Below, one piece after another: positions 1 to 64,000 of a stretch of DNA of 64,000 nt (positions within the stretch are counted from its first letter, which is position 1; each line of letters begins with the position of its first letter). The notes below the pieces were generated by a model. It ran no database searches. It was not told the origin of the DNA and saw only the letters and a program-made list of their open reading frames with translations. The stretch lies in assembly GCA_021604505.1 (NCBI GenBank), contig BQJC01000002.1, positions 372,001 to 436,000 on the forward strand. Direction: 5' to 3'. This stretch comes from Nitrospinaceae bacterium (lineage in GTDB: Bacteria; Nitrospinota; Nitrospinia; Nitrospinales; VA-1). Made by a program: the position numbers and the translations under genes.

Positions 1-345
1 TTTGCTTTCGTCAGCTTTGTATCGGACCAGAATCTTCACCGCTTTCCATTGCCCCTCCACCCCTTTTGGAACATAAACCCGGCGTTCCTGTTTTTCCGAT
101 TCCTGGACATCCGGATGCCCGTCGATGGCGCCGCCGGAGCCCTCAGCCACCTTTTGGGTCGTTTTCGGAGCCTCGGTTTTACTTCCGGAACCTTCAGTCA
201 GGGTGAAGCCAGGTGCGGCATCAGCGGGTTGCGGTGGTTCTGTATCGGCTGTTTCACTACAGGCCGATAGGAATCCTGCAAACAGGATCAACAAAATACC
301 AAAGAAACGATTAAAATGGCAAACGCCAATGTGTGATCTCAACAT
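1..345 (-). CDS. Putative lipoprotein, N-terminal part (runs off the window)
   Basis: I translated this by hand from the minus strand, starting at the ATG at 345-343. The frame stays open for 115 codons to the window edge, so the C-terminus is missing. The first ~28 residues are a basic/hydrophobic signal peptide ending in a lipobox (L-S-A-C), so the protein should be lipid-anchored. A Pro/Ala/Thr/Gly-rich linker follows, then a more ordered stretch with a V-P-K-G-V motif near the break. I do not recognise the family from what is visible. It is transcribed away from the tRNA-Ser gene at 581-672. Confidence 0.6.
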   Translation of the reverse strand, partial: MLRSHIGVCHFNRFFGILLILFAGFLSACSETADTEPPQPADAAPGFTLTEGSGSKTEAPKTTQKVAEGSGGAIDGHPDVQESEKQERRVYVPKGVEGQWKAVKILVRYKADESK

Positions 346-580
346 GGTTTGTTCAACTCTTTAATTAATAAAGATGGGCTGTTTTCAAATTAATTCTTAC
401 GGAGAAGCAAACAGGGTTCCAGGCCACTCCTCTCAACCATCTCTGTTCTGCCAGCTTGACGCTGAACCCCATTCTAACCTGCGATGAGTTTAACACCTAT
501 TATAATGCAATAGTTTATTCCCTGGCATTCTTACCGCTCCTGAACGCACCGCACTCCTTAGGGGCATGAAGCCAGAATGC

Positions 581-672
<92 letters not shown>

Positions 673-836
673 AAAAATAAACCCTTACCAACAAATCATC
701 GCATCGGGAAAAACAGCTCAAATGATTGATTGGTAAAAGCTTATATAATCTTACGCGATGGCTCACACCCCTCCGGAATAAAGGCAACGGAAAGGCATCA
801 CAAGAGTTTACCGCGAATCCGCCCTCCGCGAAGGAG

Positions 837-922
837 TGGCGGAGGGAGTAGGATTCGAACCCACGGAACTTTCGTTCAACGGTTTTCAAGACCGCCGCCT
901 TAAACCACTCGGCCATCCCTCC
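837..922 (-). tRNA. tRNA-Ser (anticodon TGA)
   Basis: The minus strand begins GGAGGGATGGCCGAG and ends with the pairing acceptor strand, a G discriminator and an encoded CCA (837-839). The anticodon loop CTTGAAA gives TGA, decoding UCN codons. A long variable arm is present, as expected for tRNA-Ser. It sits between serS and the second tRNA-Ser on the same strand. Confidence 0.95.
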
Positions 923-1002
923 CCAAGAATGTTCTAATAGTTATCCACTTCACTTTAAATGTCAAGCAGGGTGTTTTCCCCTTTTTTCAGGTCGATGCAG
1001 GT

Positions 1003-2289
1003 CTATTTCTCCTGACCGATAATCTTTCTGCCATGCATATAAGGTTGTAGAATCTCAGGGACAATAACCGACCCATCTGCCTGCTGGTAATTTTCCATAA
1101 CCGCTAGAAAGAGGCGTCCCGCCGCCAGACCGGAGCCATTTAGGGTGTGGGCGAATTCCGGTTTTGCCCCATCGCTCCGCTTGAAACGGATCTTAGCCCG
1201 CCTCGCCTGGTAATCCGTAAAATTGCTGCAGGAAGAAATTTCCCGGAAGGTATTCTGGCTGGGAATCCAGACCTCCAGGTCGTAGGTTTTTGCTGCTGAA
1301 AATCCAAGGTCCCCCGCGCACAAAACCACCACCCGGTAATGCAGGTTCAACTTCTGCAATATGGATTCGGCATTTTCCACCAGAGACTCCAACTCCTCCG
1401 CAGACCGCTCCGGCTGAACGAACTTGACCATTTCCACTTTGTCAAACTGGTGCTGACGGATGAGACCTGAAGTGTCTTTTCCATACGACCCGGCTTCTCT
1501 GCGAAAACAGGGGGTGTAGGCAGTATAGCGGATGGGCAGCAATTCTTCCTTGAGCACTTCGTCGCGATGATAGTTCGTGACGGGAACCTCTGCCGTCGGA
1601 ATCAAGTAATACGGATCATCCTTGAGTTTAAACAGGTCCTCTTCAAACTTGGGAAGCTGTCCGGTTCCCTGCATGCTTTCCCGGTTGACCATAAACGGCG
1701 GGTACAGTTCCTGATAGCCGTTTTCCCTCGTCTGCACATCGAGCATGAAGTTGATTAAGGCGCGCAACAATTTGGCTCCGGCGCCTTTAAAAACCGCAAA
1801 ACGCGATCCGGCGATCTTTGCCGCGCGTTTGAAGTCCAGTAAGCCCAGCGCTTCCCCGAGTTCAACATGGGTTTTAGGAGCGAAAGAAAACTCCGGTTTT
1901 TTGCCCCACTCCCTGACCGTTTGATTGGCGGACTCGTCCTGCCCATCGGGGATGGAGTCGTCTGGAAGATTGGGAATGTTGAGCAGAGTTTCTAAAATTT
2001 TATTTTCTGATTTCCGGGCTTTTTCATCGAGTTCCTTGATAGCGAAGTTAATGCTCTTGACCTCTTCCATTTCTTTTGCCGCATCTTTTCCTTGTTGTTT
2101 GAGCTTTCCCACTTCGGCGGAGAGTTTCTTTTTTTTGTTTTTCAGCGCCTCGGATTCCGACAGGTGCCGTCGCCGCTCTTCTTCAAGTGGCAGAAAATCG
2201 GTGAGCGCACGTGAAGTCCCCTCGCCCCGGCGTTCCAGGCGGGCCCTCACTTCTTCCAGATGTTCTCTGATGGTTTTGATATCCAGCAT
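1003..2289 (-). CDS. serS: Seryl-tRNA synthetase
   Basis: Cytosolic class II synthetase that charges tRNA-Ser. The protein is 428 residues, the usual length. Residues ~1-110 form the charged, Lys/Glu-rich coiled-coil arm that contacts the long variable arm of tRNA-Ser. The catalytic core shows T-A-E near 232, motif 2 (F-R-R-E-A-G-S-Y-G, ~262-270, followed by G-L-I-R-Q-H-Q-F) and motif 3 (N-G-S-G-L-A-A-G-R, ~386). Its ATG overlaps the stop codon of the upstream lipoprotein gene by one base (TAATG), which suggests translational coupling. Two tRNA-Ser genes follow it on the same strand, so enzyme and substrates lie side by side. Confidence 0.98.
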   Translation of the reverse strand: MLDIKTIREHLEEVRARLERRGEGTSRALTDFLPLEEERRRHLSESEALKNKKKKLSAEVGKLKQQGKDAAKEMEEVKSINFAIKELDEKARKSENKILETLLNIPNLPDDSIPDGQDESANQTVREWGKKPEFSFAPKTHVELGEALGLLDFKRAAKIAGSRFAVFKGAGAKLLRALINFMLDVQTRENGYQELYPPFMVNRESMQGTGQLPKFEEDLFKLKDDPYYLIPTAEVPVTNYHRDEVLKEELLPIRYTAYTPCFRREAGSYGKDTSGLIRQHQFDKVEMVKFVQPERSAEELESLVENAESILQKLNLHYRVVVLCAGDLGFSAAKTYDLEVWIPSQNTFREISSCSNFTDYQARRAKIRFKRSDGAKPEFAHTLNGSGLAAGRLFLAVMENYQQADGSVIVPEILQPYMHGRKIIGQEK

Positions 2290-3098
2290 TACTTTTTCTT
2301 TTTTTTGTTTTTTTTCATTCTCTTCTCAAGACCTTCCATCTTGGTTTTAAGAATGGCGGGATACAGGTAATTGTCTTCCAGAAGCTTAAACCGGTTATAC
2401 GCTTCCTGTAGTTTTCCCTCTTCCTCCAGACAGGAAGCCATGATGAATTCCACCTCGTCCTTGAACTTGCTGGTCGGGTATTTTTCCACGAAATTATCAT
2501 AATGGTCCCGTGCTTTAGAACACCTCACAAGAGTGTATAAAATTTCCAGCACCTTGAATTGGGATTCTTCCGCCCGCGAAGAATTGGGGTACTCTTCGAG
2601 CAAAACCTCCCATTCAGCCAGGGCCTGCTCGTAATTTTGCAATTTGAAATAAACCGAAGCGATCCGGTATTGATGATCCGCCTTTTCTTCGTCATTATCA
2701 TCAAAACGATTGATCAGGTTTTGATACTCGATAATCGCTTGTTCGTAATCCTTAAAAGTAAATTCAACAATTTCAGCGATATGTTTTTGCGCTTCGTGCG
2801 CGAGCGGTCCTTTTTTGTTTAACTGCTGAAGTTCCTGGAAATACATGATGGCCTGCGAGCTGTTTCCCAGACTGTAGTGGGAAATTTCCCCAAGCCGGAA
2901 AAGCGCCTCCTCGGCAGAAGGTCCGGAAGGATTTTTTTGTAGAACCGCTTTGAACAGTTCCACGGCCCGGTGGTTGCGGCCTTCGACCCATTCCTGATGC
3001 GCTTGCTGAATCAGGGGGTCGCGGGCGTTATCGTTGCACCCTGAGAGGAAACCAACCAGGCAAAACCCTGCAACGAAACATAAAAAGAAACGAACCAT
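2289..3098 (-). CDS. TPR-repeat outer-membrane lipoprotein, BamD/YfiO-like
   Basis: I start this at the ATG at 3098, because it gives a clean lipoprotein signal peptide with lipobox F-L-S-G-C (Cys21). A longer in-frame start at 3299 would add an unstructured leader and run into the gyrA 3' end. The mature part has successive helical pairs typical of tetratricopeptide repeats (A/G-x3-Y-x4-A-I-x-Y spacing), in the style of BamD or Tol-Pal-associated YbgF. A Lys-rich tail closes it. The BamD assignment is tentative: any TPR lipoprotein would look similar. The stop overlaps the serS ATG. Confidence 0.7.
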   Translation of the reverse strand: MVRFFLCFVAGFCLVGFLSGCNDNARDPLIQQAHQEWVEGRNHRAVELFKAVLQKNPSGPSAEEALFRLGEISHYSLGNSSQAIMYFQELQQLNKKGPLAHEAQKHIAEIVEFTFKDYEQAIIEYQNLINRFDDNDEEKADHQYRIASVYFKLQNYEQALAEWEVLLEEYPNSSRAEESQFKVLEILYTLVRCSKARDHYDNFVEKYPTSKFKDEVEFIMASCLEEEGKLQEAYNRFKLLEDNYLYPAILKTKMEGLEKRMKKNKKKKK

Positions 3099-3234
3099 CA
3101 AGTTGAAAAAATCAAATAAGGGCTGAGGACTTGCGGAGGAAGGGGGTGTTGCGGGGATTGAAAGCGAATGAGAAATTTGGCGTCGATTGAAGGGCATGTT
3201 CCCGGCTGCATGTGTCATTCTCAACGGAACGGGA

Positions 3235-5652
3235 TCACTCGACCAGCTTTTCCACGCTGACCACTCGATTGTCAGGCCCCAAACCAACCAACCGCACACC
3301 CTGGGTATTTCGCCCGATCACAGAAATTTCGCTGACTTTGAGGCGGACAATATTTCCGCTCGACGTGATGAGCAAAAGCTCCTCGGCGTCTGTGACCTGA
3401 TGAATACCGATGACCGAGCCTGTTTTTTCGTTGCAACGAATGGTCATGACCCCAAACCCGCCACGGCCCTGGATGGAATATTCTTCCAGCTTGGTGCGCT
3501 TACCGTAACCTTTATCGGTGACGGTGAGGAGCATGTGGCCAGGCTCCACAATTTCGGCGCCGACGACCCGGTCGCCATCGCGAAGTTTGATGCCGCGCAC
3601 CCCCCGGCCGGTTCTGCCAATGGCGCGGATTTCACTGGCTTGAAAACGGATGGAATAACCCATATGCGTGGCCAGCAGTATTTCCTTATCGTCTTCGCAC
3701 AATTCGGCGGCGATCACCCGGTCGCCTTCATCAAGAGTCAGACCGATGATTCCTCCCTGTCTTGGTTTGCGATAACCCATCAGAGAAGATTTTTTTACAA
3801 CCCCGTTTTCCGTCACAACCACCACGGATTTATCTTCCTGAAATTCGCGGACTGAAAGAATACTGGAAATAGTTTCCCCGGATTGCAAGTGCAATAGGTT
3901 GGCTACCGATTTGCCCTTGGCAATGCGGCTGACTTCGGGAATCCGGTAGACCTTCAACAGGTGCACCTTGCCAATGCTGGTGAAAATCAAAAGAGAGCTC
4001 AGGGTCGAAGCGATGAATAGTTTTTCGACCACATCCTCTTCTCTTAAATCCATTCCCTTGATGCCCTTGCCGCCCCGGCGCTGGGCACTGTAATTGTCGG
4101 CGCTTTGCCGCTTGATGTAGCCGCCGCGCGAATAGACGACAACAACGTCTTCATCAGCGATCATATCTTCGATATCGATGTCATGATCATCCGATTCAAC
4201 GATCTCGGTGCGCCGCTCATCGCCGTACTTTCCTTTTATCTCCGTCAGCTCGCCGGTGATGATGTCCAGCTTCACCTGTTCGTGAGCGAGAATATTTTCG
4301 AGCTTTAAAATTTCCTGTTTGATGGCTTCCAGTTCGTCGAGAATTTTTTGCCGCTCCAACCCGGTCAGCCGCTGCAGACGCATGTCCAAAATAGCCTTCG
4401 CTTGTATTTCCGAAAGACCGAAACGCGCCATCAATTCGTCTTTTGCAACAGAGGGATTTTCCGATTGACGAATCACTTGCACCACGTCGTCCAGATTATC
4501 GAGGGCGATCTTCAACCCTTCAAAGATATGCTCCCGTTCCCTGGCTTTTCTCAAATCAAACTGCGTCCGCCGGGTGATCACTTCCTTGCGGAAGAGAATG
4601 AAGTTCCACAGGATTTCTTTGAGGTTCAACACCTTGGGTTGCTGGTTGACCAGGGCCAGCATGATGATACCGAACGTTTCCTGTAACTGGGTGTTTTTAT
4701 AGAGCGTATTCAGCACAACCTGAGCCACGGATCCCCTCTTCAACTCCAGAACCACACGGATGCCTTCCCGGTCCGATTCATCTCTCAGGTCAGAAATTCC
4801 TTCCAGACGTTTATCGCGAACCAACTCGGCAATTTTTTCCACCAACTTTGCTTTATTGACCTGATAGGGAATCTCGTTGATCACGATGCGCTCGCGGTCC
4901 CCCTTTTCCATGGGTTCCACTTCTGCCCGCCCACGAACCTTGATCAACCCGCGCCCGGTCCGATAAGCAGAACGGATACCCGCCGTTCCATAGATCATGC
5001 CTTTTGTAGGAAAATCGGGTCCGGGAATGATGCCAATGAGTTCGTCGATGGAGCAATCGGGATTCGCGATCAGGTGAATGGCGGCATCAATGATTTCGCC
5101 AAGGTTGTGAGGAGGTATGTTGGTCGCCATTCCCACGGCAATTCCTGAGGATCCATTCACCAGGAGGTGCGGAAAACTTGCCGGAAGAACCACCGGTTCT
5201 TCCAGAGACTCATCGTAATTCGGGTCAAAACGGACGGTGTCTTTTTCGAGATCGCGCAGAAGCTCCTGCGTCACTTCGGCCATACGGATTTCGGTGTACC
5301 GCATGGCGGCAGCGGAATCGCCGTCAATCGAGCCGAAGTTTCCCTGACCGTCGACGATCAGATAGCGTTGCGAAAAATCCTGAGCAAGCCGGACGATGGT
5401 GTCGTAAACCGCTGTGTCCCCATGCGGGTGGTATTTACCCAGAACATCCCCGACAATGCGTGCGGATTTTTTATACGGCCGGTTCCAAACGTTTCCCGCT
5501 TCGTGCATCGCGTAGAGCACCCGGCGATGAACGGGCTTCAGCCCGTCCCGCACATCCGGCAGGGCGCGCCCGATGATCACGCTCATGGCGTAATCCATGT
5601 AGGCGCTCTGCATCTCGTCGTCAATATTGATCAGATCAATCGTTTCCGGCAC
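3235..5652 (-). CDS. gyrA: DNA gyrase subunit A
   Basis: Breakage-reunion subunit of DNA gyrase, which introduces negative supercoils with GyrB. The 805-residue protein starts at a GTG (5652) preceded by a purine-rich stretch. The catalytic tyrosine lies in R-Y-T-E (Tyr119). The C-terminal beta-pinwheel contains the GyrA box Q-R-R-G-G-K-G, which separates GyrA from ParC. The quinolone-resistance region reads [10 protein letters not shown], so the residue equivalent to E. coli Ser83 is Thr (Thr80 here) and the Asp87 equivalent is retained. It follows gyrB on the same strand with a gap of about 110 bases, consistent with a gyrB-gyrA operon. Confidence 0.98.
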
Positions 5653-5766
5653 TATTTTCCCTTTCCGATTGAAAAAATTTCCGGGACTCGCCTCCTAGAA
5701 CAGAAGCCGGTCTCCGGAAATATCAAAAGGTCGATTGGATAAACGTCTTTAGATAAATAAACTGCT

Positions 5767-8596
<2,830 letters not shown>

Positions 8597-9964
8597 TTAT
8601 TCACCTTCGATTTTTTCGATAATGTCCTGAATATTTTTGGCTAATTGGTTATTTTCCTGAACATTTTTTGTAATTTTCTTATGCGAGAAAATAACCGTGG
8701 TGTGGTCTTTCCCGCCGAACTGTTTTCCGATATCCGGGAGCGATGCTTTGGTGTATTCCCGGCACAGATACATGGCAATTTGCCGGGGAAAGGAAATTTC
8801 GCGGGAACGTTTTTTTGATTTCAGGTCCGAAGTTTTTAGATTGAAATAGGAGGCCACCGTTTTCATTATGTTCGGAATAGTGAAATTTTTGGTTTTATCG
8901 TAGGTGAATTCCTTCAGGGCTTCTTTTGCCAGGTCTAACGATATTTCCCGGTTTGTGAATGAAGCGTAAGCGATGATTCTGAGCAATAACCCTTCCAACT
9001 CTCTAATATTGGACTTGATGTTACTGGCGATGAAAATGGCGACATCCTGCGGAATGATTTTTTTGTGGAGTTCGGCTTTCTTGTAAAGAATAGCGACTTT
9101 GGTTTCCACATCGGGATGATTGATGTCCGTCACGACTCCGGATTCAAACCGGGAGCGCAGGCGTTCCTCCATGTTTTGCATATCCTTGGGGTACTTGTCG
9201 CTGGATATGACGATCTGCTTATGAGATTCGTACAATGTATTAAACGTATAGAAGAACTCTTCCTGGGTTCGATCTTTTCCAGCCAGAAACTGAATATCAT
9301 CTATCAATAGGACATCGAGCGGACGGTATCGTTTTCGAAAAGCCGGCATTTCGTCTCTTTTCAGAGATTCGATCAAATCGACCGTAAACGTTTCCGCAGA
9401 AAGGTAGCGGACATTTGCCAGCGGATCGATTTCCAGGATCTGATGGCCGATGGCATGCAGAAGATGGGTTTTCCCCAAACCGACGGCCCCATATATGAAC
9501 AGCGGATTATAGGCCAAAGCGGGATTATTGCCCACCGCCAGCGCCGCGGCATGAGCGAATTGATTGCTGGACCCCACGACAAAATTGGAAAATTTGTACT
9601 TGGGGTTCAAGGAGGGCCTCTTGAGGTCTCCGCCATTGTTTATGGGGGTGATCCTCGGTTGGTCCGTTTTCGGGGCCTCCTGGCTTAAGGTCAAAGCCCG
9701 GTTTTCTCTTTTAGATTCATTGTCAACAAAAAAATCCACCTGGGTTCTCTTTTTTAATAGCGTTTCAAGAGTTGTCTCGATCAAGTCCTGATAATTTTCC
9801 TGCAGGCATTTTTTAAAAAAGTTATTTGGAACAGCTATCGTGAGCGACTCGTTTTGCATCGCATAAGGATAAGTGGGCGTGAACCAGGTGGCGTAATTCT
9901 CGGGCAATATTTGTTCCTCGATTTCCTTCAAACACTGTTGCCAAAGAATGTCCTTTGAATTCAT
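8597..9964 (-). CDS. dnaA: Chromosomal replication initiator DnaA
   Basis: 455 residues. An N-terminal helicase-contact domain begins with L-W-x2-C-L-x2-I. After a variable linker, the AAA+ domain starts at N-P-K-Y-K-F-S-N-F-V and shows Walker A G-A-V-G-L-G-K-T-H and Walker B L-L-I-D-D-I-Q-F-L. The C-terminal DNA-binding domain carries the DnaA signature G-G-K-D-H-T-T-V. It binds DnaA boxes and opens the origin. Candidate boxes lie immediately beyond its stop codon. Upstream (9965-10483) is a long AT-rich leader. Confidence 0.98.
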   Translation of the reverse strand: MNSKDILWQQCLKEIEEQILPENYATWFTPTYPYAMQNESLTIAVPNNFFKKCLQENYQDLIETTLETLLKKRTQVDFFVDNESKRENRALTLSQEAPKTDQPRITPINNGGDLKRPSLNPKYKFSNFVVGSSNQFAHAAALAVGNNPALAYNPLFIYGAVGLGKTHLLHAIGHQILEIDPLANVRYLSAETFTVDLIESLKRDEMPAFRKRYRPLDVLLIDDIQFLAGKDRTQEEFFYTFNTLYESHKQIVISSDKYPKDMQNMEERLRSRFESGVVTDINHPDVETKVAILYKKAELHKKIIPQDVAIFIASNIKSNIRELEGLLLRIIAYASFTNREISLDLAKEALKEFTYDKTKNFTIPNIMKTVASYFNLKTSDLKSKKRSREISFPRQIAMYLCREYTKASLPDIGKQFGGKDHTTVIFSHKKITKNVQENNQLAKNIQDIIEKIEGE

Positions 9965-10483
9965 AAAATCTTCGCGGCAGAAATTTTAAAGATTATTTTG
10001 GAGGGAAAGAAGTGCGTAATATATAAAACGAATTTTCTAAAATCAACTGGAAAAACGAAAGGAAAATTGATTTTTCTCTAACCCTTAAGTTAACAAAAGT
10101 ATTTTGTTGAAAAAAAATAAGGACAGTTTTAAAAATTTTTTAATTCTTCCTTCCGGTTCCTTTTTTAACGTTTACCTACCTTACTTTGGTTCCATTCCTT
10201 TTAGTTTAAAAAGGTTTACGTCTTCATGCCCTTGCTTTTTTTTATAATAAGCGAGAGGGAGAAAAGTCAAGCCCCAAGCGGAACTCAGGACCTTTCGCAT
10301 TGAGTAAGATTTCCTGATTTAAAATTATTTTGTCCTTTCAGGGTTGATTGCAGGGTTTTATTTAGCAAAAAAGAAGAAAAGTTTTTCGTCCATCCATCCT
10401 AAACGCGTGTCTGGGTTTTCCTTTCCAAAAGAGGGAACAAGCGTGTTCGCTTGTTCCCTCTTCTTTCCTTCCAAGGGTTTTCA
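9965..10483. other. Gene-free region upstream of dnaA and of the phage block
   Basis: About 520 AT-rich bases with long A and T runs separate divergent dnaA and the first phage gene. The dnaA promoter should lie here, but I cannot pick it confidently. No DnaA box matching TTATNCACA was seen. The only clear structure is the 15-bp hairpin at 10429-10462. This is the left junction of the phage-like block. I found no obvious attachment-site repeat. Confidence 0.6.
10429..10462. repeat. Perfect 15-bp hairpin at the left edge of the phage block
   Basis: AAGAGGGAACAAGCG, then a TGTT loop, then the exact reverse complement. A C/T-rich run (CTTTCCTTCC) follows rather than a pure T tract. It may be a terminator for transcription entering from either side or a regulatory hairpin for the endolysin gene, whose ATG lies 22 bases downstream. 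Confidence 0.7.
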
Positions 10484-10843
10484 ATGGGTGATTTGAGTAA
10501 AAATTTTTCACGCCGTGAATTTGCATGCCCCTGTGGCTGTGGATTTGATCAAATTCACATCGAATTAGTAAAACGCCTGCAAAAAATCAGAGAAAAACAC
10601 GGTCCGTTAGTCATCAATTCCGGGTGTCGCTGTGAGCGCCATAATGGTCGAATTGGCGGTGCCCCGGAGAGTTCTCATCTTGCCGGCTGGGCGGTCGACC
10701 TTCGTTGTTTAGGCAGTTTTTCACGGTTTGTTTTGATCCGGGTTTTGCTGAAGGAAGGGTTTCAAAGAATTGGAGTTGGAGGTAATTTTCTTCACGTGGA
10801 TGCCGATCCGGAAAAACCCCAAACCGTGATGTGGCTTTATTAA
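10484..10843 (+). CDS. Peptidase M15-family endolysin (D,D-carboxypeptidase-like)
   Basis: Predicted to cleave peptidoglycan cross-links or stem peptides at lysis. I chose the ATG at 10484 (M-G-D-L-S-K-N-F-S), with AAGGG upstream, over a TTG at 10451 that lies inside the hairpin. The 119-residue protein has the zinc-site pattern of Peptidase_M15_3: S-S-H-L-A-G-W-A-V-D in the middle and H-V-D near the end. An N-terminal Cys cluster (C-P-C-G-C-G) and C-R-C are also typical. It begins the rightward phage gene series and is followed by a holin-like gene. Confidence 0.85.
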   Translation: MGDLSKNFSRREFACPCGCGFDQIHIELVKRLQKIREKHGPLVINSGCRCERHNGRIGGAPESSHLAGWAVDLRCLGSFSRFVLIRVLLKEGFQRIGVGGNFLHVDADPEKPQTVMWLY

Positions 10844-10881
10844 CAAAGAGTTGGGTGCGATCCATTTATAGGAGGGAACGT

Positions 10882-11067
10882 ATGAAATGGCTGAAGGGAA
10901 AAAAGACCTACCTCGTTGCCGGGCTCATGGCCGCAGTGACTCTATTGCAATTGATAACCGGCGAGACCACCTTACAGGAATTCATCATGAGCGAGCACGT
11001 CGTTACATTGATGGAGGCTTTGGGGTTGAGCACATTGCGCGCAGGGATCGCCAAGCGCGTTGGATGA
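10882..11067 (+). CDS. Small one-TM protein, candidate holin
   Basis: The 61-residue protein starts at an ATG with a strong GGAGG ribosome-binding site seven bases upstream. A short Lys-rich N-terminus leads into one hydrophobic segment (residues ~9-25) and then an amphipathic tail. Size, single TM and position directly after the endolysin suggest a holin or lysis accessory protein. There is no specific family motif, so the role is inferred from context. Confidence 0.55.
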   Translation: MKWLKGKKTYLVAGLMAAVTLLQLITGETTLQEFIMSEHVVTLMEALGLSTLRAGIAKRVG

Positions 11068-11102
11068 GCGGTTTCCCGGACAATCAATCTGGGTCGTCAA
11101 AC

Positions 11103-11501
11103 ATGAACACGGTATTTATCATTAAAAAATTTTTTAAAGTGTTTTTTTGTGCCGGGTTTTTTGGGCTCGCTATGGGGTCCTCAGGTTTTGCTGAACCCTG
11201 CGCTTCTTCCCTGCCGTTTTCCAGCGCGCTGTTCTTTGACCTTCGGGCCAACGGTCAGATGCTTTCTCTTGACGATTGTAACGGAGACGGGGTGGCGGAT
11301 TATCAAACCAGCTGGACGGTTGTCGAATTTTTGGCGCATCCTTTGGCTTGCTCCGATCCTTATGATCCCCGGCATCTAATTGTTCCGCGTTCCGGTTTTT
11401 ACAGGATCGCCGCGGAACCAGTGAAGGTTGTGGTTTTGCCGGGAAGAGGAGCAGGGAGCGCGCCGCATTCCAGCTCTCTTCAATCCGGAGGCCGCTGGTG
11501 A
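11103..11501 (+). CDS. Small secreted protein with calcium-loop-like motif
   Basis: 132 residues from the ATG at 11103. An in-frame ATG at 11064, which overlaps the previous stop as ATGA, would add 13 residues before the signal peptide and cannot be excluded. The N-terminus is a signal peptide, predicted to end after G-F-A. The mature part has D-D-C-N-G-D-G-V-A-D-Y, which resembles a D-x-N-x-D-G-x-x-D calcium loop as in thrombospondin type 3 or EF-hand loops. I do not recognise the family. It lies in the lysis/packaging segment of the phage block and its stop overlaps the next start (GTGA). Confidence 0.55.
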   Translation: MNTVFIIKKFFKVFFCAGFFGLAMGSSGFAEPCASSLPFSSALFFDLRANGQMLSLDDCNGDGVADYQTSWTVVEFLAHPLACSDPYDPRHLIVPRSGFYRIAAEPVKVVVLPGRGAGSAPHSSSLQSGGRW

Positions 11502-11938
11502 CCCATGACGCAGGCGAAGCCCTAAAGGACATGAAGAAACTGCTGAAAGAAGCCGGGAGCTGTAAAAGGATCATTAAAAAAAAAATAAAGGCCGAACCTG
11601 ACAATCTAAATGCGCACCGAGTGTATTGCACCTACATTCGCCGGACTCTTGAAATTCAAAAAACCATGATCCAGGCCCAATCCATAGACCGGGAATTGTT
11701 TCTCATCGCTGTTCTCAAAAGCGTGGTGCTGACCCTCATTGAGAAAAAGGAAACCCAGGCGGCCGAGGTTGTCGGGCAACATCTGGAGGACATTGGTGAA
11801 AAAGTACGAGAGAAATGGCAGGATTCAACAGAGCTAAGCAAGGCTATAGCGAAATCAGAACGCTCATCCAATCGGCAGTCACCCCCTTCAGGGACCAATC
11901 GCCGCGCAAAAAGCAGCAACGCGTCGAACGCGCCCTGA
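11498..11938 (+). CDS. Small helical phage protein, possible small terminase subunit
   Basis: The 146-residue protein begins at a GTG that overlaps the upstream stop codon. It is mostly charged alpha-helix, with a Lys-rich N-terminus, a hydrophobic central helix and a Ser/Arg/Asn-rich C-terminal tail. Its 3' end overlaps the large terminase gene by 124 bases in another frame. The position just before the large subunit suggests a small terminase subunit, which would recognise DNA for packaging. No recognisable HTH is visible, so this is contextual. Confidence 0.45.
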   Translation: MTHDAGEALKDMKKLLKEAGSCKRIIKKKIKAEPDNLNAHRVYCTYIRRTLEIQKTMIQAQSIDRELFLIAVLKSVVLTLIEKKETQAAEVVGQHLEDIGEKVREKWQDSTELSKAIAKSERSSNRQSPPSGTNRRAKSSNASNAP

Positions 11939-13419
11939 CAGAACTCGCTTTTTTTGCTCGAACCTATTTCCCTCATCATCTGACAGAAAAATCTTCCGTC
12001 ATGCATGAGGAAATGCTTGAAAAATTCCGCAAGCGTATCCTGCATGCAGAGGCAACGAAAAAAGGAGCGAGAGACGTTCACGCGGCCCCCAGAGGGCACG
12101 CTAAATCAACATTGGCCACGCTTATTCTCCCGCTTTGGTGCATTGTTGCCAGGCATCGCCGGTTTATTTGCCTAATTTCCGACACTACGGAACAGGCAGC
12201 GGAATTTTTAGAATCCATCAAAGCCGAACTTGAGGTCAACGAACGGTTGCGGGAGGACTTTCCGGAAGCCTGCGGTGAAGGGCGGACCTGGAAGGCCGGA
12301 AAGGTCGTCACTCAAAACGGAGTGAAGGTCGCCTGCTGGGGCAAACGCAAACGATTGCGCGGTGTTCGTTATGGAAGCCGTCGTCCCGATCTGGTGATCC
12401 TGGACGATCTGGAAAACGATGAACACATAGACTCCCCGGAACAAAGGGAAAAGGATCGAAAATGGTTTTTTAAAGCGGTCATGAAAGTTGGCGGTAAATA
12501 CACCGTCACCATCGTCGTAGGAACGATCCTCCACCACGACTCGCTTTTGGCCCGGTTGCTCAAACAGCCGGGATGGACGGGTAAAAAGTGGCAGGCCGTC
12601 ATCCGCTGGTCGAGTTCCAGGCTCTGGGACCGTTGGGAGACGCTATTTTCGAATCCCGCGAACGATGACGCCGAGAAAGAGGCGGATCAATTTTTTGCGG
12701 ATCATCATGCGGCCATGCTGGCAGGCACGCAGGTTCTTTGGCCGGAAGTAGAGCCTTATGACTATCTGATGAAAATGCGGGTGTCTGACGGACCGGCTTT
12801 TTTTGATTCTGAGAAACAGAACGAGCCCATTGCTCCCGATGATTGCCTGTTCCAGGAGGACTGGTTTTCTTTTTGCGACGAAGAGGTCGTTGCTCTAAGT
12901 CTCTCAAAAGGCGAGTACCGGGGTTGTTATTGCGCTATCGATCCTTCCATGGGGCATGCGTCCAGAAAATCCGATCCCTCCGCCATCCTCATCGGCGGGG
13001 TCTTAGAGAGCGGTGTGATCGATATTTTGGAGGCGGATATCGAAAGATGCCACCCCGATCGCATCATGGAGAAACTGTTTCAATACCAGGAAAATTATAA
13101 ATTCGACCGCATCGTGATCGAAGAGGTGCAGTTTCAGGAGTTGTTCAAGGACCAGGTCATTAAAGAAGGAGCAAAAAGAGGAATTTATTTAGCCGTTCAC
13201 GGTGTCAGACCCAATTCCGACAAAACACTGAGAATTTCCAAACTGCAGCCCCATATCAAAAACGGGCTGATCCGCTTTCGAAAGCGCGACCGCGTGCTTC
13301 TCGATCAGCTCAAATACTTTCCTAAAGCCGACCACGACGACGGCCCCGATGCCCTGGAAATGCTGTTCAGTCTGGTCGCTTCAGGCAGAAATGGACCCCG
13401 AATACGGAGAATCGGCTAA
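11815..13419 (+). CDS. Phage terminase large subunit
   Basis: DNA-packaging motor ATPase and nuclease of 534 residues. The N-terminal ATPase has an adenine-contact-like segment (F-F-A-R-T-Y-F-P-H-H, ~46-55), Walker A A-P-R-G-H-A-K-S (91-98) and Walker B L-V-I-L-D-D-L-E (193-200). The C-terminal RNase H-fold nuclease has A-I-D-P-S (Asp376), I-V-I-E-E-V and a final D-H-D-D-G-P-D-A-L-E. The whole reading frame is intact with all catalytic residues, so packaging could be functional. It overlaps the upstream gene by 124 bases; later starts would remove the conserved N-terminal segment. Confidence 0.93.
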   Translation: MAGFNRAKQGYSEIRTLIQSAVTPFRDQSPRKKQQRVERALTELAFFARTYFPHHLTEKSSVMHEEMLEKFRKRILHAEATKKGARDVHAAPRGHAKSTLATLILPLWCIVARHRRFICLISDTTEQAAEFLESIKAELEVNERLREDFPEACGEGRTWKAGKVVTQNGVKVACWGKRKRLRGVRYGSRRPDLVILDDLENDEHIDSPEQREKDRKWFFKAVMKVGGKYTVTIVVGTILHHDSLLARLLKQPGWTGKKWQAVIRWSSSRLWDRWETLFSNPANDDAEKEADQFFADHHAAMLAGTQVLWPEVEPYDYLMKMRVSDGPAFFDSEKQNEPIAPDDCLFQEDWFSFCDEEVVALSLSKGEYRGCYCAIDPSMGHASRKSDPSAILIGGVLESGVIDILEADIERCHPDRIMEKLFQYQENYKFDRIVIEEVQFQELFKDQVIKEGAKRGIYLAVHGVRPNSDKTLRISKLQPHIKNGLIRFRKRDRVLLDQLKYFPKADHDDGPDALEMLFSLVASGRNGPRIRRIG

Positions 13420-13486
13420 AGGGTTTAGACAGAACTCCCCCCTTTATCAAAGTGGAACTTCACGCAAGGGAAGCCCTTCATCCCGG

Positions 13487-13536
13487 CCTTCTCCTGACAG
13501 GAAGGAGAGAAGGGGGCCTCCCTCCTATTGAGGGAG
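13487..13536. repeat. Palindromic intergenic repeat (REP-like)
   Basis: Two adjacent hairpins: CCTTCTCC (13487-13494) with its near complement ending at 13513, and CTCCCTC-ctatt-GAGGGAG (13518-13536). The reverse strand reads as the common CCCTCACC...CTCTCCCTC...GGGAG type of chromosomal interspersed palindrome. It lies in the 194-base gap between the terminase and the tape-measure-like gene. A half-element of the same flavour is at 17470-17496. Confidence 0.5.
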
Positions 13537-13613
13537 AGGATTTAGGTGAGAGGGTGTGTTTAAAATTTTTCATGTTCAGTCATTAAAAAATTAATAACTG
13601 CTTTTGGTGAACC

Positions 13614-14123
13614 ATGCCCGTCGCAAATACAGTCGAAGCCAATATCATCGTCAACTTTGACGATCGATTGACCGGTCCTTCGCAAAAAGCTTTTGAGAAG
13701 TTTAAACGGCACGCGCAGTCGGTTTTTCGAGCCGTTTCCGCATCAGGAGTATCAGCATTTCAAAAAATAAAATCCGCACAGCAGTCGGCTCTAAAAGTTA
13801 ACAGCGCGCCCAGTCGCGGCCCCGGGGGGCTCATCCCCATCAATGACAATCCGTTAGGGCTGAACCTGGAGCCACAGTTTGAAGTGCCTTCCTTCGCTTC
13901 CGGCATACGTTTCGTGCCCCGCGACATGCTGGCCGAGATACACAAAGGGGAAACCGTGCTATCTAAACCCCAGGCGGAGCAGTTTCGTCAAAGCGGCTCG
14001 TCCGGGGACAATATCACGTTTCAAATCACCAGCGGGTTCACGCCCGATCAGGCGACTGCCCGAAAATTCGCCCGCATGATCGAAGACGAACGCATTCGTT
14101 TGAACGAAAGAAAAACCTCCTGA
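13614..14123 (+). CDS. Very short tape-measure-like protein
   Basis: 169 residues. The C-terminal half contains F-A-S-G-I-R-F-V-P-R-D-M-L-A-E-I-H-K-G-E and then T-V-L-S-K, the pattern that ends many tail tape measure proteins (G-x-x-Y/F-V-P...H-x-G-E-x-V). The N-terminal ~60 residues form a helical region like a tape measure N-terminus. The long central repeat region is missing. No other tape measure is present after the tail chaperones, where one is normally found. Its place between terminase and portal is unusual. It may be a true mini-tape measure, as in gene transfer agents with short tails, or a deleted remnant. Confidence 0.6.
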   Translation: MPVANTVEANIIVNFDDRLTGPSQKAFEKFKRHAQSVFRAVSASGVSAFQKIKSAQQSALKVNSAPSRGPGGLIPINDNPLGLNLEPQFEVPSFASGIRFVPRDMLAEIHKGETVLSKPQAEQFRQSGSSGDNITFQITSGFTPDQATARKFARMIEDERIRLNERKTS

Positions 14124-14191
14124 CAGTCCCATCTTTTTAAAACGGGTCGCCCGTAAATTATTCGGGGAAGACCACCACTCATTGGATAAAA

Positions 14192-15397
14192 ATGAAACTT
14201 TTTCAATGGTTTAAAAATAGAAACACGAAACAAAGCGCCATCACCCGGGCGCTCACGATGTTTCTGCCGCTTGGCCAGGGAATTTCCAGCAACACGGATT
14301 ATGCCTCCCTCGCCAGGGAAGGTTACGGGAAAAACAGCGTTGTCTTTGCCTGCATCAAGGAAATCGCCCAGGCCGCGGCAGGGGTCGACTGGCTGCTTTA
14401 TCAGTTACAGCCCAATGGCGCCCGCAAGGAGATCGCCACTCATCCGTTGCTCAAGTTGATTGCTAGACCCAATCCCCTGCAGGGAAAATTCGAATTTATC
14501 GAAGCCGTGGTCGGCTACCTTTACCTTTCCGGGAATTCCTATTTGGAAATGGTGGGGCCGGGTTCTTCGGCTCTGGAAAATGGGAACTCCCTGCCACGAG
14601 AAATGTATGCTCTGCGTCCGGATCGCATGCGTGTACTTCCGCATGCAGTGAACCTGATCGCGGGTTACGAGTACCGCGTCAAAGGTCAGAGCCTCAGGCT
14701 TTCCAGAGATCAGGTCCTGCATTTGAAACTGTTTCATCCAGAAGACGACTGGTATGGATTGTCACCGGTCCAGGTGGCGGCGCTGGCGATCGATAAAATC
14801 AACACGGGTGACAAATGGAATTCTGCGCTTTTACAAAATTCCGCCGTTCCCTCCGGCGCTCTGGTGTCCAAGGAACGGTTGACCGACGATCAGTTCAACC
14901 GATTAAAAACGGAAATGCGGGAACAGATTCAAGGCGTTCAAAATGCCAGGGAGCCTCTTCTTTTGGAGCAGGATCTGGATTGGAAGGAACTCGGTATCTC
15001 GCCCAGGGACATGGACTGGATCGAGGGTTTAAAGTTCAGCGCCCTGCAAATCGCCCAGGTCTACAATGTCCCCCCGGAATTGATCGGCCTGCAGCCGGCC
15101 ACTTATCAAAACCGCCGGGAAGGCAGAAAAGCGCTGTACACCGAGGTCGTCTGCCCGGCATTAAACCGTTTACGCGATGCCTTCAACAATGGGTTGACAC
15201 CAAAATTCGGACAAAATCTTTTCCTGGATTATGACAAGGACAGGATCGAAGCCCTGGCGGAGGATCAGGAATCGTTATGGAAGCGTGCCAATGAAAGTCA
15301 TTTTTTGACTCTCAATGAAAAACGACATCTGGTTGGATTCGAAGAACTTCCCGGCGGCGATGTTTTAGCGGCCCCTGAAAAAAATTCCCCCTCTTAA
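14192..15397 (+). CDS. Phage portal protein (HK97 family)
   Basis: Dodecameric portal at the capsid vertex through which DNA is packaged. 401 residues, the usual size for the HK97 portal family. Typical elements: V-V-F-A-C-I-K-E-I-A (~47-56), P-L-L-K-L-I-A-R-P-N-P, a G-N-S-Y-L-E segment, the long-stem helix region around I-D-W-I/I-E-G-L-K-F, and V-P-P-E-L-I-G followed by a Y-x-N-R-R-E motif. The reading frame is intact. It lies upstream of the protease and capsid genes, in the standard order. Confidence 0.93.
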   Translation: MKLFQWFKNRNTKQSAITRALTMFLPLGQGISSNTDYASLAREGYGKNSVVFACIKEIAQAAAGVDWLLYQLQPNGARKEIATHPLLKLIARPNPLQGKFEFIEAVVGYLYLSGNSYLEMVGPGSSALENGNSLPREMYALRPDRMRVLPHAVNLIAGYEYRVKGQSLRLSRDQVLHLKLFHPEDDWYGLSPVQVAALAIDKINTGDKWNSALLQNSAVPSGALVSKERLTDDQFNRLKTEMREQIQGVQNAREPLLLEQDLDWKELGISPRDMDWIEGLKFSALQIAQVYNVPPELIGLQPATYQNRREGRKALYTEVVCPALNRLRDAFNNGLTPKFGQNLFLDYDKDRIEALAEDQESLWKRANESHFLTLNEKRHLVGFEELPGGDVLAAPEKNSPS

Positions 15398-15404
15398 AAA
15401 CAAC

Positions 15405-16109
15405 ATGGAATCTTGTATGAAAGAAATCAAATCCTTTCCCTTTAAAATCGACCAGGTTGCTGACTCTGGAGAGTTCACAGGCTACGCCTCTACGTTTGGC
15501 GAAACCGATCTTGGCGGTGATGTGGTAGAAAAGGGATCGTTTAAAAAAACGCTTCGGGAAAGCCGGGGCGCCATTCCCGTATTGGACCATCACGACCCCA
15601 CCCGGCAGATCGGCTGGAATCTGGAAGCGAAAGAAGACAGCCGCGGCCTTTTGGTCCGTGGTCTGCTCGATCTCAACGTCCGGGTGGCCAGGGAACGCCA
15701 TTCTCTGATGAAAATGGCGGTTCAAGTGGGAGGGCGGACGGGGTTTTCCATAGGGTTCAGAAGCATCAAGGAAGAACCCGATAAAAACAATCCAATGATC
15801 CGCCGTTTGAAGGAAATTCAACTCTTCGAGTACAGCATCGTCACCTTTCCCATGAATCCGCAAGCCGCCGTGACCACGGTCAAAGCCAGGCAGGAACTTC
15901 TTGATCAGTTTCTGCGCCAGGAGATCGGGTTGGACAAACAACGCACCCGGCGGGCTCTTGAGGATTTAAAGTCACTCCTTTGCGCGGAGCCGGAACCCCA
16001 CTCCGCAAAGAACCCAGGAGCCGACCTTTACGGTTCACACGCCGACTTCATGGACGCATCGCTTCTTGCTTCCATGAAAAATCTTTTAACCACTTTTAAA
16101 ACTCAATAA
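15405..16109 (+). CDS. HK97-family prohead maturation protease
   Basis: Serine protease that cleaves the capsid scaffold domain. 234 residues from the ATG at 15405; the ATG at 15417 has a better-spaced purine run and is an alternative start. The family motifs are present: G-Y-A-S-T-F near the N-terminus, L-D-H-H-D-P-T-R-Q-I-G (His62/His63) and F-E-Y-S-I-V-T-F-P-M-N-P (Ser144 as likely nucleophile). The C-terminal ~70 residues are variable. It sits 8 bases after the portal gene. Confidence 0.92.
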   Translation: MESCMKEIKSFPFKIDQVADSGEFTGYASTFGETDLGGDVVEKGSFKKTLRESRGAIPVLDHHDPTRQIGWNLEAKEDSRGLLVRGLLDLNVRVARERHSLMKMAVQVGGRTGFSIGFRSIKEEPDKNNPMIRRLKEIQLFEYSIVTFPMNPQAAVTTVKARQELLDQFLRQEIGLDKQRTRRALEDLKSLLCAEPEPHSAKNPGADLYGSHADFMDASLLASMKNLLTTFKTQ

Positions 16110-16196
16110 CCAAGCCCCCGGTACGACTCGCACTGCTTTCTAAACGCTAAGAGGCTGTTGTCGGACGTACAGGTTTCGTAACAAGGAGATTGAAAT

Positions 16197-17390
16197 ATGA
16201 ATGAAATCAAGGAACTCGTGGATGAGCTGAATCATGCTTTCCGTGCGCACAAAACAAAAAACGATCAACGCCTGGCGGAACTGGAGAAAAAAGGCCGGGT
16301 CGATCCCTTGCTGGAAGAGCAGGTGGACCGCATTTCCAGCGAAATCCAAAGCCTCATGGATGTCAAAGAAGGTCTGGACAATGTCAGAACCCAGCTCAAC
16401 CGCCCGGGATTTGAAGTCAGCCGGGATTTTCTGGACCCGCTCGCAGAATCAAAGAAAGCCGCCGTTGCAAAATATTTGCGAAAAGGCGAGGGGGCCATGA
16501 GCGACAGCGAGATCAAACTCCTCGCCACAGACAGTGACCCGGAGGGCGGCTACTGGGTGACCTCCGGGATGTCCAACCAGGTCATCAGCAAAGTGTTCGA
16601 AACCTCCCCGATGCGCAACATCGCTACGGTGCAAACGGTTTCGAGCGATGCTCTTGAGATTCCCGACGACTTGGGCGAAGCTGACGCCGGCTGGACCACG
16701 GAACGCGGAGTGCGTTCAGAAACCGACACGCCCATGATCGGCACCCGCCGTTTTCCGGTGCATGAGCTTTACGCCATGCCCAAGGCCACCCAGTCCCTGC
16801 TCGATGATGCCCGCATCGATGTGGAGAGCTGGTTGTCTGCCAAGGTGGCAGACAAACTGTCCCGGCTCGAAAACAGCGCTTTCATCAACGGCGACGGCGT
16901 GGGCAAACCCCGGGGCATTTTGACTTATCCGGCAGGGACCACCAATCCGGGCGAGGTCCAGCAGGTCAATTCGGGCAGCGCCGCGGCGCTCACAGCCGAT
17001 GGCCTTCGTACGGTGGCCTACGCGCTCAAAAGCCCTTACCTCAAAAACGCCCGCTGGGTGATGAACCGTTCCAGCGTGGAGGCCATCTCCAAGCTCAAGG
17101 ATTCCTCCGGACAATATCTCTGGCAGCCTTCTTTGGAGGCCGGCGAAATGCAAACGCTTCTGGGATATCCGATCGAACGCATGGAAGACATGCCCGCCGT
17201 CGCCGCGAATTCCCTTTCCCTGGCGTTTGGTGATTTCAGGCAGGCCTACACCATTGTCGACCGCATGGGGGTTCGGGTTTTGCGCGATCCTTTCAGTGCC
17301 AAACCGTTTGTGCTGTTCTACACCACGAAACGCACCGGCGGCGACGTGACCAACTTTGAAGCGCTGGTGATTCAAAAAACTGCCGCCTGA
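16197..17390 (+). CDS. Major capsid protein (HK97 fold)
   Basis: 397 residues. Residues ~1-95 are a charged coiled coil that corresponds to the HK97 delta/scaffold domain removed by the protease. The mature part starts near the G-G-Y-W-V-T segment, with M-R-N-I-A-T-V and a later G-x-G-x-x-x-P-R-G-I-L-T-Y motif (N-G-D-G-V-G-K-P-R-G-I) typical of phage capsid proteins. It has a good ribosome-binding site (AAGGAG). The codon use and GC-rich composition match the chromosomal host genes around it. Confidence 0.93.
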   Translation: MNEIKELVDELNHAFRAHKTKNDQRLAELEKKGRVDPLLEEQVDRISSEIQSLMDVKEGLDNVRTQLNRPGFEVSRDFLDPLAESKKAAVAKYLRKGEGAMSDSEIKLLATDSDPEGGYWVTSGMSNQVISKVFETSPMRNIATVQTVSSDALEIPDDLGEADAGWTTERGVRSETDTPMIGTRRFPVHELYAMPKATQSLLDDARIDVESWLSAKVADKLSRLENSAFINGDGVGKPRGILTYPAGTTNPGEVQQVNSGSAAALTADGLRTVAYALKSPYLKNARWVMNRSSVEAISKLKDSSGQYLWQPSLEAGEMQTLLGYPIERMEDMPAVAANSLSLAFGDFRQAYTIVDRMGVRVLRDPFSAKPFVLFYTTKRTGGDVTNFEALVIQKTAA

Positions 17391-17469
17391 TCAAGCCCTG
17401 CACGGTAAGTGTCCCGTTCTACACTGACGCTGGTACGGAAAACAAAAATGTTACTTCCCTTTTCATCTT

Positions 17470-17496
17470 CCCCCTCACCCGGGGGGAGCTGGGAAG
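17470..17496. repeat. Short palindromic GC-rich element after the capsid gene
   Basis: CCCCTCACCCGGGGGGAGCT is followed by a GGGAAGG purine run. This resembles half of the REP-like element at 13487-13536. It lies in the 124-base gap between the capsid gene and the next small structural gene. Confidence 0.35.
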
Positions 17497-17514
17497 GATT
17501 AAAGGAGAAAAAAT

Positions 17515-17889
17515 ATGCGAGACATGAAGAACAATGTGGACGCGGTCAAAACCATCAATCCGGCCGTTTACAATTCAAACCCGCCGCTGGCGGGAGTGGA
17601 TCTTCGCGGATTTGACTCGGCGATGGCCGTGATTCAATCCGGCGCTTTGACCGACGGCACACACACGCCAAAACTGCAGGAATCGGATGACAATTCCGCC
17701 TACACCGATGTAACCGCTTCCGACCTGGATGGATCATTCACCAACATTGCCGCCAACGCCGTTCAGCGCGTCGGGTACAAAGGATCCAGGCGTTACATCC
17801 GGGTGTTCGTGGCTTCTAATGGGACCACCGGGGCTCTGTATGGCGCTTCGGTTCTGCGTGGTGTTCCTCACCATACTCCTGTTGCCTGA
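17515..17889 (+). CDS. Conserved phage structural protein downstream of capsid
   Basis: 124 residues with a strong ribosome-binding site (AAAGGAG). It has the pattern V-D-L-R-G-F-D-S-A-M followed by G-x-x-T-D-G-T-H-T-P-x-x-Q-E-S-D-D-N-S. I have seen this pattern in small proteins that follow capsid genes in tailed prophages. The exact role (head decoration, neck or stabilisation) is not established by the sequence. No signal peptide or TM is present. Confidence 0.6.
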   Translation: MRDMKNNVDAVKTINPAVYNSNPPLAGVDLRGFDSAMAVIQSGALTDGTHTPKLQESDDNSAYTDVTASDLDGSFTNIAANAVQRVGYKGSRRYIRVFVASNGTTGALYGASVLRGVPHHTPVA

Positions 17890-18005
17890 CCGGGCTGCGC
17901 CCCGAGATTGACCCGCTCCACGCTGATACCGGAGCAAAACACAGTTTTCCTTTTTCCTTCCTCTTCATACAAGGAAGATGGAAGGGATTTTAAACAGGAG
18001 ACAGG

Positions 18006-18227
18006 ATGGAAATTAAAATGCTGGAAACCCGTATGGGTTCACCGGATGGGGTATCCGTTTTTTCTTATTCCAAGGGAAAGGAATACGAGTTGCCGGAGGG
18101 TTTGGCCAGAGTCTTTATTAACGAAGAATGGGCAAAACCGGTTAACACGCCGTCCAAAACACCCCGGAGGAAAGATAAGGGTGCCGCTCCGGAAAACAAA
18201 TCGAAAACGAAAGTGAAAAAACCGTAA
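18006..18227 (+). CDS. Small head-region protein with Lys-rich tail
   Basis: 73 residues with ribosome-binding site AGGAGA six bases upstream. The first half forms a compact region (M-L-E-T-R-M-G-S-P-D-G) and a K-E-Y-E-L-P-E motif with A-x-x-F-I-N-E-E-W-A, often seen in small phage head proteins. The tail is almost all Lys, Pro, Arg and Ser. No function can be assigned beyond head-neck location. Confidence 0.5.
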   Translation: MEIKMLETRMGSPDGVSVFSYSKGKEYELPEGLARVFINEEWAKPVNTPSKTPRRKDKGAAPENKSKTKVKKP

Positions 18228-18264
18228 TGATCCTTTTCTATCAAAGTGAACCGGGTGAAACCCA

Positions 18265-18933
18265 ATGGCACTAAAGCAGAAAACTCCGCCGGCTTCCGAG
18301 CCGGTGTTGTTAAGCGATACCAAAGCCTATCTCAGGATTTCCGACACCGACGACGATGCGTTTTTAAACGTCCTCATCACCGCTGTCCGTCAACGCTTTG
18401 AGGAATGGGCCGGGCGGTCCTTGATCACCCAGACCTGGACGCTGTGGCTGGACGGTTTTCCTCACCGCGAGAAAAGAAATTCCCCCAGGGAAGGCTATTT
18501 TGAATTGCCGGTGGATCAATTTGACGCTGTCAAACCGCTGGTTGCGATCCCGCGATCTCCGCTCCAGTCGGTGACATTTTTAAATACTTATGACGCCGCC
18601 AACACCGCAACCGTTTTCGACAGCTCAAATTACCTGGTGGACGCGGTTTCCAACCCAGGCCGCATCGCTCTCAATCAGGGAGCCGCCTGGCCAAAGAACC
18701 TGCGCGGAATCAACGCGGTGGAGATCGAGTTTGTCGCGGGGTATGGAAGTGCCGCCGATGTTCCAGAATCGATCAAACAGGGAATTCTGCTTTGGATCAA
18801 GCTTCTGTTTGCGGACAAATCGAAACTGTTTGAGTCCGATGAAGCGACGCCCGGTTTGCTGGAAATCAACCGGGTCCCGATTCCCGCAGTGGTCAAAACC
18901 CTGTGGGAACCCTATCGAATATTAAATTTCTAA
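18265..18933 (+). CDS. Head-tail connector protein (gp6/phiE125 gp8-like)
   Basis: 222 residues. It begins with the element S-D-T-K-A-Y-L-R-I-S, then D-D-D-A-F-L-N-V-L-I-T-A-V, which matches the N-terminus of phage gp6-like head-tail connectors. A later F-V-A-G-Y-G and A-D-V-P-E-S-I-K-Q-G-I-L-L-W motif is characteristic of the family (G-Y-G-x3-D-V-P-x-x-I-x-x-A-I). It builds the ring below the portal. It is followed by the HK97 gp10-like gene, the expected order. Confidence 0.85.
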   Translation: MALKQKTPPASEPVLLSDTKAYLRISDTDDDAFLNVLITAVRQRFEEWAGRSLITQTWTLWLDGFPHREKRNSPREGYFELPVDQFDAVKPLVAIPRSPLQSVTFLNTYDAANTATVFDSSNYLVDAVSNPGRIALNQGAAWPKNLRGINAVEIEFVAGYGSAADVPESIKQGILLWIKLLFADKSKLFESDEATPGLLEINRVPIPAVVKTLWEPYRILNF

Positions 18934-18996
18934 CTCTCCCTCCGGAGGGTCTCCGGTCGAATTTTAAATTTTTAATTCACTTCTGAAAGGTTTCCT

Positions 18997-19461
18997 GTGT
19001 CCTTTTCCGTGCAAATTAAAAATCTTTCCATGATGGAAAAATTACCATCGGATCTGGCGGCAAAGATGAGCGGAGTATTTTTAGAAACCGCGCAAACTTT
19101 GGTTCATAACGCGGCGAATGCCGCCAGAGAACGGGTTTTGTCCAAGTCGCGAAGACCGCATGCAGGGTCCGGCCGCTATTTGAATTCGATTCGTTTTGTG
19201 ATCGAAACCAATCCATTGCAAGTGACCGGCAAAGTAGGGAGCAATCATCCGCAGGCGGCGGTCCTTGAGTTTGGAAGCCGACCGCATGTCATTCAGGCAA
19301 AAAATAAAGCAACCTTGTTTTGGCCGGGAGCCCGGTTTCCGGTGAAGAAAGTCAATCATCCGGGAACTCCTGCTTTTAAAGTTCTTGGAGGCGCCGCAGA
19401 GCAAGTTGCGTTAAACGCCCAGGATATTTTTAACCAGGTTCTCAATAAAACATTTGGTTAG
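18997..19461 (+). CDS. HK97 gp10-like neck/tail completion protein
   Basis: 154 residues starting at a GTG with GAAAGG upstream. The centre has S-G-R-Y-L-N-S-I-R and A-A-V-L-E-F-G-S-R-P-H, the pattern of HK97 gp10-like neck proteins (Y-A-x-x-x-E-F-G). The end includes P-G-T-P-A-F-K-V-L, matching the P-A-x-P-F/P-A-F segment of that family. It likely bridges connector and tail. Confidence 0.8.
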   Translation: MSFSVQIKNLSMMEKLPSDLAAKMSGVFLETAQTLVHNAANAARERVLSKSRRPHAGSGRYLNSIRFVIETNPLQVTGKVGSNHPQAAVLEFGSRPHVIQAKNKATLFWPGARFPVKKVNHPGTPAFKVLGGAAEQVALNAQDIFNQVLNKTFG

Positions 19462-19487
19462 GAACCGTTTTTTCCAAAGAGGTTTAA

Positions 19488-19964
19488 GTGACCGATTACA
19501 ACTCCTTAGCCAATGCGATTAAAACCACGCTGGAAAACGATTCCTGGCTGGGGAACTCCGCCAATGTGAAAACCATTGAGATCCACCGCCGCGGTTTTTC
19601 CATTCAGGACCCGAAAGACGCACAGTTTTTTTCCGCGTCCGATCTTCCGGCCATCGCCGTCATTCCCAATTCAAGCCCCAAACAACAGAGGCTGGCAACG
19701 ACGAACGAGATCCGGGAAACCGTCTCCTCAGAGATCGCGGCCGTGACCCGCAACCGGAATTTGCAAGCCGGGATGACGGCGCATCAGACGATCATTCAAA
19801 ACCTCGAACGGGTTTTGGAAAAACAAAAAAGTTCGACCGACGATTTCGGCATCGATGCTTTTGTGCAACAGGTTTCGACCACCGAAGAGCAGATCAAAAA
19901 AGGCGAGTTTTATTATTTTTTATCCACCACCACCGCAAGAATTGAACTGAACGCGACATTCTAA
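19488..19964 (+). CDS. Putative tail terminator protein
   Basis: 158 residues with a GTG start. It begins with a helix (L-A-N-A-I-K-T-T-L), then a beta-rich region with D-L-P-A-I-A-V-I-P, and ends in beta strands with F-Y-Y-F-L-S-T-T-T-A-R-I-E. This alpha-plus-beta layout and the position between gp10-like and tail-tube genes match tail terminator (lambda gpU-like) proteins. The assignment is by position and pattern rather than a specific motif. Confidence 0.5.
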   Translation: MTDYNSLANAIKTTLENDSWLGNSANVKTIEIHRRGFSIQDPKDAQFFSASDLPAIAVIPNSSPKQQRLATTNEIRETVSSEIAAVTRNRNLQAGMTAHQTIIQNLERVLEKQKSSTDDFGIDAFVQQVSTTEEQIKKGEFYYFLSTTTARIELNATF

Positions 19965-20004
19965 GACAGGGACAGGGTCCGCCCAGCTTTAAGGAGCATT
20001 CCGC

Positions 20005-21048
20005 ATGACAACAAAACGAATCACCACCGGATGGCGCGGGCTGTCTATCGCCAAAGAAACGACCCTCGGCGCGCCGGCCACCGTCGACACCGCTTTTAAT
20101 TTCGAAGGTCCACCTGTGGATATCGAGATCAACGAAGCGCAGACGGACGAAAATGAAATAACCGGTTTCAACGAACCGGGCCGCCACGAGATTCTCAACT
20201 GGAAACTCGACGGCGCTCACACCCAGCGGGCCATGCCGCACAACCTGGGGTATTTTCTTTCCGCCGCCATGGGCAGGGTGACAACCCAGACTCCCGATGC
20301 GCTCAACGATCCCACCGTGCGCCGTCACTGGATCGAACGGGATCTCGCCAATGTTCGGTTGCGCACGGTGACACTGGTCGAATTCGACGGGATCACGAAA
20401 AAACGGTTTCCCGGAATCTACGTCAAGTCGGTGAAAGTGGACGGGGCGCGAAACGACTTTCTCAAACTGGAAGCGCAATTGGGCGGTGTGGGAAAAGAAG
20501 AGTCCAGCGCCATTGCCAAACCGGCCGTGGTCCAGGAATCGTATTTGCGTTACGGCGACGTGGAGTTCACCCGCGGCGGTGCTTTAAGCGGCTCCGTCAT
20601 CGGAGGGGACCTGGCTGTCAGCGGATCGCCGACGTCGTTCAGGGGCGATCTGAGAAGTTTTTCCTGGACGATCGACAACCAGGCGATCCCCGTTTACGAG
20701 ATGGGCGACAACACAGGTTTCGTCAGCCGGGTCGAACGCGGAGACCGGTTTGCGCACGAATTGTCCGCTGTGTTTGAAATGCAGGACGACAACCATAAAA
20801 CAGGACTGATCAACGGCACGCAATACGTTTTGAACATTCCCATCGTCGGTGGCGTTATCCCCGGCGGCAGTGGAGCCTTTAACTTTTCCGCCGATCTCAT
20901 CTTTCCCAGGGTCGTGTACCGGGAAGCCAAGAAAGACCGGGACGGTCAGGCGTTGATCGTCAATGCCGAGTTTCAAGTCCTGGAGGATGCCACTTACGGG
21001 TCGGCGATCGTAAAGATCATCAACGAACAAACCGGATATTTAACCTGA
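20005..21048 (+). CDS. Major tail tube protein
   Basis: 347 residues, rich in beta strands, with an RBS (AAGGAG) ahead of the ATG. It begins G-L-S-I-A-K-E-T-T-L-G, typical of phage tail tube proteins (G-x-E-T-T-x-G). It is longer than many tube proteins (~150-250 residues), so it may carry an added immunoglobulin-like or second tube domain. It lies between the terminator and the frameshifted tail chaperones, the classical siphophage location. Confidence 0.7.
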   Translation: MTTKRITTGWRGLSIAKETTLGAPATVDTAFNFEGPPVDIEINEAQTDENEITGFNEPGRHEILNWKLDGAHTQRAMPHNLGYFLSAAMGRVTTQTPDALNDPTVRRHWIERDLANVRLRTVTLVEFDGITKKRFPGIYVKSVKVDGARNDFLKLEAQLGGVGKEESSAIAKPAVVQESYLRYGDVEFTRGGALSGSVIGGDLAVSGSPTSFRGDLRSFSWTIDNQAIPVYEMGDNTGFVSRVERGDRFAHELSAVFEMQDDNHKTGLINGTQYVLNIPIVGGVIPGGSGAFNFSADLIFPRVVYREAKKDRDGQALIVNAEFQVLEDATYGSAIVKIINEQTGYLT

Positions 21049-21099
21049 ACCCTTTTCTTCGCCATTTTCAAAAAAGGCGATTTTGCGAAAGGAAAACAT

Positions 21100-21492
21100 A
21101 TGCCTATTTGCTCAAACCCTAAAACACGCAGGATAAAAGTTCCCGTCGGCCAGGGGGCGGTCATCCTGGTTCTGCGGGAATACAGCGCGGTGGAATACAC
21201 CCGGTTCATGAGCGGCCGCTATGAGTTCAAGCGCCAGGGACAGATCGAAGACCGCTCCATGCAATCGCGACTGCGTTTTGTTGACAGTCTACTCGAAGGG
21301 CTGGAAGCGCAGGATGCCCAGGGAAAACCCGACACCGTCACTTACGTCGATCCTGAGTCCGGAAAAGAGGCGCCGCTAACTCCGCAAGTGGAGGACTGGA
21401 CGAATTATGTCAATCCTTCGTGGAAAATCGCCGCCGCGATTGAGCTGGAGGGAGAAAGCGTCGAGATCGAAAACGTCGCCCTAAAAAACTGA
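21100..21492 (+). CDS. Tail assembly chaperone (lambda gpG-like)
   Basis: 130 residues. It stays in frame 0 and ends with the codons CTA-AAA-AAC-TGA, so its last sense codons lie within a slippery heptamer. In siphophages such genes encode tail assembly chaperones that bind the tape measure. Most ribosomes should stop here, giving the short form; a minority should shift to the -1 frame and make the extended form. It directly follows the tube gene. The protein itself has no strong sequence motif: the assignment rests on position and the frameshift element. Confidence 0.8.
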   Translation: MPICSNPKTRRIKVPVGQGAVILVLREYSAVEYTRFMSGRYEFKRQGQIEDRSMQSRLRFVDSLLEGLEAQDAQGKPDTVTYVDPESGKEAPLTPQVEDWTNYVNPSWKIAAAIELEGESVEIENVALKN

Positions 21493-21531
21493 TCGCCTAC
21501 CTTCAGGAAGATGTGCCGGGGCTGGAGGTAG
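21483..21531 (+). promoter_or_regulatory. Programmed -1 ribosomal frameshift element
   Basis: Heptamer A-AAA-AAC (21483-21489) is in the correct phase of the upstream gene. A 7-base spacer follows, then a stem-loop: CTACCTTCAG (21497-21506) pairs along all ten positions with CTGGAGGTAG (21522-21531), one pair being G-U, across a 15-base loop. The zero-frame stop TGA is at 21490-21492. A -1 shift enters the open frame of the next feature. These are the standard elements of -1 frameshifting in siphophage tail chaperone genes. Confidence 0.88.
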
Positions 21532-21776
21532 CGTATGAGAAATTCCTGAACCGGGTCGAAGAGGAAACCAGCGACCCGGAATGGAATATTCAAAACCACC
21601 CGGCACACATTATTCTCGACCGCTTTCCTAACCCATTCGGCGTCTGGGTTGCCTGGCTTGAGGAACTGCTATGGCTTAGTCATGCGGGGGTCCCATTTGA
21701 CAAGGACGATCTCACTATTTTGGAGTGGAAAGCTCTGGCGATTTTAAAACATTGGAAAGAAAAAAAGAAAAGGTGA
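21489..21776 (+). CDS. Tail chaperone frameshift extension (lambda gpT-like)
   Basis: This -1 frame encodes 95 residues after the slip, giving a fused protein of about 225 residues with the upstream gene. Residues are acidic and aromatic-rich in the middle (R-F-P-N-P-F-G-V-W-V-A-W), ending in a Lys-rich tail (W-K-E-K-K-K-R). An internal GTG at 21513 could be called as a start, but the in-phase slippery site and stem-loop make frameshift expression far more likely. The extended form would recruit the tape measure during tail assembly. Confidence 0.75.
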   Translation: MIAYLQEDVPGLEVAYEKFLNRVEEETSDPEWNIQNHPAHIILDRFPNPFGVWVAWLEELLWLSHAGVPFDKDDLTILEWKALAILKHWKEKKKR

Positions 21777-21783
21777 CCGTTAA

Positions 21784-22164
21784 ATGAACGTCGGTTTTTA
21801 TCATCCCACCAAGGCGGGAGCGACCACGCAGTGGGCTCCCTCCCGACAACCGGTTTTCCCGGCGTCGGAGCCTGTCGATTTCCCCGAGCAGTTGACCGGA
21901 GAGACGGCAGGCGGAACCCTTTATGTGCAGGACAAGGGGCAGAAGCGTGAACGCTTCGAGCTCCGCTTTGTGCGGATACCGAAGTCCGATCGAGATGACG
22001 CCCATACATTTTTCAACACCGTTAAAAAGGCTTTCAATACTTTTGAATACGAAGACCCTGAAGCCGTCCTTCACACCGTCCGCTGGACCAATCAATTTGA
22101 CTTCGAACGGGTGATCGAGGGTCGTTACTCTGGAACCATTGAATTGAGAAAGGAAGCCGCATGA
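21784..22164 (+). CDS. Phage tail protein, possible distal tail protein
   Basis: 126 residues. It starts N-V-G-F-Y-H-P and has a strand-rich centre (F-E-L-R-F-V-R-I-P-K) and an E-G-R-Y-S-G-T-I-E-L-R end, a layout seen in minor tail or distal tail proteins. It follows the chaperones where a tape measure normally sits, and its stop overlaps the next ATG (ATGA). A precise family is not recognised. Confidence 0.5.
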   Translation: MNVGFYHPTKAGATTQWAPSRQPVFPASEPVDFPEQLTGETAGGTLYVQDKGQKRERFELRFVRIPKSDRDDAHTFFNTVKKAFNTFEYEDPEAVLHTVRWTNQFDFERVIEGRYSGTIELRKEAA

Positions 22165-22475
22165 TCGACTGGAGTACAACGACTGCGCAGGATTTTCAGC
22201 TGCGGATTGAAGGAGAAGGCATTGAAGAATCCGGGAATCATATTATTTTCCCGGTTCGGGTTTATCATAAGGATGGCACAGCCGCCTTTTTAAAATCCGT
22301 TCCGATCCGCTCTGAATTTTACAAGGCCCTGAAAAAAAATTCCGGCTGGAAGGATGCGCTGATCAAAATTTTTCAGCAGCGGGTTCGCGACGAACTGGCG
22401 CAAAAGATCCGTGAAGAGACGGTGGCCGTCGAGGAAAAAATCCACTTCATCGACACGGGCAAGCAAACGGTCTGA
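22161..22475 (+). CDS. Small tail-tip protein
   Basis: 104 residues. It overlaps the preceding stop by ATGA and its own stop overlaps the next start (TGATG), so three tail genes are coupled. The first half is beta-rich; the second half is a charged helix (Q-Q-R-V-R-D-E-L-A-Q-K-I-R-E-E). I do not recognise a family. The position suggests a baseplate or hub partner. Confidence 0.5.
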   Translation: MIDWSTTTAQDFQLRIEGEGIEESGNHIIFPVRVYHKDGTAAFLKSVPIRSEFYKALKKNSGWKDALIKIFQQRVRDELAQKIREETVAVEEKIHFIDTGKQTV

Positions 22476-25318
22476 TGCGCACGGACTTCACCACAGCTTT
22501 CGATACGGAGAAGGACAAAAAGGCGCACGCCCCGGTCACCTTGATGAAAATCGACTGGCCCGCCATCGGCGCTTTGCCTGCCCTGACGCTTCGTCTCGCG
22601 GACCGGGGAGCAGATGCCGACAATGCCAAACTCACGATCAACGGCACCGACTGGCACGCCGTGATCGAGGATGCAGGCGAACTTGACCGGCTGGTGGACG
22701 CCGGAAACTTTTCCGCAAACTCGGTGGCCGATCTTAAAGTGACGCTCACCAATCTGCCAACGGCGTTGTTCAGTCCGGCAAAGCCGTTCAGCTATGTTTT
22801 TGACGAACGGCCCCCGGAATCGGCAACGGTCACCGTTTACCAATGGTTTGAAGGGTTGCTGGAGGCGGATATATCGGAGATTTTTGTTGGCCGTATCGCC
22901 GATCCCATCGGTTTCGATGAAAGCACCTGCTCCTTCGACCTTGTGGATATCGCGGGCACCCACGGCAGTGCCGTGGTCGGCAATCTGATCAACTTAACGG
23001 ATTATCCAAACGCGCCTCAATCCTCCATCGGTAAAATGAAACCCATCGTCATCGGTGAAGTGAACAATGCGCCTTCTATTCTGGTCCGGCAAGCGCAGGA
23101 AACGAAAGTGGCTTCCGTCGCCGCTCCCGGTGACAGCACCCTGACGGTTGCGGATACATCCGATTTTAACGTGTCCGGCACGCTGAAACTGAACGATGAT
23201 GAAGTCGCCTATACGGGGAAGACGGCCACGACTTTCACCGGGTGCACGGGCATCAACGAATTTCATTTTGCCGGCGATGTGGTTCTGGAAAAGATCAGCG
23301 ACCATCGCTATCTGTTCAGCGACCCGGACTATCCCATCAAACAGATCAGCGGTGTTTCCGTGGATGGTCATTTAGCAGATGCGGGAGATTACACTTTGGA
23401 TCTTCCCAACGGCGAGGTGGTGTTTAATAAGAAGCCTGAGAAATCGGATTCGGTCGATACTAAGTTTCTTCAAGCGCAGTTCGACGCCATTGGAACGGGC
23501 AACAACGCCGTTGATCCTTTAAATGCCGCGAACCCCAATACTCGAACCTCTTATGCAAAGATAAGCCAGGCGACCCCCACTCTTTCGCTGAAGCAGACTG
23601 ATGTCATGCCGGTCATCGGGATGATCGGCAAAGTCAAACTTCGTGTGGAGCATTTTGTCGAAGAAAAACTGCCGAACGACAATCTTTCAGTGGATATCGT
23701 CGGCATTGGCCAGGTGGGGACTCTGTCGCCCCCGGCTATGGATGATGGCATTGGCAGTCAAGGGAACGTCGACATCACCCACACGCATCTCGATTCTCTG
23801 GGGTTTCCCATCACCGACCCGACGCATGAGCACGTTCTGCCAAGGAAAACCGAGGTCACGCAAACAGCCACCGCCGGGCTCGATGCGGATGGTTTTGCGA
23901 TCGACAGCCTGAATCCGACCCATAACATCACCTTCCCCGCCGCGCCTTCTGGAACGATCGACTCGGTGGAATACAATGTGAACTTTGAAGCCCACACAGT
24001 CAGCGGCAGTGTCGGTCAGACGTTGACTTTAAAGGCGTCCGGCGGGCAGTTCGATATTTTCAAAATCGGCGCATCAGGAGTGAACACCTACACCCCGAAC
24101 GGAACCCTGACCCAGGCGCCGACGACAGTGACCATCAGTAAGTCTTTGGCCAGCGCCATTGTCAAGCTGTTCAATCTCACAAGAACCATCACACTCACAC
24201 CGGAAGAGGACACCGATGTTCAATCGACGGGAGTGTCGACTTCCAAAACCGGCGCCGTCACGCAACACAGTTCCACTCCCGGTGTCGGCGGAACGGTGGA
24301 AAAAAACACCAGCACCATCGTCGATTTCATCGATATCACAAGTCAGGTTGCCGGGGACTGGTCCTGGTTCACCAATAAGGAAGTCGAGGTCAAATACAAC
24401 GGGACCTCCGATGGCAGAACCGTTTTCATCATTCACGTGGCATTCGAAATCGAGTATGCCCGGCGGCGGTTGAGCTTTACCGATAATGTCACCGCTCTCG
24501 TTGAAGGTGTGAAGGACGACGGCTCTGGAAGCGTCACCGGTACGGCGGATGCCTTGATCGAACGGCCCGACCACGTTTTCAAATGGTCTCTGTTCAATCT
24601 ATTGGGTTTAACCGCATCCGAAGTCAACGCAACATCTTTTGCGCAAGCGGGGATCGATTTTTCAGGCGCCTTCACGGGAGGCTACAGACTGGCCGGGATC
24701 ATCCAGAAAAAAATTGAGATCAAAAAACTCTGGCGGAATTGGGAGGTGAACTGCCGTGCCTATTTTTTCTGGGACCTGGGAAAGGCCGGGATTCAGTTTC
24801 GTCCCATCAACCAGATCAGTCTGCCGTTCACCGCCGATAAAACCATCCTCGAAAACATGATTCGTCTGGATGAAAACGGCCGCGCCAGCCTCCGTTGCGA
24901 ACGCACGCCGAACCGCCACATCGTGAACACCATCGATTTAAGGTACGACCGCGACTGGTCTTCCGGCGAATACAGTTCAATGGCGCACGGAAGCGATGCG
25001 GATTCCATCACCCGTTACGGACGCCGGGAGAAACCGGACGATTTCGAATTTGATTGGACCCGGGTTCAGGCACAGGCTGAGGATCTGGTGGTTTTCTTCC
25101 TGGCCCAGTATAAGGAGCCCTCGGACGTTTTGGAGTTGGAATTGTTTTTAGACAACATTGAGCTTGAACGCGGCGACCTTTTAAAAATCAGTCCCTCCAC
25201 GCATGAAGGTGTTGATCTTCCGGGTTTGGTCCTGGGGGTGGGAAGAAAAATTGGATCGGGAAAAAGACGTCGAATGGATTCCGTGCCGGTTTCGGTCCAG
25301 CTCATGCGAGTTGTTTAA
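22475..25318 (+). CDS. Large tail tip/hub protein
   Basis: 947 residues, the largest protein of the block. The N-terminal ~200 residues are beta-rich with F-V-G-R-I-A-D-P-I-G and F-D-L-V-D-I-A-G, like tail-hub domains. The middle (~430-650) is Thr/Ser/Gly-rich with many short strands and several H-T-H, D-P-T-H-E-H motifs, likely an exposed or fibre-like region. The C-terminus (D-N-I-E-L-E-R-G-D-L-L-K-I-S) matches the ending of baseplate hub proteins, where the phrase marks a switch into a final strand. It should contact the host surface or form the tail tip. It is intact. Confidence 0.65.
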   Translation: MRTDFTTAFDTEKDKKAHAPVTLMKIDWPAIGALPALTLRLADRGADADNAKLTINGTDWHAVIEDAGELDRLVDAGNFSANSVADLKVTLTNLPTALFSPAKPFSYVFDERPPESATVTVYQWFEGLLEADISEIFVGRIADPIGFDESTCSFDLVDIAGTHGSAVVGNLINLTDYPNAPQSSIGKMKPIVIGEVNNAPSILVRQAQETKVASVAAPGDSTLTVADTSDFNVSGTLKLNDDEVAYTGKTATTFTGCTGINEFHFAGDVVLEKISDHRYLFSDPDYPIKQISGVSVDGHLADAGDYTLDLPNGEVVFNKKPEKSDSVDTKFLQAQFDAIGTGNNAVDPLNAANPNTRTSYAKISQATPTLSLKQTDVMPVIGMIGKVKLRVEHFVEEKLPNDNLSVDIVGIGQVGTLSPPAMDDGIGSQGNVDITHTHLDSLGFPITDPTHEHVLPRKTEVTQTATAGLDADGFAIDSLNPTHNITFPAAPSGTIDSVEYNVNFEAHTVSGSVGQTLTLKASGGQFDIFKIGASGVNTYTPNGTLTQAPTTVTISKSLASAIVKLFNLTRTITLTPEEDTDVQSTGVSTSKTGAVTQHSSTPGVGGTVEKNTSTIVDFIDITSQVAGDWSWFTNKEVEVKYNGTSDGRTVFIIHVAFEIEYARRRLSFTDNVTALVEGVKDDGSGSVTGTADALIERPDHVFKWSLFNLLGLTASEVNATSFAQAGIDFSGAFTGGYRLAGIIQKKIEIKKLWRNWEVNCRAYFFWDLGKAGIQFRPINQISLPFTADKTILENMIRLDENGRASLRCERTPNRHIVNTIDLRYDRDWSSGEYSSMAHGSDADSITRYGRREKPDDFEFDWTRVQAQAEDLVVFFLAQYKEPSDVLELELFLDNIELERGDLLKISPSTHEGVDLPGLVLGVGRKIGSGKRRRMDSVPVSVQLMRVV

Positions 25319-25343
25319 TGATTTTTAATTGAGGATTAGCAAA

Positions 25344-25775
25344 GTGAAAAAATTTACTTTCTTAATTTTTACAGCCTTAATTTTTGCAGGCATGCACTCC
25401 AGCTCGCAGGCCTTTGTCATGGAAGTTGCGAAAAAGTGGGACAACGTGGCAGTGGCTCCGGATGTGGATTGGTTTTCTGAGGATTTGGCGCCATCGACAG
25501 ACGTTGAACGCCGCGGGATGACTTCTCATTTCAGCGCCCCGGTCAAGCATACGTTTGAGTTTTCCTGCCCGCTGGAAACTGCGGTCAATTTACAAATGAA
25601 ATACAACGCCATCACGAAAGTGTTTAATTTTAATGATGGGGAACCCATCGGCGCGAACGATGGAAACCAGTATTCGGTTATCCTGCACAGTGGCATGTCT
25701 TATAACATTCAGCATAAAACTGCGACCCAGGCCTGCTCTGTGATCATCACCGAATCCTTTAATGTGGATTTATAA
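25344..25775 (+). CDS. Small secreted protein of the tail module
   Basis: I chose the GTG at 25344, preceded by GAGGA at good spacing, over an upstream TTG at 25329. The 143-residue protein has a clear signal peptide (K-K-F-T-F-L-I-F-T-A) that likely ends after S-S-S-Q-A. The mature part is beta-rich with one early and one late Cys, possibly a disulfide. Family unknown. A signal peptide is not expected for a virion protein, so this is likely exported by the host. Confidence 0.55.
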   Translation: MKKFTFLIFTALIFAGMHSSSQAFVMEVAKKWDNVAVAPDVDWFSEDLAPSTDVERRGMTSHFSAPVKHTFEFSCPLETAVNLQMKYNAITKVFNFNDGEPIGANDGNQYSVILHSGMSYNIQHKTATQACSVIITESFNVDL

Positions 25776-25785
25776 AAGGTGAATC

Positions 25786-27048
25786 ATGAATAGACGGTTT
25801 TTATTTTTCATTTTGATTTTCTTTTTTTCTGGAAATACGTTTGCCACGCCAATGCAGGGTCTGGGGATCAAAAAACACAACACGCGGGTGTCCGCATTTT
25901 CTCCACTTCCAGGCCTTGTTGAAACGCGGATCACCGATTTTCGTTTCGGACATGGATTTACCAAACAATCCGCCGCCGGAACGCAGACCGATGACACGAC
26001 AGCTCATCTTAATGGAACGCAAAGCCTGAGACTGGCGACCGACGGAGATGGAGTGGCCGTTTTTTCAAGGAGCGGTTTGTTCTCTCCAGCGCTTGATTTG
26101 ACGAACCAATCCTTGGTGATGCGGTTAAAGACCGGTGACATAGCGAATACGAGTGAAATCACAATCTACCTTTCCAGCGACAATTTTTCAGCGAATTGGT
26201 ACATTTTCCCGTTCGATGATCCGGCCACGAATTTCTACAAAGATGGAGAGTGGGTGGTTGTCACCATGAATTTTTCCGACGCCACCGTGACGGGCAGTCC
26301 TGACCGTGCGGGCATCAATAAAATCCAGTTGCGGGTCAAGGATAATTCCAGCACGGCGGTTGCAATTAATTTTGCCAGCCTGGGTTCTATTCCCGAACCG
26401 GGAAACGGCATGTTGTCTTTTACTTTCGATGATGGTTGGCTCAGTCAATACGACGAGGCGAAAAAGAAAATGTCAGAATTTGGTTTTCCCGGCACGGCTT
26501 ATATTATTAAAGATAATGTTGGACAACCTGGATTCCTTTCGCTCAACCAAATGCGGGAGTTGGAAGACCTTCACGGCTGGGAAATGGCAACGCATCATGG
26601 AACTAATTTGACGACGGTGTCGCTGTCCGAAGCGGAGTCTCGTATTCGATCCGAAAAGCAGTGGTTGATCGACCACGGGTTCAATCGCGGCGTCGATCAT
26701 TTTGCGATCCCCAATGGAGCATTCAATCAAGACCTGATGAATTTGTTCAAAAAATATTTTCGTACCGCGAGAACCATTGCGCCAACAGGGGAAACCTTCC
26801 CTCCGGCGGATTGGCATCGCTTGCGTGTGCTGAATGTAATTAATACAACCACGACCACGCAAATTGCCAGCGCCGTCGATGATGCCAGGACGAATAAATA
26901 CTGGTTGATTCTCTTATTTCACAAGATTGTCGTTTCACCTTCGGCGAGCACCGAATATTCCATTGCCGACTTTGAAACCGTGGTGAACGACATTGCCGCG
27001 GATGGAATCGCGGTAAAAACAATTTCCCAGGCGATCATCGATGGGTGA
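25786..27048 (+). CDS. Secreted polysaccharide deacetylase (NodB homology domain)
   Basis: 420 residues with a signal peptide of ~20 residues (cleavage near T-F-A). Residues ~40-200 form a beta-rich, possibly carbohydrate-binding, region. The C-terminal half is a NodB-type deacetylase: T-F-D-D-G supplies the metal and catalytic Asp, a T-H-H motif follows, I-P-N-G corresponds to the R-x-P-x-G motif, and L-F-H-K is the late His motif. The second His of the usual H-x3-H is not evident, so activity is plausible but not certain. Predicted to remove N-acetyl or O-acetyl groups from an extracellular polysaccharide. It ends the rightward structural series. Confidence 0.8.
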   Translation: MNRRFLFFILIFFFSGNTFATPMQGLGIKKHNTRVSAFSPLPGLVETRITDFRFGHGFTKQSAAGTQTDDTTAHLNGTQSLRLATDGDGVAVFSRSGLFSPALDLTNQSLVMRLKTGDIANTSEITIYLSSDNFSANWYIFPFDDPATNFYKDGEWVVVTMNFSDATVTGSPDRAGINKIQLRVKDNSSTAVAINFASLGSIPEPGNGMLSFTFDDGWLSQYDEAKKKMSEFGFPGTAYIIKDNVGQPGFLSLNQMRELEDLHGWEMATHHGTNLTTVSLSEAESRIRSEKQWLIDHGFNRGVDHFAIPNGAFNQDLMNLFKKYFRTARTIAPTGETFPPADWHRLRVLNVINTTTTTQIASAVDDARTNKYWLILLFHKIVVSPSASTEYSIADFETVVNDIAADGIAVKTISQAIIDG

Positions 27049-27138
27049 GCAGACAGCATGGCCAACGGGGCCTGTGAGCCGGCTTGACAGGGTGCGTGGT
27101 TTTGTTGTCAGCAAATAAAATTACCGCTTCATCTGCAT

Positions 27139-28026
27139 TTACAATTCCTTCCACGCGCCGATGACGCGACCGACAATCGGATCGGGGTGCTCCTGAAGTT
27201 CGATGATCTGCACATCAAAAGCGGGGTTGATGGAACGCAGAATCAACAGCTCTTTTTTCCGTTCTACATACTTGGCGGTCAAACCGTCTTCATGAAAGAT
27301 AGCGTAGATTTTGTTTTTCTGGATACGTTTGTCGTCCCGGTCGATGACCACGATGTCTCCGGAGTGGAGCATCGGTTCCATGGATTCTCCGTCCACCCGG
27401 CTGGCGACCAGGTTCTTGCGTTTGCCGGAGGCCCGGATATGAAGGAGAACATAATCTTCAATTTTATCGGCCTGAATGATCGGTTGGCCGGCGGCAATGG
27501 CGGATTCTGTGAGGGGTATGGAAACGTAATCCTCTTCCCGGAGTTTGGGGGCGTTTTCAGTGTTTGCGGCTTGAAAGATTTTCAGTTCCGGGGCCTGAAC
27601 CGGATGACTGTCTTGTTCTACCAGAAATTCATACGGCGGCACATTCAGCCTTTTTGCCAGATGGTAAAAAAGCACCCAGGGGATTTGTGCCCGCCCTTTC
27701 TCATAAAGTTCCAAAACTTTGGAATTGATCTCCACCTTGGCGGCTAAATCATCCAGAGACCATCCGAGCTTCTTACGCAGTTGTTTGATTTTTTTCCCGG
27801 TTTTTAAAATTAATTTGTTGGTTTTTGTTTCGCCGGCGACCAGCCAATGGAAATCCACCTGGAAATGGTGAGCTATTTTTTCCAATGACCGGGTGTCCGG
27901 CGGGGTTTGTCTTTGTGAGCTTTTTTTCATTGCCTGGTAATTCAGGCCAACGTTTTTGCAAAACGCAGTGAGCGACTGGCCTTCCTGGAGAAGGCCGATT
28001 CGATTCCATAAAAATTTGTCGGGCAT
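27139..28026 (-). CDS. LexA/CI-like repressor with two HTH domains
   Basis: Phage-type repressor, 295 residues from the ATG at 28026. The C-terminal S24 domain has an Ala-Gly cleavage site (I-A-A-G-Q-P, ~178-180), nucleophile Ser215 in D-G-E-S-M-E-P and Lys252 in L-T-A-K-Y-V, so RecA-stimulated self-cleavage is expected. It carries two tandem Cro/CI-like HTH regions: residues ~5-65 (S-L-T-A-F-C-K-N-V-G-L-N-Y) and ~77-137 (L-G-W-S-L-D-D-L-A-A-K-V). CI repressors normally have one. An operator lies in the divergent promoter region at 28050-28135. Confidence 0.88.
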   Translation of the reverse strand: MPDKFLWNRIGLLQEGQSLTAFCKNVGLNYQAMKKSSQRQTPPDTRSLEKIAHHFQVDFHWLVAGETKTNKLILKTGKKIKQLRKKLGWSLDDLAAKVEINSKVLELYEKGRAQIPWVLFYHLAKRLNVPPYEFLVEQDSHPVQAPELKIFQAANTENAPKLREEDYVSIPLTESAIAAGQPIIQADKIEDYVLLHIRASGKRKNLVASRVDGESMEPMLHSGDIVVIDRDDKRIQKNKIYAIFHEDGLTAKYVERKKELLILRSINPAFDVQIIELQEHPDPIVGRVIGAWKEL

Positions 28027-28049
28027 GGAGAAAAATCTAAAAAAAGGTA

Positions 28050-28078
28050 TTGACGCAAGGGGACAAATGTCCCATAAT
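28050..28078 (+). promoter_or_regulatory. Rightward promoter with operator in its spacer
   Basis: -35 TTGACG (28050-28055), a 17-base spacer and -10 CATAAT (28073-28078). The palindrome GGGACA-aa-TGTCCC (28060-28073) fills the spacer, so a bound repressor would block RNA polymerase. It should drive the SMC-like gene at 28173 and those after it. Confidence 0.7.
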
Positions 28079-28100
28079 AAAAAGTGAAAAGAGGCAGATG

Positions 28101-28135
28101 TCCCCATGGGGAATTGCCGCTGATGAAGTATAGCA
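28101..28135 (-). promoter_or_regulatory. Leftward repressor promoter and second palindrome
   Basis: On the minus strand an extended -10 element TGCTATACT occupies 28135-28127 with no clear -35. The perfect 12-base palindrome TCCCCATGGGGA (28101-28112) follows at about the transcription start. ATGTCCC occurs in both this site and the spacer operator, suggesting one repressor binds both and autoregulates. Confidence 0.45.
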
Positions 28136-28172
28136 TTTTAAATATCCTCATACCTAATTAGATGCACACCTT

Positions 28173-30083
28173 ATGATCAGGCAATTAACCAATCACGGAT
28201 TCAAGGATCAGATACGTACATTGCAGCTGTCCGGGCTCGACCTCATCACCTCCGATGACGTCAACGGCGTTGGCAAATCGGCGGTTCTGGAGGCCTTTAA
28301 GCTGGCATTGACGGGAGAGGTTCCGGGGCGGGCCAAAACGGTGGATGATATTTTGCAGTTCACTTCTTTCGATGAAATGAAGGTGGGGGTTGTGGCGGAC
28401 CCCGGGAATGGACCGGTGAGCGTCGAGCGGGGATTCCTGCGCCATGCGCCGCAAGGAGAAAAACGGCCTGTATGGATCGATCACAGGCCCCGGAAATATG
28501 AAGAAGGCGGGCATTGGGTGCGTGAGCGCATCGGTCCGGTTTCCTTGAGTTTTGATTTTTTCGAGTTCTTGAATCTTTCCGATGCCAAAAAACGCCAGTG
28601 GATCATTGCCCACTCTCCCGAATCCGAGGAGTTGAGCCAGAGGGGGTTATACCTTTTGCTGTTGGTCCGAATGGTTGAAAAATACCTGGGGTCGGGGATC
28701 ATCCACTCCTTGTTGCTATCCCTGGGAATGTCTTCTTTAAACGAAATATTTGCAGTGCGGGATGCAAACGATTTGTCTCGCTTGCACCATCAGTTGCGGG
28801 AAATTTTTCATAGCCAGGAGCCGAAGCATGCGGCGCTGACGCAAAAAATATTAAACCAGGTGTTTCAATATGGGTCTCCTTCAGAGTCGGCGGAAAGAAA
28901 CAGCAGCGCCATGCTCAAGCAATTGAAGGCGGAGACCTTGCGGTTAAAAAATGCTGTTCGCGAACAAACCGCCGCGCTCTCTTGCATGGGGTCTGTATCG
29001 AAAAATGATCGAACGGAAAACCTTCAGAACATTTCCGATTGCCGGGAAAAGATTTGTGCCTTGAACAAAACGGTCGAAGACTTTGAAGATCGCCTGCAAA
29101 AAACTCGCATGCACTTGGCTGAGAAAGGGTCTACCGCTTTAAAAGAACACGAGTTCGCACTTAGGCGATTGTCAGTGGAGTTGAGGCTAAAGCGCGACAA
29201 GCACGAAAATTCAGGTCCTTCGCATTTCACCTGTCCTGTGGCTCGGCAAGTCCGGTGCGATACGGACATGGCACCTTACCGCGAAATCCTGGGCGAGGAG
29301 ATTGAGGCGTTGATGAAACAGGAAGCGGAAACTCGAAAGTCGCTGTCAACCGCCAAGGCTCAGCGCATTGTTAAATTCTGTCAGGACGAATGCACCCGGT
29401 TGCCAGTGGATTCAAACCGAATGCCTGGAAAACAAGCCGAGATAGCAACCCTGGAAAAAGAAAAGAGAGTTCTTAAAGCTCAGAGAGACAAGATTCAGAA
29501 AGTCCTCGACGACCACCTTCGTCAGGAAGGGAGATGCGAAGTCTTTGTTGAGCTCAAACGGAAAAAGAAACAATGTGAAGAGGAGCTCAAAATTGTTAAA
29601 CAGGTGGCCGAACTGCTCAGCGGCGTTCAGGAGGAAATGGCGTCGCGCATTGCCGGAGCTTTGGAAACGGAAGTGAACGAAACCCTCAAATGGATCGACA
29701 GCGATCATGAGTTCATTCTCAGCTTGCGCGGCAAGCAATTTGAAATGGGGTGGAACCGCAATGGAAAGATCATTCCCTTCAATACGATCAACTCTGCGCA
29801 TTTCATTATTTTTATCGTTCCCTTTATGGTTGCGTTGATAAACCGCATGGCCGCCGTCCGGAAAGAGTCCGGTTTGCCGACATTGAGAGCCCTTTGCATT
29901 GAAGCGGAATCTCTGACTCCGGGAAATCTGAGGGCTCTGTTGAAGGGGTTGGCGACTATGAAGAAGCGGGGAGGGATCGATAACGTATTAGTGGCGCATT
30001 ATCACTCGGTCCGCGATGCTGAGAAATTATTTGGATTTCAGGAGCATATTCTTGAAGAAAGCGGATCTTCAGTCCTGGCTTGA
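28173..30083 (+). CDS. SMC/RecF-like ATPase, phage-encoded
   Basis: 636 residues. The N-terminus has a Walker A D-V-N-G-V-G-K-S (29-36) in an SMC/Rad50-like context, then two long charged coiled-coil stretches (~255-350 and ~425-505). A Cys pair (C-P-V-A-R-Q-V-R-C) lies at the turn, like a hook or zinc site. The C-terminal lobe has L-C-I-E-A-E-S-L in place of a normal Walker B, and the usual S-G-G-Q/E signature is not recognisable (N-S-A-H instead). It may be a specialised recombination/DNA-repair ATPase in the RecN/SbcC/gp46 style. It is the first gene under the repressed rightward promoter. Confidence 0.7.
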   Translation: MIRQLTNHGFKDQIRTLQLSGLDLITSDDVNGVGKSAVLEAFKLALTGEVPGRAKTVDDILQFTSFDEMKVGVVADPGNGPVSVERGFLRHAPQGEKRPVWIDHRPRKYEEGGHWVRERIGPVSLSFDFFEFLNLSDAKKRQWIIAHSPESEELSQRGLYLLLLVRMVEKYLGSGIIHSLLLSLGMSSLNEIFAVRDANDLSRLHHQLREIFHSQEPKHAALTQKILNQVFQYGSPSESAERNSSAMLKQLKAETLRLKNAVREQTAALSCMGSVSKNDRTENLQNISDCREKICALNKTVEDFEDRLQKTRMHLAEKGSTALKEHEFALRRLSVELRLKRDKHENSGPSHFTCPVARQVRCDTDMAPYREILGEEIEALMKQEAETRKSLSTAKAQRIVKFCQDECTRLPVDSNRMPGKQAEIATLEKEKRVLKAQRDKIQKVLDDHLRQEGRCEVFVELKRKKKQCEEELKIVKQVAELLSGVQEEMASRIAGALETEVNETLKWIDSDHEFILSLRGKQFEMGWNRNGKIIPFNTINSAHFIIFIVPFMVALINRMAAVRKESGLPTLRALCIEAESLTPGNLRALLKGLATMKKRGGIDNVLVAHYHSVRDAEKLFGFQEHILEESGSSVLA

Positions 30084-30100
30084 TTTAATAGGTTTTTTCT

Positions 30101-30544
30101 ATGGGAAGGTTCAAACGCATGAAACAAAGAGAAGAAACCGGATTGCAAAACCAATCCAAGCGCTTGCTTGAGTGCAAGGTCCGCATGATTTCTCTGGAAA
30201 ACGGAGAAACTGTCAAGCGCGGATGCGGTCGTGCCGGACTGATGGCCTCTGAGGTAGGGTGGCATTGTTTTTACTGTGGAAATTATATTTATCAAACGAA
30301 CCCCACGCTTGATGCCCTGTGGTTTCATTTTAAAATCGCCCGGGAATACTGGCGAGCCATGAGCCGCGAGGATAAAAATTATATAAATGGCGTGCCTGTT
30401 TCCGGGTTTCCCGAATTTTTGCCGCGCCGCCTGCTGGCGGATCTGGCGGAAGCTCGTCCTCCTAAATGGTTTCGTTTTTACCTGGTATACGATGAAGAAC
30501 AATTCCAAAAATATCTCGAAACGCAAGACGGGCAAAACCGCTGA
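30101..30544 (+). CDS. Zinc-ribbon phage protein
   Basis: 147 residues from the ATG at 30101; the ATG at 30119, preceded by GGAAGG, is an alternative start. Cys25, C42 (R-G-C-G-R) and C56-x2-C59 (W-H-C-F-Y-C-G-N-Y) form a probable zinc site, in the pattern seen in small phage DNA- or RNA-binding proteins. Function unknown. Its 3' end overlaps the next gene by 53 bases. Confidence 0.6.
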   Translation: MGRFKRMKQREETGLQNQSKRLLECKVRMISLENGETVKRGCGRAGLMASEVGWHCFYCGNYIYQTNPTLDALWFHFKIAREYWRAMSREDKNYINGVPVSGFPEFLPRRLLADLAEARPPKWFRFYLVYDEEQFQKYLETQDGQNR

Positions 30545-30887
30545 CTGGGAAAAAGACCCCAAACTGGAAGCTCCCATCGAAGATTCCCGGTGGGACGCGC
30601 AGTTGAGTTTTGCATCGCATGGAGTTTTGGAATCGCTGGGCGGCAATCTTCCCGATGGGGAGGCGCCTGGAGACTTTTTTCCGAGAGATCAAAATTCGCA
30701 CTTAAAAGATATACGCATCAATCTTGGCGAGTTGGACCTCACCGACAGGCAGTTGATGGCGGTGAGCCTGGTGTTTTATGGCGGTGTAAAAAAGAACCGT
30801 GCCGCCCGGGCGATGCAAATCACCAGTCAGGCGTTGACGGATCACATCAACGCGGCGCTCAAAAAAATCAGCCGCAGTCTGGCGTGA
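30492..30887 (+). CDS. Sigma-region-4-like HTH protein
   Basis: 131 residues from the ATG at 30492. The C-terminal ~55 residues read L-T-D-R-Q-L-M-A-V-S and then N-R-A-A-R-A-M-Q-I-T-S-Q-A-L-T-D-H-I, the layout of sigma-70 region 4 (L-x3-x-x2-V...A-A-x2-L-x-I-S-x2-x-V). It lacks the other sigma domains, so it may be a late-gene activator, an anti-sigma-like regulator or a small sigma factor that drives the structural genes. It is the last gene of the rightward early series. Confidence 0.6.
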   Translation: MKNNSKNISKRKTGKTADWEKDPKLEAPIEDSRWDAQLSFASHGVLESLGGNLPDGEAPGDFFPRDQNSHLKDIRINLGELDLTDRQLMAVSLVFYGGVKKNRAARAMQITSQALTDHINAALKKISRSLA

Positions 30888-31190
30888 TTGGTATGGGAAG
30901 CTGAAATTGGAACCTTTAGTGGATATACAGTCTGGGAACTGTAACAATCTTATTGGTCTTGTTAAGAAATAGAAAGCGTATAAATGCCTATTTTTCCTGT
31001 CACTTAGCGATCCCAATTCGGGGTGATTAAGATTAGGGGTAGTAAATCCGATAAATAAGTTATTTGGATTATTTAAACTATGATATAAACGCTCAATTTT
31101 TTGATTTATAATATTATATGTTTTTAAAGTTTGACTATTTATCTAAAAATCAATTAGTTCTATCTAAAAATAAGCCTAAAACGATATCTA
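30888..31190. other. Gene-free AT-rich region before the TIGR04255 cassette
   Basis: Composition changes here from host-like to strongly AT-rich. No terminator or attachment site is clear. The last ~50 bases hold the direct repeats listed next. Confidence 0.6.
31140..31190 (+). promoter_or_regulatory. Direct repeats upstream of the cassette, possible operator
   Basis: TATCTAAAAAT occurs at 31140-31150 and 31161-31171, exactly 21 bases apart (two helical turns). A truncated copy TATCTA ends at 31190, touching the ATG of the first cassette gene. A -35-like TTGACT lies at 31131. Such an array could bind an autoregulatory dimer. Confidence 0.4.
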
Positions 31191-32003
31191 ATGAAAAAAG
31201 AAGAGTACCCTGATCTGCCGGGATATAAGACCCCACCTGTTGTAGAGGTAGCATCGGGAGTTTCGTTTGATCGATTGGATGGATTAAAGATTCCTCATTT
31301 TGGTCGGTTTTGGGAAAGTATTAAAAAGGATTTCCCAGTTCCTGATCATGTTGCTCCCTTAGATTTTGGCAACCCTTCTTCTCAAGATCGTATAATGGGT
31401 CTGCCCTTGCCGAGAGTTTGGTTTATAAATGAAACCAATGACCAAATGATTCAGGTCCAAGTTAATAAATTTTATTACAATTGGCGCAAAACGGAGGACA
31501 AGCATATTTACCCGGCTTTTCCAAGAATAAAGCAACAATTTAATAAAAACTTTGAATTATTTCTAAAATTTCTTAGGACAGAGAATATAAATTACAGCGA
31601 TTTTCTGGAATGCGAATTAACTTATGTAAATCATATCCCAAAAGGCATGGGGTGGGAGTCCCTCGAAGAAATTCAAAATATTTTTCCAAACCTCAGTTTT
31701 CGGTTAAATAAGGATAGATTCTTAAAAAGTCCTTTAGAATTTCTTTCCCAAATCACGTATAAATTGCCTGAAGACAACGGGAAATTACATGTAAAAATTC
31801 AGCATGTTCATCGAAGAATTGATAATGCCCCAATTCTGGTTCTTGAAATATCAGCTCGTGGCTTAGGTGGGGATAAGTCCCTTGAATCTATAAGAGAATG
31901 GTTTGAGTTAGCCCACAATTGGATCGTTTATGGTTTTGAAGACCTAACAAATTTAGAGATTCAGGAAAAGTTTTGGGGGAAATATGACCGACGTGCCAAA
32001 TAA
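31191..32003 (+). CDS. TIGR04255 family protein
   Basis: 270 residues. The N-terminus P-P-V-V-E-V-A-S-G-V-S-F, then H-F-G-R-F-W-E-S-I-K and F-P-V-P-D matches the TIGR04255 pattern. No enzymatic motif is known for the family. It is AT-rich and its 3' end overlaps the next gene by 20 bases. In my experience members of this family are often in accessory regions, but a role is not proven. It leads a three-gene cassette at the right edge of the phage block. Confidence 0.7.
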   Translation: MKKEEYPDLPGYKTPPVVEVASGVSFDRLDGLKIPHFGRFWESIKKDFPVPDHVAPLDFGNPSSQDRIMGLPLPRVWFINETNDQMIQVQVNKFYYNWRKTEDKHIYPAFPRIKQQFNKNFELFLKFLRTENINYSDFLECELTYVNHIPKGMGWESLEEIQNIFPNLSFRLNKDRFLKSPLEFLSQITYKLPEDNGKLHVKIQHVHRRIDNAPILVLEISARGLGGDKSLESIREWFELAHNWIVYGFEDLTNLEIQEKFWGKYDRRAK

Positions 32004-32829
32004 TTTTACGTTACCTGCCGATTTGAAGGGGGGGGCATGGGGAGAAAAAACGGACAAGGCCAAGCTCTTTCGCTCAATCGTAGCAAATCCTCCTAGAATG
32101 TCTAATAGTTTAACGTCGTCATCGTTGTGTCAAGAATTAAATAAGGTGAAAATATTTGTCGCAAGGGAAATGCAATATGATCAACGTTATAAATCAATAA
32201 TAACCCATCTTGTAAAAACTAATCAGGAACTTGAGGCCGATAAGTATTTGGAAAACTATGAATCAACTTTGGGGACTGTTTTTGCTTTGGGGGATCCTGA
32301 TTCATTACAATACTCCAATATAGCTTTTGGATTTAAAGTTTTACCATATGAAGGAGAAAGTCCATTTTCAATTTTAGATGAATCACGTGATGAAGATTCT
32401 AAAATTAGAAAGTACATATCCTTTATTAGACGATCATTGAATTACCCATTTGGACTTAAACTTGCGGATCGGATAAGTTATCTGTTCGATCTTTCCAAAG
32501 AGGATGCTATGGAAGAAGAGGGGGAAGAGGAAATGTCCTCAGAATCCCTTAAATATTTCGTATATTTTATTCAATCCGTCCCGAATCTAAATTACCCGGA
32601 TGTCGTACTAACTCCTGACGGAAATATCGTGGCCGAGTGGAGAGTCGATCAAAATAGGCATTTTAATGTTGAATTTATGGAAGATAAATATACTCATTTT
32701 GTTATTTTTGCTCCAAATCAGTTTGATTCCCAAAGGCCTATTAGAATGTCAGGTGTAGCACCTTGGGAAGAACTGATCGATTTAATCCATGCTCAAAAAG
32801 TTGCTTCTTGGGTTTTAAATAATGGCTAA
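31984..32829 (+). CDS. Hypothetical protein of the TIGR04255 cassette (gene 2)
   Basis: 281 residues, AT-rich, overlapping the upstream gene by 20 bases and the downstream gene by 8. It has no signal peptide or TM segment. A short acidic stretch (M-E-E-E-G-E-E-E-M) lies after a D-R-I-S-Y-L-F-D-L-S helix. The C-terminal third is beta-rich with T-P-D-G-N-I-V-A-E-W-R-V. I do not recognise a family or active-site motif. The overlaps say it is made together with its neighbours. Confidence 0.65.
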   Translation: MTDVPNNFTLPADLKGGAWGEKTDKAKLFRSIVANPPRMSNSLTSSSLCQELNKVKIFVAREMQYDQRYKSIITHLVKTNQELEADKYLENYESTLGTVFALGDPDSLQYSNIAFGFKVLPYEGESPFSILDESRDEDSKIRKYISFIRRSLNYPFGLKLADRISYLFDLSKEDAMEEEGEEEMSSESLKYFVYFIQSVPNLNYPDVVLTPDGNIVAEWRVDQNRHFNVEFMEDKYTHFVIFAPNQFDSQRPIRMSGVAPWEELIDLIHAQKVASWVLNNG

Positions 32830-33280
32830 TAATTTGGTTCCTGATTCAGATCATATTTCCCGTTTTTGCCGCAAAAGGGGAATTGGAGAAACGGGAAGAA
32901 TCACAGGAGTGGCATTTTATCTCAGAGAAAATCATGATTTTGTTCATGGTCAATATAGATTATCTGTGAATTGGTTGGAATATTTAAAACTCCGTAACCG
33001 AGATGATGAGGTCAATAAAATAAGAGAGGTTTATAAGGGAAAGTTCCCTTCTTCTTTTTTTAGGGGTGAACCAAAAATCGCCGTAATAAATGTCGGAAAA
33101 ATGCGGAAAAAAGTTTTAAGAGATACCCCGGATAGCCGTAAAATTGTGGTTGAGCATAAACCAACTACCAAGGACCCTTCCCATAGCAGAGTCTCAGGAA
33201 ATTTAAAATTAGATGATAGGTTAATTTTCAATTTCCTCGCAGATTGTATTGAGCAAGAATACCCTGCGAATATCCCATAA
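32822..33280 (+). CDS. Hypothetical protein of the TIGR04255 cassette (gene 3)
   Basis: 152 residues, the last of the cassette. The N-terminal ~60 residues read H-I-S-R-F-C-R-K-R-G-I, G-V-A-F and S-V-N-W-L-E-Y-L, a layout seen in small nucleic-acid- or toxin-type proteins but not diagnostic. The centre is basic (M-R-K-K-V-L-R-D-T). The stop lies only 3 bases from the stop of the convergent DUF2461 gene, which marks the right end of the foreign segment. Confidence 0.6.
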   Translation: MANNLVPDSDHISRFCRKRGIGETGRITGVAFYLRENHDFVHGQYRLSVNWLEYLKLRNRDDEVNKIREVYKGKFPSSFFRGEPKIAVINVGKMRKKVLRDTPDSRKIVVEHKPTTKDPSHSRVSGNLKLDDRLIFNFLADCIEQEYPANIP

Positions 33281-33283
33281 CCT

Positions 33284-33958
33284 CTAAAAACCATTCAACC
33301 AGTTATAAAGCGGAATCAGGTCCTTATAATTTTTAAGACAGAAGTCAACGGCCTTTTCCGTTGACAGTTGGTTTGCAACCGGCGTTTCAATAAATGCATA
33401 TAAGCCCTTATGCCGAAGCAGATCTTCGCGCGGATGCTTTTTATCAAATCCGTTGGGAACTCTCTTGTAATGTGGTTCGTTGATCCACAGTCCGTTTTGC
33501 CTGAACTTTTTCAAAATTTTTGCCAATTGAGAACCTTTTTCGTCATCGGCCACCCGTTTTCTATAGCTGTCGAGCGCGCGGTTGTCGTTTAAGTCGTAAA
33601 CCCCGGCCCCCAATGCCAGGGAATCCGGTTGCAATCTAAAAAAGTACATCGCCGAGGAGCAACCCTTTTTTCCCTTTTTATCTTGCGGTGCGAATGCGAT
33701 TTTGACCAATGGATTGTAAGGGGTTTTGTCCCTGCTGAAGCGCACATCGCGGTAGATGCGGAAAATCTTGCCGCTCACAGGGCCGCCGATCAGGGCCTGC
33801 ATTTTGTCCGTCATGACCGCAACGAAATTTTTGGTCGGCGTTTCCAGAGATTCTTTGTAACGGGTTTTGTTCTGCTGAAACCATTCCTTGTTGTTGTTTT
33901 TTTCCAGTTCTTCAAGAAACTTGAACCCTTCTTTGGGAAATCCGGAGAAAAATTTCAT
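33284..33958 (-). CDS. DUF2461 (TIGR02453) family protein
   Basis: 224 residues from the ATG at 33958, which has an ideal AGGAG site; a longer frame upstream to 34126 has no such site. The N-terminus F-L-x-x-L-x-x-N-N-x-K-E-W-F and the R-D-x-R-F-S-R-D-K-T-P-Y-N-P motif are diagnostic. The function of the family is not established. It is a typical chromosomal housekeeping-type gene and returns to host composition, so it marks the flank of the mobile region. Confidence 0.9.
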   Translation of the reverse strand: MKFFSGFPKEGFKFLEELEKNNNKEWFQQNKTRYKESLETPTKNFVAVMTDKMQALIGGPVSGKIFRIYRDVRFSRDKTPYNPLVKIAFAPQDKKGKKGCSSAMYFFRLQPDSLALGAGVYDLNDNRALDSYRKRVADDEKGSQLAKILKKFRQNGLWINEPHYKRVPNGFDKKHPREDLLRHKGLYAFIETPVANQLSTEKAVDFCLKNYKDLIPLYNWLNGF

Positions 33959-34137
33959 CTCCTGCCTCCTAAAAAAACTTGCGGATAAATTTGTACGGCC
34001 AGAAGAGGCATCCCAGCCCTGGATTCCCTGTCTCCGCCCGCCTGGCCGTTGATTTATTTCCGTTGGGTTTCTATTTTTTAGGAACAGTGCGATAATAGCA
34101 AACGGTTTATTCGGTTCAACCCCCAACTCATGCCGAT

Positions 34138-34920
34138 ATGCGAATAATTGTTTGCGTCAAACAGGTCATCGACACCGCCGCCAAAATAAATATCAAAGAC
34201 GGAAAGATCGACGCCGCTGGAAGTCCGCGGGTCATGAATCCCTACGATGAATTCGCGGTGGAAGAAGCGCTTCGGATTCGGGAGAAACAGCCCGGCACCG
34301 AAATCACCCTGCTCAGCCTGGGTCCGGAGAGTTTTAAGGAAGTTTTGAAAACCGGTCTTGCGATGGGCGCGGATAAAGCCATTCACCTTCACGATCCCGC
34401 GTTTGAAAACCTCGATAATCTCGCAGTGGCCCGGGCGTTGGCGAATGCCATCCAAACGCTTTCCTACGATTTGATTCTTTGCGGCCGGCAAGCCGTCGAT
34501 GATGACATGGCCCAGGTCGGGCCGGCTATCGCGGTTTTACTCGATATTCCCGTTGTTTCCGTGGTTACGCGAATAACGTTCTCCGAGGATTTCAGGCAAG
34601 CTGAAATCACCCGGCAGATCGAAGGCGGGTCTGAAATTCTTGGATCTTCCCTTCCGTTGCTGGTGACTTGTCAGAAAGGATTGAACGAACCGCGCCTGCC
34701 GTCTCTCAAAGGAATCATGGCCGCGAAAAAAAAGGAAATTCAAATACTGGACGCCGCAAGCATCGGGTTTGACCCGCAATCGATGGGGCAGGGCAGAGTC
34801 CGGCAAATCGGTCTTTCGCTTCCTCCTGCAAGAAAGCAAGGACGAATCCTCGAAGGCCCCATTGCGGAGTCGCTTCCTGAATTGGTGCGTCTGCTCAGGG
34901 AAGAAGAAAAAGTGATATGA
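34138..34920 (+). CDS. etfB: Electron transfer flavoprotein beta subunit
   Basis: 260 residues. It begins R-I-I-V-C-V-K-Q-V-I-D-T and carries N-P-Y-D-E-F-A-V-E-E-A-L-R and D-L-I-L-C-G-R-Q-A-V-D-D-D, which bind AMP in EtfB. With EtfA it accepts electrons from acyl-CoA or other dehydrogenases in the cytosol. A small one-TM gene separates it from etfA, which is unusual as the two subunits are normally adjacent. The promoter is expected in the 179-base gap before it, divergent from the DUF2461 gene. Confidence 0.95.
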   Translation: MRIIVCVKQVIDTAAKINIKDGKIDAAGSPRVMNPYDEFAVEEALRIREKQPGTEITLLSLGPESFKEVLKTGLAMGADKAIHLHDPAFENLDNLAVARALANAIQTLSYDLILCGRQAVDDDMAQVGPAIAVLLDIPVVSVVTRITFSEDFRQAEITRQIEGGSEILGSSLPLLVTCQKGLNEPRLPSLKGIMAAKKKEIQILDAASIGFDPQSMGQGRVRQIGLSLPPARKQGRILEGPIAESLPELVRLLREEEKVI

Positions 34921-34968
34921 TATGTTTTAGTTGATGTCTGTAACCCTCCACCACTGAAAATTGTGACC

Positions 34969-35172
34969 ATGCAAAATTCCAGCTCCGATCAGGAAACCTC
35001 CAATTCCTTCCTGGAACAGCTCCGCCAGTATTTTCAGAAATACAAAGCCGGCCTCGGACTGACCATTCTCATCTTGTATATTTTGCTTTTGGGGCTGGGG
35101 ACAGTCGGCGAAATCTGGGAAGTCGACTGGATTCTGGACCTGCCCCTGTTCCGCCCTCCTGGAAAATATTGA
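34969..35172 (+). CDS. Small one-TM protein between etfB and etfA
   Basis: 67 residues from the ATG at 34969; a GTG two codons earlier is an alternative start. A charged N-terminal helix (F-L-E-Q-L-R-Q-Y-F-Q-K-Y) precedes one membrane segment (L-T-I-L-I-L-Y-I-L-L-L-G-L-G, ~30-45). The tail has two Trp. It is probably co-expressed with etfBA and could tether the complex to the membrane, but that is inference. Confidence 0.55.
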   Translation: MQNSSSDQETSNSFLEQLRQYFQKYKAGLGLTILILYILLLGLGTVGEIWEVDWILDLPLFRPPGKY

Positions 35173-35346
35173 TTCCGATTGTAAAGAAAGCCGAAGCGGA
35201 CCGTATGTATAAATAGCCTGAATGGGCAAAAAATAATGCTTTCTGAGTTTCGAAAAATTATCCTCCGCATTTCTTTCTATTGAACCCCGCCATTTAAATG
35301 CGTTATCCTTTGCCCTTCTTTTGTCCGCAATAAAAGGGGATTTCGA

Positions 35347-36354
35347 GTGAATAGCGAACATCAAATTTTTGTCATCGTGGAGCATGCCCGGGGAGAAATC
35401 AAGCCGATTACGTTTGAAGTCCTTCATGCCGCCAGGGAGCTGGGCGATTCGGCCGGCGGGCGGGTGACAGCGGTTTATTTAGGAGATGGCAGCGAAACGG
35501 AATTTAACAATTCCTTTTTTTATTATGGAGCGGATGAAGTTCTTGTTCTTCAACATGCTTCGCTTGCTCATTACACCGTTGCCGGTTACCTCGAGGCGCT
35601 GGTTCCGGAAATAAAATCACGCAATCCTGCATTAATACTTCTTCCTGCCAGCAACCATGGCAAGGAATTCGCGGCAGCGCTCAGCGCAAGATTGCAAACG
35701 GGGTTAGCGACCGACTGCATCTCGCTCGAATTGGATTCCACCGGAGGGTTGAAAATCGGCCGTCCGGTGAATGCCGGTAAAGCATTTTCCACTCTGGTTT
35801 ATGGTTCCTTTCGCCCGCAAATCGCGACGTTACGCGCCAATGTTTTTCGCGGACCGGGACCTGATAAATCGCGTTCGGGAGAGGTCGAAACGGTGGAGGT
35901 AAATAGGGCGTCCGTTCCTTTGCCAATCGCTGTGAAGGAAGTCATTCAGGATGCCGGCAAACAACTGGATATCACAGAGGCCCGTATTGTGGTGTCCGGA
36001 GGGTTGGGAATGCAGAACGCCGGGAACTTTAAACTGCTGGAAGAGTTGGCAGAGGTTCTTGGGGCCGCGGTTGGGGCCAGCCGTCCGGTGGTGGATGATG
36101 GGTGGCGTAAGTATTCCAACCAGGTGGGGCAAACCGGACGCACCGTTTCTCCCGACCTTTACATCGCCTGCGGAATTTCCGGCGCCGTTCAGCATTTAGC
36201 GGGAATGTCTTCTTCCAAGTGTATTGTTGCCATTAATAAGGATCCACACGCGCCGATTTTCTCCGTGGCCGATTACGGGATCGTAGGCGATGTTCTGGAA
36301 GTTCTTCCTTTGTTGACCGGCGAGTTTCGCAAGGTCTTGAACGGCAAATCTTAA
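35347..36354 (+). CDS. etfA: Electron transfer flavoprotein alpha subunit
   Basis: 335 residues, GTG start with AAAGGGG upstream. The N-terminal lobe pairs with EtfB. The C-terminal FAD domain has G-Q-T-G-R-T-V-S-P-D-L-Y-I-A-C-G-I-S-G-A and S-K-C-I-V-A-I-N-K-D-P-H-A-P-I-F, the two ETF-alpha FAD-binding signatures. All expected residues are present, so a working ETF is predicted. Confidence 0.96.
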   Translation: MNSEHQIFVIVEHARGEIKPITFEVLHAARELGDSAGGRVTAVYLGDGSETEFNNSFFYYGADEVLVLQHASLAHYTVAGYLEALVPEIKSRNPALILLPASNHGKEFAAALSARLQTGLATDCISLELDSTGGLKIGRPVNAGKAFSTLVYGSFRPQIATLRANVFRGPGPDKSRSGEVETVEVNRASVPLPIAVKEVIQDAGKQLDITEARIVVSGGLGMQNAGNFKLLEELAEVLGAAVGASRPVVDDGWRKYSNQVGQTGRTVSPDLYIACGISGAVQHLAGMSSSKCIVAINKDPHAPIFSVADYGIVGDVLEVLPLLTGEFRKVLNGKS

Positions 36355-36426
36355 CCCTGCTACCCACGTTTCGCCATTATAACTCCCCTTTTGAGTCAAT
36401 TATAAACATGGATCACAGGGCCTTCA

Positions 36427-37092
36427 TTGTCCGAGTCAAACCTTAAACAATTACTTGAACTATTTCAGAGTCCTCGGCTCCTGTTGCCGCACAAAGGTCA
36501 TTCCGAGCAGTGGGCGGAGTCCCTGGATGTGTTTTTGAGCGAATGGACCCGCTGGAACGATAAGATCAATCTCACCTCAGAAAAAAGCGAAACCGCCGTT
36601 ATTGAAAGACATATTTTTGATTCCCTGCAATATGCCCGAGCTGTTAAGGATGATCAGGGTGCGGTCATGGATATTGGCAGTGGTGCCGGATTTCCAGGAA
36701 TTCCGCTAAAGGTCATTTTTCCGGGTTTGTTTTTTGTCCTGGTTGAAAGCCAAAGAAAGCGCGCCAACTTTTTAAGAAGCTGTGTGCGTTCAATGGACCT
36801 TCAAAAGATAGAGGTGCTCAACCAGCGGGCGGAGGAAATATCTTCTAAATATTTTGAAAAATTTGATTTGGTATTATTCCGTGCGGTTGGAGAAATTTCT
36901 TATTGTTTGAAAATGGCGACCCCTTTTTTAAAAGTTGGAGGGCAGGTGGTAATTAAAAAGGAACCCGAAGCCAGTAAGCCGGAAAGTCTTCTGCAGGATG
37001 AAAAAATATTTGAATTTTCGCATGAAACATTGTTGAAGGGAGGGTCAGGAGCAACTTCTAAATTGATGGTGTTCAATAAGCGTTTCACGTGA
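36427..37092 (+). CDS. rsmG: 16S rRNA (guanine-527-N7)-methyltransferase
   Basis: 221 residues. The SAM-binding motif M-D-I-G-S-G-A-G-F-P-G-I-P-L-K is clear, preceded by W-N-x-K-I-N-L-T-S. It methylates G527 of 16S rRNA. The start is a TTG at 36427, without a strong ribosome-binding site. Gene order rsmG-parA-parB is conserved near origins in many bacteria. Its stop codon lies inside a parS site. Confidence 0.93.
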   Translation: MSESNLKQLLELFQSPRLLLPHKGHSEQWAESLDVFLSEWTRWNDKINLTSEKSETAVIERHIFDSLQYARAVKDDQGAVMDIGSGAGFPGIPLKVIFPGLFFVLVESQRKRANFLRSCVRSMDLQKIEVLNQRAEEISSKYFEKFDLVLFRAVGEISYCLKMATPFLKVGGQVVIKKEPEASKPESLLQDEKIFEFSHETLLKGGSGATSKLMVFNKRFT

Positions 37093-37095
37093 AAC
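37082..37095. promoter_or_regulatory. parS site 1
   Basis: Perfect 14-base palindrome GTTTCACGTGAAAC, the core of the conserved ParB-binding site. Its left half covers the rsmG stop codon (TGA 37090-37092). Confidence 0.93.
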
Positions 37096-37127
37096 ATTTG
37101 TTTTCAATAGTTTGAGGTTCCCTTGAA

Positions 37128-37141
37128 GTTTCACGTGAAAC
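37128..37141. promoter_or_regulatory. parS site 2
   Basis: A second exact GTTTCACGTGAAAC, 46 bases after site 1, in the 196-base gap between rsmG and parA. Two close sites should seed ParB loading near the origin. Confidence 0.93.
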
Positions 37142-37288
37142 CTGAGGGAAAAAGGGGGGTGTAGAGTTCCCTTGGTTCTACCCCAATTGTTGCCCGCAAC
37201 TATCAAAAGTCCGATATTTCATTTGGAAGAGTTTTTAATCTGTGCTATCATTTTTTTAAAGCTCTACTCCTTTGGAAATCAATAGCGT

Positions 37289-38095
37289 ATGGGAAAAGTA
37301 ATCTGTGTTGTCAATCAGAAGGGCGGGGTTGGAAAGACCACCACTGCGGTGAATCTTTCGGCCTGCCTTGCGCTCTCTGGCAAAAAGGTTCTTCTCGTCG
37401 ATGTCGACCCGCAGGCCAATGCCTCCAGCGGCCTCGGGATTAATTTGCCCAATGAGGCATCAGGGCTTTACGACCTGCTTCTGGGGGAGGCGAGCCTGGA
37501 GCAGGTGACCTACTCGACAGAAATCGAAACTCTAAAAATCATCCCTTCGTCTGTTGATCTCACGGGTGCTGAAATTGAACTGGTTTCCCATGAGGACCGG
37601 GAAAAACGTTTGAAGGCCGTCCTGCAGGGAGCGGAAGACGAGTACGAATTCATCCTGATCGATTGTCCGCCGTCGTTGGGGTTGCTCACTTTGAACGCGC
37701 TGGCCGTCTGCCATTCGGTGCTGATCCCCATGCAGTGTGAGTATTATGCGCTGCAGGGTTTGAGCCATCTTCTCAAAACCCTGAAGCTGGTCAAGCGTTC
37801 ACTCAACCCGGACCTGAAGGTGGAAGGCATCCTTTTGACCATGTACGACGGCAGAACCCTGCTAGCCGGGCAGGTGCGCGATCAGGTCAAAAAATATTTC
37901 AAGGACTACATGGTCGATACCATCATTCCCAGAAACATCCGCCTGAGTGAAGCGCCGAGTCACGGCAAGCCCGTGGTCCTTTACGCCAGCCGCTCGCGCG
38001 GGGCCGATTCCTACGTCGAGTTAGCCAAGGAAATTATTGCGCGCGCCCGAAATGACATGTTGCAAAAAGAATCCAGAGGGGAGTGCGTGGCGTGA
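37289..38095 (+). CDS. parA: Chromosome partitioning ATPase ParA (Soj)
   Basis: 268 residues. The deviant Walker A is K-G-G-V-G-K-T-T-T (11-19), followed by [10 protein letters not shown] and D-C-P-P-S-L-G. ParA ATPase gradients move ParB-parS complexes and so segregate origins. It overlaps parB and has two parS sites just upstream. Confidence 0.97.
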
Positions 38096-38961
38096 ACCGA
38101 AAAGCCCTTGGCAAGGGAATCAATGCTCTGATTCCCGACTTTGAAGTCGGCGTTCCGCAGGCCAACGGTTCAGGCCCCGGAGTGGGGGAGCTGTTGATCG
38201 ATGAGATCTCTCCGAACCGTTTGCAACCCCGAAAGTATTTCGACGACGAAAAACTCGAAGAGCTCGTCCTGTCGATTCAGGAGAACGGGGTTCTTCAGCC
38301 GGTGATTGTCCAAAAGGGCAAAAACAATACCTATGAACTGGTTGTCGGAGAGCGCCGCTGGCGGGCGAGTAAAAAAGCCGGACTCAAAAAAATCCCGGCG
38401 ATCATCCGTGAAGTCAGCGACACGGAGTCTCTGGAAATTGCCATCATTGAAAACATTCACAGACAGGACCTCAACCCCATTGAAGAGGCCGAAGCCTACT
38501 CGCGCCTGGCCAATGAATTCGGTCTGACCCAGGAGAAACTGGGCAAACGATTGGGGAAAAACCGCGCATCGATCGCCAATACCATACGGCTTCTAAAATT
38601 ACCTGAGACGGTGAAAGGCGAAATGATCGCTGGCAGGTTGTCCATGGGGCACGCTCGCGCGCTCTTGGGTTTGGAGTCGGTCAAGGACATGGAAGCCGTC
38701 AGGCAGGAAATTCTGAAGAAAAATTTGAATGTCCGCCAGACCGAAGGCCGGGTCAAGCAATTTCGGGCGGTTCCTGCTGAACCGTCACCGTCCAGGAAGA
38801 AAAATGTTTTCCTGAAAAATCTCGAAACGGAACTGGAGCGTAAGCTGGGAACCAAAGTAGAAATAACCCCGCGCCAGAAAGGCGGCAAGGTGGTCATTAC
38901 TTATTATTCAAACGACGATCTCGAAAGAATCCGTGGCATGATCGTGAAAAAAATCAATTAA
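38092..38961 (+). CDS. parB: Chromosome partitioning protein ParB (Spo0J)
   Basis: 289 residues from the GTG at 38092 ([14 protein letters not shown], a standard ParB start), which overlaps the parA stop as GTGA and is ~9 bases from AGAGGGG. A GTG at 38083 is an alternative. The CTPase domain shows L-Q-P-R-K-Y-F-D and G-E-R-R-W-R-A, then an [10 protein letters not shown] motif and an HTH ([15 protein letters not shown]). It binds parS. Confidence 0.97.
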
Positions 38962-38999
38962 CCAGAACAGCAAACCCAACCTGTGGTGGAGGAGATGGT

Positions 39000-39398
39000 A
39001 TGGCGCAAAAAAAAGACGACGCGCATCTAAAAGCCTATATGGGCGAAGACGCAATTTTTAACGGGTCTCTGACGTTCGAGGGGACCGTTCGCATAGATGG
39101 CCGGTTCGAAGGCCAGGTGGTGACGGAAGACACGCTTATCGTTGGGGAAGCCGGAAAGATCATCGCCGATATCAATGCCGGTACGGTGGTCTGTAAGGGG
39201 AGGGTCGAAGGCAATATCGTCGCCAGCAAGAAAGTTGAACTTCATTCGACCAGCCAGGTCGTGGGGACGGTGAAAACACCTTCTTTGTATGTTGAAGTGG
39301 GTGGGGTTTTAGACGGTCAATGCGATATGTCCGGCCATGAAAATAAAATCATCGAATTCAGAAAAAACGAAGAAACCGGAACGGGAGGTCCGGGTTGA
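39000..39398 (+). CDS. Bactofilin (polymer-forming cytoskeletal protein)
   Basis: 132 residues with GGAGG nine bases upstream. The bactofilin core repeats a strand pattern with G-S-L-T-F-E-G-T-V-R-I-D-G-R-F-E-G and later G-R-V-E-G-N-I. It polymerises without nucleotide to form scaffolds. It follows parB by 38 bases. In some bacteria bactofilins organise ParABS or cell-wall enzymes, so co-location is suggestive. Confidence 0.9.
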   Translation: MAQKKDDAHLKAYMGEDAIFNGSLTFEGTVRIDGRFEGQVVTEDTLIVGEAGKIIADINAGTVVCKGRVEGNIVASKKVELHSTSQVVGTVKTPSLYVEVGGVLDGQCDMSGHENKIIEFRKNEETGTGGPG

Positions 39399-39562
39399 TC
39401 CTGCCCATAAAACATCCATTTCTAATCGGTATGACATAATATTGGTGGCAAATGCGCTGGGCACATTGCCGCCTTTTTCTCGTGCCAGCGGGTGGTTTTT
39501 AGTTCCATCAAATCCCGGCTTCTAATCTTCCGGGCATTCCTCTGAATCCGCATTTACGGGTA

Positions 39563-40297
39563 ATGTTTCCCGCGGATTTCTCCGCTATGATAATCAATGA
39601 AGACGAACATTGTGGAAAGGGGTCGCTTTACATTGTGAGCACGCCCATTGGCAACCTGGAGGATATTACTCTGCGCTCCGTGGAAGTTCTCAAGCGCGTG
39701 CGCCTGGTTGCCGCCGAGGACACGCGGCGAACCCGAATCTTGATGAATCATTATGGCATTCCCACACCGCTCTCCAGTTACCACAGTTACAACAAGGCGA
39801 AAAAGGGGCCGCAATTCATCCGTCTGCTGAACCAGGGAGAAGACATTGCCCTGGTGTCGGATGCCGGCACGCCGGGAATCTCTGACCCCCTGTATCATCT
39901 GATCCAATTGACGCTGAATGACGCCATTCCGGTGTTTTCACTTCCGGGGCCTTCTGCGGTTTTAGCGGCGCTCACCGTTTCAGGGTTGCCGATGGACCGG
40001 TTCGTGTTCGAGGGATTTTTACCGCTGAAGAAAAAAAGAAAAACCCGGTTGCAGGAATTGTCCCAGGAAAAACGGACGCTGGTTCTTTACGAATCCCCGC
40101 ACCGCATCCACAAGACGCTTAAGGAACTATACGAAAATTTGGGAAACCGCAAAGCAGTTCTGGCCAGGGAATTGACTAAAATGCACGAAGAAGTGATACG
40201 CGGTGATTTAAGAAATCTGACCGAATCCCTTCGCGATAGAAAGCTAAAAGGCGAGATCACTCTGGTGATTGCCGGCAATTCACAAAAGGAGAATTAG
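39563..40297 (+). CDS. rsmI: 16S rRNA (cytidine-1402-2'-O)-methyltransferase
   Basis: 244 residues. The tetrapyrrole-methylase fold is shown by Y-I-V-S-T-P-I-G-N-L-E-D-I-T-L-R, A-A-E-D-T-R-R-T-R and D-A-G-T-P-G-I-S-D-P. It modifies C1402 of 16S rRNA. The ATG at 39563 adds a short extension before the conserved core; a start at 39587 is possible. The next gene starts immediately after its stop. Confidence 0.95.
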   Translation: MFPADFSAMIINEDEHCGKGSLYIVSTPIGNLEDITLRSVEVLKRVRLVAAEDTRRTRILMNHYGIPTPLSSYHSYNKAKKGPQFIRLLNQGEDIALVSDAGTPGISDPLYHLIQLTLNDAIPVFSLPGPSAVLAALTVSGLPMDRFVFEGFLPLKKKRKTRLQELSQEKRTLVLYESPHRIHKTLKELYENLGNRKAVLARELTKMHEEVIRGDLRNLTESLRDRKLKGEITLVIAGNSQKEN

Positions 40298-41614
40298 ATG
40301 GCGATCATTTCCATCATCGGCCCGAAGGGCGGGATTGGAAAGACGACCTTATCCATCAACACCGCCGCGGCTCTGACGCGGGCGTTGAACCTGAAGGGTT
40401 CGAAAAACAGAGTCTGCCTGGTGGATCTCGATTTGCGCCTGCCCACCATTTCCAGCATCCTGGACAGCCATCCGCCTAAAACCTTTTACGATCTTTTTGA
40501 AACCTTTGCCAACAAAACCTACCAGGTCGATATCCTGGAGACCCTGTATCGAATCACCAGCACGTTTAAAAGCTATCTGGCAGGGGATCTGCCCGCAAAC
40601 AGCCGTCAACTTGCAAAAAGCCTGGCCGTGTATCAATCCATCAACACCAGCCTGTTTCATTTTTCAAATTTTAGATTCGGCAACGCAATGTACGAATTAT
40701 TTCTGGAACGGGGGGAGGTGGAGGGAACGGCGCAGTTGAAAACCCTGGCTCCGATTTTAAAGAAAGTGGACAGCGCCGCGTTTAAAGCCCATATAGGCGA
40801 ATTACAAAAAAACTCCCGGGCGTTGGTGGAAGATTACATCAACTATATCGAAGAGTACGGGTTTTCGATCATCGGCGGCGAAGTGCCGATCATGGGCAAA
40901 AAAAACCATAGAAAACGTATCAACGAGCCGGCCTTTCTGGCACTGCTTCTGCAATTTTTGAACGAAGTGTACGCAAAATTTGATCATGTCATTTTGGACA
41001 CGCCGGCGGGCGGCGTGAGCCATATCTCGTCACTCATGAATTCCATCGACCAGGTGATTTTAGTGTTTGACATGAGCAACACCATTGCGGTCAACGGCAG
41101 TCTGGACGCACTCCACACCTTCATCGACTACTATGAGGAGTTTTTTGATGAATTCAAGCAGGGCCGTTTGACGGGTCTGGACAAGGTGTACGTCAACCGC
41201 CTGATCGCCGCAAAAGGCCACCAGGCGATTGAGGACGCGCTTCGCAATAAAAAATTAGGTATTTTTTTCAACCGCTGTCAGGGCAACGATGAAATTACGG
41301 ATTGCCTCAATCGTTTGCGGGAGTATCTCGATACGCTGGATAAATATGAAGAATATCAACACCGCATTTGTATTGTGGGAATGATGCCGCAACATAGGAT
41401 CATTCATATCACGAACAACCGGGGGGCTTTGTTTTACGATAAGGACAGGACGCTGCGGGGACGGATGGATCTGGTCGCGCAAAGCGCTTTGTCGGAAAAC
41501 ACATGCAGCCCGGCACTGTCCTCGTCCAATGAAGAGATTGTGCACTACCTTCAGGGCAAAGGGAAAACCGGATTGGCGGCAAAAATCAGCCGCCTGGCCG
41601 CCAGTTTCAGCTGA
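40298..41614 (+). CDS. Large MinD/ParA-like ATPase of the bactofilin cluster
   Basis: 438 residues, longer than MinD (~270). The deviant Walker A K-G-G-I-G-K-T-T (10-17), L-V-D-L-D-L-R-L-P and a later I-L-D-T-P-A-G-G-V-S-H give the ParA/MinD fold, with an inserted helical region (~60-210) between the core motifs. It starts directly after the rsmI stop and precedes a second bactofilin. It could position the bactofilin or its wall enzyme. Family specificity is not clear. Confidence 0.75.
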   Translation: MAIISIIGPKGGIGKTTLSINTAAALTRALNLKGSKNRVCLVDLDLRLPTISSILDSHPPKTFYDLFETFANKTYQVDILETLYRITSTFKSYLAGDLPANSRQLAKSLAVYQSINTSLFHFSNFRFGNAMYELFLERGEVEGTAQLKTLAPILKKVDSAAFKAHIGELQKNSRALVEDYINYIEEYGFSIIGGEVPIMGKKNHRKRINEPAFLALLLQFLNEVYAKFDHVILDTPAGGVSHISSLMNSIDQVILVFDMSNTIAVNGSLDALHTFIDYYEEFFDEFKQGRLTGLDKVYVNRLIAAKGHQAIEDALRNKKLGIFFNRCQGNDEITDCLNRLREYLDTLDKYEEYQHRICIVGMMPQHRIIHITNNRGALFYDKDRTLRGRMDLVAQSALSENTCSPALSSSNEEIVHYLQGKGKTGLAAKISRLAASFS

Positions 41615-41621
41615 TCCGCCA

Positions 41622-42182
41622 ATGGGACATCCTAAATTAAATATTTTATCCCCGGAAGAATTTGCGCTTTTGCAAAGCAACGATCCTGAAGGAGCCTATG
41701 ATAAGGAAACCCGGGAGGCTTTATACCAGATCATACAGAAGCTGGGCGATCAGGGCAGAAAGTGCTCGCGGCCGGAAAAGAAGATACTCAAACAATTCGC
41801 CGGCGCCAACTTCGGGATTCTCATCAAACAGGGAACTCAGTCGGAAGGAAAAATTCTTCATCCGGGAGCGGTGATGGTGGAAGGTCTGTTTGAGGGCGAG
41901 ATCCTCATCAACGACACCTTGACCGTTGAACCCTCGGGTGAGGTGATTGCTAAAATAACCGCCGCCAGGGTGATCTGCAGAGGACGCATTGACGGGGAGA
42001 TTCAAGCAACGAACCAGGTTTGGATTTGCAACGGGGCAACGTTATACGGGAACATCGTCACACCCTCGATGCATGTCGAAGAGGGAGCTTTTTTTGAAGG
42101 CCAGTGCTCCATGCCCAGCCAACCCGGAGAAGTCGCCATTCATGAAAAACCCCGGAAGAAAACGTTTCTCAACGCAGGATGA
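41622..42182 (+). CDS. Bactofilin with an N-terminal helical module
   Basis: 186 residues from the ATG at 41622; the longer frame to 41529 lies inside the ATPase gene. Residues ~14-67 form a helical module (P-E-G-A-Y-D-K-E-T-R-E-A-L-Y), followed by a bactofilin core with G-L-F-E-G-E-I-L-I-N and G-R-I-D-G-E-I. The same module is on the next gene's L,D-transpeptidase. It probably polymerises and uses the module to dock partners. Confidence 0.85.
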   Translation: MGHPKLNILSPEEFALLQSNDPEGAYDKETREALYQIIQKLGDQGRKCSRPEKKILKQFAGANFGILIKQGTQSEGKILHPGAVMVEGLFEGEILINDTLTVEPSGEVIAKITAARVICRGRIDGEIQATNQVWICNGATLYGNIVTPSMHVEEGAFFEGQCSMPSQPGEVAIHEKPRKKTFLNAG

Positions 42183-42288
42183 GCAGAGGCTTAACTTTAC
42201 AATAATTTACTTTGAAAACCATTGATTTTAGAGTACACTGGAGTACGCAAGCTCGTATATTTCAACCACTTAAAAGAGTTCAGCGAAA

Positions 42289-43488
42289 GTGAATTCTCCG
42301 AAAATCATCTCTTCCCCAGACTCCGGCTTTCCTGCCGAAACCGGCGACCGTCGGTTGGCGGTTCTCAACGTTCCCGATTACAATCTGATCGCCAATAAAA
42401 ACCCATATGGCAGTTACGACCGCAAAACGCGTGAAAATCTCTATTGGGTCATTGAAAAACTTCAGGTGAACCCCAATCGCTTGACCCCCCTCGAACGCCG
42501 GTTGCTGGAAAAGTTTGGCAACGCCAACTTCCGTGCGTTGGAGGCCAAAGAAAAAAAGGTGAAGTTCGAGGTTGCCTGGTACCGGTTGTCCCTCGGGGTT
42601 AAGCGGTCGGTGAAATTGACAGCGTTGTCTCTCTTTATTCTGACGGTGACCACCTGGATGGTCTATCAGTTTGTGGTGGATTCCAAGACTCAGAGAGAAA
42701 TCGACATGGCCTATTATGCGGGATTGAACCAGCTGGGTTTGGTTTCCAGGGAAGATTTTGAACACATCCGCAACGACCTGACGGCCACCTCGCTTAAACT
42801 GGCGGAAACCCGCAAAAACAACATCGAACTCAATCGAATGGTTGAGCAGATGATCCTCAACAATCAGGTCACGGAAAATTTTAAATATATTTTGAAACAA
42901 ATCTACCTCGATCCCAAGACAAAATATGTTAAAAAGAGGGCGCAGGTGGCGTTGCATTTTAATGGCCGGGAAATTGCGAGCTACAAAACCGATCCCGACC
43001 TCTGGTATATCGTCGGAATCATTGAAACCGGGAAAATCCGCGTGTATTACGAAAACGAGGAGATTCTCGAAATCGATGCGATTTTTGGCCGCACAGGGGA
43101 AGAAACGCCAATCGGTGAATATGGCATCGTGAACAAGGTCTTCAAGCCCACCTGGTATAAAAAGGAAACCGTTAAAGGAAACACCCGTGTCCGCGCCATT
43201 CCCTTTGGGCATAAGGATCACGACATTGGCCGCTGGTGGATGGGGCTGAAAAAAGTCGGAGATCCGGTTCCCGGGAGTTACGGGATTCATGGGGTCAATA
43301 TCCAAAAGGTAAACGAATTTTATAAAAAGAATTTCGACTGGCGAAGCGGCAGTGCAGGGTGTCCCAATATCCAGGGCTGGTATTTGCAATTTCTTGCGAA
43401 GGTGGTGCCTGTAGGAGCCCATGTCACTATTGTTCAAAAGGACAAATGGAAGTCGGATACCAGAACGCTGCCTCCCTCCGCCGCATAA
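42289..43488 (+). CDS. Membrane-anchored L,D-transpeptidase (YkuD)
   Basis: 399 residues, GTG start. Residues ~31-84 repeat the module found on the upstream bactofilin (P-Y-G-S-Y-D-R-K-T-R-E-N-L-Y). A single TM segment at ~108-130 places this module in the cytoplasm and the enzyme in the periplasm. The C-terminal YkuD domain has G-I-H-G-V-N and S-A-G-C-P-N-I, with the catalytic Cys and His present. It forms 3-3 peptidoglycan cross-links or attaches proteins. The topology fits a bactofilin-guided wall enzyme. Confidence 0.85.
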   Translation: MNSPKIISSPDSGFPAETGDRRLAVLNVPDYNLIANKNPYGSYDRKTRENLYWVIEKLQVNPNRLTPLERRLLEKFGNANFRALEAKEKKVKFEVAWYRLSLGVKRSVKLTALSLFILTVTTWMVYQFVVDSKTQREIDMAYYAGLNQLGLVSREDFEHIRNDLTATSLKLAETRKNNIELNRMVEQMILNNQVTENFKYILKQIYLDPKTKYVKKRAQVALHFNGREIASYKTDPDLWYIVGIIETGKIRVYYENEEILEIDAIFGRTGEETPIGEYGIVNKVFKPTWYKKETVKGNTRVRAIPFGHKDHDIGRWWMGLKKVGDPVPGSYGIHGVNIQKVNEFYKKNFDWRSGSAGCPNIQGWYLQFLAKVVPVGAHVTIVQKDKWKSDTRTLPPSAA

Positions 43489-43536
43489 ATCCTTCCTTTT
43501 TCATAATTCAAAAAAGTTTCAACTGGATAACGACTG

Positions 43537-44916
43537 GTGAAAAAACCCTGGGGCGGTAGATTCCAAGAGACCACCGATTCGCTCATGGAGCGGTTTTCCG
43601 CTTCGATCTCGTTCGATCAGTCGTTGTACCCCTACGACATTGAAGGCAGCATCGCTCATTGCCAAATGCTGGCGAAATGCAAGATCATCAAATCCTCTGA
43701 GGCGAAGAAGATCATCTCAGGCCTCAAGCAAATTCTTGTGGAGTTCGATCAGGGCCGGTTTAAGATTCAGGAGGGGTTGGAAGACATCCACATGAATATC
43801 GAGAACCGTCTGACAAAGCTCGTGGGGCCGGTCGCCGGAAAACTGCACACCGCAAGGAGCCGCAACGATCAAATTTGTCTGGATATTCGCATGTACCTCA
43901 GAGACGAAGCCGGCGAAATAATAAAGGCAATCAACACTCTAGGAAAAACTTTACTGGCGCTCGCGAAAAAAAATATCGACCACATCATACCCGGTTACAC
44001 ACATTTACAGCGGGCACAACCGATATTGCTGTCGCACCACCTTTTGGCGCATCTTGAAATGCTGATGCGTGACCGCGACCGCTTGCGGGACGCTTTAAAA
44101 CGAATCAACGTCATGCCGCTTGGGTCGGCGGCGCTGGCGGGGACCAATTTTCCCATCGACCGCGAGTACACCGCAAAACTGCTCAGGTTTCCTGAGGTGT
44201 CCAACAACAGCATCGATTCGGTGAGCGACCGCGATTTTCTCATTGAATTTTGCAGTGCCGCTTCCATTCTCATGATGCATTTGAGCCGGTTTTGCGAGGA
44301 AGTGGTGCTGTGGTCGTCCAGCGAATTCAATATGATCGAATTATCCGATGCGTTTTCCACCGGAAGCAGTATCATGCCGCAAAAGAAAAATCCCGATCCG
44401 GCGGAACTCATCCGCGGCAAATCGGGCCGCGTGTACGGCAGTCTGGTATCCCTGCTCACCTTGATGAAGTCGTTGCCGCTCGCCTATAACCGTGATTTGC
44501 AGGAGGACAAAGAACCGGTGTTCGACACGGTGCATACCGTAAAGATGTGCCTGGCGGTTTTTAACGGCATGATGAAGTCGGCGAAATTCAAAAAAGTACC
44601 ATTGGAAAAACTGCAAGCTGAAGGGTTTTTGACCGCCACCGACATCGCGGATTATCTGGTGCTCAAGGGCGTCCCCTTTCGCGATGCGCATGAAATCACC
44701 GGCAAGATCGTCGCCCATTGTTTAAAAAATAAAAAACATCTGGAACAGCTCACCTTGGCCGAATTTAAAAAGATTTCTCCCAAGTTTAAGGAGGATGTTC
44801 TGGATCACATCACCATCGAAAAATCCGTGGAAAGGAAGGCTTCTTTTGGCGGCACTGCCAGAAAAAACGTGATTGCGCAGATGGCGCGTCTTAAAAAAAA
44901 CTTGCACCAAAAATAA
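43537..44916 (+). CDS. argH: Argininosuccinate lyase
   Basis: 459 residues, GTG start. The N-terminus W-G-G-R-F and G-S-S-I-M-P-Q-K-K-N-P identify the fumarase/aspartase superfamily ArgH. It splits argininosuccinate to arginine and fumarate, the last step of arginine synthesis. The lptM-like gene follows, a common pairing. Confidence 0.97.
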   Translation: MKKPWGGRFQETTDSLMERFSASISFDQSLYPYDIEGSIAHCQMLAKCKIIKSSEAKKIISGLKQILVEFDQGRFKIQEGLEDIHMNIENRLTKLVGPVAGKLHTARSRNDQICLDIRMYLRDEAGEIIKAINTLGKTLLALAKKNIDHIIPGYTHLQRAQPILLSHHLLAHLEMLMRDRDRLRDALKRINVMPLGSAALAGTNFPIDREYTAKLLRFPEVSNNSIDSVSDRDFLIEFCSAASILMMHLSRFCEEVVLWSSSEFNMIELSDAFSTGSSIMPQKKNPDPAELIRGKSGRVYGSLVSLLTLMKSLPLAYNRDLQEDKEPVFDTVHTVKMCLAVFNGMMKSAKFKKVPLEKLQAEGFLTATDIADYLVLKGVPFRDAHEITGKIVAHCLKNKKHLEQLTLAEFKKISPKFKEDVLDHITIEKSVERKASFGGTARKNVIAQMARLKKNLHQK

Positions 44917-45000
44917 ATGAAAGATTTTACCAATCCGGCCGGTTCTCCTCAGCAAGACCGCCGAATTCAATCCTCAACCCCAACCCCGTGGAAGGTGAAA

Positions 45001-45150
45001 ATGAACAAACAAATTTTATGGACCCTGGGATTAATCCTGAGTGTTTGCATCCTTCAAACAGCCTGCGGTCATAAAGGTCCGCCTCAGCCCCCGCAGGAAA
45101 TGGTTGCAGCACCACAGCATGAAAGCTTTGACTCCGGTTATTTTACTTAA
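45001..45150 (+). CDS. LptM-like small lipoprotein
   Basis: 49 residues from the ATG at 45001. The signal peptide ends in Q-T-A-C, and C-G-H-K-G-P-P-Q-P-P matches the LptM/YifL motif C-G-x-K-G-P. In E. coli LptM helps assemble the LPS translocon LptDE. The longer frame starting at 44917 lacks a plausible signal. Confidence 0.8.
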   Translation: MNKQILWTLGLILSVCILQTACGHKGPPQPPQEMVAAPQHESFDSGYFT

Positions 45151-45191
45151 GCGTAATGCAAGTTTCCAATTCACCTATCAAGGTCATCCCC

Positions 45192-46403
45192 ATGAACAAA
45201 GACCAGATCGCCATTTACTTAAACGAACACCTGGAGTTTTTTAATGATTACCCCGAGCTCCTCACCAAGATACAATCCATCACCATTGAAGAACTGCCTC
45301 TGGAGCCTCTGGGAACGCTGAGTCTGGCGGATAGAATCATCAAACGCGCGCATGCGGATAAGGAGCACCTGAAGAGTAAGCTCGAATGGTTTGTGGAGAT
45401 CTCGCAAGCCAACGAAAAAATCCAGGAGCACCTCTTTGAAATCGAACGGTCAATTCTCACCAGCTCCAACTTGGAACAACTGGTGGAACAATTAAGAGAA
45501 GAAATCAGCTCGCGCTTTGCCATTCCGCACGTGCTGATTTGCCTGGTGGATGAGGGAGAGCATTTCATAGAGAGCAAATTGAAAGAAAAATACCGGGAAT
45601 CCATGAACCATGCCTTGCGGTTTGTGGACCAGCAAACCGCTACTTTGTGGTTCGAAGGCGAACAAAACCCGATTCTGAAAGGCGAAATCCAGGAAGGGTC
45701 CGAATGGTTTCAAGAGTCCGAAGGCGAGGAAGCCATTAAGTCGGAGGCTTTGATCCCCATCATCGTTCGCGATGAGGTCGCGGGAGCCATTGTCCTAGGG
45801 AGCGTGAAGCCGTTTCACTTTCATCCGGGGTTGCGCACGGATTTTCTACAGCGCATGGCGCAAAAAATGGCCATCGCCCTGGATAATATTTTTCTGATCG
45901 ACCGCCTGCGTCGTCATTCGGTGGTCGACAAACAAACCGGGTTGCACAACCGGGCCTACCTCGAACCGGTTTTGCACCGGGAGTTCGACCTGGCCAAGCG
46001 CAGGAAGAAAAGTTTGTCCTGTATAAAATTGCAGATTGACTATTTCAACGATCTTCTGGATACTTGTGGAGAGGCGGCCGGGGAAGCCGTTCTCGAAGCC
46101 ATCGGAAAAATCCTGACCAACAATTGCCGCTCCTGCGACATTTTAATTCGCACGGACATCGGTGAGTTTTTGGTTCTATTGCCGGAAATCGACCCGCAGG
46201 GGGCCTCTCTGGTCGCGGAAAGGGTTCGAAACGCGTTGGGAGAGCTCGAACTCAAGGAATTTCAAGGCTTTGAGACATTAAAGGTGAATCTGGGGATAGC
46301 CACCTATCCCGCAACTTCGATCGAGACGCCCGAGGATTTATTGTATGCGGTGTCGAAAGATCTGACTGAAGAAAGCAAATTGACCGAGAAACGAGCCGTA
46401 TGA
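45192..46403 (+). CDS. DUF484-GGDEF-like protein with degenerate active site
   Basis: 403 residues from the ATG at 45192. The N-terminal third is a DUF484-type GAF domain with an initial coiled coil. The C-terminal part has the GGDEF fold, with D-K-Q-T-G-L-H-N-R, but the catalytic motif is D-I-G-E-F instead of G-G-D-E-F. It is therefore unlikely to make c-di-GMP and may bind it or act as a structural module. It overlaps the acetyltransferase gene by ATGA. Confidence 0.8.
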   Translation: MNKDQIAIYLNEHLEFFNDYPELLTKIQSITIEELPLEPLGTLSLADRIIKRAHADKEHLKSKLEWFVEISQANEKIQEHLFEIERSILTSSNLEQLVEQLREEISSRFAIPHVLICLVDEGEHFIESKLKEKYRESMNHALRFVDQQTATLWFEGEQNPILKGEIQEGSEWFQESEGEEAIKSEALIPIIVRDEVAGAIVLGSVKPFHFHPGLRTDFLQRMAQKMAIALDNIFLIDRLRRHSVVDKQTGLHNRAYLEPVLHREFDLAKRRKKSLSCIKLQIDYFNDLLDTCGEAAGEAVLEAIGKILTNNCRSCDILIRTDIGEFLVLLPEIDPQGASLVAERVRNALGELELKEFQGFETLKVNLGIATYPATSIETPEDLLYAVSKDLTEESKLTEKRAV

Positions 46404-46921
46404 ATCAAGTGATACGCAAAGCGACATTCGAAGATGCAGAGGCGGTGCAAAACCTGATCCTGCTGTTCACGGAAAACGGCCAGATGCTGTACCGGTCTTT
46501 GAACGAAATTCAGCAGAACATCCATACCTTCCTGATTTGTGAACGAGATCACCAGTTGGCGGGGGTTTGCAGCTTAAAATATGGTTGGGACCCGTATGTC
46601 GAAATCCGCTCCCTGGCCGTTCACCCCACTTTCAACCGTCAGGGAATTGGAACCGCTCTTGTCAGAGAGTGCATCGAAGAGACGCTGGCTACGGAAAATG
46701 AAATTTTGTTTGTTTTGACTTACGCCGCACCGCTGTTTGACAAATTAGGGTTTGAAGTCGTCGAAAAAAGCACCCTGCCCATGAAAATATGGAACGACTG
46801 CCAGGCCTGCCTGCATCGCGAAAACTGCGATGAAACCGCCATGACCCTCTCCTTAGCCGCCTTGAAAAAAGGTCGGTTAGGGAATATCCCGTTGAACAAT
46901 CCTCCCGAAGTTTTATACTGA
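46400..46921 (+). CDS. GNAT N-acetyltransferase, ArgA-like
   Basis: 173 residues. The GNAT core has V-H-P-T-F-N-R-Q-G-I-G-T-A-L-V. The C-terminal L-P-M-K-I-W-N-D-C-Q-A-C ... C-D-E-T-A-M is found in short N-acetylglutamate synthases used in arginine synthesis. With argH nearby, this likely supplies N-acetylglutamate. A general GNAT role remains possible. Confidence 0.8.
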   Translation: MNQVIRKATFEDAEAVQNLILLFTENGQMLYRSLNEIQQNIHTFLICERDHQLAGVCSLKYGWDPYVEIRSLAVHPTFNRQGIGTALVRECIEETLATENEILFVLTYAAPLFDKLGFEVVEKSTLPMKIWNDCQACLHRENCDETAMTLSLAALKKGRLGNIPLNNPPEVLY

Positions 46922-47005
46922 TAGTTTAGGACAGGCAAACCGGCGCTTAGGAGGACGGTGTCCCCTGGGCCCGGCTGAACCTGAAACTTGAACTCAGGGG
47001 GGGCC

Positions 47006-47722
47006 ATGTTCATTAATTCCCTATTCAGTGCGTTGTCCGGTATGCGCACATCCGCAAAAAAGCTGCAAACCAGTGCCAACAACCTGGCCAACTTACAAAC
47101 TCCAGGTTTTAAAAAAAGCCGCGCGGAAGTCAGCGAGGTCGCCTCCGGTGGCGCCCGGGTTTCCGCCGTCAACCGCCTGTCGACTCCCGGTTCATTGATT
47201 CCAACGTCTAACCCGCTGGACCTTGCGGTCAACGGCGAAGGGTTTTTCCAAGTCAGCCTGAAAAACGGCGGCACAGGGTTCGCTCGCGCCGGCAGTTTTA
47301 AGATAGACAACTCAGGACAAATAACCACATCATCAGGAAATCCGTTGGTTCCTCCATTAACCGTCCCCGGCGGGGCGACCAGCGTCGCGGTCGATTCCAA
47401 CGGCCAGGTTTCGGCTCTGGTTGGCGGATCATCCGTGGCGGTGGGACAAATTGAGTTATCTCAGTTCAACAATCCCGGCGGATTGAGCGCCCAGGGAGGA
47501 AACCTTTTTATACAATCGCCTGCATCGGGGAGTCCGGTTTCAGGGGTTCCCGGTTCTGGATCATTTGGAACCGTGATATCCGGAGCATTAGAAAGTTCCA
47601 ATGTCGATATCGCAGAGGAAGTGGTCGGGCAGATCGTCTCCAAAGCCGCCTTCAAAGCAAACGCCAGCGTCATTCGAACATCAGACGAATTGATCGGCAC
47701 GATTCTGGATATCAAATCCTGA
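47006..47722 (+). CDS. FlgF/FlgG-like flagellar rod protein, separate from the flg cluster
   Basis: 238 residues from the ATG at 47006, preceded by a G-rich run. The N-terminus reads A-L-S-G-M-R-T-S-A-K-K-L-Q and then A-N-N-L-A-N, and the C-terminus is E-V-V-G-Q-I-V-S-K-A-A-F-K-A-N, both typical of FlgE/F/G. It is a paralog lying 8.5 kb before flgF and without other flagellar neighbours. It may be a rod or hook variant, or an extra basal component. Confidence 0.75.
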   Translation: MFINSLFSALSGMRTSAKKLQTSANNLANLQTPGFKKSRAEVSEVASGGARVSAVNRLSTPGSLIPTSNPLDLAVNGEGFFQVSLKNGGTGFARAGSFKIDNSGQITTSSGNPLVPPLTVPGGATSVAVDSNGQVSALVGGSSVAVGQIELSQFNNPGGLSAQGGNLFIQSPASGSPVSGVPGSGSFGTVISGALESSNVDIAEEVVGQIVSKAAFKANASVIRTSDELIGTILDIKS

Positions 47723-47970
47723 AAGGCCATTGATACAAATTATAAATCCTTTCTTTTCACCGTTGCCCGGCGATCAATAATTTTTGTCGAAGAAAAAAAC
47801 AGATAGAAAACCCTTTCAACAAAGGGCCTCCTTCCTGTCACAACAAAAATTGATTGCAAGCAAATTCCAGCCGGACTAAAATCACCGTAAAGGTTGCCGG
47901 AAGCCTTTACCACCCGATCAAAAATGCGAGTTCAAAAGTCATTTTCACTCGCACAAGACACCTGACTCCA

Positions 47971-48894
47971 ATGAATCCACCGACCGCGCAAGCGCAAACG
48001 AAACGTTACACCTGCCCGTCCTGCAAAGACAAGGGTTTTACCCTGAGCAACCTGAATGGCCGGGTGCAGGTAGACGCATGCAGTTGTTTTCATTGCGCCA
48101 AGTGCGATGGAGAAGGCCGCATTTTTCAGGAGAATGAAAAGGGAATCTCATATCTTGCCGCTTGTGACTGCACTCTTCTCAAAAAGCGGTTTCGTATTCT
48201 GGAGGATGCGGGCATTCCCGGAAAGTTTGTGCATGCGGATTTCGATTCGTTCATCAAACACCATCAAACCCAGGGCAGGGCCAAACGGGTAGCCATGGAT
48301 TTCGTCCAGGATTTTTTGAAAGCCAAAAATAATTTAAGCCGCGGCATGATTTTTATGGGAGCCCCAGGCCTCGGAAAAACCCATTTGGCGGTTGCTGTCA
48401 TCAAGGCCCTCACGTTGGAACAGGGAATCGACTGCCGGTTTGTCGATTTTTTCCAGCTCCTGTCCGATATTCGCCACGGATTCTCGGAGGATATGTCCGA
48501 TCAGGCATTTATTAAGCCTTACCAGCAAGCCCGTGTTCTGGTGATCGATGAATTGGCGAAAGGGAGAAATACGGAGTGGGAATTAACGGTGCTCGATCAA
48601 TTGATATCCAACCGTTACAACGCCGCCGACAAGGTGACTATTTTCACCACCAATTATTCGGTCGAATCCAAAATCGCCAAGGAAGTTTATTCTGGAGAAA
48701 TGGAAGACCAAAACGACCGTAAAGAAAAATCGGTAAAAAACTATGCGGATGGTTACATGCGTGAAAGCCTGCAGGAAAAAATCGGCGCGAGAATATACTC
48801 CCGCCTGGCTGAGATGTGCAAATTCGTGATGATCCAGGGCCAGGACCTTCGTCAAAAAGGGATGGCTGTTCCGCATCGTTACCCCCGCCCGTAA
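47971..48894 (+). CDS. DnaC/IstB-like AAA+ ATPase with zinc motifs
   Basis: 307 residues from the ATG at 47971. The N-terminus has four Cys pairs (C15/C18, C37/C39, C42/C45, C65/C67), like the zinc region of helicase loaders or DnaJ. The AAA+ domain has G-A-P-G-L-G-K-T-H (130-138) and V-L-V-I-D-E-L. This is the fold of DnaC helicase loaders and IstB. It may be a host primosome loader or a phage remnant with the next gene. Confidence 0.85.
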   Translation: MNPPTAQAQTKRYTCPSCKDKGFTLSNLNGRVQVDACSCFHCAKCDGEGRIFQENEKGISYLAACDCTLLKKRFRILEDAGIPGKFVHADFDSFIKHHQTQGRAKRVAMDFVQDFLKAKNNLSRGMIFMGAPGLGKTHLAVAVIKALTLEQGIDCRFVDFFQLLSDIRHGFSEDMSDQAFIKPYQQARVLVIDELAKGRNTEWELTVLDQLISNRYNAADKVTIFTTNYSVESKIAKEVYSGEMEDQNDRKEKSVKNYADGYMRESLQEKIGARIYSRLAEMCKFVMIQGQDLRQKGMAVPHRYPRP

Positions 48895-48976
48895 CGAAAA
48901 GATTTTTCTCTCCTTGCAAATATTCCCTGGCCAGCCCGTCCTTCGGAGCCTATATTCCGGGCAAGGAGGGGGTGTC

Positions 48977-49429
48977 ATGCCGACAAAAAGTCAACTTGCC
49001 AGGGTGCACATCGCCAAAAGAGACCTGAAGCTTTCCGACGCTCTGTACCGGGATTTTCTGGAGCTCTGGTTCAACAAGCGTTCGGCAAAAAATCTCGCAC
49101 CGGGAGAGATTGAGGAGCTGTTGACTCACTTCAAGGGGCTGGGATGGGGGCAGATTCGATCGGGCACGGCAGGCCCCCCATTAGCGAGTCCGGCCCAACT
49201 CCACAAGATTACTTCCCTTTGGATGACCGGACCCGGAATACGGACCAAGACCCCTGCCGCTCTTCGCCATTTTTTGGCGCACCATTTTCATGTTGAGAGT
49301 CTGGCAGAGGTGAAGGCTTCTCAGGTGTCGCCGATTTTAGGAGCGATTCGTAAAGTCGCCGGGTCTTCCTCGCCTCAAAGGAAACCCAATAAAACCAACC
49401 GCCAGGATCAAAAACCGCTGCCGCTTTAG
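48977..49429 (+). CDS. GemA-like protein (DUF1018)
   Basis: 150 residues from the ATG at 48977, preceded by AAGGAGG. The first ~60 residues (I-A-K-R-D-L-K-L-S-D-A-L-Y-R-D-F-L) match the phage Mu GemA/DUF1018 pattern. A Lys/Asn/Gln-rich tail follows. GemA modifies host gene expression in Mu. It lies after the DnaC-like gene, as both occur in Mu-type early regions. Confidence 0.7.
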   Translation: MPTKSQLARVHIAKRDLKLSDALYRDFLELWFNKRSAKNLAPGEIEELLTHFKGLGWGQIRSGTAGPPLASPAQLHKITSLWMTGPGIRTKTPAALRHFLAHHFHVESLAEVKASQVSPILGAIRKVAGSSSPQRKPNKTNRQDQKPLPL

Positions 49430-49648
49430 GTTCCGCTCGAAACGGTTGGGTTCTTAGAAATGGGGTTGAAGAAATTTTCTGGCGGGAATATTTTTAAGAG
49501 GGGCACGCGGGGGGTTGCCGAAACGGCTTCCCCCCGCGTTTCTTTCAGGGAAAATTCGATGTTTCCAACTCAACCTTTGGTGGAGGATTAGGAGTCAGGC
49601 AATCAAAACAATCTCCCTGAAAAAATTTAGTAAACAGCGCTCACGGTG

Positions 49649-49867
49649 TCATACTTCGGAGTAATAAAAGTCCTCGTAGTCCATCGTTTGATCTTTTTTG
49701 GCTTCAGTCTTTCTTTGAGTTTTCCGGTCATTTTCTTTTGGTTTTTGATTTTTCTTTTTAATGCCCTGGTCGAAAAAATCACCCCAATACCGCTGGCTCA
49801 ATGACTTTGGCGTAAGGACTTTTTTCACCTTTCCCTTGGCGCTTATAACTTTTACTGGATAAAACAT
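49649..49867 (-). CDS. Small conserved basic protein
   Basis: 72 residues from the ATG at 49867, with GGAG nine bases before. The start M-F-Y-P-V-K-V and G-K-V-K-K-V-L-T-P-K-S-L-S-Q-R-Y-W look like a conserved short family I have seen without a known function. The tail is Lys/Glu-rich with Tyr clusters. Longer start at 49885 is less likely. Confidence 0.55.
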   Translation of the reverse strand: MFYPVKVISAKGKVKKVLTPKSLSQRYWGDFFDQGIKKKNQKPKENDRKTQRKTEAKKDQTMDYEDFYYSEV

Positions 49868-50045
49868 ACGATCTTTCTCCGTCATCCTGCTTGAGCCTGA
49901 TTGCCGGATAAAATCCTTGAGAGCGGTGAAATGCTCCTTTGGTTTTTAAGATCCTATGGGGTATCATTGAAGAAAATTCATTCCGGTCGCATTGCAACTG
50001 GAAACCACTGGTAACCGGCAAGAATCCCATAAGTCTTCGGCAACG

Positions 50046-50105
50046 AGGATCCTCAAGTTTCTTAATAATGTAAAACCCTCTATTATTAAGATGTCTGAGA
50101 ATCCT
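50046..50105. repeat. Long imperfect inverted repeat
   Basis: AGGATCCTCA...TCTTAATAAT (50046-50069) matches the reverse complement of 50082-50105 at 19 of 24 positions. The inner ten bases pair perfectly (50060-50069 with 50082-50091) around a 12-base loop. There is no T run. It lies just upstream of the lipoprotein gene and may be a leader structure or a remnant of a miniature element. Confidence 0.6.
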
Positions 50106-50154
50106 TTTGGTTTCTTGTTTGCGGGTCACCTTCCTCAGCATCTGGAGAAACCAA

Positions 50155-50973
50155 TTGAAAAATCGCATATTATTACTTTTAATGGCGGGGGTCCTTTTTA
50201 ATTCCGCCTGCGAGAAAAAGCTCAAGGAACATCCCCTGCCTGAAAGCCTGAAACAAAAAATCATCAAACAAAGTGATCCTGCTGTAAAAGCCAAAGAAAT
50301 TTCCGGCACGATCACCGTTGATCAACAATATGCAAACTCTATTCCAAATAACGCCAGACTGTTCATCATTGCCCGTCCCGAGGGAGTTTCAGGGGGGCCT
50401 CCCCTGGCCGTCAAGCGCCACAGTTTGGTGGAGTTCCCTTTCAATTACACTATCGGCCCTTCCGATGTAATGCTTGAGGGAAATCCCTTCGAAGGGGCCA
50501 TTGCCTTAAAGGTTCGAATCGATCAGGACGGTAATGCCCAGGCCAGCCCGGGCGATATCGAGGGCGAAACACTGAGCGAGGCCGGTGCAAAACAAGTGGA
50601 CATCGTGTTGAACAAAATAATTGCCCCTGGAAAAAATTCCGTCAGCGGAACTTTGCGCATCGATCCAAAATTAGCGAAAAATTTGCCGGATACCTGGAAA
50701 TTATTTCTCTTTGCGCGACCCCAGGGCGCAACCGCGGGACCGCCTTTAGCCGTCAAACTTCTGGATTCGGTCCAGTTTCCGTACCCGTTCACTCTCGGTC
50801 AGGAAAACGTCATGATGCCGGGCTCAGTTTTTGAAGGCGAGATGACGTTGATCGCGCGCATCGATCACGATGGCGACGCGCGTTCCAGCCCCGACGATCT
50901 GGCGGGAGTGACAACCGTCACCGCGGGGGATCAACAGGTGGAGATTGTTATTGACCGGAGGGTTGGGGGTTAA
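50155..50973 (+). CDS. Lipoprotein with two CcmI-C-terminal-like repeats
   Basis: 272 residues from a TTG with GGAG eight bases upstream; a longer ATG start at 50107 lacks a good signal. The lipobox is S-A-C, with Asn at -3, which is unusual. Two copies of a ~110-residue domain follow (I-S-G-T-I-T-V-D / V-S-G-T-L-R-I-D, each with L-F-I-I-A-R-P or L-F-L-F-A-R-P and G-G-P-P-L-A-V-K or A-G-P-P-L-A-V-K). This resembles the C-terminal domain of CcmI/CycH. Role in cytochrome c assembly is possible but not shown. It overlaps the lnt 3' end by 26 bases (convergent). Confidence 0.75.
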   Translation: MKNRILLLLMAGVLFNSACEKKLKEHPLPESLKQKIIKQSDPAVKAKEISGTITVDQQYANSIPNNARLFIIARPEGVSGGPPLAVKRHSLVEFPFNYTIGPSDVMLEGNPFEGAIALKVRIDQDGNAQASPGDIEGETLSEAGAKQVDIVLNKIIAPGKNSVSGTLRIDPKLAKNLPDTWKLFLFARPQGATAGPPLAVKLLDSVQFPYPFTLGQENVMMPGSVFEGEMTLIARIDHDGDARSSPDDLAGVTTVTAGDQQVEIVIDRRVGG

Positions 50974-52537
50974 AAACCTTCTTCCTGTTTGAAAGCCAGA
51001 TCCACAAAGCAAAAACCCCCGTCAGCAAAAGGCACGCCTGGCTGAACAGGTCGCCGTTTTGGGCATAAAAGGTTTTTCCTTGACGGTTGGGATGGATTTC
51101 GCTGATGACGATCTCTTCTTCAAACAGTTCGGTGGTTTGCCTGAGGGCTCCTGTCGGGTCGATGGTGCCGGTGATTCCGGTATTGGCGGCCCGCACGATG
51201 GGAACGCGGTTTTCCACGGCGCGCAGTGCGGCCATGTCCATGTGCTGATAAGAAGCGGCGCTTCTGCCAAACCAGGCGTCGTTGGTGATGTTCACCAGAA
51301 ATTGTGCACCGCGGTTGACCGGTTGCCGGACCAGATCGGGAAAGGTGATTTCATAGCAAATGGAAATGGCCAGTTTGTGACCGTTGAGGTCAAACACCCT
51401 GGCCTCTGTTCCCCGGCCAAAGTCGCCGATACCTTCCACCATTTTGTGGACGAACCACAATATTTCTTTAAAGGGGACGAATTCTCCAAAAGGCACGAGG
51501 TGGATTTTATCGTAGCGCCCCAGAGTCTCCCCGGACGTGTCGATTAAAAAAGCGCTGTTGAACTGGACCCGTTCCTGATTCCTCACTTCCAGATAAGGAC
51601 TGCCCAGCAATAAAGGTGTTTTTGTCGTTTTTACGATTTCTTTAATAAGTTCGGAATTGGCTTTGTCGAGAGAGTAATAAAACGGAATGGCAGCCTCCGG
51701 CCATACGATGAGGTCAGGTTTAGACTGGGCGGCTTTCAGACTGAGCGTTCGATAAGTTTCCATCACCTGGCCTTGAAAGAGCGGGTTCCATTTTAAGTGT
51801 TGCTCGATGTTTCCCTGGGCCAGCCCAACTTTAACGGATTTTCCTTTTTTGGAATCGCTTTCCCAATTATTAAGCGCCATTTGCCCATAGCCGATCCAAA
51901 GGGCCAGCACCAGCCCGGAAACCCCTAAAGCAATCGCGGCTTGTTTTTTTCCCGCCGCTGATCCCTTGCGTTTTAACCATTTGTTCAATGCATAAAACAG
52001 ACTGGCGTTGATGAATACAATCAACGAGGAGATGCCATAAACCCCTGTGATTTCTGCCATTTGAATCACCGGAAGACTCCCCGCCTGAGAGTAGCCGAGC
52101 CCCAGCCAGGAAAAACCATATTTTGAGTGCGTGGACCGAAGATATTCCAAAGAAGTCCAGAGTCCGGGAGCGAGAAAAAGCACCGATAAAGGGTTTCCCT
52201 GGCTCCATTTTTTGACCAGATAACAAAACAGCGCCAGATAAAGGCTCAGGTAAGCGGCCAAAAGCATTAAAATCAGGTAACTGACGACCATCGGCAGGTT
52301 TCCGTAATTGACGATGGTGTTGGTGACCCATCGCAACCCGAAACCGTAGAAGAGCATTCCGGTCCAAAACCCGAACAGGGTGGCTCTTGTCAGTGATTGG
52401 TCCTGGATGAGAAAAAATAGGGGAATTAAAGAAAACCAGGCAAGGATTTCCAGATCAAACTGTGGAAAAATAAGGATCAGCAAAAGGCCGCTTGCGGTTG
52501 ATAGTATCCAGGGCCGCTTGCCGCTAATTGTTTGCAC
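50948..52537 (-). CDS. lnt: Apolipoprotein N-acyltransferase
   Basis: 529 residues. An N-terminal multi-TM region is followed by the nitrilase fold. The catalytic triad is visible: Glu in W-P-E-A-A-I, Lys in K-I-H-L-V-P-F-G-E, and Cys in S-I-C-Y-E-I-T-F-P. It adds the third acyl chain to lipoproteins in the inner membrane. It is divergent from the BFD-like gene. Confidence 0.95.
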   Translation of the reverse strand: MQTISGKRPWILSTASGLLLILIFPQFDLEILAWFSLIPLFFLIQDQSLTRATLFGFWTGMLFYGFGLRWVTNTIVNYGNLPMVVSYLILMLLAAYLSLYLALFCYLVKKWSQGNPLSVLFLAPGLWTSLEYLRSTHSKYGFSWLGLGYSQAGSLPVIQMAEITGVYGISSLIVFINASLFYALNKWLKRKGSAAGKKQAAIALGVSGLVLALWIGYGQMALNNWESDSKKGKSVKVGLAQGNIEQHLKWNPLFQGQVMETYRTLSLKAAQSKPDLIVWPEAAIPFYYSLDKANSELIKEIVKTTKTPLLLGSPYLEVRNQERVQFNSAFLIDTSGETLGRYDKIHLVPFGEFVPFKEILWFVHKMVEGIGDFGRGTEARVFDLNGHKLAISICYEITFPDLVRQPVNRGAQFLVNITNDAWFGRSAASYQHMDMAALRAVENRVPIVRAANTGITGTIDPTGALRQTTELFEEEIVISEIHPNRQGKTFYAQNGDLFSQACLLLTGVFALWIWLSNRKKVFNPQPSGQ

Positions 52538-52554
52538 TGGGTTTTTCCTCGAAC

Positions 52555-52845
52555 ATGGGGTATAGTGGTAGGGTTGACATTGTTAAAAAAAACGAGTCCA
52601 TTGTTTTGAGTTCGCAGAAAGAATTGATCGACAGCTTTAAAAAGGTTTGCATTTGCCGAAATGTGAAGGCCGGAACCATCATGACCGCCCTCAGGCAGGG
52701 GACCTTGTCTTTTGAAGCGCTTAGGCGAAAAATTGGTGTCGGAACCGGGAATTGCAAGGCGAAAAGATGCCGAACTCCCATCGAAAAACGGATAAAAGAT
52801 TATAAAAACAGTCAGAAACAAGAACTCGAAAAGCCCGCCGTCTGA
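52555..52845 (+). CDS. BFD-like [2Fe-2S] protein
   Basis: 96 residues from the ATG at 52555; a TTG at 52528 would run into lnt. The cluster ligands are C-I-C in V-C-I-C-R-N-V and C-x4-C in G-N-C-K-A-K-R-C. The T-A-L-R-Q-G-T-L and G-V-G-T-G-N-C context matches BFD domains of amino-acid oxidases. It stands alone with no oxidoreductase neighbour. Confidence 0.75.
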   Translation: MGYSGRVDIVKKNESIVLSSQKELIDSFKKVCICRNVKAGTIMTALRQGTLSFEALRRKIGVGTGNCKAKRCRTPIEKRIKDYKNSQKQELEKPAV

Positions 52846-52987
52846 GCTTATTTGTGTTCGAGTGCTTAATTGAACCCCTTCCCCACGGCCTTACCTTTCT
52901 GTTTTAGAGTTTCCTTAGCCGGGAAAACCCCCTAAAGTTTTATTATAACCCGTTAAAAAAGAGAAGAAAAAGAAGGCGTTTAAGCAG

Positions 52988-54181
52988 TTATTGCAGAGAA
53001 GCCACTGCTTTAGCGATGCGGTCCACTCCCTGGCGAATAATTTCCTGCGTGTTGGCGAATGACAGCCGCACATTGCTGTCGGCCCCGAAGGCGATCCCCG
53101 GAACCAGTGCCACCTTCGCTTCCTTGAGCAGGAATTTAGAAAATTCGACGGACCCTCCGATAGGTTGCCCTTGGTAACGTTTTCCATAAAATACTGAAAA
53201 ATCCGGAAACGTGTAAAATGACCCCACCGGACGATAGCAAGTCACTCCGTCTATGTTTGCCAGCAGTTTTAAAAGAAGATCCCGCCGCACATTAAATTCC
53301 TTCACCATTTCTGCGATGGCTTCCTGTGGGCCGGTGAGAGCCTCGACACTTGCCGCTTGCGAAATAGATGCTGGGTTGGACGTGCTTTGGCTTTGAATTT
53401 TATTGACTTGCGCAGCGATTTCACGGTTTGCGGCCAGATAGCCGATCCGCCAACCCGTCATGGCGTAGCATTTGGACATGCCGTTGATGACCACGCAATT
53501 CTCCTGAATCTCTTTGCCAAGAGAAGCGATGCTGACATGCTCGAACTTGTCAAACACGATTTTTTCATAGATTTCATCGGCAATGACAAGCAACTTGTGC
53601 TTTAAGGCGCACTCGGCGATGGCTTCCAATTCCTTTTTACTGTAGGCGGACCCCGTCGGGTTGGAGGGACTGTTGATAATGAGGGCGCGGGTGCTGGGGG
53701 TGACCGCCTGGTCGATTTGTTGCGGGGTGATTTTGAATTCGTTTTGCGCCGTCGTGTCAACGATCACCGGGGTGGCGTCTGCCAGTCGAACCATTTCCGG
53801 GTAGGACAGCCAGTAGGGAGCCGGTATCAGGATTTCATCGCCTTTATCCCACAGCGCTTGCGCTAAATTGTAGAAGGAATGTTTGGCCCCGCACGAAACC
53901 ACAATTTGATCTCGCTGATAATCCAAGCCGTTATCCTGCTTGAATTTATGAACAACGGCATCCTTCAATTCATTGGTGCCGCTGACGGGGGTATAGTGAG
54001 TCTGATTATTTTGAATGGCCCGGATGCCAGCCTGTTTGACATTTTCAGGGGTGTTAAAATCTGGTTCCCCGGCGCCGAAACTGATGACGTCTTCGCCTTT
54101 GGCCTTCAGTTCATTGGCCAGGGCGGTGATTTCCAAGGTCAGGGAAGATTGGACCGACTGTATGCGTTGGGAAAATTTCAT
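52988..54181 (-). CDS. Aspartate aminotransferase (class I PLP enzyme)
   Basis: 397 residues. The N-terminus has F-G-A-G-E-P-D-F-N-T-P. The PLP site is N-G-M-S-K-C-Y-A-M-T-G-W-R-I-G-Y, with the Schiff-base Lys, and N-S-P-S-N-P-T-G is present. It transfers amino groups between aspartate and 2-oxoglutarate. Its start overlaps the coaD stop (ATGA). Confidence 0.93.
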   Translation of the reverse strand: MKFSQRIQSVQSSLTLEITALANELKAKGEDVISFGAGEPDFNTPENVKQAGIRAIQNNQTHYTPVSGTNELKDAVVHKFKQDNGLDYQRDQIVVSCGAKHSFYNLAQALWDKGDEILIPAPYWLSYPEMVRLADATPVIVDTTAQNEFKITPQQIDQAVTPSTRALIINSPSNPTGSAYSKKELEAIAECALKHKLLVIADEIYEKIVFDKFEHVSIASLGKEIQENCVVINGMSKCYAMTGWRIGYLAANREIAAQVNKIQSQSTSNPASISQAASVEALTGPQEAIAEMVKEFNVRRDLLLKLLANIDGVTCYRPVGSFYTFPDFSVFYGKRYQGQPIGGSVEFSKFLLKEAKVALVPGIAFGADSNVRLSFANTQEIIRQGVDRIAKAVASLQ

Positions 54182-54660
54182 TTTGTATTTATTTTTTGAA
54201 ATCCGCGGGTGACGCTTTCTGGAACCAGGTTGGAGATATTTCCTCCATGACTGGCGATCTCCTTGACCAGATTGGAGCTCAGAAAAGAGAATTCCTGGCT
54301 GGGGATCATGAATAACGTCTCGATGGTCTCATCGAGGGTTCGGTTCATCAATCCCATTTGCAACTCAAACTCAAAATCCGAAACTGCCCGCAGTCCTTTG
54401 ATAATGACGGTGGCATTTTTCGATTGGACAAAGCTGGTCAAAAGGCAGTCGAACGGAACCACCTCAAGATTGCCAAGTTCTTGGGTGGCCGACTCAATAA
54501 AATCCACCCGCATTTCGTGTGGAAACAGGGGAGATTTTTTGGGATTCAGGGCGACTGCTACGATCAGATGGTCAAAAATTTTGACCGCCCGATTCATGAT
54601 GTCTAAATGACCGTGGGTGACCGGGTCGAACGTTCCAGGATAAATGGCGATCCGTTTCAT
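54178..54660 (-). CDS. coaD: Phosphopantetheine adenylyltransferase
   Basis: 160 residues. P-G-T-F-D-P-V-T-H-G-H-L-D near the N-terminus and S-S-N-L-V-K-E-I-A near the end are the family signatures. It makes dephospho-CoA from 4'-phosphopantetheine. It overlaps the aminotransferase. Confidence 0.97.
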   Translation of the reverse strand: MKRIAIYPGTFDPVTHGHLDIMNRAVKIFDHLIVAVALNPKKSPLFPHEMRVDFIESATQELGNLEVVPFDCLLTSFVQSKNATVIIKGLRAVSDFEFELQMGLMNRTLDETIETLFMIPSQEFSFLSSNLVKEIASHGGNISNLVPESVTRGFQKINTK

Positions 54661-54834
54661 TTAACGATTTTTGCATTGTGGGAAAAACGCTGAAAATTAT
54701 ATCTCTTATTTGGTTTTTCTCAAGCTAAAAGTCAGGAGAAGGCCCCATTGCTGGAATTAAAAAACAACAACCAGGCGCTTTAAGGCGGAGCGCACTCAAG
54801 GTTGCGTTTTTTTGCTGAATTGACCGTTGCAATC

Positions 54835-54870
54835 AACCCAGGGATGAACCGATATAGGCTCCCCTGGGTT
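54835..54870. terminator. Hairpin after the rhodanese gene
   Basis: AACCCAGGG (54835-54843) and CCCTGGGTT (54862-54870) form a 9-bp stem with an 18-base loop; TTTTT follows on the plus strand. The neighbouring genes run on the minus strand, where no T run follows, so a terminator role is tentative. Confidence 0.35.
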
Positions 54871-54888
54871 TTTCGATGTCCGAACTAA

Positions 54889-55206
54889 TCAGGTTTCGAG
54901 AGGCCATCCTTTTTCCCGCCAGCGTTGCATGCCCCCATCTCCCACGCAAACAATATTACTCAACCCGGAATTATTGAGGACTTGCGAGGCCATTTTTGCC
55001 CGCCCACCCATCTTGCAGTGGACATAAACCGTTTCGTAATTTTTCAGTTCATCGACGATGGACCCCACTTCCTCATGCGGCGTGTTTTGCGCCCCCTTAA
55101 TATGTCCTTCATTAAATTCTTCGGGTGACCGGACATCCAGGATCAAATGTTTTTCATTCAATTGATCCAGGCGATCGTGTAGTTCATCAATATTTATCTG
55201 TTCCAT
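54889..55206 (-). CDS. Single-domain rhodanese-like protein
   Basis: 105 residues. L-D-V-R-S-P-E-E-F-N-E-G-H-I and the active-site loop V-H-C-K-M-G-G-R-A give a rhodanese domain with the catalytic Cys. It may move sulfur or act in thiosulfate or persulfide handling. No partner gene is adjacent. Confidence 0.92.
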   Translation of the reverse strand: MEQINIDELHDRLDQLNEKHLILDVRSPEEFNEGHIKGAQNTPHEEVGSIVDELKNYETVYVHCKMGGRAKMASQVLNNSGLSNIVCVGDGGMQRWREKGWPLET

Positions 55207-55522
55207 TCTAAACCTCAGAAAAATGTTGTGTGCCCCGGAGGCATATTAAAATTTCGGTTTTTGGATTATAGCATGGCCTAAATAGATTCAGGATCGGGCA
55301 AATTTAATAAAAGCCGGTTTTCTGCAAAACTCAATGGGAATAAACTGCCGATAACTATCAATAGGTTAGGAAAATTTTTCTTCCGCAACGTAAAAAACAT
55401 CCCCAGGTGAATTAGGGCGTATCCCTCGTCCTGCAGGGCTTTTGAGGTGTTGGCAAGACGGCATTCAAGCTTTGGTACAAATATTGCTCGAACAGGAAAG
55501 AGTAAATAAATGAGGGCATTGG
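55207..55522. other. Gene-free region between rhodanese and flgF
   Basis: About 315 bases. It includes the sigma-54 promoter at 55473-55488. I see no other gene or RNA. Confidence 0.6.
55473..55488 (+). promoter_or_regulatory. Sigma-54 promoter of the flgF operon
   Basis: TGGTACAAATATTGCT fits the sigma-54 consensus TGGYAYR-N4-TTGCW, with GG and GC separated by ten bases. Transcription should start near 55499, about 24 bases before flgF. Confidence 0.78.
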
Positions 55523-56317
55523 ATGCATGAAGGAATATACATAGCGGCCTCCGGGGCATTTAAGCAGGAGCGCAAGCTGGATGTCATCGCCAACAACCTG
55601 GCCAATTTGGGAAATTCGGGCTTCAAGAGAGACGGTTTAGCGTTCAGGGAAATGATTCCCCCGTTCAACTCCAACGCCCAGTTGACGGCAGGTTTGAACC
55701 CGGCCCAGGGTTCGTTTCCATCCGACATCCGGGTGTCTTATGTCGGAGTCAACGATCTTTATACGGACACTTCCAATGGCACCTTGCGGCCCACGGGAAA
55801 CGCCCTCGATGTGGGTCTGGATGGTGACGGGTTCTTCGTCGTGGACACGCCTCAGGGGCAGCGCTACACCCGCAACGGAAATTTCAAATTGTCGCCGGAT
55901 GGAAGCCTCGTGACACAGGAAGGCCACCAGGTGATCGGCAATGACAACCTCCCCATAAAAATAGATCTGACCGCAGGCGGCAGAATATCGATCGACGCGT
56001 CTGGCGGAATTTCCCTGGGCGATGGTTTGCAAAATATTCCCGTTGGGAATTTCAAACTGGTGAACTTTGAGGATCCGACGAAACTGAAAAAACAGGGAGA
56101 CGGTTTGTTGAAACTTGAAGGCGCCGGAGCGGGAGAAAAACCACCGGGCAACTTGCGGGTGCAACAAGGATTTCTCGAAGCTTCAAATGTGAACGCGATT
56201 GAGGAAATGACCAATATGATCGTCACGCTCCGGGCCTTTGAGGCCTACCAGAAAGTTATTCAATCCATTGACCAGGCGGACGATCAGGCGGTAAATACCA
56301 TTGGCCGCGTGGCTTAG
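55523..56317 (+). CDS. flgF: Flagellar proximal rod protein FlgF
   Basis: 264 residues. N-terminus I-Y-I-A-A-S-G-A-F-K-Q-E-R and A-N-N-L-A-N; C-terminus A-S-N-V-N-A-I-E-E-M-T-N-M-I and L-R-A-F-E-A-Y-Q-K. This is the FlgF version of the FlgE/F/G pattern. It is exported to build the rod and precedes flgG. Confidence 0.92.
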   Translation: MHEGIYIAASGAFKQERKLDVIANNLANLGNSGFKRDGLAFREMIPPFNSNAQLTAGLNPAQGSFPSDIRVSYVGVNDLYTDTSNGTLRPTGNALDVGLDGDGFFVVDTPQGQRYTRNGNFKLSPDGSLVTQEGHQVIGNDNLPIKIDLTAGGRISIDASGGISLGDGLQNIPVGNFKLVNFEDPTKLKKQGDGLLKLEGAGAGEKPPGNLRVQQGFLEASNVNAIEEMTNMIVTLRAFEAYQKVIQSIDQADDQAVNTIGRVA

Positions 56318-56371
56318 GGTTGAGTTTGTCTTGCCCATATTGGCATTAATGATTAGAAAGGGAAAGCATAG

Positions 56372-57160
56372 ATGATCCGTTCTTTATACACAGCGGCAAC
56401 CGGCATGAACGCCCAGGAGTTGAACGTCAGCGTGATCTCCAACAACCTCGCCAACGTGAACACCGTGGGTTACAAAAGAAGCCGACCGGAGTTTCAGGAC
56501 CTTCTCTATCAGAACCTCCGCCTGGTGGGAACGCTGTCAGAAAACGGCAACCAGGTGCCCACCGGGGCGCAGTTGGGTTTGGGAACGAAAACCTCGGCGA
56601 TCCAAAAGATTTTCCTGCAGGGGGATTTCGCGCAAACGCAGAACACCCTCGACATGGCGATTCAGGGGAGAGGCTTTTTTCAAGTCGCGCAAGCGGATGG
56701 AACCATCGCTTACACCCGGTCGGGTTCCTTCAAGCTGGATAATTCCGGGCAGATCGTGACGGCGGATGGCCTGACCATGGAGCCGGCCATCACCGTGCCT
56801 CCGGATGCCATAACGATTTCCATCGACCCTCAGGGCAGTGTTGCCGCGACTCAGCCGGGAGCCACGGCCCCTACGGTTTTAGGAACCATACAAACCGCCA
56901 CGTTTCAAAATGAAGCCGGTTTGCAATCGATAGGTTCTAATCTTTTTGTGGAAACCGACGCTTCGGGGGCCGCCGCAGTAGGCAACCCCGGAGTCGATGA
57001 CCGCGGGACCCTGCAACAGGGCTTTGTTGAGCTATCCAACGTGAGCGTCGTGGAAGAGCTGGTCAGTCTCATTTCAGCACAACGGGCTTATGAGGTCAAT
57101 TCCAGGACGGTGCAAACATCGGATGAAATGCTGCAAATTGCCAATCAAATGAAACGTTAA
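56372..57160 (+). CDS. flgG: Flagellar distal rod protein FlgG
   Basis: 262 residues, the conserved FlgG size. A-A-T-G-M-N-A-Q-E and N-T-V-G-Y-K-R-S at the N-terminus, and L-I-S-A-Q-R-A-Y-E-V-N-S-R-T at the C-terminus. It forms the distal rod. Confidence 0.95.
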   Translation: MIRSLYTAATGMNAQELNVSVISNNLANVNTVGYKRSRPEFQDLLYQNLRLVGTLSENGNQVPTGAQLGLGTKTSAIQKIFLQGDFAQTQNTLDMAIQGRGFFQVAQADGTIAYTRSGSFKLDNSGQIVTADGLTMEPAITVPPDAITISIDPQGSVAATQPGATAPTVLGTIQTATFQNEAGLQSIGSNLFVETDASGAAAVGNPGVDDRGTLQQGFVELSNVSVVEELVSLISAQRAYEVNSRTVQTSDEMLQIANQMKR

Positions 57161-57175
57161 CCCCCTAGACCTTTT

Positions 57176-57916
57176 ATGACACGATTCAGGATTTTGCCAA
57201 ATTGTTTACGCGCCATTTTTGGAGCGGGAGTTTTTTTTCTTTTATTCGGCGCCGCTGCCGTTTGTGCAGCGGGAAACAATGTATTGAAGGTTCATGAAAT
57301 TGAAGAACGGGCTCTAAAATTTCTGAAAGACCGATTTCCCTGGGCCCCGGAAACCACACAGGTGGTCGTCAATTATGAAGGAAAGGATGTCGTTTTGCCG
57401 CCGGGCAACCTTGAAGTGAATTTTTACTTGCCCGGCAGAACCGTCAGGCTCGGCCGTTTTCCCGTGCAGGCAAAGATCACCGTCAACAAGGCTTTGCAGA
57501 AAAGACTGCGCCTGACTGCCCGGGTCACGCAGTCGATTCCTCTGGTCACCACCAGGCACCCTGTCAATCGCGGGGAGATTTTAACGGCAGAGGATTTGCG
57601 GATTGAAGTCTCGCAATCGAATCGCAGTTTCAAGCACGCCGTGACCCGCCTGGAAGACGCCGTGGGTTTTGAGCTGGTCCGCAACCTGGGAGCAGGAAGG
57701 GTGATCACAGTCAATTCGCTTCGCAAGCCGCCGCTGGTTGAAAAAGGCAATCAGGTGACCCTGGTTGCGGAAAAAGGTTCCATGCGCATCACGGCGCCCG
57801 GTGTGGTGAAAGAAAAAGGTTTTAAAGACAGTTTAATTAAAGTTCTCAACCTGCAAACAAAAAAAATGGTATTTGGCCAAGTGGTGGACTCTCAAACCGT
57901 AAAGGTAAAATTTTAA
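57176..57916 (+). CDS. flgA: P-ring assembly chaperone FlgA
   Basis: 246 residues with a signal peptide (V-F-F-L-L-F-G-A-A-A, cleavage near V-C-A-A). The C-terminal SAF domain has N-R-G-E-I-L-T-A-E-D-L. It helps FlgI assemble in the periplasm. Its stop overlaps flgH (TAATG). Confidence 0.92.
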   Translation: MTRFRILPNCLRAIFGAGVFFLLFGAAAVCAAGNNVLKVHEIEERALKFLKDRFPWAPETTQVVVNYEGKDVVLPPGNLEVNFYLPGRTVRLGRFPVQAKITVNKALQKRLRLTARVTQSIPLVTTRHPVNRGEILTAEDLRIEVSQSNRSFKHAVTRLEDAVGFELVRNLGAGRVITVNSLRKPPLVEKGNQVTLVAEKGSMRITAPGVVKEKGFKDSLIKVLNLQTKKMVFGQVVDSQTVKVKF

Positions 57917-58653
57917 TGATGCAATTCGGAAAATTAAATGAAACCCGGAAGTTTGTGTTTGTTCTCGCTTGTTTTCTGTTGGCGGGGGTATTGTCGTCCT
58001 GTGCCAAGTCTCACCTGGCGGTGAACCCGGAGGCCGCCGTCATCCCGGATCATATTTTTTCGTCTCCAGCCACAAAAAGGGCGGATGGGGCGCTCTGGCC
58101 CGGCGATACCGCCGGCAACCTGTTGTTTGTCGACACCAAGGCGAAAGAAGTGGGGGACATCTTAACGGTGGTGATCAGTGAAAATGCCACCTCAACCCAG
58201 TCGGCCACAACCGACACATCCAAGGATGCGGAAACCTCGATGTCCTGGGAGAGTTTCCTGGGCCTGCCCAGCAATTTGGGCGTCCAGAATTTCCTGGGAT
58301 CGGGAGCGCAGTTTGACCCGAGGGTGGCCGCCGCTTTATCGCGATCGAACAAAGGCACCGGTGAAACCAGCCGCAATGGGAATTTGACGGCGACGGTGAC
58401 CGTGGTCATCACCCATGTGTATCCAAACGGAAATTTTGCCATCGAAGGCACGCGGTCGGTGACCGTCAATCATGAAGAGCAGATCATGGTCCTGCGCGGC
58501 ATCATTCGTCCGGTGGATGTTGATTTTGACAACACCATCTCATCCAGGCTGATAGCCAATGCGTCTATCAGTTATTCAGGAGAAGGCGTGGTTGCGGACG
58601 AACAAAGAGTGGGCTGGGCGTCCAGGGCTTTGAGCTACATTTGGCCCTTTTAG
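57916..58653 (+). CDS. flgH: Flagellar L-ring protein FlgH
   Basis: 245 residues. Signal peptide with lipobox L-S-S-C. The core has G-D-I-L-T-V-V-I and G-N-F-A-I-E-G-T-R. It forms the outer-membrane L ring. Two starts are possible (57916 or 57919). Confidence 0.95.
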   Translation: MMQFGKLNETRKFVFVLACFLLAGVLSSCAKSHLAVNPEAAVIPDHIFSSPATKRADGALWPGDTAGNLLFVDTKAKEVGDILTVVISENATSTQSATTDTSKDAETSMSWESFLGLPSNLGVQNFLGSGAQFDPRVAAALSRSNKGTGETSRNGNLTATVTVVITHVYPNGNFAIEGTRSVTVNHEEQIMVLRGIIRPVDVDFDNTISSRLIANASISYSGEGVVADEQRVGWASRALSYIWPF

Positions 58654-58668
58654 TGAGGGGGCCGGATT

Positions 58669-59064
58669 ATGAAAGATTCTTTTAAGGCATCGGTATTAGG
58701 TTTTTTGGTCGCGGCTTTCCTGGCGCCAGGATGCACCGCGCCGGTGGATAATGTAGTGGGTCCAAGTTCCACCGGTTTAAGCGTCGGGGTCTCGGCGCAG
58801 TTTGGCGGGGCGGGTTTAAAAAATGATGGAAGCAGTCAGGCCACCATCCGTGTGGAAGTGTTCACCAGCGGCGGCCAGCCGGTGGACGGCGCGACCGTGA
58901 CCCTGACGACCACGCTCGGAACTTTAGGCAGTAATTCCTTAACCACGGCCAATGGCGCGGCGACGACCACGCTGACCTCAAGCACCACCAGGGGGTTGGC
59001 CGCCATCGTGGCCACGGTTGATAATGTGAGCGCCAACACCGCCGTTCCCATTGTCTCCTTCTAA
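58669..59064 (+). CDS. Ig-like (Big_1) lipoprotein in the flagellar operon
   Basis: 131 residues with lipobox A-P-G-C. The rest is a single Ig-like domain with N-D-G-S-S-Q-A-T-I and G-Q-P-V-D-G-A-T-V-T-L, like the invasin/intimin Big_1 pattern. It sits between flgH and flgI on the same strand, so is probably co-transcribed. It may join an outer flagellar structure or the sheath. Confidence 0.8.
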   Translation: MKDSFKASVLGFLVAAFLAPGCTAPVDNVVGPSSTGLSVGVSAQFGGAGLKNDGSSQATIRVEVFTSGGQPVDGATVTLTTTLGTLGSNSLTTANGAATTTLTSSTTRGLAAIVATVDNVSANTAVPIVSF

Positions 59065-59078
59065 CCAATATTATTGCG

Positions 59079-59681
59079 ATGGGTTCAACCCGGAAATTAA
59101 TTTCCCCCAAATATAAAGTTTCTCCGATCGGAGGATTTCTGTTTGCAGGCTTTTTACTTTCGGTCATCTTGGCGTGCACCAATGACTTGGATGAGGGAAC
59201 GCCGCTTGGCCCCTCTTTGGCAGGCGTGCAGGTATTACCCGCCAACGGCCAGGTGCAAAAACTGGGAACATTGACATTCACCACCCGGGGAGGAGTCGCG
59301 CCGTTTTCTTTCACGATCAGCACGACAACGATAGGAACCATCGACCCGGCAACAGGCGTGTTCAGTGCGGCCAACACAGCCGGGGCGGCGACGATCACAG
59401 CGCAGGATGCCGGTGGCGCGACAGGAACCGCATCCGTTACGGTGCTCGCCAATACGACGCTCGGCGTCAGTCCGAACGCCGGAGTTGTGGCGGTCGGCGG
59501 CACGCTGACGTTCACTGCGGTGGGGGCGACGGCTCCGGTTTTCTGGACCACCAGTCCGGGAACGGGAGGAACCATCGTCATCGGCACGGGAGTGTTCACC
59601 GCCACAGCCGCTGGCACGGAAACGATCACGGTGGTGGATTCCGCTGGCAACACCGGAACCACGACAGTCACCATACCTTAA
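59079..59681 (+). CDS. Ig-like (Big_2) lipoprotein in the flagellar operon
   Basis: 200 residues with lipobox I-L-A-C after a TM-like signal. Two repeats rich in Gly, Thr and Val (G-T-I-D-P-A-T-G-V-F-S-A; G-T-I-V-I-G-T-G-V-F-T-A) form Big_2-type Ig domains. It has the same location and likely regulation as the previous gene. Confidence 0.8.
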   Translation: MGSTRKLISPKYKVSPIGGFLFAGFLLSVILACTNDLDEGTPLGPSLAGVQVLPANGQVQKLGTLTFTTRGGVAPFSFTISTTTIGTIDPATGVFSAANTAGAATITAQDAGGATGTASVTVLANTTLGVSPNAGVVAVGGTLTFTAVGATAPVFWTTSPGTGGTIVIGTGVFTATAAGTETITVVDSAGNTGTTTVTIP

Positions 59682-59698
59682 AACTATAAAAGGGGCTT

Positions 59699-60817
59699 AT
59701 GTTTACTCAATCGATGCGAATCCGGCTGTGGGTGGTGTTATTTGTTTTGCTGGCCGAAACCGCTTATGCGGCCAGGATCAAGGATTTGACCAGCGTTCGC
59801 GGGGTCCGCGACAATCAACTGATTGGCTTCGGGTTGGTGATTGGTTTGGCGGGAACCGGCGACAGCGCCACCAACGTTTTCTTTTCCATTCAAACGATGG
59901 TCAACATGCTCTCCAAAATGGGAATCACCATCCCTGAAGGCGAGGTGGACCAGTTGAAGTTCAAGAACGTGGCTACCGTCATGGTCACAGGGAGCCTGCC
60001 ATCCTTCGCCCGCCAGGGAGACCGTATCGACACCTTGATCTCTTCGTTAGGAGATGCAAAAAGTCTGCAGGGAGGGACGCTTTTGATGACGGCACTCAAA
60101 GGCCCGGATGGGCAAACGTATGCCGTCGCCCAAGGGCCGCTTTCGATCGGCGGGTTTTTTGTCCAGGGTGCCGCAAAAGGCGTGCAAAAGAATCATCAAA
60201 CCGTGGCCCGGATAGCCAACGGCGCATTTGTGGAGAGAGAGTTGCCGCACCAGTTTAATTTAAAAGAAGAGGTTTTTTTAACTCTGAAAAAAACCGATTT
60301 CACCACCGCAAGCCGGATTTCCAGAGCCATCAACGATTCGATGCGGGATACCGTCGCCTCCCTGGAGGATGGCCGTACGGTCAAAGTGATGGTTCCGCCG
60401 TTTTACAAGGACAACACATCGGAATTTGTCACTCGCCTGGAAAATCTGAATGTGGAACCCGATACCGTAGCCAAAGTAATCCTCGATGAACGCACGGGCA
60501 CGGTAGTGATGGGTGAAAATGTCATGATTTCCGCCGTTGCCGTGGCCCACGGCAATCTGTTCATTCAAATCACCGAAGAACCCTCCGTGTCTCAGCCGCC
60601 TCCGCTTTCCCCGGGCGGGCAAACGGTGGTGGTGCCCCGCACCCGTGTGCAGGTTGAAGAAGGGGAGGATCGCCTTCTCATTGTCCCGAAATCCATTTCG
60701 CTCGGTGAAGTGGTCAACGGCTTGAACGCCATCGGCGTGAACCCCAGGGATTTGATTGCGATTCTGCAAGCCATCAAAGCCTCCGGCGCTTTGCACGCCG
60801 AACTGGAAATCATCTGA
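59699..60817 (+). CDS. flgI: Flagellar P-ring protein FlgI
   Basis: 372 residues. Signal peptide ends near A-Y-A-A. G-V-R-D-N-Q-L-I-G-F-G-L-V-I-G-L-A-G-T-G-D and L-N-A-I-G-V-N-P-R-D-L-I-A-I-L-Q-A-I are diagnostic. It forms the periplasmic P ring. Confidence 0.97.
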   Translation: MFTQSMRIRLWVVLFVLLAETAYAARIKDLTSVRGVRDNQLIGFGLVIGLAGTGDSATNVFFSIQTMVNMLSKMGITIPEGEVDQLKFKNVATVMVTGSLPSFARQGDRIDTLISSLGDAKSLQGGTLLMTALKGPDGQTYAVAQGPLSIGGFFVQGAAKGVQKNHQTVARIANGAFVERELPHQFNLKEEVFLTLKKTDFTTASRISRAINDSMRDTVASLEDGRTVKVMVPPFYKDNTSEFVTRLENLNVEPDTVAKVILDERTGTVVMGENVMISAVAVAHGNLFIQITEEPSVSQPPPLSPGGQTVVVPRTRVQVEEGEDRLLIVPKSISLGEVVNGLNAIGVNPRDLIAILQAIKASGALHAELEII

Positions 60818-60981
60818 CCCTTTGCCGGGAGAATATGATAATTCTTTGAGAATCAATGAATTGAGACGGGAAAAATTTTCCCCCTGCCCGGTTTTTTTCT
60901 TCCCCTGGACCTTCTCCGATACGCAGTAAAGCGAATCGCGCCTATTTTGCAATCTCTTATTTTATCGCTAGTTAACGGGCC

Positions 60982-61014
60982 AATGCCGACCTCTGCCCGA
61001 AGGTCGGAGCATTT
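60982..61014. repeat. Hairpin before the flgJ promoter
   Basis: CCGACCT (60986-60992) pairs with AGGTCGG (61001-61007) over an 8-base loop, and outer bases AATGC...GCATT extend it. It ends at the sigma-54 promoter. It could terminate flgI-side transcription, but no T run follows. Confidence 0.5.
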
Positions 61015-61029
61015 GGTATGTGGATTGCA
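61014..61029 (+). promoter_or_regulatory. Sigma-54 promoter of flgJ-flgN-flgK-flgL
   Basis: TGGTATGTGGATTGCA matches the sigma-54 consensus TGGYAYR-N4-TTGCW at every fixed position. A start near 61040 fits the ATG of flgJ at 61081. Confidence 0.8.
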
Positions 61030-61080
61030 ATTAACGATAAAGAAGACAAGACGTTAACTCTCCAATGAAAAAGGTTGAGG

Positions 61081-61497
61081 ATGGATTATTTATCTCCCCT
61101 GCAGAATCAGGGAAGTGTGTTTTCCCGGATGACAGAGCAAAAGCTGGACCAGCTCACAAACCAGGCGACCTCCGAAGACTTTAAGGACGGTGAAGAACTC
61201 AAAAAACTGGCGGGCCAGTTTGAGTCGATACTGGTGAACATGCTGATGAAGTCGATGCGCGAAACCATACCTAAAGACGGGCTCCTCAGCAGTTTCTCGC
61301 TGGATATGTACCAGTCCATGTTCGATCAGGAAGTGGCCGCCGAAATGTCAAAAAGTAAGGGAAAAGGAATAGGACTGGCCCAGGTCATGTACGACCAGTT
61401 GAGCCGCATCAACGAGAACAAACCCGATGCCGAAAAAATTCGGGAAGATTCGAAATCTTCACCGGCTCAGAATTTTAGTCTGAAGGAGTACCGCTAA
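61081..61497 (+). CDS. flgJ: Flagellar rod-cap protein FlgJ (N-terminal domain only)
   Basis: 138 residues from the ATG at 61081. It contains the rod-binding domain: L-A-G-Q-F-E-S-I-L-V-N-M-L-M-K-S-M-R and M-F-D-Q-E-V-A-A-E-M. The muramidase domain of E. coli FlgJ is missing, as in many lineages, so another enzyme must open the wall. Its stop overlaps the next start (TAATG). Confidence 0.92.
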   Translation: MDYLSPLQNQGSVFSRMTEQKLDQLTNQATSEDFKDGEELKKLAGQFESILVNMLMKSMRETIPKDGLLSSFSLDMYQSMFDQEVAAEMSKSKGKGIGLAQVMYDQLSRINENKPDAEKIREDSKSSPAQNFSLKEYR

Positions 61498-62000
61498 TGA
61501 ATCCGTCGCTCAGGAAACTTCACGCGCTGATTGAAAAAAAAATTGCTCTCTACGATCAATTCATCCTCCTTCTTCAGGAACAATGGGTTTCTATTTCGGA
61601 ATATTCATTGGATTCACTTCAAGTCATCATTGCTCAAAAAGAAAAACTGGTCGGTCAGATGCAAACGCTGGAAAAAGAACGATCCGCTTTAATGGCGACG
61701 ATGGAGGGCCATCTGGGAGCGGCGCCTGGAGCGCTGACGCTCAAGCAAATCATCCAGACCACCTCCGATCCGATTCGCACTCAATTGGTCAAAGGCCGCG
61801 AGGCCCTGCTTTCACGAATCACCGCCATCAACGAACTGCACGAGCGTCTGAAAGGTTTGATGGACCATTCCTCGTTGTCGCTCAAAAAATCCCTGGCGTT
61901 TGTTCATTCCAAAGGCGAGGAAGCATCTTCTCCTTATCATCCCAATGGGAAGCTGGAGGAAGGAAACATGCAGGGGCGCATGTTGAGTCTGGATGTTTGA
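61497..62000 (+). CDS. flgN: Flagellar chaperone FlgN
   Basis: 167 residues, almost all helical, with L-L-Q-E-Q-W-V-S-I and I-I-A-Q-K-E-K-L, matching FlgN-like proteins. It binds FlgK and FlgL before export. Its position between flgJ and flgK supports this. Confidence 0.8.
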   Translation: MNPSLRKLHALIEKKIALYDQFILLLQEQWVSISEYSLDSLQVIIAQKEKLVGQMQTLEKERSALMATMEGHLGAAPGALTLKQIIQTTSDPIRTQLVKGREALLSRITAINELHERLKGLMDHSSLSLKKSLAFVHSKGEEASSPYHPNGKLEEGNMQGRMLSLDV

Positions 62001-62078
62001 TTATAGAAAGCGCTTAAAAATAGTTTCACCCCAAAATGGCTGGGTTTTAATCCACCCGCTAAACGGATGAGTTAAAAT

Positions 62079-63758
62079 ATGTCGTCCAATATTTTCAGCA
62101 TTTTAAATACCGCCAAGCTCGGGCTTTTATCTCAACAGTTGGCCATCGAGGTGACCGGCAATAATATCGCCAACGTCGAGACAGACGGTTATTCCCGTCA
62201 GGACGTGATCCTGGAATCCAACACGCCGCGGTCGGTCGCTCAGGGGCAGTTGGGAACGGGGGTGCGCGTCAGTGGAATCGAGCGTGTGTTCGATCAGTTC
62301 CTGTTTCAGCAGATACTGTCGGAAGGCGACCCGACGGGGGACTTCAAGGTGCGCAAAGATGTGTTCGAGCAACTTGAAGTGCTCTTCAATGAAAACCAGG
62401 GCCGCAGTTTGAACAGCGAGCTGAGCGGATTTTTTGGCGCCTTGCAGGATCTTTCGTCGAATCCCAATGGATTGCCTGAACGGGCGGAAGTGATAAACCG
62501 GGCGCAGTCCGTTGCCGCGGTTTTCAATACCCTTGGCGAAGGTTTATTTCAAATTCAGAGAAATATAGACGCCATCATAGCGGACGAAGTGGCTGGCATC
62601 AACACGCTTGCAGACGAGATCGGCAAGTTGAACAAAGCGATCTTCGCCAACGAACCGGGCGAGTTCAGCGCCAACGACCTCAGGGATCAGCGCGACCGCC
62701 TGGTCACGCAACTTTCAGAGAAAATCGATATCACCTATGTCAATGAATCCGACGGGCAGATCAGCCTGACTTTAAAAGACGGAACGCCTCTGGTGTTAAA
62801 AGACGTCACCTTTGATTTGAGCACAGGATTGAATGGCAATAACAAATCGTTCCTGGATGTGTTCATCAGCAATGGCGCAGGCGGCACGACCAACGTCACC
62901 TCCGCGATTCAAGGCGGCGGTCTCAAGGGTTATCTGGACATGCGGGACACCGAAGTCGCCGCGATCCAGGGAAAACTCAATCGTCTTGCCGCCGGATTTG
63001 TTCAGGAGTTCAACCGGGTCCATCAAGGGGGATTTGGGTTGGACGGCAGTACGGGGGTCAATTTTTTCACCCCCCTCGATCCAACGGTGTTCACCAACGT
63101 TCAAAACACCGGGTCCGCCCTGGTTTCGGTGCAGAATGCCAGCCCAACCACGGTGTCGGTGGATGATTATGAAATCACATTTACCGGAGCGAATTCATTT
63201 TCCCTGAACAATCTGACGACCGGAGCTTCTTCCGGAACGTTCACGTTCACACCCGGGTCCACCTTCAATCTGGCGGGCGGGTTTGCCGTCAATATTACGG
63301 GGACGGCGGCGGTGGGCGATCGTTTCAAGTTCTCGGTTTCGGAAAACGCGGCCAAATTCGTGGAGGTCTCCAATGCAGTGGTTTCCAATTCGCAAAAAAT
63401 TGCGGCGGGAAATTCCACGGCCGGCGACGGGAGCAACGCCGGGGATCTGGCGGATCTGCAAAGCGACCTGACGTTTAACAGCGTCACCTTGCAGTCCGGT
63501 TCGGGGGCGTTTACGTTTGACGAGTTTTATAACGCACTGGTCAGCGCCATCGGCATTCAATCAGCATCTGCCCAGGCGGGCGTGCGCCAGCAGGAAGGCG
63601 TTCTGCTGCAATTGAACAACCGCCGGCAAAGCATATCTGGAGTCTCCATCGATGAGGAGTTGATCAACCTGATCCAATTCCAGCAGGCGTTCAACGCGTC
63701 TGCGAGAATGATCAGTTTAGTCGAGGAATTATTTGATACGCTCATTAATCGAATCTAA
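62079..63758 (+). CDS. flgK: Flagellar hook-associated protein 1 FlgK
   Basis: 559 residues. N-terminus L-N-T-A-K-L-G-L-L-S-Q-Q and N-V-E-T-D-G-Y-S-R-Q; C-terminus L-I-Q-F-Q-Q-A-F-N-A-S-A-R. It forms the first hook-filament junction ring. The middle (~330-450) is a variable beta-rich region. Confidence 0.95.
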   Translation: MSSNIFSILNTAKLGLLSQQLAIEVTGNNIANVETDGYSRQDVILESNTPRSVAQGQLGTGVRVSGIERVFDQFLFQQILSEGDPTGDFKVRKDVFEQLEVLFNENQGRSLNSELSGFFGALQDLSSNPNGLPERAEVINRAQSVAAVFNTLGEGLFQIQRNIDAIIADEVAGINTLADEIGKLNKAIFANEPGEFSANDLRDQRDRLVTQLSEKIDITYVNESDGQISLTLKDGTPLVLKDVTFDLSTGLNGNNKSFLDVFISNGAGGTTNVTSAIQGGGLKGYLDMRDTEVAAIQGKLNRLAAGFVQEFNRVHQGGFGLDGSTGVNFFTPLDPTVFTNVQNTGSALVSVQNASPTTVSVDDYEITFTGANSFSLNNLTTGASSGTFTFTPGSTFNLAGGFAVNITGTAAVGDRFKFSVSENAAKFVEVSNAVVSNSQKIAAGNSTAGDGSNAGDLADLQSDLTFNSVTLQSGSGAFTFDEFYNALVSAIGIQSASAQAGVRQQEGVLLQLNNRRQSISGVSIDEELINLIQFQQAFNASARMISLVEELFDTLINRI

Positions 63759-63812
63759 TCATTCAAAGCCATACAGGGTGAAATATTTTCCGGCCAAACC
63801 AGGAGCACGTAT

Positions 63813-64000
63813 ATGGTAGAGCGCGTCACCAGCCAGGCGATTCAGAACACCGTCCTGAACAATATTTTCCGTATCACGGAGGATTTGGCCAAGGCGCAGG
63901 CTGAGATCTCCTCGGGGAAACGAATTCTCAAGCCTTCCGACGATCCGGCCGGATTGCGTACCAGTCTCTCGTTACGCACCAGCATCAGCGAGTCGAGGCA
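63813..64000 (+). CDS. flgL: Flagellar hook-associated protein 3 FlgL (5' part)
   Basis: I read this by hand from the ATG at 63813 (AGGAG at 63801) to the window end, 62 codons. It has R-V-T-S-Q-A-I-Q-N and L-K-P-S-D-D-P-A-G-L-R, the FlgL/flagellin N-terminal motif. The rest lies beyond the window. Confidence 0.9.
   Translation, partial: MVERVTSQAIQNTVLNNIFRITEDLAKAQAEISSGKRILKPSDDPAGLRTSLSLRTSISESR

Follow-up and report, generated by a model that had tools for sequence, protein, structure and literature searches.

A candidate gene transfer agent in Nitrospinota: a phage-derived gene cluster inherited vertically beside dnaA

A compact phage-like gene cluster occupies positions 10451-30887 of the window, the 64,000-nucleotide stretch of a Nitrospinota genome (labeled G000) that we analyzed. 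It encodes lysis proteins, a large terminase (TerL), portal, protease, HK97 capsid, connectors, tail tube, tail-tip hub and an S24 repressor. We consider it probable that this cluster is an independently domesticated element of the gene transfer agent (GTA) type, derived from a phage, inherited vertically and governed by a LexA/CI-type repressor. The cluster's gene content and synteny, its co-divergence with its hosts, purifying selection on its genes, their intact catalytic residues and repeated losses are observed in the genomes compared, and a role in gene transfer is likely.

Gene content and genomic setting

The packaging, head, tail and lysis genes named in the original prediction were confirmed by Pfam and PHROGs matches. 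The first cluster gene, directly preceded by a terminator-like hairpin (10429..10462; 15-bp stem, 4-nt loop), encodes an M15 peptidase endolysin (10484..10843; PF08291 1.4e-17, phrog_894); like all genes up to the repressor, it lies on the plus strand. It is followed by a small hydrophobic protein (10831..11067), a holin candidate by sequence and position, with matches in 17 other genomes, one of them fragmentary, and by an all-helical small-terminase candidate (11498..11938; alignment of 15), which precedes TerL (11815..13419; phrog_38 2.7e-111) and overlaps its listed start with its 3' end. Then come a short tape-measure candidate of 169 aa (13614..14123; phrog_25966, a weak match), the portal (14192..15397; PF04860 6e-78), the S78 prohead protease (15405..16109; PF04586 1.5e-25), the HK97 major capsid protein (16197..17390; PF05065 1.7e-84) and a conserved head-associated protein (17515..17889; phrog_5707). 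The connector and tail genes are a head-tail adaptor (18265..18933; PF05135, phrog_442), a Neck1/tail completion protein (18997..19461; phrog_5), a tail-terminator-like protein with no family match, so named for its position in a conserved order (19488..19964), the tail tube (20005..21048; PF18906 2.7e-10), a conserved pair of small genes whose position suggests tail assembly chaperones (21100..21776), two distal-tail proteins (21784..22475) and the 947-aa tail-tip or central hub protein (22475..25318). The distal-tail pair is kept with the hub in families f1, f2 and f4, in phage contig L218 and in prophage L199. Beyond the hub lie two secreted-looking proteins (25329..27048), the second with a polysaccharide deacetylase domain (PF01522 4e-9); among the fetched loci they were seen only in this genus, in G000 and G002. 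The LexA/CI-like repressor (helix-turn-helix plus S24 peptidase; 27139..28107, minus strand; PF00717 4.5e-19) is followed by a divergent, optional AAA/SMC-like ATPase (28173..30083, plus strand; PF13476 4e-5, under the Pfam cut-off) and two further small plus-strand genes, one for a conserved protein kept beside the repressor on the regulatory side (30101..30544) and one for a sigma-factor-like helix-turn-helix protein (30387..30887; phrog_3512 1e-4, NF004113 7e-4, far below cut-off), a candidate late activator.

To the left of the cluster lie dnaA (8597..9964; Pfam Bac_DnaA 6e-69), gyrB and gyrA, all on the minus strand, and the cluster begins past dnaA in relatives too. To the right are three unrelated ORFs, a DUF2461 gene, etfB and etfA (34138..36354, plus strand; PF01012, PF00766), parA and parB. 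An oriC between dnaA and the cluster was rejected, as no DnaA-box cluster was found there in the window; placement next to the origin is therefore based on dnaA, parAB, two parS-like sites at 37081 and 37127 and the turn in skew. GC content is 0.49-0.54 through most of the block and about 0.44-0.54 outside, in agreement with the original prediction of host-like composition, and a scan of the window for RNA families returned two tRNAs only.

An active prophage is recognized by an integrase or transposase together with attachment sites, and neither was found here. The Pfam phage-integrase family had no match anywhere in it, the nearest being a 161-aa frame about 10.7 kb past its right end, and PHROGs families for integration, transposition and replication had no match among the block ORFs (30 window ORFs scanned, 26 in the block), as the original prediction had it. 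Flanking att-like direct repeats, which it had named as a sign against a domesticated element, were searched for and none was found. Its suggestion of REP-like palindromes inside the block did not hold: the stretch at 17425-17530 is single-copy in the genome and has no inverted repeat, and the one strong palindrome is the hairpin at the left edge (10429-10462), which looks like a terminator rather than an operator. Among 17 relatives examined, hairpins of different sequence stand at the equivalent place in L014 and L016, and shorter ones elsewhere in L022 and L025.

Distribution, empty sites and rearrangements

TerL relatives at 56-81% identity came from genomes classified as Nitrospinota, Nitrospinae, Nitrospinaceae or Nitrospina and from one 'Nitrospirae' MAG, SZUA-350; TerL was present in 26 of 60 relatives. 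The capsid gene was found in 28 of 64 genomes of the order and in none of 13 other genomes of the phylum. All but one of the 28 are cluster copies, the exception being a lone capsid (59% identity) amid non-phage genes in G003; the capsid copy in G065 is flagged with an internal stop. Each genome carries a single close copy of the cluster. Its predicted position beside dnaA was borne out in the window and beyond: TerL adjoins dnaA, with the cluster after it, in all 22 genomes that have capsid and dnaA on one contig, including G044 and G046, where TerL and portal are several kilobases apart. Where the contig extends far enough, etfB closes the cluster (G000, G002, G011, G019, G025, G037, G040, G044 and G050); etfB was not found within the stretches fetched for G006, G014 and G018.

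In 11 genomes, dnaA adjoins etfB with no cluster between them (G001, G017, G020, G021, G023, G024, G027, G030, G060, G066 and G068), and scars in the form of cluster-gene fragments persist at four of these sites (G021, G024, G030 and G066). Other copies are partial: G005 has an endolysin, a broken TerL and a regulator fragment, G048 has TerL and a piece of the repressor, and G049 and G038 have regulators only, the G038 repressor with two stops. If the cluster was present in the ancestor, a 44-genome DnaA tree rooted on G038 implies about 10 complete losses. The cluster is dispensable, since it is absent from over half of the order's genomes, which weighs against the reading given above. In the 13 genomes sampled from the rest of the phylum, dnaA and etfB are on separate contigs wherever both were found. 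The competence gene comEC was uninformative, as 30 of 37 genomes have it, some with the cluster and some without.

The original prediction had counted a clean empty site in a close relative as evidence against it, and on its face G001 supplies one: in this genome, the nearest to the window's when DnaA is compared (86%), dnaA and etfB are neighbors and the cluster is absent. A later deletion is the best explanation for this gap, because the cluster holds the same locus in three families, other empty sites retain scars, and host and cluster trees agree.

Two kinds of rearrangement were seen. In G039, TerL remains beside dnaA and the portal-to-hub genes lie inside a separate 128-kb contig, behind unrelated host genes. 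The cluster of G043 is probably split likewise, with portal-to-adaptor genes behind pilin and secretion-like genes and TerL on a separate small contig; both genomes are MAGs and could be misassembled. The clusters of the five hub-bearing f2 genomes (G037, G040, G044, G046 and G050) all lack the neck, terminator, tube, chaperones and tape measure, and in them the adaptor directly adjoins the distal-tail genes. Genome-wide searches found no tail tube in four of the five, and the match in G040 belongs to another element, a prophage that has a head of its own.

Vertical inheritance and purifying selection

The original prediction had proposed looking in related genomes for vertical inheritance and for purifying selection on capsid and terminase. 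We compared a tree of TerL, portal, protease and capsid with a tree of RpoB, whose gene is distant from the cluster, using the 19 genomes (three families) in which RpoB, portal and capsid were in hand. All 16 internal splits were shared, against an average of 0.28 and a maximum of 4 for 2000 random trees. Cluster and RpoB distances were strongly correlated (Mantel r 0.93), a value reached by none of 10000 permutations, and the cluster evolves at about twice the rate of RpoB. Its copies form one capsid clade with 11 IMG/VR fragments and the G003 copy, to the exclusion of 47 phage capsids (support 0.988).

Nei-Gojobori dN/dS values from 13 pairs with unsaturated dS were 0.03-0.13 for TerL, 0.03-0.11 for portal and 0.02-0.10 for capsid, compared with 0.03-0.06 for DnaA; in many other pairs dS exceeds 1, and single values are rough. 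The least diverged pair, G064-G065 (dS about 0.4-0.5), gave 0.04, 0.05 and 0.06 for TerL, portal and capsid, respectively. The small head and tail proteins are under looser constraint, with dN/dS up to 0.38 in the small-terminase candidate. We regard vertical inheritance and purifying selection of the cluster as near certain, and the prediction of a GTA-like or domesticated element is supported by the host-congruent trees and low dN/dS.

These data bear on whether the cluster is an ordinary defective prophage, the decaying remains of a phage that inserted next to dnaA and then shed its integrase. The absence of integrase and replication genes fits that explanation, as do relatives that are plainly in decay (the broken TerL of G005, the interrupted repressor of G038 and the remnants in G048 and G049). 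However, TerL, portal and capsid are open and under strong purifying selection across many lineages, the cluster is present order-wide at one locus with host-congruent trees, and a neutral remnant would not outlast divergence of this depth (pairwise RpoB distances reach about 0.5 substitutions per site). We regard a defective prophage as very unlikely, and a recent prophage is ruled out by the order-wide synteny, the tree congruence and the dN/dS values.

Phage relatives and exchange of tail tips

Outside the phylum, TerL relatives reach 54% identity in genomes and 56% in IMG/VR. The 18 relatives in the genome collection share TerL only and no other cluster gene, and the best in the phage collection are Pseudomonas transposable phages (DMS3, MP38 and others) at about 42%. 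Capsid relatives of up to 50% identity in IMG/VR share only head genes, often portal, protease and adaptor. Among 58 IMG/VR capsid matches, 11 at 66-72% identity are 4-10 kb pieces with the gene order of the cluster; these are fragments of the host cluster filed as viruses. A further IMG/VR contig, L222 (TerL 61%, portal 56%, capsid 59%), is either a deeper Nitrospinota copy or a phage.

The tail tip has a different set of relatives. Phage contig L218 (IMG/VR 3300022697_000367) has an unrelated head and a tail-tip module at 61/52/69% identity, and its hub groups with the window's genus in the hub tree. The two hubs are 59-88% identical over most of their length and 23-26% identical in mid-protein, the latter probably being the receptor-binding part. 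The prophage L199 in G040, also with an unrelated head, shares the tail-tip module at 44/30/36% and the tail tube at 43%. The L218 module thus indicates that phages and the cluster exchange tail tips, in one direction or the other.

Shared tail modules in the cluster, L218 and the G040 prophage, together with the retained phage-type repressor and lysis genes, could also point to a temperate phage family that is still active, inserts beside dnaA and co-diverges with its hosts. Yet integrase, transposase and att repeats were not found, each genome has a single cluster, and every one of the 16 splits tracks RpoB. Moreover, G039 has no single excisable genome, because its terminase and head/tail genes are at different loci, and the 11 close IMG/VR contigs are all short pieces in cluster gene order. 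An active phage family strikes us as very unlikely, to the same degree as a defective prophage.

Individual proteins and control region

The TerL residues that we take to be Walker-type and acidic nuclease-type are invariant in all 19 aligned rows. For the small-terminase candidate, an all-helical model was obtained (mean pLDDT 70, pTM 0.32), with no convincing fold or family match and nothing below E 2 in the fold search. Profile comparison with solved chains identified the RcGTA capsid as the best solved relative of the capsid protein (2e-92).

The claim of a short tape measure stands for the 169-aa ORF at 13614-14123 and fails for the 947-aa protein, which is the tail-tip hub: its model (mean pLDDT 75) matched the lambda tail tip (1.5e-14) and an RcGTA particle chain (9e-6) in Foldseek. 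Relatives of the 169-aa ORF in 13 genomes are 169-383 aa long, and its C-terminus resembles, at 41% identity, that of the 900-aa tape measure of L218; the tape measure of L199 is about 575 aa. The RcGTA tape measure is likewise short, at about 219 aa.

In the repressor, Ser242, Lys279 and the Ala206-Gly207 pair are invariant in all 15 aligned rows, one row with stops having been left out. By analogy with LexA/CI-type proteins, the Ala-Gly pair would be the cleavage site and RecA the trigger. The repressor and its two small regulator genes are kept in the fetched loci of several f1 and f2 genera; the AAA/SMC-like ATPase was found in five genomes plus G041. A search for an operator common to the repressor and lysis promoters found no shared palindrome.

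Proposed role and significance

We propose that a tailed phage arrived next to dnaA ahead of the divergence of the families in this Nitrospinota order, and that its descendant, the cluster, has been handed down vertically ever since as a set of host genes for making small phage-like particles. The S24 repressor would keep it silent until DNA damage provokes self-cleavage at the invariant Ala-Gly site through the Ser/Lys dyad, whereupon the divergent operon, with its sigma-like activator, would switch on the structural operon. TerL would then fill HK97 capsids by a headful mechanism; as genes for replication or excision are missing from the cluster, phage DNA would not be supplied and the cargo would be host DNA. 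The heads would receive a short tail ending in a gpJ-like tip, and endolysin and holin would free the particles from a few cells for delivery. Delivery in the five f2 genomes would need another route, because the tail-tube module is missing from their clusters, a point against this reading.

Inheritance and purifying selection indicate a benefit to the host and not gene transfer as such, so the domesticated cluster might serve another purpose, such as the killing of competitors, a decoy function or capsid storage; recombination of the tail tip with phages and loss of the f2 tail tube would suit such uses. Against them, terminase, portal and protease are all retained, with invariant catalytic-type residues and low dN/dS, and neither a tail-like killer nor an empty shell would require a DNA-packaging motor. 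We judge another use unlikely, if slightly less so than either form of prophage, and favor gene transfer.

A more specific proposal, on which we are evenly divided, is that the cluster represents a new, independently evolved Nitrospinota GTA lineage. Such a lineage would be fixed near the origin between dnaA-gyrBA and etfBA-parAB, combine a phage LexA/CI-type switch with a transposable-phage-type terminase and an RcGTA-like head, include in f2 a tail-less transfer particle of head and tail-tip hub, and trade tail tips with free phages.

GTAs are proven in few lineages only, and one review states that sequence searches find only relatives of RcGTA (PMC11841831); the present candidate was found through tests of vertical inheritance alone. 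Titles and abstract openings, with partial coverage of subscription and preprint literature, yielded no paper on a GTA in the phylum in a search on GTAs or prophages in Nitrospinota and nitrite oxidizers. If our reading is correct, an order-wide GTA in Nitrospinota, which are major marine nitrite oxidizers, would represent a separate origin by domestication and a route of gene exchange in an ecologically important group that is hard to culture. It opens three questions to testing: what leads hosts to retain GTAs, whether an SOS switch of phage type can drive one, and whether loss of the tail tube is tolerable for a particle. The host-cluster fragments filed as viruses in IMG/VR also matter for catalogs of marine viruses.

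Comparison with known systems

The definition of GTAs in PMC9662315 lists particle proteins derived from Caudoviricetes, a fully endogenized genome, often at several loci, and co-diversification with hosts, as well as three particle traits: mostly random host DNA, a head too small for the element's own genome and delivery of DNA to other cells. Three of the six features were found here. Capsid, portal, protease, TerL, adaptor, tube and hub are of caudovirus descent; the genome is endogenized, being fixed beside dnaA without integrase or att sites and split in G039 and probably G043; and the cluster co-diverges with RpoB. The other three are traits of the particles.

Like RcGTA (Rhodogtaviriformidae, Alphaproteobacteria), the cluster is a compact head-tail set (about 14-20 kb) with an HK97 capsid, host-vertical inheritance and no replication or integration genes; it has a short tape-measure candidate, and RcGTA chains are among the structural matches of its hub. 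In contrast, it belongs to a different phylum, is fixed beside dnaA, and has a TerL nearest that of DMS3-type transposable phages, a 347-aa tail tube and a different gene order. It also has an internal S24 phage-type repressor, whereas RcGTA is under host regulators according to the same paper (PMC9662315). With respect to membership in Rhodogtaviriformidae, the evidence consists of best matches: the capsid profile to the RcGTA capsid among solved chains, and TerL to DMS3-type phages. The bias of RcGTA-like structural proteins toward low-carbon amino acids noted there (PMC9662315) was not seen: carbons per residue were 4.885 in cluster capsids (n=24) and 4.821 in phages (n=47), and equal in TerL (5.178, n=25; phages 5.181, n=17), comparisons that GC content confounds.

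Phages resemble the cluster in single parts. The Pseudomonas transposable phages DMS3 and MP38 resemble it in TerL; Azospirillum phage Cd and related HK97-type siphophages share the capsid (46%) and differ in being free phages with another terminase and tail; L218 and L199 share the tail tip and differ in their unrelated heads and full-length tape measures. BaGTA of Bartonella and VSH-1 of Brachyspira are described in PMC9662315 as elements of caudovirus origin that have been domesticated and are passed on as part of the host genome. Compared by description, the Nitrospinota cluster resembles both in its domesticated state and its host-inherited caudovirus descent.

Reduced clusters and two-piece terminase matches in Nitrospinota

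All five clusters of family f2 that have the hub, the tail-tip protein, were found to be without tail tube, neck, terminator, chaperones and tape measure. In these clusters (L031:7486-13735, L029, L032, L026/L112 and L027), the head genes adjoin the tail-tip genes, and purifying selection persists on both groups.

The match to the large terminase (TerL) falls into two pieces in two genomes: in G045 (L093:13580-15412) about 70-90 codons are inserted in frame, and in G042 (L095:1258-4752) the C-terminal piece is duplicated. Genome G003 encodes a 399-amino acid HK97-type capsid protein (L094:9875-11071, contig C1), 59% identical to that of the window, with polysaccharide genes on one side and a CRP-like regulator on the other. 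No second cluster gene was found within 20 kb of it; this solitary capsid is possibly a shell protein that has been kept separately.

Accessory genes and sites in the window

A secreted-looking polysaccharide deacetylase (25786-27048), found only in the window's genus, is encoded inside the cluster and may target a surface polysaccharide of the producer or the recipient. The three ORFs (31191-33280) between the cluster and the DUF2461 gene are absent from the fetched relatives; the first is a TIGR04255 protein, and the second weakly matches a candidate defence model. Two parS-like sites (37081-37142) lie immediately upstream of parA.

Relatives among viral contigs and phages

IMG/VR contigs L115-L125, L219 and L220/L223 are pieces of the chromosomal Nitrospinota cluster that have been catalogued as viruses. 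The 7.3-kb contig L222, with matches to TerL (61%), portal (56%) and capsid (59%), is a deeper relative of the cluster, either a host copy or a phage.

Tail genes are also shared with phages. L199 (G040:C12:12000-31999), a separate prophage from the same order, has a tail module homologous to that of the cluster, with 43% identity in the tube and 36% in the hub. The tail-tip module of phage contig L218 (6553-13078), which has an unrelated head, reaches 69% identity to that of the window; the centre of the hub is strongly divergent (23-26%).

Follow-up and report, generated by a model that had tools for sequence, protein, structure and literature searches.

A predicted three-helix module shared by a bactofilin and a neighbouring L,D-transpeptidase in Nitrospinota may serve as a common address tag

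Recruitment of cell-wall enzymes to bactofilins through the cytoplasmic N-terminus of the client is an established principle (PMC12448750, PMC10945521). In Caulobacter crescentus, a short peptide formed by residues 1-13 of PbpC binds the bactofilin core of BacA (PMC12448750), while in Hyphomonas and Rhodospirillum a beta-hairpin in the cytoplasmic tail of the M23 endopeptidase LmdC docks on BacA (PMC10945521). The bactofilin gene bacM of Myxococcus xanthus lies directly after parAB, and bactofilins there organise other machines, as with ParABS/PadC (PMC5703909). In the parts available to us of the literature mentioning bactofilins and D-transpeptidases, no L,D-transpeptidase client of bactofilins is described, and our literature search found no paper on Nitrospinota with bactofilins as its subject. 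Nitrospinota are marine and groundwater bacteria and include marine nitrite oxidisers.

We analysed a 64,000-nucleotide stretch of a Nitrospinaceae genome (contig BQJC01000002.1, positions 372,001 to 436,000; hereafter the window), in which all features named below lie on the forward strand. The locus starts with a Soj-type ParA chromosome partition ATPase (37289-38095; PF13614, E=5.5e-67). It is followed by an ORF named ParB from its sequence (38083-38961), which adjoins ParA and bactofilin-1 in relatives, and by bactofilin-1 itself (bac1; 39000-39398; PF04519, E=8.3e-28), a plain bactofilin without the module described here. As with bacM of M. xanthus, bac1 follows parAB. Unlike the M. xanthus bactofilins, which have short unstructured flanks, this locus has a cassette with a module predicted to be folded added after rsmI, comprising a MinD/ParA-like ATPase, a second bactofilin (bactofilin-2, bac2) and an L,D-transpeptidase (LDT). 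The usual gene order in relatives is ParA, ParB, bactofilin-1, RsmI, the three-gene cassette and argH, continuing with GGDEF, GNAT and flg genes on contigs long enough to show them. In two outgroup families of the class, the series ParA-ParB-bactofilin-1-RsmI is present but the cassette is missing; in one genome (G037) and some others, the cassette keeps its company with RsmI and argH, with ParAB and bac1 found at another site. The gene after argH, also conserved in the locus, encodes a GGDEF diguanylate cyclase with a DUF484/GAF region (45156-46403 in the window). Separately, most relatives contain a bactofilin-like domain within long ORFs of about 670-770 aa (for example G000:C1:1580104-1580409), a further large bactofilin-domain protein. 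One genome (G052) contains two differing copies of the whole cassette (L135, L134) on separate contigs, possibly reflecting a mixed assembly.

The original prediction had placed a MinD-like ATPase just before the second bactofilin, and such a gene does lie directly upstream (40298-41614; 438 aa; PF13614, E=1.1e-11). Its Walker A sequence, GPKGGIGKTT, matches the deviant motif KGGxGK[ST]T, and across 37 orthologues KGG and GKTT hardly vary. Like MinD/ParA-type positioning ATPases, it is encoded together with its presumed cargo. Unlike MinD proper, it falls far below the cutoff of the MinD equivalog TIGR01968 (35.2 bits vs 212.9), and both cargo and positioning role are putative. In most orthologues, the last 16 residues (41564-41611 in the window) have a positive charge and a weakly amphipathic character (median hydrophobic moment 0.41; background median 0.24), and could possibly form a MinD-like membrane anchor.

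Bactofilin-2 (41622-42182; 186 aa) consists of the N-terminal module and a bactofilin polymerisation core (residues 67-162; 41820-42107). It passes the PF04519 cutoff comfortably (81.1 bits vs 27.9, E=7.5e-23), and the core of its AlphaFold2 model matches BacA (2n3d) in Foldseek with a target TM score of 0.87 (E=7e-4), in keeping with the right-handed beta-helix fold of bactofilins. Typical bactofilins have short unstructured flanks, whereas the N-terminal 65 residues of bactofilin-2 are confidently predicted as a three-helix domain; because short flanks are typical and not defining, we regard the protein as a variant architecture and see no ground for exclusion in its long flank. In a group of relatives (genus g14 and others; L019, L024, L025, L029-L032), bac2 C-termini have endings such as PIKNRISQLFRAG, which resemble an amphipathic membrane-targeting tail; the tail of bac2 in the window differs. 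The interval from bac2 to the LDT gene contains promoter-like hexamers (TTGAAA-16-TACACT; 42212-42239), which are weak and occur at chance density, and an upstream CAATAATTTACTTTGAAAA stretch that G004 has too.

The LDT is a bitopic protein of 399 aa with a GTG start (42289-43488). Its YkuD catalytic domain spans residues 245-381 (43021-43431; PF03734, E=2.4e-11, 44.8 bits vs cutoff 23.4). The catalytic motif GIHGVN...GSAGCPN contains the conserved His and Cys of the YkuD family (HG ... SxGC), and both H334 (43288-43290) and C358 (43360-43362) are invariant across 45 orthologues; the catalytic pair is intact, and L,D-transpeptidase activity is putative. The GC pair is followed by Asn in this LDT, a position usually occupied by Arg in the family. 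The module had been said to precede the transmembrane segment, and the only predicted segment of this kind indeed lies after it, at residues 112-130 (42622-42678), where Kyte-Doolittle hydropathy along the protein peaks, at 1.76 over 19 residues. The segment also follows a stretch rich in Lys (KEKKVK, VKRSVK), which agrees with a topology in which the N-terminus is inside; judged from segment position and flanking charge, the module is probably cytoplasmic.

An earlier reading of the window had noted a gap-free match of 20 identities in 54 positions between bactofilin residues 14-67 and LDT residues 31-84. The recount gave exactly this figure, and both ORFs were found where they had been placed, with PF04519 and PF03734 confirming their identities. 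In BLASTP, the match extends over residues 2-67 of bactofilin-2 and 19-84 of the LDT without gaps (23/66 identical, 43/66 positive, E=3e-13), and the gap-free alignment also holds across 30 representative modules. This similarity is far above chance. From BLASTP, profile and AlphaFold2 data we delimit the module at residues 3-67 of bactofilin-2 (41628-41822) and 19-84 of the LDT (42343-42540). A query with the module against the whole 3.64 Mb genome hit two places only, bactofilin-2 and the LDT (E=1.5e-35 and 4.0e-8), and a module profile again returned these two as the sole carrier pair. No credible match to the module was found in Pfam, in NCBIfam (searched with full proteins) or among PDB sequences, and its fold had no match among solved or viral structures in the Foldseek PDB and viral libraries. 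A hit of one module member to Phage_tail_C (PF24243; E=3.9e-5) was dismissed as chance, since the best score of 23.3 bits lies below the curated cutoff of 23.7, covers 19 residues and involves few members.

AlphaFold2 predicts matching folds for the two copies. In bactofilin-2 (40 homologues), helices at residues 11-19, 28-43 and 50-58 precede the beta-helix core, with pLDDT above 90 over most of module and core and block values of 90-94 at residues 11-70. The LDT module, modelled separately with 84 homologues, has helices at the corresponding positions 11-18, 28-43 and 50-59 (mean pLDDT 79; 86-91 in the helical part); as the 84-homologue alignment mixed both module sets, the models are not wholly independent of each other. 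The module is accordingly predicted to be a discrete folded domain of three helices on both proteins. The LDT N-terminus therefore differs in its predicted structure from the short-peptide and beta-hairpin docking parts of PbpC and LmdC.

The module is a constant feature of both genes. Across 77 Nitrospinota genomes, each of the 45 intact LDTs and each of the 40 second bactofilins that were found carries it, so the relatives do not lack it on either gene, an outcome that would have spoken against the original prediction. Strong matches are confined to LDT and bac2 genes, and to the four families in the order of the window; profile searches of these genomes gave no hit with a meaningful E-value in any other protein or in other families of the class. 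A pattern search with the LDT, which reaches close relatives only and is the sole basis for the absence outside Nitrospinota, gave 13 related loci, all of them Nitrospinota. Ten positions of the LDT module are invariant (P39, G41, Y43, D44, T47, R48, L51, K57, L58, E69), and the polar and charged consensus DPxGxYDRxTREnLY is strongly conserved. Overall, this copy and the catalytic domain are conserved to a similar degree (mean pairwise identities of 0.63 and 0.68); bac2 evolves faster, module and core alike. In a tree of modules, LDT and bac2 copies were reciprocally monophyletic without exception (UFBoot 98), and so derive from one old duplication before the order radiated, with no later exchange. 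The two copies diverged early and share about 39% identity.

Gene losses offer a view of what each copy does without the other. With argH as anchor, 56 loci including the window were resolved, counting only contiguous intervals or, in G004, a visible junction; many of the genomes are incomplete assemblies. The full cassette is present at 36 loci (in G067 the ATPase would fall off the contig). ATPase and LDT occur without bac2 at nine (G002, G004, G016, G020, G023, G027, G029, G035, G060), bac2 without ATPase and LDT at four from two lineages (G005, G013, G014, G018), and all three genes are missing from seven (G010, G011, G017, G026, G031, G061, G068). The losses of bac2 fall at four places on the LDT tree, namely G002/G004, genus g7, G027 and G060; a search of the 500-bp gap in G060 for a decayed bac2 found no remnant. 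At the resolved loci, ATPase and intact LDT never occur apart, and they were lost together several times independently. Debris of the LDT without the module persists in G010 and G026, and G010 also retains a scrap of the ATPase N-terminus. Broken or truncated LDT remnants without the module are seen at L099:3250-4200 and L098:6640-7060, where the MinD-like ATPase is lost from the genome. Every LDT (n=9) and every bac2 (n=4) that is the only module carrier retains its module. The LDT module hence has a job without bac2, which cannot be its sole partner, and the bac2 module has one without LDT or ATPase; where the ATPase is missing, it cannot be the partner of bac2. Bac1 is present in nearly all module-bearing genomes, the exceptions (such as G041, G045, G049) being incomplete assemblies, but it also occurs in outgroups without the cassette, so its presence says little about partnership.

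Evolutionary rates gave a mixed picture. For the LDT of genus g7, where bac2 is lost, the ratio of module to catalytic-domain rate is about twice that elsewhere (bootstrap median 2.08, 5-95% 1.35-2.87), and the module is 1.5 times faster relative to the TM/stalk region. In G002/G004, which lost bac2 too, there is no acceleration (ratio 0.52). These values suggest partial relaxation of the LDT module after bac2 loss in one lineage only, at small n. Rate ratios of the bac2 module already span 0.5 to 2.2 in ordinary clades, so that a change after LDT loss would hardly stand out. In G005/G013, which lost the LDT, the bac2 module is not decaying (module identity 0.86 vs core 0.76). A mirror-tree analysis detected no co-evolution of bac2 and LDT modules beyond phylogeny (partial r -0.01, only 36 genomes), and module pairs from the same genome were no more alike than others (0.382 vs 0.390 identity).

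The original prediction proposed that the module is a docking domain recruiting the wall enzyme to bactofilin. A real, conserved module with a predicted fold, carried by adjacent genes, stands behind this proposal, and the probable cytoplasmic location of the LDT copy agrees with recruitment; bac2 as the exclusive dock of the LDT does not agree with the 13 single-carrier loci, and recruitment finds no echo in co-evolution of the two modules. In its strict form, in which docking the LDT on bac2 is the module's only job, the proposal draws on gene adjacency, the common module and a positive association of bac2 with LDT (36 loci with both, 9 with LDT only, 4 with bac2 only, 7 with neither; Fisher p=0.008, phylogeny ignored). 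Retention of the module by single carriers in several lineages, with no decay in G002/G004 or G005/G013, makes it very improbable. Gene losses and missing co-evolution together render exclusive docking on bactofilin-2 unlikely, and a shared address tag that works through a common third partner or through homotypic contacts fits better. Both shared-partner and homotypic models predict a module retained in either single-carrier state; it is this retention on a membrane-bound wall enzyme and a cytoskeletal polymer, each after loss of the other, that leads to the address-tag reading. From sequence comparison and structure models, we hold it with moderate confidence as the best overall explanation.

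Two main variants of the address tag can be distinguished. The module may self-associate, so that LDT and bac2 bind each other directly and either one alone still self-associates. This is the simplest reading of one domain on two neighbours, it anticipates retention by single carriers, and the faster LDT module of genus g7 is in its favour; the unaccelerated G002/G004, the lack of co-evolution or excess same-genome identity, and the early divergence of copies that homotypic partners would be expected to keep closer leave it possible but unlikely. Alternatively, the module may be a binding surface for the MinD-like ATPase, comparable to the cargo adaptors of ParA/MinD ATPases, with bac2 as a second cargo. 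The strict joint presence and absence of ATPase and LDT, their place in one gene cluster, the intact Walker A and the charged, weakly amphipathic C-terminus argue for this variant, but four genomes without ATPase keep the bac2 module and joint loss may only reflect co-deletion of neighbours or a common pathway, and we consider it rather unlikely. Outside the address-tag reading, the module could act at the membrane surface or in regulation (folding, stability, ligand sensing) instead of in protein docking, and its double occurrence could be a relic of tandem duplication. Reciprocal monophyly would fit an old duplication without ongoing interaction, yet the strongly conserved polar and charged positions of the LDT copy, and the persistence of the module side by side on two unrelated proteins throughout an order, make this improbable.

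Under the preferred address-tag reading, the module would be a cytoplasmic protein-interaction domain of about 62 residues that a single duplication, before the order radiated, placed at the N-termini of a bitopic LDT and of the neighbouring polymer-forming bactofilin. Both copies would most likely bind the same structure, be it a third partner or, homotypically, each other or themselves, so that LDT and bactofilin polymer would meet at one site beneath the inner membrane. The co-inherited MinD-like ATPase would probably join them there, with a putative part in positioning. On gene content, candidate third partners are the ATPase, which always accompanies the LDT, and bactofilin-1; the ligand of the module could instead be a membrane lipid, a nucleotide or a protein encoded elsewhere. 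A fuller picture, in which bactofilin and bitopic LDT co-assemble through one duplicated cytoplasmic domain and are positioned by a dedicated MinD-like ATPase so that 3-3 cross-links are made in a defined cell zone, is tentative and, taken as a whole, unlikely.

Compared with known clients, a functional analogy to PbpC and LmdC docking is possible. The LDT resembles PbpC in being a bitopic wall enzyme with a probably cytoplasmic N-terminus, recruitment being proposed here by analogy, and resembles LmdC, which docks by its cytoplasmic N-terminal part, in that the wall enzyme gene adjoins a bactofilin gene. Unlike PbpC, the LDT has a predicted three-helix domain that a bactofilin also carries; LmdC, by contrast, is a hydrolase for which no domain shared with its bactofilin is described (PMC10945521). 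The Nitrospinota pair thus differs in enzyme class, in the predicted fold of the presumed docking region and in the presence of the module on the scaffold as well.

Few cases are known of how wall enzymes reach bactofilins. If scaffold and enzyme share a recruitment module, this would be a simple and transplantable recruitment device, and, if true, cytoskeleton and wall would be coupled by a scaffold and an enzyme bearing the same plug. The natural gene losses in this order make the partner question directly testable, and the locus provides a first lead on the cell-shape machinery of Nitrospinota.
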